The translations under genes were made by a program, and so were the position numbers. This document shows, in pieces, positions 1 through 22,645 of a DNA stretch of 22,645 nt (its first letter is position 1; the number at the start of each line of letters is the position of its first letter). This DNA comes from a virus. The notes below the pieces were generated by a model. It saw nothing but the letters and a program-made list of their open reading frames with translations. It ran no database searches and had not been told where the DNA came from. Location of the stretch: positions 1 through 22,645 of IMG/VR virus record IMGVR_UViG_3300006802_000634. One strand, given 5' to 3'.

Positions 1-1137
1 ACCATTGAAGTATTTTATATAGTGGTCCATATTGCCGTTTGTTGTTTCACAGAACTGCTCGATATCTTTCCAATGGTCAAGTTGATGAACTTTATTCTTT
101 TCATCATAACCATAGTATCTAACACCATTATCCTCTAATGCTTCAAGTTTAGCAGAGATTGCTTTGGTAACTTCATCACTATCTTTGCCGAACTTTTTAG
201 CAAGGTCTTTGACTGTTCCGAGGGATGGTTTCTTATCAATCAACTTTTCGCGGGTTTCTTCATCTAAGTCACTTAGTGAAAAGTTATTCTCTGGTGCGTA
301 TCCGCCGCCCTTGATACCTTTTACCATTTCATGCTCTAATAGTTTGATGATATATGGGTGATATTTTGGCTTTGGTTTCTCGTTTGCTCTACCCTTCATT
401 TCTCCAAGATAACCATTCTTATCAATGATGAATGTAAGGTGAGGACGGTATAATCCGTTTGGTAGTTTTGTTCTTAGGGATAGGATGGTTGTGCCGTCAT
501 AGTCTCTCCAACCAACATTACCACAGTGCCCCATAGCATTTGCTTCATCACTGCACCCGCCTCGTGGTAGATGCCACCAAGCAAGGTTCTCGTTGAACTT
601 GATGATAGGTTTATCGCCTTCCTGTGGCTCAAGTGTGCCTTCTCGTTCTTCTTTCCATTCGTTTTCATAGTCGTTGAATACATTGACTAACTCTTGGAAT
701 GTTTCATTGCCGAATGTATGTTGTTGGATTTTTGGGATTGGTAGAGAAAGTGAGTGTTCAAGCTGTGAACGCAAGAAGTTGATTTGCGGTACAGCCGCAT
801 TTGGTTTCATTTTCTTACGGGTTTTCTGGCTTTCTTTTTGTAGAGCGTCAAGAATAGGCTTTATTTGTTCACTCTTCTTTGCAGCGTCAGCGGCTGTTGG
901 ACCGGACGCTTGTAACTGTGCCTTGTTGATCATTAGGTCAATAATAGAAAGTTTCACATAGCGAAGGAACCATACTATTCTATCATTCTTTTGTAGGGTT
1001 CGCTTTGCCCAAGAAATATTTGGATTGGTCATGGCCCGAATATCATCGTCGTTACCCATTTCCTGACCGATCTTTCTTAGACCGTCAAACATAGCCTCAT
1101 AGTTCTGTGCTTCAAGTAAAAACTCTTTTGCTCTCAT
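1..1137 (-). CDS. PcfJ-like phage protein with capsid-targeting-like N-terminus (partial, C-terminus off left edge)
   Basis: The frame is open from an ATG at 1137 to the window edge (379 codons), so the C-terminus is missing. A Shine-Dalgarno AGAGGA lies about 7 nt upstream of the ATG. Residues 1-9 (MRAKEFLLE, then A) resemble T4 internal-protein propeptides such as MKTYQEFIAE, ending in an LxE site of the kind cut by the T4 gp21 prohead protease. The middle (about residues 190-260) has a Cys-x-x-Glu-Ala stretch, MGHCGN (202-207), ILSLR, a PHLTF strand, a GEMKGRAN segment and YHPYI. I associate this order with PcfJ-like proteins found in phages and mobile elements, whose biochemical function is unknown. 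The rest is helical and charged. I infer a protein that may be packaged in the head. The PcfJ resemblance is by motif memory only. Confidence 0.6.
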   Translation of the reverse strand, partial: MRAKEFLLEAQNYEAMFDGLRKIGQEMGNDDDIRAMTNPNISWAKRTLQKNDRIVWFLRYVKLSIIDLMINKAQLQASGPTAADAAKKSEQIKPILDALQKESQKTRKKMKPNAAVPQINFLRSQLEHSLSLPIPKIQQHTFGNETFQELVNVFNDYENEWKEEREGTLEPQEGDKPIIKFNENLAWWHLPRGGCSDEANAMGHCGNVGWRDYDGTTILSLRTKLPNGLYRPHLTFIIDKNGYLGEMKGRANEKPKPKYHPYIIKLLEHEMVKGIKGGGYAPENNFSLSDLDEETREKLIDKKPSLGTVKDLAKKFGKDSDEVTKAISAKLEALEDNGVRYYGYDEKNKVHQLDHWKDIEQFCETTNGNMDHYIKYFNG

Positions 1138-1226
1138 AAAAAAATCCTCTGCTGTATTTAGCGGAGGATGAAAGTTTGTTACGAAAGGAACTTGGTGGGT
1201 CTATTTGGCGACCAACCCTATTTTAT

Positions 1227-1234
1227 GATAAATA
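1227..1234 (+). promoter_or_regulatory. T4-late-like promoter box upstream of the GIY-YIG gene
   Basis: GATAAATA matches 7 of 8 positions of the T4 late box TATAAATA. It lies 62 nt before the start codon of the only plus-strand gene. No convincing sigma70 -35/-10 pair is visible on this strand, so a late promoter is the best candidate. An 8-nt AT-rich match can occur by chance. Confidence 0.35.
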
Positions 1235-1239
1235 AAAGT

Positions 1240-1291
1240 GTAAGCCACGATACTGGTAATATCTGCTTACCCTATAACTGACAAGGAGTTA
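1240..1291 (+). promoter_or_regulatory. Structured leader of the homing endonuclease mRNA, SD in a hairpin loop
   Basis: Two inverted repeats are visible. GTAAGC at 1240-1245 pairs with GCTTAC at 1265-1270, and the loop contains a further CCA/TGG pairing. TAACT at 1275-1279 pairs with AGTTA at 1287-1291, enclosing GACAAGG. The second hairpin holds most of the Shine-Dalgarno AAGGAG (1283-1288, 8 nt before the ATG) in its loop and stem, so it could limit translation. In T4, homing endonuclease genes such as I-TevI are silenced early by SD-sequestering hairpins. The 5-bp stem here is weak, so the effect may be modest. Confidence 0.4.
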
Positions 1292-1296
1292 CAGCA

Positions 1297-1734
1297 ATGT
1301 ACTATTATACTATTTATAGAACCATAAATCAAGTCAATGGAAAGTCGTATATCGGCATGCATAAAACTAAAAATCCTAACGATTACTATCTCGGGAGTGG
1401 CATACATTTGAAAAAAGCCATAGAGAAGTATGGCAAAGAAAACTTCAAAAAAGAAATATTATACATTTTTGACACCAATGATGAAATGGTTGCGATGGAA
1501 AAGAAGATAGTAACCGAAGAATACATTTCTGATAGAAATAACTATAATGCTAAAGTCGGGGGAAGAGGCGGTTTTTCTCGTGAGAACGCTCTGAAAGGTA
1601 ATGCAGCAGCACACGCAGTCGGCGCACATATTAAAGGTGCGATGAAGGCGAGTGAGACATCCTGCTTCAAAAACAAGGTTTTCGCCAGTGAATGTGCAAA
1701 GAAGTCGTGGGCTAAAAGACGTAACAAAGAATGA
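1297..1734 (+). CDS. GIY-YIG homing endonuclease (Seg-like)
   Basis: A 145-aa protein that would nick or cut DNA to drive its own spread. The GIY-YIG core is residues 1-75: TIY at 5-7, YIG at 18-20, followed by MHKT where I-TevI has its catalytic Arg region. Next come YLGSG, an AIEKYGKENF helix, and the likely metal-binding Glu68 in AMEKKIV. These are typical of free-standing phage endonucleases of the T4 Seg type. The tail from about residue 88 (GGRGG, repeated ALKGN- and ASE-type segments, basic C-terminus) looks like a modular DNA-binding region related to NUMOD repeats. It is the only plus-strand gene in the window and ends 3 nt from the stop of the convergent esterase gene. SD AAGGAG is 8 nt upstream. 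It is free-standing: there is no sign of an interrupted gene around it. Confidence 0.88.
   Translation: MYYYTIYRTINQVNGKSYIGMHKTKNPNDYYLGSGIHLKKAIEKYGKENFKKEILYIFDTNDEMVAMEKKIVTEEYISDRNNYNAKVGGRGGFSRENALKGNAAAHAVGAHIKGAMKASETSCFKNKVFASECAKKSWAKRRNKE
1304..1332 (-). promoter_or_regulatory. Leftward sigma70-type promoter inside the 5' end of the GIY-YIG gene
   Basis: On the minus strand, TTGATT (1332-1327), a 17-nt spacer and TATAAT (1309-1304) form a good sigma70 promoter, followed by AGTA as in other promoters here. A perfect T4 late box TATAAATA (1318-1311) lies within the spacer. Transcription would cross the endonuclease leader in antisense and reach the partial gene starting at 1137. The same 15-nt string actattatactattt occurs in the dam promoter at 4276-4290. 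Confidence 0.55.
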
Positions 1735-1737
1735 CCT

Positions 1738-2334
1738 TTATCCGTGTATGCTGTTGATTGCCTCGTCAATGAAATCCAATACTTCTTCTTTATGTTCACT
1801 GAAACGATGGTCAGCATCGCCAATAACCTTGACATCAGCACGACCTTTGTAGTAGTTTACAGTCGGTTCTGGATCAATGATGTCATCTTTGCCGCCAACC
1901 AAGACACTGATTGGCAACCCATGGCGGTCTTCGTCTACCCGAAATGCCCTGTAAGCACTGATATGGTCTTCGGTAATAACGATATCTTCGCCACCAACGA
2001 AACTCTTATTGGCACCCAACCGTTCTTTCAATCGTGGTTCAGCGTCCAACACAGGGTTCAGCATAATCAAACCTGATACTGGACGAACCTCTGGTTTGAT
2101 ATAGTTTGCCAACCAACGAGCAAGAAAACCACCAAACGAAATACCAACGATATACAGTGGTTCCAAAGGACTTTTGTTGATTAGTGACCGCAGTTCAGCA
2201 GACAGTTTGAACGGGTTTGTTACATCATACGTTGGAGTGTATACCCGTTGTTCAGTGCCGAAATGTTCACGGATCATACGACAAGTAGAACTCTTGTCAC
2301 CAGATGAACCAAATCCGTGCAATGCGATAATCAT
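1738..2334 (-). CDS. Alpha/beta hydrolase, YqiA/UPF0227-like esterase
   Basis: A 198-aa serine hydrolase, expected to cleave small esters in the cytoplasm; the natural substrate is unknown. The N-terminal strand and oxyanion loop are IIALHGFGSSGDK (2-14). The nucleophile elbow is GISFGG (64-69) with Ser66. The acid is probably Asp150 or Asp151 in GGKDDIID, and the catalytic His is His176 in DADHRF. The size and the short GFxSSxxS N-terminal loop fit the YqiA/YcfP (UPF0227) group rather than larger lipases. It is the last gene of the small-gene operon starting at 3340, and its ATG overlaps the stop of the 57-aa gene (ATGA), implying coupled translation. No signal peptide is seen, so a lysis lipase is unlikely. 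Confidence 0.8.
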   Translation of the reverse strand: MIIALHGFGSSGDKSSTCRMIREHFGTEQRVYTPTYDVTNPFKLSAELRSLINKSPLEPLYIVGISFGGFLARWLANYIKPEVRPVSGLIMLNPVLDAEPRLKERLGANKSFVGGEDIVITEDHISAYRAFRVDEDRHGLPISVLVGGKDDIIDPEPTVNYYKGRADVKVIGDADHRFSEHKEEVLDFIDEAINSIHG

Positions 2335-2504
2335 TTCACTGCTACCACTTCAAAGTCTTCCAGATTCACGCCGGTAAGTTTAGAACCAATGCTCTTGGAA
2401 TGTTTGTATGGTTTGGCTTCATACCATTGACCGAGAATATCCATCGGGGATACAAGCTCAATCGTGTAAAGCAAGCCATTATTTTTTGAACGAAAAATAG
2501 TCAT
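2331..2504 (-). CDS. Small protein of 57 aa, unknown
   Basis: I do not recognise it. It runs from an ATG at 2504 to a TGA at 2333-2331, with ATGA overlaps at both ends, which strongly supports its reality. It begins MTIFRSKNNGLLYTIELVS and continues with WYEAKPYKHSKSIGSKLTG and an acidic NLEDFEVVAV end. The pattern suggests a compact beta-rich fold. The strand-rich start and a Tyr-x-His-Ser-Lys segment are reminiscent of small phage proteins adapting to nucleotides or larger partners, but no function can be given. Confidence 0.75.
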   Translation of the reverse strand: MTIFRSKNNGLLYTIELVSPMDILGQWYEAKPYKHSKSIGSKLTGVNLEDFEVVAVK

Positions 2505-2689
2505 TTCTTATACCTCAATACAACTTTCATTTCACCCGCATCCGTGATTTCCAAGGATGCTTTACGATTGCCGTGAACCACTTTCAGCGTTTCTAAGAAA
2601 CCTTTGACGCCTTCATCTTTAGTTTCAAAGTATGCGGCAGTAAGGGCACGGCGGATGGTTCCAACAGTCAAGTTAGGTTCATACATCAC
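2501..2689 (-). CDS. Small protein of 62 aa, unknown
   Basis: It reads MMYEPNLTVGTIRRALTAA at the start, with a helix around residues 10-36 and C-terminal strands with basic ends (VVLRYKK). It shares ATGA overlaps with the 71-aa gene upstream and the 57-aa gene downstream, so the operon structure supports it as a real gene. No family is recognised. Early phage genes of this size often encode host-takeover factors, but that is only context. Confidence 0.7.
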   Translation of the reverse strand: MMYEPNLTVGTIRRALTAAYFETKDEGVKGFLETLKVVHGNRKASLEITDAGEMKVVLRYKK

Positions 2690-2901
2690 AGTTTCTCCGC
2701 ACGAAAGTCATAGAGGTCAAACATACCGAAATCGTGTGCTTCGGACTTGGCTTTCATAATGCCGAACTCCGGCGAACCACGCCAAGTGAAAAGAGCGATT
2801 TCAGTACCAGTACCAGTTTTCGCATAGATACCATAGCGGGGAACATCTTCGCTACGCATACGGGCCAGTTCTTCACGCATCTTCGTAAAAGCTTCGCTCA
2901 T
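2686..2901 (-). CDS. Small protein of 71 aa, unknown
   Basis: The N-terminal 18 residues form a charged helix (MSEAFTKMREELARMRSE). A beta-rich part follows, with YGIYAKTG, ALFTWRGSPEF and a final DLYDFRAEKL. It is the third gene of the operon driven from 3372-3399. Its start overlaps the stop of the RMF-like gene by one base (TAATG) and its end overlaps the next start (ATGA). No recognised domain. Confidence 0.7.
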   Translation of the reverse strand: MSEAFTKMREELARMRSEDVPRYGIYAKTGTGTEIALFTWRGSPEFGIMKAKSEAHDFGMFDLYDFRAEKL

Positions 2902-3056
2902 TATTCACTCTCCATTCTTTCAAGGCGTTCTTTTTCGCCAGCAGTGTAACCATTGTGATAAAATGAATGCTGACCATCTTTACACGGACGGCCTTCAAGA
3001 CCATCTACGAAACCGTCAATCATAGCGGCTTCTGCTTCAAAAGTCAAATCAACCAT
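2901..3056 (-). CDS. RMF-like 51-aa protein
   Basis: The start ATG at 3056 overlaps the upstream stop (TAATG), and the stop TAA at 2903-2901 overlaps the next ATG in the same way. The spacing AAMIDGFVDGLEGRPCKD, then an aromatic patch SFYHNGYTAGEKE, matches the general pattern of ribosome modulation factor and CrpP-like proteins: a helix with G-x3-G-x2-G, a Pro-Cys turn, then an aromatic/Gly-x3-G helix. In bacteria RMF dimerises and inactivates ribosomes. In phages, proteins with this pattern are common and unassigned. The similarity is short, so the role is tentative. Confidence 0.6.
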   Translation of the reverse strand: MVDLTFEAEAAMIDGFVDGLEGRPCKDGQHSFYHNGYTAGEKERLERMESE

Positions 3057-3340
3057 TATTCAGCACCTTCCAGAACAGTTACACGCTCGTCGTATTCCAT
3101 CATTGAAACTTCCATCGGGACGAAGACTTCTTCACCAAGGCGTGAATATTCATCCAGTTCAACTTCTTCACCGGAGAAAACTTCACGGGTAACTTTGATG
3201 GTGTAGGCTTTGTAGCCCTCGCCGACGATACCAGCATCCGTGATGATGCCTTCAATGAAGCACTCGCCACGATCAGGCATAGGCTCGAAGTCGTAGGCTT
3301 TGATTTTAGAACCGATTGCGATACCTTCAAATTTCAACAT
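3056..3340 (-). CDS. Conserved-looking phage protein of 94 aa, unknown
   Basis: This is the first gene of the operon behind the promoter at 3372-3399, with SD GGAG 9 nt before the ATG. The protein is acidic and beta-rich: GSKIKAYDFEPMPDRGECFIEG at its start region (residues 11-32 in part), a VTREVFSGEEVEL loop, and FVPMEVSMMEYDERV near the end. The opening xIKAYDFEPMPxRxxCFIEG pattern is, from memory, shared by small proteins of marine T4-like phages, and it suggests an SH3-like or OB-like barrel. No function is known to me. Confidence 0.7.
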   Translation of the reverse strand: MLKFEGIAIGSKIKAYDFEPMPDRGECFIEGIITDAGIVGEGYKAYTIKVTREVFSGEEVELDEYSRLGEEVFVPMEVSMMEYDERVTVLEGAE

Positions 3341-3371
3341 TGTGTAACTCCATCTATCAACTTATATATAG

Positions 3372-3399
3372 AGTATACCACAAAATGAGAGTTTGTCAA
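3372..3399 (-). promoter_or_regulatory. Sigma70-type promoter for the 3340-1738 operon
   Basis: TTGACA (3399-3394), 16-nt spacer, TATACT (3377-3372). The start codon is about 30 nt downstream of the -10. The stop of dam (3406-3404) lies 4 nt upstream of the -35. Confidence 0.8.
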
Positions 3400-3403
3400 G
3401 CGT

Positions 3404-4273
3404 TTATTCAAAGAAATCTTCAAAATTAATGATATTTTTTGATGGATTGAAAAGAAGAATCTCTAAGGCTTTCTTCGCTTCAAATCCTTCTTCGGTTTTC
3501 TTGCGCCGACCAGCAGTGTAAGTGATATCAAATGTCTTCATCATGGCGTTGCGGTTGTCAAAAAAACCATCGCCAGCGTCACGATTACACAACCAAACAT
3601 CTTTGTTTTTCTCAACAATATCGATAACTTTCTCAAGTTCACTATCTGGAAATGCTTGGTTATAATCAGCGAAACTATCTCTGTATGGTGGATCGTAGAA
3701 TGTGAAATCGGATACTGGAACGGCAGACCAATCTCCGCAGGTTATCACTACATTCTTATTGGTTAGTATTGTATGCCACGTTTCCAACACATCAAGATCA
3801 TACACAGAATCTTTTTGGTTCAACAGACCGCAAGGTGTTCCATAACGGTTATTGGTATTCTGGTTGATTTGCCAGATACCATTAAATCCTGTCTTCATCA
3901 GAAAGTATAGGGTTGCCGCTTCTTCCGGCATAGACCATTTCTGATAATGGTATGCGTGTTCGTTACGAAGACCGTAGTAGTATTTCTTGCGGTCTTCTTT
4001 GGATAGCGGAATGTACTTTTCTTGATACCTATCCAGAGTTTTCTTGAACAGATCATAGTCGTTCTTTATAGCCAGATAGATATTGATAAGTGGCTGATTG
4101 ATATCGTTAATGTAACTGGTTGTCGGATTATATTTCTCCATAACGTGAAGAAACATAGCGCCACCACCAAAGAACGGTTCGGAATATGTTTTAGCAGTTT
4201 CGGGGAAGTAAGGCTGGTAGTTTTTCAACATCTTGTTCTTACCACCAGCCCAAATGTATAACGGTTTAGTCAT
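3404..4273 (-). CDS. dam: DNA adenine methylase, Dam family (D12 class)
   Basis: A 289-aa N6-adenine methyltransferase that transfers a methyl group from SAM to adenine, by family probably in GATC. The alpha-group order is clear: WAGGK (8-12), the SAM loop EPFFGGGA (32-39), an NDIN acidic motif (56-59), the KTGFNG...RYGTPCG segment (127-149) typical of Dam, and catalytic DPPY (194-197). The length is close to E. coli Dam (278 aa) and T4 Dam (259 aa). It follows a putative nuclease gene and has its own promoter, whose -10 ends only 5 nt before the ATG, with no SD at normal distance, suggesting a leaderless mRNA. Methylation could protect phage DNA from host or self nucleases. The target site is inferred from the family, not shown. 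Confidence 0.93.
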   Translation of the reverse strand: MTKPLYIWAGGKNKMLKNYQPYFPETAKTYSEPFFGGGAMFLHVMEKYNPTTSYINDINQPLINIYLAIKNDYDLFKKTLDRYQEKYIPLSKEDRKKYYYGLRNEHAYHYQKWSMPEEAATLYFLMKTGFNGIWQINQNTNNRYGTPCGLLNQKDSVYDLDVLETWHTILTNKNVVITCGDWSAVPVSDFTFYDPPYRDSFADYNQAFPDSELEKVIDIVEKNKDVWLCNRDAGDGFFDNRNAMMKTFDITYTAGRRKKTEEGFEAKKALEILLFNPSKNIINFEDFFE

Positions 4274-4278
4274 ATACT

Positions 4279-4307
4279 ATTATACTATTTTCCTTTTTAT
4301 GTTGCAA
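4279..4307 (-). promoter_or_regulatory. Sigma70-type promoter of dam, apparently leaderless
   Basis: TTGCAA (4307-4302), 17-nt spacer, TATAAT (4284-4279), then AGTAT and the dam ATG at 4273. Transcription starting about 7 nt after the -10 would begin at or within one or two bases of the start codon. The only SD-like string (AAGGA) lies in the promoter spacer, too far upstream and outside the transcript. Confidence 0.65.
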
Positions 4308-4308
4308 C

Positions 4309-5172
4309 TTAAATCACAACATTGACATAACCATCTGCGATAGCTTGTGTATCACGCCCACGGCGCATCACAGGGCTAAACTTCAAGTTAAGATCGTCAA
4401 CATCATCAACATTAGCGATATTAACAACAATACGCTTGTCACCGTTGATATACATAATGTTGTTCCAACCGTCTACCTCTTTGTACTCACGCAAGGCAAA
4501 CTTGCCAAGTGCAGTGTTGAAAGCGATAGGATCAGAATAGACTTTTTCAACTTCGTCAGAAAGCGATTCAACATCACAGCCGACATACAGTTCTTTGAAG
4601 TAGTCACGATACTTGGAAGGATCGGTAACAGAAGCAATATGTTCTTCAAAAAGCTTATGGCTACGCTTACCAGGAACAGTGCCGTTCCAATACTTGGCGT
4701 TAAGGCGATCAATAAGACCCTTTTCAGTCTCACCAGTTTTCACAGGCTTGAGGCTTGCGCCGTCTTTTTTGATTTCAACCTTTTTGTTATCGTCGCCAAA
4801 CTCCCCATCGGAAGTGTTGGAAAAACGATAGTTAGAAAGAATAAGAGGCAATGCAAGTTCGCCAGCCCCAACACCTTTGCCGTTGTTACTCAACAGAATG
4901 CCAAACAGCTTCATGAAAATCGTATCCGTTTTCAGCACAGGGCTGATCAGATCATCGATCTTGCAACGAAAGTTTGTGTTGAGTATATCACTATCGGTGA
5001 GGTTACTGTCATCTTCAAGTATTGCGATTGTTTTCTCTGCACTGCCATAGCCAAGTGCTTCGAAGTAGATAAGATAAGCCTTGAAATCACTCACAAAACG
5101 ATCTGCGGCAACGTGACCGCAGATACCTCGTTTGATAAGTAGTTCATCGGCTCTGTTTAAAAGTTCTTTCAT
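4309..5172 (-). CDS. Putative PD-(D/E)XK-like nuclease next to dam
   Basis: A 287-aa protein with SD GAGGAG upstream. The central region has GVGAGELALPL (Glu105), then GEFGDDNKK (Asp127/128) and VEIKKDGASLKPV (Glu133-x-Lys135). An upstream Glu, an Asp about five or six residues before an E-x-K, and a following Ala-Ser-rich strand is the arrangement of PD-(D/E)XK nucleases. MutH and Sau3AI, which act at GATC, have a comparable D-x6-E-x-K. The flanking helical regions (1-95, 150-287) are not recognised. Because the next gene is a Dam-type methylase, a restriction-modification-like pairing is conceivable. Alternatively it is one of the nuclease-fold proteins of unknown role common in T4-like phages. 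The fold call is by motif inspection only. Confidence 0.45.
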   Translation of the reverse strand: MKELLNRADELLIKRGICGHVAADRFVSDFKAYLIYFEALGYGSAEKTIAILEDDSNLTDSDILNTNFRCKIDDLISPVLKTDTIFMKLFGILLSNNGKGVGAGELALPLILSNYRFSNTSDGEFGDDNKKVEIKKDGASLKPVKTGETEKGLIDRLNAKYWNGTVPGKRSHKLFEEHIASVTDPSKYRDYFKELYVGCDVESLSDEVEKVYSDPIAFNTALGKFALREYKEVDGWNNIMYINGDKRIVVNIANVDDVDDLNLKFSPVMRRGRDTQAIADGYVNVVI

Positions 5173-5220
5173 AATGAATCTCCTCTGTTAAGAACCTGAT
5201 GTTTTACCATCATAAGTACT

Positions 5221-5249
5221 ATTATATAGTATTATCTTTTGTATATCAA
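5221..5249 (-). promoter_or_regulatory. Sigma70-type promoter for the nuclease-like gene
   Basis: TTGATA (5249-5244), 17-nt spacer, TATAAT (5226-5221) followed by AGTA. The TGA stop of the 90-aa gene (5248-5246) is embedded in the -35 box. The leader is about 40 nt, with SD GAGGAG. Confidence 0.8.
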
Positions 5250-5518
5250 GTATTTTCTGGTACAAAAATCGGGAACTCTGCGTACCTATTATGTTTGCCT
5301 TTTTCGTTACGAGTCTCACGAAAACCGACATAGGCACCGTTCCAGAGTTTCACAAAGTACTGGACCCCTTCTTCTGGTCCCGGCCAGAGTTTACCGCTGG
5401 AATCAGCAATACGCTCACGAACTTCCTCGTCACCGAAACGGTCACGAGCTTCAATATCACGTTTCTTGTACTTCGGTAGAATAGTCCACCATACGAAATC
5501 TTCACGAAGTGTAGTCAT
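5246..5518 (-). CDS. Small protein of 90 aa, unknown
   Basis: Last gene of the metallopeptidase/VWA operon; its stop overlaps the next promoter's -35. The protein has aromatic-rich strands (DFVWWTILPKY, VQYFVKLWNGAYVGF) around a charged helix (RDRFGDEEVRERI) and ends in hydrophobic FPIFVPENT. No family is recognised. The aromatic and charged mix fits a small cytoplasmic alpha/beta protein. No signal peptide or membrane segment is seen. Confidence 0.65.
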   Translation of the reverse strand: MTTLREDFVWWTILPKYKKRDIEARDRFGDEEVRERIADSSGKLWPGPEEGVQYFVKLWNGAYVGFRETRNEKGKHNRYAEFPIFVPENT

Positions 5519-5530
5519 AGTTCTGTTTCC

Positions 5531-5770
5531 TTACCTTGCAGTTTCAAGTTCAAATTTAGCTTCGTCTTTAGTCAAACCTTTTTCACATAACATATTGAAA
5601 GCATCGTTTTTCTCAATATGATCAGGACTAGAATAAGCAGCGTATTTTTCCAAGATGTACAGTATTTCATCAACTTCTTCATCGGTGAACCGACTTACCC
5701 ATTGATATTTTTCAACACCTCCTGGAATCTGCTTCTTTCTATGTCTTTCTCGCCGTTCTTTCCTATCCAT
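5531..5770 (-). CDS. Small charged helical protein of 79 aa
   Basis: The N-terminus is extremely basic (MDRKERRERHRKKQIPGG, residues 1-18) and could bind nucleic acid. The rest is predicted helical and acidic (FTDEEVDEILYILEKYA, then an HIEKNDAF and GLTKDEAKFELE pair of helices resembling a small helix-turn-helix or EF-like arrangement). Its start overlaps the end of the 51-aa gene by 8 nt. Function unknown. Confidence 0.65.
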   Translation of the reverse strand: MDRKERRERHRKKQIPGGVEKYQWVSRFTDEEVDEILYILEKYAAYSSPDHIEKNDAFNMLCEKGLTKDEAKFELETAR

Positions 5771-5918
5771 TTTTCAAGTATTCTTCGAAGTATTTGGCGG
5801 CTTCGATTGTTTTGTGGTTACTCATATTCACAGACAAACCTTTTCCTTCAAAAATCTTTGCAGCAGCACGAAGGGCTTCCGCACGGATTTCGTATTCTTC
5901 CCAATCCTTATCTTCCAT
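5763..5918 (-). CDS. Small protein of 51 aa, unknown
   Basis: An open frame from an ATG at 5918, sharing one base with the upstream stop (TAATG), to a TAG at 5765-5763. It begins MEDKDWEEYEIRAEALRAAA, a strong amphipathic helix, followed by GKGLSVNMSNHK and a second helix EAAKYFEEYLKNG. It looks like a helical hairpin, possibly binding a host protein. Overlaps on both sides support it as a real gene. No known family. Confidence 0.7.
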   Translation of the reverse strand: MEDKDWEEYEIRAEALRAAAKIFEGKGLSVNMSNHKTIEAAKYFEEYLKNG

Positions 5919-6391
5919 TATGCACCCGCCTTCAACGCTTCCAAGAACTCTTCCTTGGATACCTTGTTGTTCTCTTTCGCTTGAACAACCTTCTCGTCGC
6001 TCAAGTCATATTCAGCAATATCGTCGTTATTGATAACGGTTTCTACTTCACCGAACACTTCGTCAAGAGAGTCACTGATATCCCAAGTATCATAACGCTT
6101 CATAGCCATATGCTCAAGCAACCACTCAAAGCTTTCACGGGAGCCTTCGCTAACGATAACTTTATCGATGGCATTGGACAAAGAGTTTTTGAAACGGCGT
6201 TTACGAGGCAAACCAAAGAACTCTGGCTCATAACTGTTACCATCTTCATCTTCGATGATAAACTCGTAATCCTCTGCCGCCATAGAACGCATACCATTCA
6301 GTTTCTGTACGCCTTCCTTGACCTTATCCTTGTCTTCGAACTCAACAACCTGATCTTCTTTGTCTTTGATTTTGACGGTAATCTTATACAT
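5918..6391 (-). CDS. Acidic protein of 157 aa, unknown
   Basis: The protein is strongly acidic. Residues 1-50 form an ubiquitin-like or beta-grasp-like stretch (MYKITVKIKDKEDQVVEFED, then a helix KVKEGVQKLNGM and strand YEFIIEDEDGN). A basic segment PRKRRFKN (about 62-69) interrupts it, and the rest is helical and acidic to EEFLEALKAGA. It lies third in the VWA operon, overlapping the coiled-coil gene by 8 nt. Regular co-transcription suggests a partner of the metallopeptidase/VWA protein, but there is no direct evidence. Confidence 0.65.
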   Translation of the reverse strand: MYKITVKIKDKEDQVVEFEDKDKVKEGVQKLNGMRSMAAEDYEFIIEDEDGNSYEPEFFGLPRKRRFKNSLSNAIDKVIVSEGSRESFEWLLEHMAMKRYDTWDISDSLDEVFGEVETVINNDDIAEYDLSDEKVVQAKENNKVSKEEFLEALKAGA

Positions 6392-6656
6392 CTTTCTTTA
6401 CCTTTTCGATGGTTTCACGAACCTTGTCGATGGCGTTACCCATCAACGGATTGGTGAGCATGGACTTGAGAAGTTCTTTGAGTTTTTCATTCTCTGCCGC
6501 CATACGCTCATATTCGTTGAGGTAATCTTCCAAAAGTTTCACAAGTTCTTCATTATGACCAAGATAGTCATTGACTTCCCGCTCAAGTTTCTCCACTTCC
6601 GGTAAAGGTCGTGGAGTAACTTTCACGGTTACTGATGATGATTTTCCTTCACTCAT
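6384..6656 (-). CDS. Coiled-coil protein of 90 aa
   Basis: Residues 18-70 form a long coiled coil with heptad spacing (VEKLEREVNDYLGHNEEL, then LLEDYLNEYERM and ENEKLKELLKSML). A Ser-rich start (MSEGKSSSVTVKV) and a second charged helix at the end (VRETIEKVKKDV) flank it. It is translationally coupled to the metallopeptidase/VWA gene by an ATGA overlap. It is probably an oligomerising adaptor for that protein or its targets; this is inferred from position only. Confidence 0.65.
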   Translation of the reverse strand: MSEGKSSSVTVKVTPRPLPEVEKLEREVNDYLGHNEELVKLLEDYLNEYERMAAENEKLKELLKSMLTNPLMGNAIDKVRETIEKVKKDV

Positions 6657-7966
6657 TTGCTTGCTTCCTCATAGTTGACCGTTATGCCAAACGGGGCAAC
6701 GGGAGAGTTATCACCAGCGTATCCGCCAGTATGGACAACGAACACGGTGTCGCAGTAGTCTTCGTCACCCCAAGTACCGCAAGGATACCCATCGGTGAAC
6801 ATAATGAACCGCTTCGGCTGAATGTCATGAGCCTTCATATGCTCCCAGCAGCACTCAAACATCGTACCGCCACCACCGTTGAAAGGATAGTGGTCCATAT
6901 CATCGGCGTTCATTTCGTCAAAGTCTTCGTCGTTGTAAACTTTCGTATCAAAGGTGAACAACTTCAACTTGAAGGAAGGATACAGCGTCATAATGCCTTT
7001 GATTTCGCTGATGAAGTCACGCATCTGCGTTTCGCCAACCGAACCAGAAAGGTCAATCGCAACTACGATATCAATGGTATCGTCGTTGATCATACCCGGC
7101 AAACAAGCGCCAGTGTGCCAAGCTTTACGGGACGGACGCATAAATGAGAAGTCCGATTTGATGGTGGACTGAATATCCATCTGCAAGTACTCACGCCAAT
7201 CAACCTTCGGCTCTTCCAGTTCTTTCAGAATACGCTGAATACCACCAGGGAGATTACCAGCTTTGGGATCAGACTTGGCAGCGTTGACTACAGCAGCACG
7301 GAGTTCGTCACGAATCTGCTGCTTCTGTTCTTCGCTCAACTTGGGCTTGGACTTTGAAGTTTTGTTACCGTTTTCATCGGTTTCGATATCACCATCGCCT
7401 TCGCCTTCACCATCTTCGCCTTCAAGATGCTCGTCAAGAACCTGTTTCATCAGTTCTTCCAAATCAATCTTTTCGGCGTTTTCGTAGAGGTAGTTGTAAA
7501 CCTCGTCAGAAGACCAGCCAGCAAACTTTGCATCATACAGGCAAGGAACAGTGGTGATACGGTCACCAAGGCGCTGCTGAATGAGGTCAGCGTTCACAAC
7601 ATAATCTTGTGCGATGTTAGACAACTGCGGGTCATACTGGTGATCCTTGGTGCGGCCCATATGGTCATACACACAGTGCAGCACTTCGTGACCGAACAAG
7701 AACACCAGTTCTTCGTCGGTCAACTGCTCAATGAAACGTGAGTTGTAATAGAAATGGGCACCGTCAGTAGCAGCAGTCGGGCACCACGCATCCGCATTTA
7801 CCAGCGGAAGACGGGAGCAAAGCTGACCGAAAAACGGAGACTTGAAAAGCAGCATCGTTTTGGCGTCCATAAGACGGTCACGGGAACGCTCGTCAAGAAT
7901 CGGATCGATTTCCAGACCGACCAGTTCACTCTTTTTATCTGCTTGGGTAGTGGTTTCTGCGGACAT
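6653..7966 (-). CDS. DUF2201-type metallopeptidase-like plus VWA-domain protein
   Basis: A 437-aa protein with two modules. The N-terminal half (about 20-165) has a zinc-type HEVLH motif at 93-97 with His102 five residues on (HExxHx4H), as in the DUF2201 N-terminal putative metallopeptidase domain. A very acidic linker (about 177-205) follows, then a von Willebrand A domain (about 298-430) with MIDAS residues DLSGS (305-309), the GGGT loop (365-368) and TDG (391-393). In bacteria such proteins work with MoxR-type AAA+ ATPases as metal-insertion or chaperone systems. No ATPase is encoded here, so a partner may lie elsewhere or in the host. It heads a six-gene operon with its own promoter and SD GGAGAT. 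Phage role unknown; the architecture call is strong. Confidence 0.85.
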   Translation of the reverse strand: MSAETTTQADKKSELVGLEIDPILDERSRDRLMDAKTMLLFKSPFFGQLCSRLPLVNADAWCPTAATDGAHFYYNSRFIEQLTDEELVFLFGHEVLHCVYDHMGRTKDHQYDPQLSNIAQDYVVNADLIQQRLGDRITTVPCLYDAKFAGWSSDEVYNYLYENAEKIDLEELMKQVLDEHLEGEDGEGEGDGDIETDENGNKTSKSKPKLSEEQKQQIRDELRAAVVNAAKSDPKAGNLPGGIQRILKELEEPKVDWREYLQMDIQSTIKSDFSFMRPSRKAWHTGACLPGMINDDTIDIVVAIDLSGSVGETQMRDFISEIKGIMTLYPSFKLKLFTFDTKVYNDEDFDEMNADDMDHYPFNGGGGTMFECCWEHMKAHDIQPKRFIMFTDGYPCGTWGDEDYCDTVFVVHTGGYAGDNSPVAPFGITVNYEEASK

Positions 7967-7970
7967 TGAT

Positions 7971-8022
7971 ATCTCCTAACTGTCTATAGTATGATTATAC
8001 ACTAATTTCAGCATATATCAAG
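7971..8022 (-). repeat. 52-nt promoter repeat, copy 1 (drives the VWA operon)
   Basis: It matches copy 2 (8178-8229) at 49 of 52 positions. It contains TTGATA (8021-8016), a 16-nt spacer, TATAAT (7999-7994), a short leader and the SD TAGGAGAT of the downstream gene. The TAA stop of the 58-aa gene (7997-7995) lies inside the -10 box. Confidence 0.85.
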
Positions 8023-8171
8023 TACTTTCCGTCACTTTTTTTCACCCGATATAGGCCAAATTTACGGTAATAATCTGGCTTGCCACCGTGTTTGAGACAG
8101 TATTTCCAAGCACCGCTGCCCGTAGAAAACAACACTTCGTTTGGGTTTTTGATGTATTTTGGATCAATCAT
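7995..8171 (-). CDS. Small protein of 58 aa between duplicated promoters
   Basis: It runs from an ATG at 8171 with SD TAGGAGAT to a TAA inside the next promoter's -10 box. The sequence opens MIDPKYIKNPNEVLFSTG, has GAWKYCLKHGGKPDYYRK in the middle, and ends in a hydrophobic strand whose codons form the promoter (KYLIYAEISV). Both ends are set by the two copies of the 52-nt repeat, so the gene is a cassette with its own promoter. Part of its C-terminus is therefore constrained by promoter function. No family is recognised. Confidence 0.72.
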   Translation of the reverse strand: MIDPKYIKNPNEVLFSTGSGAWKYCLKHGGKPDYYRKFGLYRVKKSDGKYLIYAEISV

Positions 8172-8177
8172 TTTATT

Positions 8178-8229
8178 ATCTCCTAACTGTCTATAGTATG
8201 ATTATACACTATTCTCAGCATATGTCAAG
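8178..8229 (-). repeat. 52-nt promoter repeat, copy 2 (drives the 58-aa gene)
   Basis: TTGACA (8228-8223), 16-nt spacer, TATAAT (8206-8201), leader and SD TAGGAGAT. It differs from copy 1 at three positions, one of which gives the better -35 (TTGACA instead of TTGATA). The TGA stop of the 97-aa gene (8227-8225) is within the -35. Confidence 0.85.
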
Positions 8230-8518
8230 CGTTTTCTGAAAGTTTTTTGATTTTGCTAATCCGACTTTCCAAATCACGTATATACTCGTCTTTCTGTGCC
8301 AGCTTTTGGCGAAGTTCTTCTTCAATAACAGATTGTTTCCGTTTGGATTCTTCTTTCATACGGTAAATCTGGCCTATTTGAGCGTCGGAATGATATTGAG
8401 CAAGTTCTTTTTCGGCAATCTTTTTTGCTTCAAGTTTGCTGGTTGCTTCAACAACCATTATAGCCTCATAGTGAGGACCGTATTCATAACTTACTTCGTA
8501 TTCTTTGAGCTTAGTCAT
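8225..8518 (-). CDS. Small protein of 97 aa with C-terminal coiled coil
   Basis: I place the start at the ATG at 8518, preceded by SD TTAGGAGAG; an in-frame ATG 20 codons further upstream has no SD and is unlikely. Residues 1-35 (KEYEVSYEYGPHYEAIMVVE, then ATSKLEAKKIAEKE) show the strand-strand-helix pattern of small phage proteins of the Y-x-V...V-x-A-x-S-x-x-E-A type. Residues 50-97 form a charged coiled coil (KRKQSVIEEELRQKLAQKD). It has its own promoter at 8590-8617. Function unknown. Confidence 0.72.
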   Translation of the reverse strand: MTKLKEYEVSYEYGPHYEAIMVVEATSKLEAKKIAEKELAQYHSDAQIGQIYRMKEESKRKQSVIEEELRQKLAQKDEYIRDLESRISKIKKLSENA

Positions 8519-8589
8519 AGCAACTCTCCTAAGAGTATTACGTCTTTCGCTTATGCAGGGCACGTGGCATTCCCTCAACTTCTAAATAC

Positions 8590-8617
8590 AGTATAACATA
8601 GTTAGATGGTTTGTCAA
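8590..8617 (-). promoter_or_regulatory. Sigma70-type promoter for the 97-aa gene
   Basis: TTGACA (8617-8612), 16-nt spacer, TATACT (8595-8590). The leader to the ATG at 8518 is about 65 nt, longer than at other promoters here, and includes SD TTAGGAGAG. The upstream gene's stop (8626-8624) is 6 nt before the -35. Confidence 0.8.
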
Positions 8618-8623
8618 GTGTTT

Positions 8624-8995
8624 TTATCCACCTAAGTATACTTTTAATACTGGGATTAGGCTCTGCATAAAAGCACCAGCCAAGAAAACATTCATCACAA
8701 TCATAGCACGGTCATTCCACAGAACACCAACGTATGCCCAACCAATCATACTAATAACACCCAAAACAACATTCCAAGGTGTGATATCAGCAGCAGTAAG
8801 CATTGCACCGACGATACCTATTAATGCCGCCGCCCACTTGACGAACCAAGAGACATCATGAATAGGAGTTTGAGTTACAACAGTAGCAACGGCAAGCTGT
8901 TCTTCATAGTGTTCTACTTGTTGCTGTAGTTCTTCTACTGTTTGCGCTTCTGTGTTAGCTTCACTTATTAGCTGTTCAACTTCATCTTTAGTCAT
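8624..8995 (-). CDS. DUF6552-like membrane protein with N-terminal coiled coil
   Basis: A 123-aa protein. I choose the ATG at 8995 over the GTG at 8998. Residues 1-40 form an acidic coiled coil (VEELQQQVEHYEEQLAV). Three hydrophobic segments follow: about 50-70 (WFVKWAAALIGIVGAM), about 74-94 (WNVVLGVISMIGWAYVG) and about 98-118 (IVMNVFLAGAFMQSLI). The WxVKW and GxxWNDRAxIVxN motifs match, from memory, the DUF6552 family of small phage membrane proteins. It is the last gene of the long clamp operon and overlaps the previous gene by 8 nt. A holin role is possible in principle from size and topology, but no lysis genes are beside it. Confidence 0.7.
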   Translation of the reverse strand: MTKDEVEQLISEANTEAQTVEELQQQVEHYEEQLAVATVVTQTPIHDVSWFVKWAAALIGIVGAMLTAADITPWNVVLGVISMIGWAYVGVLWNDRAMIVMNVFLAGAFMQSLIPVLKVYLGG

Positions 8996-9383
8996 CACGG
9001 GTGCCAGCTAATCTTTCCCAAGTTTTTAGTTTCTCGCTAAGATCCTGGTATTCGTCATATAGTTTTTTTAGTTTGGCATGCATTTCTAAACGCTCTGGGT
9101 CTTCCACGAGTTCTGGTGGGATTTTCAATGCCCGTTCAATGCGCTCAAGCGTTTCACCAATAGACTTACCATTTAGTTTTAGGTCACCTTGGATTTCAAC
9201 ATCACCATATGCTGCGTTAGTAGTCCACGGAGATACGTTAAACACTCCTGAACTATCAGCGGTGGTGAAAGTCAAGTCACTTGTTTTGATAGTCGAATCT
9301 CCAACAGTGATAGTACTAGTATCGGTTACCGGGATATAACTGTAGATTATATCGCCGTTATCATTGTAGTAGTCTTCTGCCAT
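8988..9383 (-). CDS. Probable phage structural protein of 131 aa
   Basis: The first 75 residues are Thr/Ser-rich short strands (TSTITVGDSTIKTSDLTF), typical of beta-structured virion or fibre-associated proteins. GDVEIQGDLKLNGKSIGET (60-78) then leads into a helical region ERIERALKIPPELVEDPERL and a coiled-coil end (LKKLYDEYQDLSEKLKTW). This combination is, from memory, common in small virion-like proteins of T4-like marine phages. It follows gmd by one base. It is odd in an operon otherwise of early and metabolic type. Exact function unknown. Confidence 0.62.
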   Translation of the reverse strand: MAEDYYNDNGDIIYSYIPVTDTSTITVGDSTIKTSDLTFTTADSSGVFNVSPWTTNAAYGDVEIQGDLKLNGKSIGETLERIERALKIPPELVEDPERLEMHAKLKKLYDEYQDLSEKLKTWERLAGTRDD

Positions 9384-9384
9384 T

Positions 9385-10407
9385 TCACTTTCCCATCATA
9401 TCTTTTACTAGTGCTGAGAAATCATATTCACGTTTCCAGCCAAGCTTTTGTTCTGCTTTGGTTGGGTCACCAATCAGCAAGTCAACTTCTGCTGGACGAT
9501 AATACTTTGGATTGACTTTTACTAAAACCTCACCAGACTGTGAACGTCCAACTTCGTCAACACCTTCGCCTTCCCAAGTAATATCAATATCAATATGCCT
9601 GAAAGCGACCTCAACAAACTCACGGACAGTCCGTGTTTCGCCAGTAGCCAATACATAATCGCCTGGTTTGTCTTGTTGGAGCATAAGCCACATACCATTC
9701 ACATAATCTTTGGCGTGACCCCAATCTCGTTGAGCATTCATATTACCAAGCTCAAGGGTAGGTACGTTCTTCTCATTTCCTACCAATGAGTTTTGCTGAT
9801 AATCAACAACATGATTGGTGATCTTCTTGGTGACGAAGTTATCACCGCGCCTTGGACTTTCGTGGTTGAATAGAATACCATTACACCCGAATAGGTTGTA
9901 TGACTCAATGTAGTTTCTCACAGCCCAAAACGCATATAGCTTGGATACACCATATGGAGAACGTGGATGGAAAGGTGTTTCTTCGTTCTGCGGAACTGCT
10001 TTCACTTCACCATATAGCTCACTGGTTGATGCCTGATAAAACTTGGTTGTCTCAAACATATTCAAGTGGCGCATACCTTCAAGGATACGCATCGTTCCCA
10101 GCGCATTGATATCACAAGTCTGTACTGGAATATCAAATGAGATACGCACGTGAGATTGTGCGGCAAGATTGTAAATCTCATCTGGGCGTGTTAGTTTTAA
10201 GATACCCTCAATAGCAGAACCATCAGTCAAATCTCCCCAATGAAGATTTAGTCTTTCGTGTCCTAACAGATGTTTGATATTCTCTGTGTTTTCTGTTGCT
10301 GAACGGCGTCTAATACCGTGAACGGTATAACCCTTATCTAGTAATAGTTCTGTTAGGTAGCTTCCGTCCTGACCAGAAATCCCGGACACCAGGGCTGTCT
10401 TACTCAT
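9385..10407 (-). CDS. gmd: GDP-mannose 4,6-dehydratase
   Basis: It converts GDP-D-mannose to GDP-4-dehydro-6-deoxy-D-mannose, the first step to GDP-fucose, GDP-rhamnose and related sugars. The 340-aa sequence has the NADP-binding GISGQDGSYL (9-18), the family-specific RRRSATENTENI region (33-44), STSELYG (127-133) with the catalytic Ser/Thr-Glu pair, YGVSK (152-156), and NHESPRRG (181-188). This is an extended short-chain dehydrogenase, close to the usual 345-375 aa. The start at 10407 has SD GGAG 7 nt upstream and overlaps the methylase stop (ATGA). It lies with a nucleotidyltransferase-cupin gene, so the phage probably alters sugar-nucleotide pools for surface glycans or glycosylation. No downstream reductase or epimerase is present in the window. 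Confidence 0.95.
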   Translation of the reverse strand: MSKTALVSGISGQDGSYLTELLLDKGYTVHGIRRRSATENTENIKHLLGHERLNLHWGDLTDGSAIEGILKLTRPDEIYNLAAQSHVRISFDIPVQTCDINALGTMRILEGMRHLNMFETTKFYQASTSELYGEVKAVPQNEETPFHPRSPYGVSKLYAFWAVRNYIESYNLFGCNGILFNHESPRRGDNFVTKKITNHVVDYQQNSLVGNEKNVPTLELGNMNAQRDWGHAKDYVNGMWLMLQQDKPGDYVLATGETRTVREFVEVAFRHIDIDITWEGEGVDEVGRSQSGEVLVKVNPKYYRPAEVDLLIGDPTKAEQKLGWKREYDFSALVKDMMGK

Positions 10408-11561
10408 TTTTTTCTCCATATCCAAATAGGTTCCGCAAAAGGATTATTCATATCTTTTAGGAACTCTGAGTTGGGACGCTTACGCATTTCGTATCCCCAA
10501 CATCCTTCGTATTGTGCGCCATCCAGTGTCGCAATAAAGTCGTTCATCATATCACAACTGCGTAGGCTATCGTCATACTGCCGTGTAGCATAGGCATCGC
10601 TGATATTTACCATCATCACACCACCCTTCTCTAAATGTTCCCAGCATTTGTTTAGGGTCACACATAGAAAGTCATTCATCCACGCATCAAACTTCTTATA
10701 CCTTTTCCACGATTGTGTATCGTCAGTGTTATATCGTTCTGAATCAAAGTATGGTGGGGATGTGAATACTGTATCAAACTTACCATCAAGTTCTACCTCT
10801 TCGGCGCAACCGTGATGAATGAATGATGTTTTATCGTCACCCTCAATCTCAAATAGACTATTACCGCCAAGGAAACTGTTCCACTCTGTGTATGCTTCTG
10901 CCTGTTTGATATACCCAGGATGAACATTATCGTTGGGATCAATGCCCGTGTATGTCTTCGCTTTGGAAGCATAGAAACCACATAACCTATCTCCCCATCC
11001 TGAACTGAAATCTAATACATTCTCTGATTGGAAATGATTGTAAATAGCCTTTGCTGAACTTGGACGAAACTGTGCGGCAATATACTTACGAAGACCGATA
11101 ATGGTTCGCAATACATCCCTATTCACTTCTTCACATTTCATACTCCATAAAGCATTGAGTAGGGTATCACGGATTTTATGAATATACCAAGAACGATGAG
11201 GACTTGGATATTTGCGGTGACCGCACATCCATCGTGCTTCTTGCTGAAAGTAATCAGATGCTTTGTTGCCTACGTTCAGTGACTTTACCAACATATCGTC
11301 TTTATGGTATTTGTAGTCGTAGCGTGTATCAAACGGTGACTTGATAATGATATCTTCGTCGCTGAAATCACATAGTAACTGAAAGTCTTTCATCGCATCT
11401 TGTTCTGAAATATTACGCATAGGCATAGGTATTTCATACTCATCGATAGCATCTGAAATAAGTTGTTTTACTTCCTCTTGTGTGTGTGTTTCGTTTAGTT
11501 GTTTCCACTCATACTTTGGAATGAGGATTTCGCCATTACGGACAATATCACTTGTTTTCAT
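10404..11561 (-). CDS. SPPY-type DNA methyltransferase (N4-cytosine or N6-adenine)
   Basis: A 385-aa protein, started at the ATG at 11561, which overlaps the previous stop (ATGA). The SAM-binding loop is VLDFSSGWGDRL (182-193), an acidic loop GIDPN follows (206-210), and the catalytic motif is TSPPY (267-271), typical of N4-cytosine enzymes but also seen in some N6-adenine methylases. The first 175 residues are an unrecognised N-terminal extension with a Cys/His/Trp-rich patch (MCGHRKYPSPHRSWYIHK, 112-129) that may hold a target-recognition or metal-binding region. The order motif I before motif IV is normal for a beta/gamma arrangement. It is expected to modify phage DNA against host restriction; recognition sequence unknown. 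Confidence 0.85.
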   Translation of the reverse strand: MKTSDIVRNGEILIPKYEWKQLNETHTQEEVKQLISDAIDEYEIPMPMRNISEQDAMKDFQLLCDFSDEDIIIKSPFDTRYDYKYHKDDMLVKSLNVGNKASDYFQQEARWMCGHRKYPSPHRSWYIHKIRDTLLNALWSMKCEEVNRDVLRTIIGLRKYIAAQFRPSSAKAIYNHFQSENVLDFSSGWGDRLCGFYASKAKTYTGIDPNDNVHPGYIKQAEAYTEWNSFLGGNSLFEIEGDDKTSFIHHGCAEEVELDGKFDTVFTSPPYFDSERYNTDDTQSWKRYKKFDAWMNDFLCVTLNKCWEHLEKGGVMMVNISDAYATRQYDDSLRSCDMMNDFIATLDGAQYEGCWGYEMRKRPNSEFLKDMNNPFAEPIWIWRKK

Positions 11562-12328
11562 TCGCTCTGAATATCCTCTTCTACGCATTCTTCGCCGTAC
11601 TGGATTTCATAGATTACCAGATTATCGGTGCGGCTATCGTTGATAAGTTGATGCCAACTGTCTTTCGTAATACGAAGATAATCATGTTTGCGTAGTGTTT
11701 TGATATTATCGCTTTGGTGAGTAGGTCTGCTGTCTTGGTCGTTGAGGATTACTTTGCCATAACCATTTGCTACGAACCATAACTCATCACGCTTGGCATG
11801 CTTTTGGTAACTAAGGCAACCGCCGGGGGTTACCACGAGTTTCTTCATCTTGGCATCGGTAAACTCATCGTCAAGAACTTCCCAGTATCCCCACCGAGTT
11901 TCTTTGTGTTCTTTTTCCCATTTTTTTAGAATCCAAGACGAACTGTTCTTCTTATCTTCGCCGCCGACACCAAATACAAACTCAATACCTTCAACAGACA
12001 TTTCGGGTATATTTTCATTGGTTCTGTCGCCACCGTTAGCAAAGATAATATCGTGTTCTGGATTATCCAGTTTGATATTTTGTAGTAGGTCACAGGCAGA
12101 ACCATCATCATCGTTGAAACCAAATACTGCATCAACGCATTTGAGGTTGTTTATGATTTCGGTGCGTTCTGTTAAAGGCATAAACTCTCTACCTTTCTTG
12201 CGCCGTAACCAATCATCGCTGTTCACACCAACATACAGTAAGTCTCCTAAAAGACTAGCCGCATTTAGGTAAGCGATGTGTCCACTGTGAATAGGATCGA
12301 ATCCGCCCGAAACCACTACAATCTTCAT
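11558..12328 (-). CDS. Cytidylyltransferase-like/cupin fusion, sugar-nucleotide enzyme
   Basis: A 256-aa two-domain protein. Residues 1-140 are a nucleotidyltransferase of the HxGH class: VVVSGGFDPIHSGH (4-17), a PLTER motif (51-55), FANGGDR (96-102) and a late Ser-rich SSSWI (129-133). This resembles the C-terminal nucleotidyltransferase half of the heptose enzyme HldE/RfaE. Residues 145-250 are a cupin: RWGYWEVL, then LSYQKHAKRDELWFVANG with likely metal ligands His177 and Glu182, and His226 in WHQL. This resembles mannose-6-phosphate isomerase type II or the C-terminal part of ManC. Adjacency to gmd suggests activation and isomerisation of a mannose- or heptose-type sugar phosphate. The substrate is not settled by the sequence. 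Confidence 0.8.
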   Translation of the reverse strand: MKIVVVSGGFDPIHSGHIAYLNAASLLGDLLYVGVNSDDWLRRKKGREFMPLTERTEIINNLKCVDAVFGFNDDDGSACDLLQNIKLDNPEHDIIFANGGDRTNENIPEMSVEGIEFVFGVGGEDKKNSSSWILKKWEKEHKETRWGYWEVLDDEFTDAKMKKLVVTPGGCLSYQKHAKRDELWFVANGYGKVILNDQDSRPTHQSDNIKTLRKHDYLRITKDSWHQLINDSRTDNLVIYEIQYGEECVEEDIQSE

Positions 12329-12648
12329 AGAGATAGACCTAACATTGTTTTGTATCTCTCGTCTTTTAGACGGAAAATAACTTTATCACCACTAGCAGTT
12401 TCCCAAGTGAAATCTTCGTTGTACCTTAGTCCCATTTCACCACATTTAGCAGACACAATAGCAATCGCATCCACTTGTGTGTAGTTGGCGTTCAAGGCAC
12501 CCCCAGGTTGAGGTAGATGCCCTGCCCGTTGTGTAAGACTTTTACACGGAAATGATACTTGGTGCCAATCGTCACGTTGTTCTGGAGTCATATTGTTATT
12601 CCATTGTCCTGTTGATTCTGTTGGTACTTGGAGATACGAAAGGGACAT
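12325..12648 (-). CDS. Unknown protein of 107 aa
   Basis: Not recognised. It begins MSLSYLQVPTESTGQWNNN and includes a Pro/Gly-rich loop LPQPGGALNANYTQVDA followed by a helix AIAIVSAKCGEMGL and strands DFTWET and KVIFRLKDERY. The end part has the look of a small alpha/beta domain. It sits between the 71-aa gene (TAATG overlap) and the sugar enzyme (ATGA overlap), so it is translated as part of the operon. The position before the nucleotidyltransferase-cupin gene does not by itself prove a sugar role. Confidence 0.65.
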   Translation of the reverse strand: MSLSYLQVPTESTGQWNNNMTPEQRDDWHQVSFPCKSLTQRAGHLPQPGGALNANYTQVDAIAIVSAKCGEMGLRYNEDFTWETASGDKVIFRLKDERYKTMLGLSL

Positions 12649-12863
12649 TACTTATTCTTGTGATGAATGCGCCGGCGGAAAATCTTAGCACCTTTTTCCC
12701 ACTGGTTTTCGATAACCAGCCCATTGCAGCGTTCCCGCTCCATTAGGTTCCAAGGCGTACCTTTACGATAAAGGTCTGCCTCGTCATATTTGAAACCGTT
12801 CTCACGGGTCCATTCCCTGTACTCATCAAGATCATCGAAAATTTTGGTTAGTTGGTCGTTCAT
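12648..12863 (-). CDS. Small protein of 71 aa, unknown
   Basis: It opens with an acidic amphipathic helix (MNDQLTKIFDDLDEYREW), then NGFKYDEADLYRKGTPW and a basic end (KIFRRRIHHKNK). The stop is shared with the next start (TAATG). Aromatic and Arg/Lys spacing around residues 20-45 reminds me of small proteins in marine T4-like phages, without an assigned function. Confidence 0.65.
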   Translation of the reverse strand: MNDQLTKIFDDLDEYREWTRENGFKYDEADLYRKGTPWNLMERERCNGLVIENQWEKGAKIFRRRIHHKNK

Positions 12864-12864
12864 T

Positions 12865-13053
12865 TTAGGAGTCCTTTTCCATTAGGTTGATTTGATCTTT
12901 TACACGTAGTTTCTGTTTTTTTAGTTCGCTTAGATTGACTTTTAGTTCTGGTGAACGGTCATGTTGCCGTTCTTTTTCTAACTCGTCAACTGCACGAGAT
13001 AGTCTTTTGTGCTTCGCTTTGAAATACTCTAAATCACGCTCTGCTTCAATCAT
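12865..13053 (-). CDS. DUF465/YdcH-like small coiled-coil protein
   Basis: A 62-aa helical protein: EYFKAKHKRLSRAVDELEKE, then a loop with HDRSPELKV and a second helix LSELKKQKLRVKDQINLME. The H-x-R-L-x-x-x-V-x-x-L-E start and the LKKxKLxxKDQI end are the hallmarks of the YdcH/DUF465 family, small helical hairpins of unknown function common in proteobacteria. Four bases separate its ATG from the upstream stop. A phage copy could mimic or bind the host protein, which is conjecture. Confidence 0.75.
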   Translation of the reverse strand: MIEAERDLEYFKAKHKRLSRAVDELEKERQHDRSPELKVNLSELKKQKLRVKDQINLMEKDS

Positions 13054-13056
13054 ATC

Positions 13057-13302
13057 TCACTCACAAGGTTTTGCTGTTGATACTTTGCCAACTGTTCCGT
13101 CAGCCGATAGTTGCTTGAAGAAGACATATTTGGTATCTACTCCAAAAGGTCCAAAGGCGATCTCGCCGTTGTCTGCTGGGTTTTGTGTTACCTCATGGCA
13201 ACCAACCCACTCATACACTGGTTGTCCACCAGCTTTGGTCCAGAGATCACCTGGGGCGCAAGCTCCAAGTAACAATGCACTCGCTACTACTAATGTTTTC
13301 AT
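13057..13302 (-). CDS. Small phage lipoprotein
   Basis: An 81-aa precursor with a clear lipobox: MKTLVVASALLLGAC, cleavage before Cys15. The mature protein (67 aa) would be lipid-anchored on the periplasmic side of the inner or outer membrane. It contains two further Cys (35 and 80) that could form a disulfide, and short beta segments (PVYEWVGCHEVTQ, TKYVFFKQLS). It is sandwiched between operon genes, its start overlapping the upstream stop (TAATG), and is not beside an Rz-type gene, so it is unlikely to be Rz1. Known phage lipoproteins of this size include superinfection-exclusion factors that shield surface receptors; that role is a hypothesis. Confidence 0.8.
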   Translation of the reverse strand: MKTLVVASALLLGACAPGDLWTKAGGQPVYEWVGCHEVTQNPADNGEIAFGPFGVDTKYVFFKQLSADGTVGKVSTAKPCE

Positions 13303-13586
13303 TAGTCTTCATCCTCTTCTAAAACTTTATGTTCAATGTCGTAACCACCTTTGCGGTCAGTGAACCAATCTTCTTCCATGTCTTCGTAGTCAAAGCAACC
13401 ATCTGACCAATAGACATATTCACCCATTTCTTCGGGGTCAAGTTCCTGAAATTCTTCCCAAGTGCCTTGGAAATGTTCATCATCACCATCAGTCTCTTTT
13501 CTATATTCATTGAAATCTTCTTCTGTGATTTCGTAAGTCTTGTATAGATGGACTTGATGATATTCCACTCGTTGAAGTTTAATCAT
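13302..13586 (-). CDS. Highly acidic protein of 94 aa, unknown
   Basis: Nearly a third of the residues are Asp or Glu (for example DGDDEHFQGTWEEFQELDPE and the EEDED end). The first 30 residues contain strands (LQRVEYHQVHLYKTYEI). The strongly negative surface resembles DNA-mimic proteins used by phages to block host nucleases or DNA-binding proteins, but acidic composition alone is weak evidence. It follows the sliding clamp gene directly and precedes the lipoprotein. Confidence 0.65.
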   Translation of the reverse strand: MIKLQRVEYHQVHLYKTYEITEEDFNEYRKETDGDDEHFQGTWEEFQELDPEEMGEYVYWSDGCFDYEDMEEDWFTDRKGGYDIEHKVLEEDED

Positions 13587-13595
13587 TTGCTTTCC

Positions 13596-14327
13596 TTATT
13601 TTTGTTGTGCTGGCAAGATGTATTCGTATGTTGCCAAGCCACTGTTTACGTTAATTTGAGCGGCACCATCGTCGCTGAACTGCATAGTAATCTCACCAGG
13701 TAGGTTTAGGATTTTCATTACCTGATCGACAGGCCAGTTCCAACCACGCTTCAACTCGCCTTTTACCTCGTGCTGAAATACAAAGTTACCAGCGTGTGAG
13801 GAATGATCACCAAAGTAGAACACTAGGTTCTTATCTTCTGTCTTGGCGACGAAGGTATCTTCTTCACTGTTGGCTTGCGCTTGGTACTTGAACCGTTCAA
13901 TACTCGCAGAACTAGGTTCAAAGTCTACATGCCAGTTAGCGCCACGGAACTTGACGTTCTTGATTTTCTCGTTGATGATTTCACTGGACATGAAACGATA
14001 GTCGTTTTTGAAGTCACCATCACTGTTTTCAAAGTGGATTCCAACAGGGGTTTCCTCTCCATTGCGTTCTTGTGTGGTTAGTTCCAGTTTAGCATCTTCC
14101 TGATATGGTGGAAGGTTTAGTAGGGTGTTTAGTTTGCCCAGATTTGGCATGCCAAACACACCTGTGAATTCTGTGACGGGTTTATGGAATGTTGCTGATA
14201 CAACAACTGAACGATCATCGGCAATGCCGTTCACAGTTGTGCTTTCATCGTTTCCGTCAATTTTTACAAGGTCGATAAATCCCAACCCATATGTATGGGT
14301 GACAATATCACGTAATGCGTCTTTCAT
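13596..14327 (-). CDS. Sliding clamp, DNA polymerase processivity factor (gp45-like)
   Basis: A 243-aa protein, near the 228 aa of T4 gp45. The clamp is a ring that holds the phage polymerase on DNA and in T4 also activates late transcription. Recognisable features are the N-terminal helix KDALRDIVTHTYGLGFID, the EFTGVFGMPNLGKLNTLL region (53-70), which matches the interdomain helix area of gp45-type clamps, the FMSSEIINEKI segment, and the C-terminal strand ATYEYILPAQQK. The match to T4 gp45 is distant, and is helped by the polymerase gene two genes upstream. It heads its own operon with a promoter at 14359-14388 and SD CGGAGAT. Clamp-loader genes are not in the window. Confidence 0.8.
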   Translation of the reverse strand: MKDALRDIVTHTYGLGFIDLVKIDGNDESTTVNGIADDRSVVVSATFHKPVTEFTGVFGMPNLGKLNTLLNLPPYQEDAKLELTTQERNGEETPVGIHFENSDGDFKNDYRFMSSEIINEKIKNVKFRGANWHVDFEPSSASIERFKYQAQANSEEDTFVAKTEDKNLVFYFGDHSSHAGNFVFQHEVKGELKRGWNWPVDQVMKILNLPGEITMQFSDDGAAQINVNSGLATYEYILPAQQK

Positions 14328-14358
14328 TAAGAAATCTCCGTAATTGTTTATAGATACT

Positions 14359-14388
14359 ATTATAATACTTCGAGAAACAAGAAATCAA
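14359..14388 (-). promoter_or_regulatory. Sigma70-type promoter for the clamp operon
   Basis: TTGATT (14388-14383), 18-nt spacer, TATAAT (14364-14359), then AGTA. The TGA stop of the 310-aa methyltransferase (14387-14385) is within the -35. The leader of about 24 nt carries SD CGGAGAT. Confidence 0.72.
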
Positions 14389-15317
14389 TATATTTTTTTG
14401 ATTTTACCTAAAGTTTGTCCATGTCTTTGCGATATAAGTTCGCCAGGTTTTCTAAACTCAATGGTGCTGATATTTGCTGAAATATCTTCTGTAACAATAT
14501 CATCAAAGCCCATCCCATAAACAAGTGGTTTCATATAGTGTTCCGTGTTGAACAGACGATAATAACGAAAGATAGTCATATCAAGACTGCTTTTCAATAG
14601 GCAGTTGTTATAGGTCAACAGAACAACGCCACCTGGACGGAGAAGGTTATAGAACCCTTTTAGATATAACTTGATTGTATCCAGCGGTAAACGTTCAAAG
14701 AAACCAAAGCTAAAAATCATACCAAACTGTCCATGTGGGAGATTATCAAAGTTTCCATCACCTAGCATTTGATATGTTCGTAATCTTTTTTGATAATCGG
14801 GGTTGAATATTTTCTCTGTTTGTTTCAAAGTCTTTCTATGTTTGTCTACGATATAAAGTGGGTCAAGAGCAACCAATGACTTGGTGAAATGATTGATACC
14901 GGGGCTTACCTCTAATCCTGGAACTTTCCAAGAGGTCAAAGCACCAATCTTTCCCGTTATTATCTCTTTTACATCACTGGTCATGTGAATACTTTTGTAA
15001 TATTCTTGCGTATCTTCAAAGTTATCGTGTTTTACTTCGGTGTCGTAATACTTGTAACTATTCTGGATAAAATCTACTTCGTATTGGCGAATATTATCTT
15101 GGAATGACTTATCAAGTGCTTCAATATTGTCTAGGTTGATACTATTGTGTGCTTGGGTTAGATCGTTATAAACGGTTGATGCTGCATCCTGTGGATACTT
15201 AAAGTTATGAACAGCAGATGAGTATTGACTTACTTGATCTAACAGACCCCTGTAGTCAATCTTCTTGAATTCATCATAATCAGTAACTAACTTGAAGTAT
15301 TCATCTGCCTTGCTCAT
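14385..15317 (-). CDS. Class I SAM-dependent methyltransferase-like protein
   Basis: A 310-aa protein. The C-terminal half carries a methyltransferase fold: motif I GLEVSPGINHF (134-144), motif II LYIVD (154-158), a GDGNFDNL acidic loop, FGMIFSFGFFERLPLD (198-213) and LLRPGGVVLLTY (225-236). The Asn/Cys-containing loop after strand 5 (YNNCLLKSS) differs from DNA methylases, so the substrate may be a small molecule, RNA or protein. The N-terminal 125 residues are helical and unrecognised. The start at ATG 15317 has no visible SD, but a TATAAATA box lies 6 nt upstream. The polymerase stop is 21 nt upstream. A similar gene occurs, as I recall, near replication genes of marine T4-like phages. Confidence 0.72.
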   Translation of the reverse strand: MSKADEYFKLVTDYDEFKKIDYRGLLDQVSQYSSAVHNFKYPQDAASTVYNDLTQAHNSINLDNIEALDKSFQDNIRQYEVDFIQNSYKYYDTEVKHDNFEDTQEYYKSIHMTSDVKEIITGKIGALTSWKVPGLEVSPGINHFTKSLVALDPLYIVDKHRKTLKQTEKIFNPDYQKRLRTYQMLGDGNFDNLPHGQFGMIFSFGFFERLPLDTIKLYLKGFYNLLRPGGVVLLTYNNCLLKSSLDMTIFRYYRLFNTEHYMKPLVYGMGFDDIVTEDISANISTIEFRKPGELISQRHGQTLGKIKKIY

Positions 15318-15322
15318 ATGTG

Positions 15323-15330
15323 TATTTATA
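15323..15330 (-). promoter_or_regulatory. T4-late-like promoter box TATAAATA before the 310-aa methyltransferase
   Basis: A perfect 8/8 match to the T4 late consensus, ending 5 nt before the start codon at 15317. T4 late transcription starts about 5-6 nt downstream of the box, so the resulting RNA would be leaderless. No SD is present at this start, which supports the idea. It could still be a chance AT-rich match. Confidence 0.4.
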
Positions 15331-15338
15331 TGCGTACA

Positions 15339-18002
15339 TTATTCAAAGTCAAATAACGAACTAAATGTGTTAGAAACGTCAGTCTTATGCTTCAAGTCCC
15401 ACTTCAATACATTCAATAGGTTACCCACTTTCTTGTCTACAATGGCTTTCATCATAGCCTCGTCATCAAAGGGAAGCTCCTTGAACCATTCTGGAATTTT
15501 ATGTTCGTCAATAGGGAACGCTACTTTATTATAACCAAGTTGGTTATCTTTTAGATCACAAACAATAGTTTTCTGTCCGTCCAAAATATCCATTGAGTAA
15601 TGATCATCATAAAACTTCTTCAACTTATTCCAATGAATGGCGGCGGAAACGTGACCGGGGATGGTTACACCCTTCTGTCCTTTCTTCTCTTCGTAAATCT
15701 TGGTGTACTTCGTTAGGTTGTTCACACGCTTCGGTGTGCCTTTCTCCCAAGATGGACGCTCTTTGAACTCACGCTTGAAGTTCAGAATCTTCTCACAAAC
15801 TTCGTCTTCGCCTTTCCCCGTGAGAACATCAATCAATAGTTCCATAAGAAAGTCTTGCATATAACTAGGCGTATCGCTTCGTTTTAGGTCCATGCCCATA
15901 GCTTTGACTTTACCAGGCTTACCGTCTACATCACGGCGGGTGCCCTCATCGTCATAAATCATAAGACCATAACGCTTTTTCTTGATGAATAAACCAGTGG
16001 ATGCAATCAGTTCCAAACCGCCCTCAATGATAGAACCCATTTCGTTCGGGCAATTAAACGCCTGTTTCATAAAATCAGGGAAACTTTCATTGACTGCTTC
16101 TGCTACTTGATTGTATACCTCAATGCACATTTCCTTGGACCAATCTGGCGTGTCTTTTAGAACAGGCCAACCAGAGAAGTATACACTATCTGTATCACCG
16201 TATACCACGCACTTACCAGCGTTATCATATTCACCAGTGAATGCTTCGTTTACAAATGCGCTCATATGTTTGGTGATAAGGCGTCCAGATAGAGTAGTTG
16301 ACTGTCCAATATCGAACACATAGAAACGGCAATGCTCGTTGAGGATTGCTCCATAAAGAGAATTAAGATTGATCTTTTTCACCAACTGTCTCTTATCCCA
16401 GAATGCTTTTTCTTCTGGGTCAGTAGCTTCTTTCTTCTTGGCTTGTAGTTGCTGGCGTTCTGCATACCATTTCTCAAGGATACCGGGAACGATACCTTTG
16501 TGAGTGTAGTCAAAGATAGTTCCATTGCCAGATAGAATCCATTTCTTACCACCGTGGAATACCAGATCATAAACCTCATCGGCACTATGAACTGTTGGCT
16601 CACCTTTCATCCAATCCAAATGAACCTGTCTTGTTTCATCTTTTTTCATAACATATTGGTATTCTAAAGAACCAAATACACCTTCCCAAGCACCAGGAAA
16701 TGTATATTTCGGTCCTTGCGCCATATAATCAGCAATCATCTTTTTAGTGTATGTTGGACGCAACTGTGCTACCAAAGTCTCTGGACTCATATTCAGCGCA
16801 CGAATAGCAGATGGATATAGCGAGTTGATATCAATAGCACCAATGTATTCGTGTAATCCTTTCTGTGGATACGCAACGTGGGCACCAGCGGCACGAGTAT
16901 CAAAGTCTTCGTCAATCTTCACTTTGTTAGGAACAACCAAGTCCATAGAGTGAGCAAAGTTGATCAACGCTTGCTCCGTAACACCAACAGCACCAAGTGT
17001 CTTCGGTAGTAACACTGTGTTATCGTGCGCCAGTTCGTTAGTTAGGTCAATGAACTTTAGCTTGTCTTCCAAACGCTTCAGGATCATTGTGTCTTGGATG
17101 TTGTATTCTACAAACTTACGGAAGTCATTGTTATACAACTGGTCCAATGTGCCTTCGTACTGAACCTTACGCTCGTCTAGTTCATACTCGGCGATAGCAT
17201 CCAATGAATAGCTGTGCATTTCGTGGTAGGTATATTGCTGATACAGTTCCATACTATCCAAGTGGATGCGTCCGTGCAGATCAAACGAAGTCTGCATATT
17301 TCCGTATTTGTTCTCAAATACACGCTCTTTTGGTAGTTGGTCAAGCAAACAGAAACGGCGTGTATCGTTCTTACTCATAATACGAGTAACACGGTTTACA
17401 AGGTATGGAATATCGTATCCCTCTGAGTTCCAGCCAGTTAAAACATCTGCATCTTCGATAATCTCAAGGAATGTCTCAAGCATATCTATCTCATTTTCGA
17501 ATAGATATACGTTATCGATATCCTTGACCTCTTCTTTGGCTTCTTCCATAGTCAATGTACGTGGTGGGATAGCCAAACATATCATTGTCTCTAACCAAGA
17601 ACAATAAAGACCGATTGCCGTTACTTTGTTAAAGGGGTCAGTGACTTCCGCAAACCCGTGTGTAGGTGAGAAGTCAACCTCAATATCGAAATAGCAAATA
17701 TTCAGTTTTGGGGCAATAGCATCTAGATAGTTTTTCTCAAGTGTTTTATTGACGATGTTGATATCGCTTTCCCAAATCCGTTTATTGGATCGGATAGCAA
17801 TCTCTTTCTGGTATTGCTTGTAGTCGTTAGTCGTAAACCTAGTCACGTTATTGCGAAAGATAGTTCTATTCTTACCCTTCGGGTCATCATAATAGAAGGA
17901 CCACTCACAAGGGTAGTCCTTCACAACTCTCTTTCCGTCTATTCTTTCTATAACATGAACAACATTCTTACGTCTGTTATGTATAGCGTCAATATAACTC
18001 AT
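15339..18002 (-). CDS. Family B DNA polymerase (T4 gp43-like)
   Basis: An 887-aa replicative polymerase, nearly the 898 aa of T4 gp43. The 3'-5' proofreading exonuclease is intact: Exo I DIE (106-108), Exo II NSEGYDIPY (192-200) and Exo III YNIQDT (300-305). The polymerase motifs are intact: motif A DINSLYPS (391-398), motif B KKINLNSLYG (542-551) and motif C YGDTDS (601-606). The last residues SNTFSSLFDFE resemble the C-terminal clamp-binding peptide of gp43 (SLFDMFDF), consistent with the gp45-like clamp gene downstream. No intein, intron or frameshift is present. It is the fourth gene of an operon starting at 19203 with the DsbA-like gene. It replicates the phage chromosome with clamp and loader. 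Confidence 0.97.
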   Translation of the reverse strand: MSYIDAIHNRRKNVVHVIERIDGKRVVKDYPCEWSFYYDDPKGKNRTIFRNNVTRFTTNDYKQYQKEIAIRSNKRIWESDINIVNKTLEKNYLDAIAPKLNICYFDIEVDFSPTHGFAEVTDPFNKVTAIGLYCSWLETMICLAIPPRTLTMEEAKEEVKDIDNVYLFENEIDMLETFLEIIEDADVLTGWNSEGYDIPYLVNRVTRIMSKNDTRRFCLLDQLPKERVFENKYGNMQTSFDLHGRIHLDSMELYQQYTYHEMHSYSLDAIAEYELDERKVQYEGTLDQLYNNDFRKFVEYNIQDTMILKRLEDKLKFIDLTNELAHDNTVLLPKTLGAVGVTEQALINFAHSMDLVVPNKVKIDEDFDTRAAGAHVAYPQKGLHEYIGAIDINSLYPSAIRALNMSPETLVAQLRPTYTKKMIADYMAQGPKYTFPGAWEGVFGSLEYQYVMKKDETRQVHLDWMKGEPTVHSADEVYDLVFHGGKKWILSGNGTIFDYTHKGIVPGILEKWYAERQQLQAKKKEATDPEEKAFWDKRQLVKKINLNSLYGAILNEHCRFYVFDIGQSTTLSGRLITKHMSAFVNEAFTGEYDNAGKCVVYGDTDSVYFSGWPVLKDTPDWSKEMCIEVYNQVAEAVNESFPDFMKQAFNCPNEMGSIIEGGLELIASTGLFIKKKRYGLMIYDDEGTRRDVDGKPGKVKAMGMDLKRSDTPSYMQDFLMELLIDVLTGKGEDEVCEKILNFKREFKERPSWEKGTPKRVNNLTKYTKIYEEKKGQKGVTIPGHVSAAIHWNKLKKFYDDHYSMDILDGQKTIVCDLKDNQLGYNKVAFPIDEHKIPEWFKELPFDDEAMMKAIVDKKVGNLLNVLKWDLKHKTDVSNTFSSLFDFE

Positions 18003-18011
18003 TTATTCTCC

Positions 18012-18287
18012 TTATAGGGCATTCCATAGTCCCAGAATATTCATACCAGTATACCATGCCATCAATGAAAAAAGCCATATCATTTTTCGTACCCACATAG
18101 TATACATAAGAAGAACACTACCAACCAAGTATCCGCTGAATACAAAGATAAGTGGCGGGGTAGGGGATAGGAAAGCAAAAGCAAAACTTGCGATAACACT
18201 TGCGATAGTTGCGATTGCCTCACACCAGAAAAGCACCTTGCTTTCTTCCCAAGAATGCTTCCAGTAATCCAGTATTTGTTGTAGCAT
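18012..18287 (-). CDS. Small membrane protein with three predicted segments
   Basis: A 91-aa protein from an ATG at 18287 that overlaps the upstream TGA (TGATG), with AGAGG before it. Hydrophobic segments lie at about 20-43 (EAIATIASVIASFAFAF), 47-66 (LIFVFSGYLVGSVLLM) and 70-90 (MIWLFSLMAWYTGMNIL). It is not recognised as a named holin. The position directly upstream of the polymerase gene, in a replication operon, suggests an early function at the inner membrane. Confidence 0.7.
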   Translation of the reverse strand: MLQQILDYWKHSWEESKVLFWCEAIATIASVIASFAFAFLSPTPPLIFVFSGYLVGSVLLMYTMWVRKMIWLFSLMAWYTGMNILGLWNAL

Positions 18288-18937
18288 CAATGCCTCTTGA
18301 ATAAGATTGGAAACCCATTACCGCCGATATTGGTATGGCTTTCGCTGTTTAGGATTTCACCAGCATATCTATCGGCACTATGTGTGTAATCTGCGCTGGT
18401 AATCTTTCCTGATGGGTCTGGTTTCTGGTCTTCCATACCAAACTTCTTTTTGAGTTCATCGTTCTTATAGATGGTATATTCTTCTGGCGTCATTCTGCCG
18501 ATACTTTCACTTCGTTGCTGAATGTATCCCATCTGTTGTTTATCAACGCCAACGAATGCTGTTCCCCAACGGACACCATTTTCAGCAATAACCATAAACA
18601 CATCGCCAGCATTTATCTCAATCTGTGATTTGTTATCTGGTCCAAGCCAACGGGTATCGCCATCATACTTACGAACCTCAAACTTCTGTGTCTTCTTTAG
18701 CCCAAGAGGATTATCAAGTTTTGCTTGGAGAATCATTCGTTGGGCTTCTTGTTCTGCTGTAGGGAACTTTTCATCACGATAGCGTTTTAGATGCGGCTTA
18801 GTCCATTTGGGAACCATAGCCACATCTATTTCCGCATCGGTCATTCCTTCAAGTCTATCCAATACTTCTTGGATATTCTTTTTTGGCTTCTTTAGTGTAG
18901 CCAGAAAGAATGGGTATGAACCTCTACCAGCAACCAT
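18287..18937 (-). CDS. Unknown protein of 216 aa
   Basis: Not recognised. It starts MVAGRGSYPFFLATLKKPKK and has a charged helical region to about residue 80 (DAEIDVAMVPKW, RDEKFPTAEQEAQRMILQ). A beta-rich middle follows (about 80-135: KFEVRKYDGDTRWLGPDNK, INAGDVFMVIAENG, WGTAFVGVD). The C-terminal part has low-complexity polar stretches (ITSADYTHSADRYAG). It shares a one-base overlap (TAATG) with the DsbA-like gene and TGATG with the membrane gene. It is probably part of the replication/transcription operon. Confidence 0.6.
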   Translation of the reverse strand: MVAGRGSYPFFLATLKKPKKNIQEVLDRLEGMTDAEIDVAMVPKWTKPHLKRYRDEKFPTAEQEAQRMILQAKLDNPLGLKKTQKFEVRKYDGDTRWLGPDNKSQIEINAGDVFMVIAENGVRWGTAFVGVDKQQMGYIQQRSESIGRMTPEEYTIYKNDELKKKFGMEDQKPDPSGKITSADYTHSADRYAGEILNSESHTNIGGNGFPILFKRH

Positions 18938-19203
18938 TAGATTTTATTGACTGTAGCCAATAGGGTTTCCATCATTTCATGGTCTTCGGATTTATTACCA
19001 AAGTCATTCTTATGTGCTGTCTTCACAGCTTTCTTTAAGACGCTTGGCTTGATTTGCATTTCTTCTGCAATAGCCTTGATAGTATCATTTAGACCTTCGG
19101 TTAGGTCTTCGATTTCTTGGAAGGTTGTAATTCCATCACGGAATAACATATCTAGTTTAGCCTTTTCCTCTTGGGAGAAGACACGATTAGTCGCTGAGTT
19201 CAT
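18937..19203 (-). CDS. DsbA-like double-stranded DNA-binding protein
   Basis: An 88-aa helical protein, the size of T4 DsbA (89 aa), a dsDNA-binding factor involved in late transcription. The pattern of an N-terminal charged part (NRVFSQEEKAKLDMLFRD), a helix EIEDLTEGLNDTIKAIAEEM, the IKPSVLKKAVKTAHKNDF helix-turn-helix-like segment and an acidic end matches T4 DsbA and relatives in general terms (helix, LGVDGKMFNRLLALYHKDN segment in T4). SD TAGGAG is 6 nt upstream, and it is the first gene after the promoter at 19229-19258. The assignment rests on size and pattern. Confidence 0.62.
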   Translation of the reverse strand: MNSATNRVFSQEEKAKLDMLFRDGITTFQEIEDLTEGLNDTIKAIAEEMQIKPSVLKKAVKTAHKNDFGNKSEDHEMMETLLATVNKI

Positions 19204-19228
19204 TATATACTCCTATGTTGATTTAGTT

Positions 19229-19258
19229 ATTATACCACAATGTTGATGTGTTTGCCAA
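19229..19258 (-). promoter_or_regulatory. Sigma70-type promoter for the DsbA-like/polymerase operon
   Basis: TTGGCA (19258-19253), 18-nt spacer, TATAAT (19234-19229). The TAA stop of the 57-aa gene (19232-19230) lies inside the -10 box. The leader contains SD TAGGAG. Confidence 0.68.
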
Positions 19259-19403
19259 GATGTTTTTCTGGTTTCTTCTCATATTCTAATGAGTTTTTAG
19301 TTTTATCTTCTTCTTTCTTTGGTGACTTGCGATCATCTATAAAGTTTTTGTCACGTTCATATGCGTAACGAATATACTTTGTTTTTGCTGGTGTTATTTT
19401 CAT
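19230..19403 (-). CDS. Small basic protein of 57 aa
   Basis: An open frame from an ATG at 19403, overlapping the upstream TGA (ATGA), to a TAA inside the next promoter's -10 box. It is rich in Lys: MKITPAKTKYIRYAYERDK, then a run of charged residues (SPKKEEDKTKN) and a hydrophobic end (LGKHINIVV). The sequence looks partly disordered. Function unknown. The hydrophobic end is partly dictated by the promoter below it. Confidence 0.7.
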   Translation of the reverse strand: MKITPAKTKYIRYAYERDKNFIDDRKSPKKEEDKTKNSLEYEKKPEKHLGKHINIVV

Positions 19404-20464
19404 CGTTTCGATATACGGGAAATCCAGTTTTTCTCTGGTCTGCGAACACTTTCAAAGTGAAATGCTCTACCACGAATACGGGAATAACCTTCTTCGGCAG
19501 TTCCAACAGAAAAGTTTCCAAGATTGATTTCTTCGCCATCATTCAGTAGAAGATATACATCAGTATCACCTTCTGGTTTTAGAAGGGCACCATCTTGGTC
19601 ATACTGTTTTATCCACTGTCTTAACAATCCCTTTAGGCGACCATTATCTGCTGGGCGTCCAACGATAAAGATAGTATCTTCTTCAACAGCTACTTCTTCT
19701 GGTGTTCCTTGGTTCTCAATCCATCCACCATCAATAAAGAAATATCCATAACCAGCTTTCTTTACTTGTGCGGCAAGATGCTTGTTACGACGAACATTTT
19801 CTTCGTAGTTCTCTTGACCACCACGGAATGCTGTGATGAAGGCAACAGGGATTTCATCATTACTCAGATGCTGGTATGCACGACCAATAGATGCTTCGGT
19901 CAATAAGTCATAATCCCCCATAAAGTCAGCGGCACTTTCTACAATACGGATTTTGATATTGGAGTTACGTTCTAGGCCAATAGCTTCCATAATATTACCT
20001 TCGGCATAGTCACGAATGCTATTGCTTTTCTTGGTAACCATATTTTCATCCCATCCAATAGATAGTTTGATATCACCGAACTTACCTGACTTTACATCTT
20101 CACGCCCAATATGGTATTCAGCCCATTTTTGTAGTAGGTCATAGGTTTTATTAGTCATGCGACCAATGTTGATTGACCAAGTATCTTCACGACGATAAAG
20201 ACGGGTTCTAATCCAACCTTTACGGAAAAGGTTTTTCATAATCTCTTCACGGGCTTGACCTTCTGAACCGACAGTTTCGCCATACTTATCGTATAGTTCT
20301 TTGATTTGTTCTTCGGTATATCCAAACTTTTCTGGGTGTTCTACTACTGCTGTAATATGAATACCGGGTGTTACATCTAAGATTTCGCCACGGGGGGAAA
20401 CCCAGTATGCCATACCGGGAGCAAAGTTTGGGTTAGTTGGTGCAGTCATTTCACTCAATCTCAT
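19400..20464 (-). CDS. DUF3293-like protein of 354 aa
   Basis: The start at ATG 20464 has SD CGGAGA and its own promoter. The N-terminal half (1-130) has a beta-rich region (MAYWVSPRGEILDVTPGIH) and a RKGWIRTRLYRREDTWSI strand pair. The central part (about 205-280) reads PVAFITAFRGGQENYEENVR, HLAAQVKKAGYGYFFIDGGW and DTIFIVGRP. An xxTAF...N...L...G-G...G-G-W...xFxV pattern matches my memory of DUF3293, a family of unknown function. The last 70 residues are beta-rich. The N-terminus MRLSE could also be read as a short propeptide (LxE), but this is weak because the gene has an early-type promoter. Function unknown. Confidence 0.6.
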   Translation of the reverse strand: MRLSEMTAPTNPNFAPGMAYWVSPRGEILDVTPGIHITAVVEHPEKFGYTEEQIKELYDKYGETVGSEGQAREEIMKNLFRKGWIRTRLYRREDTWSINIGRMTNKTYDLLQKWAEYHIGREDVKSGKFGDIKLSIGWDENMVTKKSNSIRDYAEGNIMEAIGLERNSNIKIRIVESAADFMGDYDLLTEASIGRAYQHLSNDEIPVAFITAFRGGQENYEENVRRNKHLAAQVKKAGYGYFFIDGGWIENQGTPEEVAVEEDTIFIVGRPADNGRLKGLLRQWIKQYDQDGALLKPEGDTDVYLLLNDGEEINLGNFSVGTAEEGYSRIRGRAFHFESVRRPEKNWISRISKR

Positions 20465-20481
20465 AACAATCTCCGTTCCCT

Positions 20482-20509
20482 ATTATAGCATATTATTTGC
20501 TGTTGTCAA
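20482..20509 (-). promoter_or_regulatory. Sigma70-type promoter for the DUF3293-like gene
   Basis: TTGACA (20509-20504), 16-nt spacer, TATAAT (20487-20482), then AGGGAA and the ATG at 20464. The TAA stop of the 480-aa gene (20495-20493) lies in the spacer. Confidence 0.8.
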
Positions 20510-21935
20510 GTGCTTTTTTGCGCTGCTCTCTAACAAACTCAATGGCATTATTTTCGTCAACACCATGTTTCACAAGTGTATCAACACACTCTTGGAAGTA
20601 TGCCATATCGTCCATTGACTCTTCTGGTACTTTACTCTCCACAGGATGTTCTGTTTTGTGTTCCATATAATGATAGACTTTTGATAGATAATCATTGGCG
20701 ATGGTTAGTTTTGACTGAACCCAAGCTTGTAGTTGGTCGTTATCATCCATCGGCATAAGCAATTCTTCAATCTCTTTTGCATGATGCATTACTGATTGGA
20801 TTTGAGAATGAGCCATAGAGATTTCGTGATCGCCTTCACTATCCATTAGTTCGGAAGGGTGAACGTCACGGACTGTTACGCCATTCTTCTTCATTTTCTT
20901 CTTAGCACGATGTTTAGTATAGGCACGATCTGTTGCTTCGCGTTCTTTACGCTCGTCATCAGTTTCGTCCCAACCTACAAGGTCTTTGGCTTTATCAAGG
21001 ATGCCTTCGTTCATGCCACTATAATGAGCAATGATTTCGTCTTGTGAATCAAATACATTACCATCAATAAAGAATGATCCAGCGTGTCTATCGTAGTCAC
21101 CTTGACCGACAACTACGCCATCTTTGATTACATCAACCATACTACCATCTTCGTCAGCACTATGAATGTGTAACTCTACGCCTCTTGGCTTATGACGAGA
21201 GTGGTAAGCGTCTTGTTGTGCGTGTGCCGCATCCATCTGGCTCATATATGCCTGTGCTGATGCTGATGGTTTTAGTCCAGCTTCCTCAACTTTGGCTAAA
21301 CGGTCATAGTAATCTGGTTTTTCAGCAATATGGTCACGAGCAATCTCATCAGCCATTGCCTCATCATCAGTATGTTCTTTTTCAATCTTTACACCTTTAG
21401 CAATCTGCTTTTCAATAAAGTCAAGTGGCTTGTTATGCTTCTTGGCTAGTTCTTCGGCAGATGGTGTCTTTGGTCCCATCATATCTTTCTTAGGAAACAT
21501 TTTTTCCTTGTCTGTAATAGGCTTCATAGCTTTACGCACTAGACGGTCACGGACTGAGTTTTCTTCAACATTCTCATCATCAGTAAGCATACCATCTTCT
21601 TTGGATGTAATAGTCTTCACACCTTTTGGCTTCTGGATATCTTTACCTATTTTTGGAGTGTGATTGAATGGCTTTGGCTTGGAACCTTCTTCCTCAACGT
21701 CTTTACGGGATTTCAAATAGTTGCCCATCTCTTTCTTCATTTGAGAAACTAGGTCTTCTTCAAGTTCTTCCTCTGCTACATACTTGGATAGGAAACCATA
21801 GTCGCCGTTTTCTTCGCCAACAAACTGATCTTTCTTAGGCTTTCCTTTATCGGTGCCTTTCCAATGTTTTGGCTTTTTGCCTTCTTCTAGGTTGTTGATA
21901 CTTTCAACTAACTGTCTGAAACTATTGTCATCCAT
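20493..21935 (-). CDS. Acidic 480-aa protein, probable internal or scaffold-like virion protein
   Basis: The protein is strongly acidic and Lys/Glu-rich, with long disordered stretches (residues 15-170), like T4 prohead core proteins. The N-terminus FRQLVESINNLEE, then G, contains an LEE site that a gp21-type protease could cut (LxE). A beta-rich section occurs at about 240-310 (GVELHIHSADEDGSMVD, VVVGQGDYDRHAGSFFI). The C-terminal 130 residues are helical (ISMAHSQIQSVMHHAKEIEE, then LQAWVQSKLTIANDYLSKVY), a segment that, from memory, recurs in several T4-like phage structural proteins. It is preceded by the 154-aa gene, whose N-terminus has a similar site. I infer a head-associated protein; no enzyme motif is seen. 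Confidence 0.6.
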   Translation of the reverse strand: MDDNSFRQLVESINNLEEGKKPKHWKGTDKGKPKKDQFVGEENGDYGFLSKYVAEEELEEDLVSQMKKEMGNYLKSRKDVEEEGSKPKPFNHTPKIGKDIQKPKGVKTITSKEDGMLTDDENVEENSVRDRLVRKAMKPITDKEKMFPKKDMMGPKTPSAEELAKKHNKPLDFIEKQIAKGVKIEKEHTDDEAMADEIARDHIAEKPDYYDRLAKVEEAGLKPSASAQAYMSQMDAAHAQQDAYHSRHKPRGVELHIHSADEDGSMVDVIKDGVVVGQGDYDRHAGSFFIDGNVFDSQDEIIAHYSGMNEGILDKAKDLVGWDETDDERKEREATDRAYTKHRAKKKMKKNGVTVRDVHPSELMDSEGDHEISMAHSQIQSVMHHAKEIEELLMPMDDNDQLQAWVQSKLTIANDYLSKVYHYMEHKTEHPVESKVPEESMDDMAYFQECVDTLVKHGVDENNAIEFVREQRKKALDNSK

Positions 21936-21947
21936 TACAAATATTCC

Positions 21948-22412
21948 TTAACTAACTGTGTCACCCGGGTAATAAGTTTTTCCACGGACGATAATAGGAA
22001 ATGGTAGGTCTTCTGAAAGATGCCAAAAGATATCGTCGATATCACCTGTATGACGGTTTGCATCATACTCTTTCGTTACCCAACCGAAATCTCGTAGGTC
22101 ACCAATAGAAAGATTACCACGGGACCAACTGGCATCGACTAGTTCTAGTGGCTCACCCGATGCGGCGTGTTGCTTTACTTTCCATTCAATCCATTCTTTA
22201 GTATGTGGTTGTGGAAACTCTGCCCATTGCTCATCTGTCCAGTTGTTTGGTGTTGGACCACGATCTTGAAACTTTTGTGGTTCATCACTCTCGCCGTAAA
22301 TGCCTTTACGCTTACGTGTTTTACCAAGAGGTTTTGCTACTGGTGCCATAGCTCCTGCTGTGGTTGTTTCGTTAATGCTATCTAATTTATCAAGTAAGTC
22401 TCTAATCTTCAT
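21948..22412 (-). CDS. Putative packaged virion protein of 154 aa with cleavable N-terminus
   Basis: Residues 1-15 (MKIRDLLDKLDSINE) form an amphipathic helix ending in I-N-E, matching the T4 gp21 cleavage rule (I/L-x-E). The following TTTAGAMAPVAKPLG stretch (16-30) is, from memory, a recurring junction in phage proteins after such a propeptide. A basic TRKRKGIYG segment and an aromatic-rich domain follow (NNWTDEQWAEFPQPHTKEW, DIDDIFWHLSEDLPFPI). The start overlaps the upstream TGA (ATGA). A CATAAATA late-like box lies 56 nt upstream. It is a candidate internal head protein injected with DNA; function of the mature part unknown. Confidence 0.6.
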   Translation of the reverse strand: MKIRDLLDKLDSINETTTAGAMAPVAKPLGKTRKRKGIYGESDEPQKFQDRGPTPNNWTDEQWAEFPQPHTKEWIEWKVKQHAASGEPLELVDASWSRGNLSIGDLRDFGWVTKEYDANRHTGDIDDIFWHLSEDLPFPIIVRGKTYYPGDTVS

Positions 22413-22645
22413 AGTCTAAATTCCCGTCCATTATAAAGTGTTGTAATCACTCCATTTAGCCTTATGGTATTTATGCTAAACTCCCCATTATCGGGATTTA
22501 GATTTTCTACTTTGATAGTGTGGGTGCCGGGTTCTATATCTAACGGGACTATTTCAGTAAGATAATGTGTCTTATTATCCCAAATGTAATCCCGTTCAGT
22601 CATTAGCTCGTCGTTTACATATAGTCTGTAAGCAACTTTATCACG
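22409..22645 (-). CDS. Partial small beta-rich phage protein (N-terminus off right edge)
   Basis: The reading frame is open from the window edge to a TGA at 22411-22409 (78 codons visible). The internal ATG at 22603 is not the true start, because in-frame coding continues upstream (RDKVAYRLYVNDEL). Visible features are strands YRLYVNDELMTERDYIWDN, a PLDIEPGTHTIKVENLN loop and INTIRLNGVI, typical of a carbohydrate-binding-like or Ig-like beta-sandwich. Such proteins occur, from memory, in T4-like marine phages. The gene is coupled to the 154-aa gene by an ATGA overlap. Confidence 0.6.
   Translation of the reverse strand, partial: RDKVAYRLYVNDELMTERDYIWDNKTHYLTEIVPLDIEPGTHTIKVENLNPDNGEFSINTIRLNGVITTLYNGREFRL
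22468..22475 (-). promoter_or_regulatory. Late-like box upstream of the 154-aa gene
   Basis: CATAAATA (7 of 8 matches to TATAAATA) lies inside the partial beta-rich gene, 56 nt before the start of the putative packaged protein at 22412. A late promoter would suit a virion protein. A short motif, so weak support. Confidence 0.3.

Follow-up and report, generated by a model that had tools for sequence, protein, structure and literature searches.

The window, by which is meant the whole 22,645-nt stretch of viral DNA that was analysed, carries nine predicted sigma70-type promoters, each at a gene junction and each reading leftward (Table 1). All nine were recovered by a sequence scan at the places where an earlier sequence-only reading had put them, with -35 and -10 hexamers near the sigma70 consensus (10–12 of 12 matches), a spacing of 16–18 nt and, in four of the nine, a TGn extended -10 element. 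The stop codons of six upstream genes lie inside the promoters, three in the -35, two in the -10 and one in the spacer, exactly as that reading had claimed, and the gaps of 4, 1 and 6 nt that separate the remaining three from the -35 are likewise as described. The TGA triplets of genes 5246-5518, 8225-8518 and 14385-15317 constitute bases 2–4 of the -35, while the TAA triplets of 7995-8171 and 19230-19403 occupy bases 3–5 of TATAAT. Across the window, the nine junctions with a promoter have a median intergenic gap of 53 nt, compared with -1 nt for the remaining 25 junctions. Genes were called with a simple in-house ORF caller. Searches of the window for tRNAs and Rfam families and for close phage records gave no result, nor did a search of phage records with protein 14385 or of the PDB with the g13596 family.

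Table 1. Predicted promoters, adjoining genes and repeated elements of the window
Feature	Position	Strand	Description
Promoter	3372..3399	(-)	TTGACA-16-TATACT, TGn; precedes 3056-3340; stop of 3404-4273 4 nt before -35
Promoter	4279..4307	(-)	TTGCAA-17-TATAAT; precedes 3404-4273; stop of 4309-5172 1 nt before -35
Promoter	5221..5249	(-)	TTGATA-17-TATAAT; TGA of 5246-5518 within -35
Promoter	7994..8021	(-)	TTGATA-16-TATAAT; precedes 6653-7966; TAA of 7995-8171 within -10
Promoter	8201..8228	(-)	TTGACA-16-TATAAT; precedes 7995-8171; TGA of 8225-8518 within -35
Promoter	8590..8617	(-)	TTGACA-16-TATACT, TGn; stop of 8624-8995 6 nt before -35
Promoter	14359..14388	(-)	TTGATT-18-TATAAT; precedes 13596-14327 (g13596); TGA of 14385-15317 within -35
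Promoter	19229..19258	(-)	TTGGCA-18-TATAAT, TGn; precedes 18937-19203 (g18937); TAA of 19230-19403 within -10
Promoter	20482..20509	(-)	TTGACA-16-TATAAT, TGn; precedes 19400-20464; TAA of 20493-21935 in spacer
Gene	3404-4273	(-)	D12-class adenine methyltransferase
Gene	5246..5518	(-)	90 aa, C-terminus ENT; stop within -35 of next promoter
Gene	7995..8171	(-)	58 aa, between two promoter copies; codon 52 in -35
Gene	8225..8518	(-)	97 aa, C-terminus ENA; stop within -35 of next promoter
Gene	14385..15317	(-)	310 aa; weak, sub-cutoff Methyltransf_12 match; stop within -35 of g13596 promoter
Gene	19230..19403	(-)	57 aa; stop within -10 of next promoter
Gene	20493..21935	(-)	480 aa, DUF5661 match; stop in spacer of next promoter
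53-bp promoter + leader, direct repeat copy 1	7970..8022	(-)	its TAA ends 7995-8171
53-bp promoter + leader, direct repeat copy 2	8177..8229	(-)	its TGA ends 8225-8518

The promoters are predictions from sequence, and it is unlikely that they are chance matches. A strict pattern (TTGAYN-N15-18-TATAMT), scanned on G001, a 94.5-kb contig from this phage, has 23 matches on the coding strand versus none on the other, while the reversed-pattern control yields 4 and 0. Seven of the nine window promoters are among the 23, with 4279 (TTGCAA) and 19229 (TTGGCA) falling outside the pattern, and all seven window sites scoring at least 11/12 are leftward and located at junctions. Among the matches listed, promoters scoring at least 10 precede g13596 at 46/76 deduplicated loci and g18937 at 51/75, compared to 2/76 and 4/75 on the opposite strand. 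No promoter is found even at the loose threshold of 9 in 16 of the 76 g13596 junctions (among the matches listed), and locus L006 has no good promoter before this gene. That the sites merely reflect chance in AT-rich gene ends would agree with the looser scans, where a 9-of-12 search does not rise above shuffled sequence (46 vs 47.7 in the first 20 kb and 6 vs 5.9 in the rest of the window), and where G001 has 40 sites on the coding strand, fourteen of them within genes, and ten on the other strand. This explanation is nevertheless very unlikely, considering the strand bias of the strict matches, the conservation of promoters ahead of orthologous genes when measured against the opposite strand, and the extended consensus that flanks the hexamers in the 16-nt-spacer class, including A-rich sequence immediately 5' of the -35.

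The sequence-only reading took the stops within promoter elements as an economical solution, and noted correctly that TGA is part of TTGACA and TAA part of TATAAT. Selection for such economy, with one sequence serving as both the stop of the upstream gene and a -35 or -10 element, appears to be favoured when stops are placed blindly, by sliding each up to 20 nt in either direction: stops touch a hexamer at 5/9 junctions in the window (2.1 expected) and at 34/95 junctions in G001 and three related contigs, G002, G004 and G008 (19.05 expected). However, this excess is mechanical, since TTGA contains TGA and TATAAT contains TAA, and gene ends will therefore seem to be built into the promoters of any compact genome. 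The reading frame, rather than the position, must thus be randomised, and blind placement, which ignores the stops inherent in the hexamers, was dropped in favour of a null in which each overlapping gene is given a random reading frame over the real promoter sequences. A first version, which also counted stops past the promoter (8.3/16 expected, 11 seen, P 0.12 in G001), was rejected; because promoters wholly within genes were already absent from the set, the version retained considers only cases in which the stop falls inside the promoter.

Under this frame null, hexamer stops number 5/6 in the window (4.5 expected), 11/16 in G001 (11.3 expected, P 0.70; 10/15 vs 10.3 without a doubtful junction promoter at 61030) and 34/50 in the four contigs together (34.2 expected, P = 0.60), the four-contig set leaving out promoters inside genes, antisense promoters and those without a gene within 150 nt downstream. 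The orthologous junctions of g13596 and g18937 give 14/26 vs 15.3 and 12/19 vs 14.0, together 26/45 vs 29.3, among the matches listed; this set was reduced from 171 to 151 rows by similarity, and its promoter threshold of 9 admits chance sites (opposite strand 25/76 for g13596 and 16/75 for g18937, among the matches listed). A viral-wide sample of at least 120 loci shows no excess either, with 17/29 vs 18.3 among the matches listed; its 146 promoters include 61 without an upstream ORF of 60 codons, 44 with the stop upstream and twelve with the stop past the promoter. The counts match the frame-random expectation in each of these sets. With the frame randomised, the overlap is thus as frequent as at randomised junctions, the outcome that the sequence-only reading had named as refuting it, whereas under blind placement stops do occur in hexamers above expectation. 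The notion of a specially selected solution is not supported. An earlier run of the viral-wide test, covering 80 of the 120 listed loci and made with laxer ORF rules, fell below the null (8/18 vs 11.4 and 6/15 vs 9.9); its deficit runs in the opposite direction to a stop-in-hexamer design and is absent from the 120-locus run. Frame 0 is apparently depleted in the pooled orthologous sets (5/54 promoter-reaching stops, among the matches listed), where random entry predicts no depletion; the rows share ancestry, and frame-0 genes were counted only if they extended into the downstream gene by no more than about 25 nt.

Comparison of orthologous junctions shows that the position of the stop varies around a promoter that is retained. 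The stop of the gene upstream of g18937 is in the -10 in the window, straddles the end of the -35 in L003, is 1–2 nt before the -35 in L005 and L006, and lies beyond the promoter in G008. Before g13596, the window, G004, G008 and L003 have the stop in the -35, L053 and L101 have it in the spacer, and in L005 it lies past the promoter. Gene 14385 ends at the -35 TGA in the window, G004 and G008 alike, which could reflect constraint and would suit selection for economy, although the stop-in-35 state at this one junction has changed at least eight times on a quick tree of 60 labelled rows. Together with the disappearance of the excess under the frame null, these changes render such selection improbable. 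They also bear out in part the proposal that the overlaps arose repeatedly and independently; the window and its sister, however, have the same TTGATT with the same TGA at the g13596 junction, which looks inherited. In G004, the orthologue of 5246 also ends in ENT with its TGA in the -35, and the counterpart of the 20482 promoter is weaker, its -35 lying 1 nt beyond the upstream stop.

The window, G004, G008, L003, L053 and L101 all retain an overlap between the g13596 promoter and the end of the upstream gene, despite differing lengths of the upstream protein's tail, as might be anticipated if ribosomes ending at the -35 or -10 affected polymerase access, so that translation regulated the next promoter. 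Such functional coupling is scarcely credible, given that the position of the stop is not kept (its offset is 1 or 14, and in L005 it lies beyond the promoter), that the stop is upstream of the promoter in 31/60 g13596 junctions with a called promoter (among the matches listed), and that ribosomes act on the RNA of the upstream transcript and not directly on promoter DNA.

Spacers of 16 or 18 nt are found in 21/26 junction promoters of G001, including 15/16 of those entered by a gene and 6/10 of the others. At these lengths the -35 TGA and -10 TAA lie in different frames, and at 17 nt in the same frame, so that 16/18-nt spacers might be favoured for closing two of the three upstream frames rather than one. 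This two-frame spacing is suggestive in G001 alone, and is contradicted by the relatives, where 17-nt spacers occur in 21/44 (G004, the nearest), 9/10 (G002) and 36/43 promoters (G008) and genes run into promoters as well, and by the orthologous junctions, where 35/45 promoters with a stop inside have a 17-nt spacer (among the matches listed). It was rejected as highly improbable.

The 53-bp promoter and leader is present in two copies that are 94–96 % identical (window vs G001), and this one duplicated cassette closes two genes in two frames by means of its two different built-in stops. Where a gene overlaps a promoter, its last few codons are part of the promoter sequence and change with it. 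For example, the -35 of the 7994 promoter is TTGATA in the window and TTGACA in a near-identical contig, and this difference, at 8017, changes Ile52 to Thr (I52T) in the overlapping 58-aa protein 7995-8171. The tails of the orthologues of 14385 and 5246 also differ according to frame. The earlier suggestion that promoters shape the C-termini of these proteins is thus retained in a weak sense, as a small but concrete effect whereby a promoter polymorphism can change the tail of the preceding protein.

The gene ends inside promoters are a real but ordinary pattern. It is most probable (roughly 0.86) that these are host-sigma70-type promoters of a compact T4-type phage, and that the stops arise incidentally from promoter sequence and random frame and are not selected features. 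The promoters, probably T4-early-like in type and timing, would serve the downstream transcription units, and compaction may have reduced non-coding DNA to little beyond promoter and leader, so that upstream genes reach or enter the promoter. A gene entering in the frame T-TGA-CA would stop at the -35 TGA, one whose frame matches the -10 TAA would stop at that triplet, and one in the third frame would stop in the spacer or run through. The location of the stops at the promoter's own triplets, in random frame, argues for by-products and against a selected device. The frame null provides the correct expectation for a pattern that appears designed.

A literature search on stop/promoter overlap found nothing, and the term 'stop codon' is absent from the available part of PMC1939733, which deals with promoter motifs and coding regions. 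The window promoters, though predicted only, resemble the T4 early promoters (sigma70 UP/-35/TGn/-10) in their strong -35 and -10 and in the A-rich upstream stretch of the 16-nt class, with a TGn in four of the nine, and differ in that the G001 spacers are mostly 16 or 18 nt. The promoter early stem-loops (PeSLs), described as mobile promoter-terminator cassettes of T4-type phages, are similarly short promoter modules at junctions, and the 53-bp copy duplicated around a small gene is reminiscent of them; a literature search on PeSLs gave no result. They differ in their terminators, as a terminator scan made no call at the nine window promoter junctions. At 80191 in G001, a hairpin-like stretch and T-run precede a promoter by eye, where the scanner makes no call. 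Gene adjacency is kept at 3/22 promoter junctions vs 38/122 others, and this excess of order change, as a sign of gene shuffling at promoters, is not significant (P = 0.12). Promoters wholly inside the upstream gene are also present, in L005 and G008. In compact bacterial and phage genomes it is common for a promoter to lie within the 3'-terminal part of the gene before it, and the arrangement in the window is the same, with nothing distinctive found.

The nine leftward sigma70-type promoters that the sequence-only reading had placed at gene junctions of the window, often with the stop codon of the upstream gene within the -35, the -10 or the spacer, could all be located, as could the nine stop positions. 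That these represent real promoters is supported, if not proven. In G001, a longer contig nearly identical to the window over its length, the coding strand carries 23 matches to the strict pattern TTGAYN-N15-18-TATAMT and the other strand none, while a reversed-pattern control yielded four and none, respectively; seven of the nine window promoters are among the 23 sites. Two genes could be traced in relatives: the first, g13596, encodes 243 aa, and the second, g18937, encodes 88 aa and weakly matches a PHROG of transcriptional regulators. Among the matches listed, promoter scores of at least 10 were observed ahead of g13596 in 46/76 and ahead of g18937 in 51/75 deduplicated loci, compared to two and four, respectively, on the opposite strand. 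The nine predicted promoters are read here as host-sigma70 promoters of the T4-early type (cf. PMC2988021).

The window, a linear IMG/VR virus record of 22,645 bases, shares 99.965 % identity (8 mismatches, 0 gaps) with bases 3536-26180 of G001 (94,519 bases), and on this basis the two are taken to be the same phage. Every gene called in the window but one lies on the minus strand, and a family-B DNA polymerase (PHROG 262) is encoded. Matches were found to 2,590 phage records; the twelve listed are large phages infecting Sinorhizobium, Agrobacterium, Salicola, Vibrio, Erwinia and Serratia (42-45 % identity). T4-type late boxes, TATAAATA, occur eight times on the G001 coding strand (7/8 outside same-strand genes) and not on the other strand, and the phage is read as T4-type. 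Two late-type boxes, at window 15330 and G001 44680, share the flank AATGTACGCATATAAATA, the former starting 13 nt ahead of the start codon of gene 14385-15317. A SegE-type GIY-YIG homing endonuclease is encoded on the opposite strand, and the 5' end of its gene is overlapped by a leftward promoter-like site (1332-1304) that has a late-type TATAAATA box in its spacer. Furthermore, the C-terminal part of the g19400 product matches the Pfam S-adenosylmethionine lyase family just above the cut-off (29.2 versus 28 bits).

Coordinates of window features (strand in brackets)
Feature	Position	Remark
Homing endonuclease gene	1297-1734 (+)	SegE-type GIY-YIG
Direct repeat, 53 bp	7970-8022 and 8177-8229	promoter + leader; copies 94-96 % identical
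g13596	13596-14327 (-)	
g18937	18937-19203 (-)	
g19400	19400-20464 (-)	

When the stop was slid up to 20 nt either way, the overlap of stops and promoters stood above chance, with 34/95 junctions touching a hexamer in G001 and the contigs of three relatives (G002, G004 and G008) against 19.05 expected, and five of the window's nine junctions against 2.07. As TGA always lies within TTGA and TAA within TATAAT, this blind null is inadequate, and the right null is where a gene would stop on entering the same promoter in any of the three frames, conditioned on the stop falling inside the promoter. Against this random-frame expectation no excess of stops within the -35 or -10 was found in any set: the window (5/6; 4.5 expected), G001 (11/16; 11.33 expected), the four contigs pooled (34/50; 34.17 expected, P = 0.60), two sets of orthologous junctions (14/26 and 12/19; 15.3 and 14.0 expected) and a viral-wide set of 146 promoters from at least 120 viral loci, where the stop lies inside the promoter in 29 (17/29; 18.3 expected). 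A first viral-wide run, on 80 of these loci with laxer ORF rules, fell under expectation (8/18; 11.4 expected). The special meaning ascribed to stops inside promoters is not borne out by these counts. The median gap between genes is -1 nt without and 53 nt with a promoter. The observation itself is confirmed, and the overlap is an ordinary outcome of consensus stop triplets and compact packing.

Across relatives, the promoter travels with the downstream gene while the upstream stop shifts. Ahead of g18937, the stop lies within the -10 in the window, across the -35 end in locus L003, 1-2 nt before the -35 in L005 and L006, and past the whole promoter in G008. L053 has no upstream ORF of 40 codons terminating close to this promoter, while the sole ORF ending there in L101 (42 codons, at the -35 TGA) is taken to be due to chance. 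At the g13596 promoter the stop is inside in four cases, offset from the -35 start by 1 nt in the window and L003 and by 14 nt in L053 and L101, and is likewise at offset 1 in G004 and G008. An upstream ORF reads right through this promoter in L005, and L006 has no good promoter ahead of g13596. By hand count, gene 14385 and its orthologues carry 4 (window), 9 (L053) and 55 (L101) residues after the motif GQTL-x-KI, while the L003 orthologue, in which the motif is absent, extends 72 residues past a common KPGEL, versus 16 in the window. When 76 g13596 proteins are placed on a quick tree, at least eight changes of the state 'stop in -35' are needed over the 60 labelled rows; this state is common to the window and its sister L138, and L200 (in G008) is placed far away. 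Upstream of g19400, the window has the stop in the spacer, and in G004 it precedes a weaker promoter by 1 nt. Gene order also differs between window 5246-7966 and G004 124430-127942, with gene 5246 and its promoter directly before gene 6653 in G004, while the window has 6653 and 6384 ahead of 5918 to 5246.

The proposal that promoter function shapes the C-termini of the upstream proteins finds weak support, in that these tails consist of predicted promoter DNA read in frame, as three cases show. One of the eight mismatches between the window and G001, at 8017, falls in a -35 and converts Ile52 (TTGATA, window) of protein 7995-8171 to Thr (TTGACA, G001). Gene 5246 ends in ENT in both the window and G004, with its TGA in the -35, while in the G002 counterpart TTG ACA is read in frame and the stop falls in the spacer. 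The 16-nt spacer class of G001 has an extended consensus ahead of TTGACA (about AAnCnC, often AAACRC), which in the TGA frame yields tails such as ENA (gene 8225). The simplest illustration of the mechanism is the 53-bp repeat, one sequence in two frames with two built-in stops, where the TGA of one copy closes gene 8225 and the TAA of the other closes gene 7995. The copies flank a 58-aa gene, as if it had arrived with the promoter copies or via recombination between them. Spacers of the 26 junction promoters of G001 are 16 nt (12), 17 nt (5) or 18 nt (9) long. Spacers of 17 nt occur in 9/10 promoters of G002, 36/43 of G008 and 102/146 viral-wide (exact TGn pattern; loci listed), with G004, the nearest relative, intermediate (21/44).

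A literature search for stop codons overlapping promoters returned nothing for the word combinations covered. At G001 80133-80250, a hairpin-like stretch with a T-run, seen by eye, immediately precedes the promoter at 80191 in a terminator-promoter-like arrangement, for which a terminator scanner gave no call. Excess gene shuffling at promoter junctions was not significant. The nine window promoter junctions showed no stem-loop, which distinguishes them from the PeSL cassettes; these cassettes of T4-type phages, mentioned in PMC4503421, are the closest known module.
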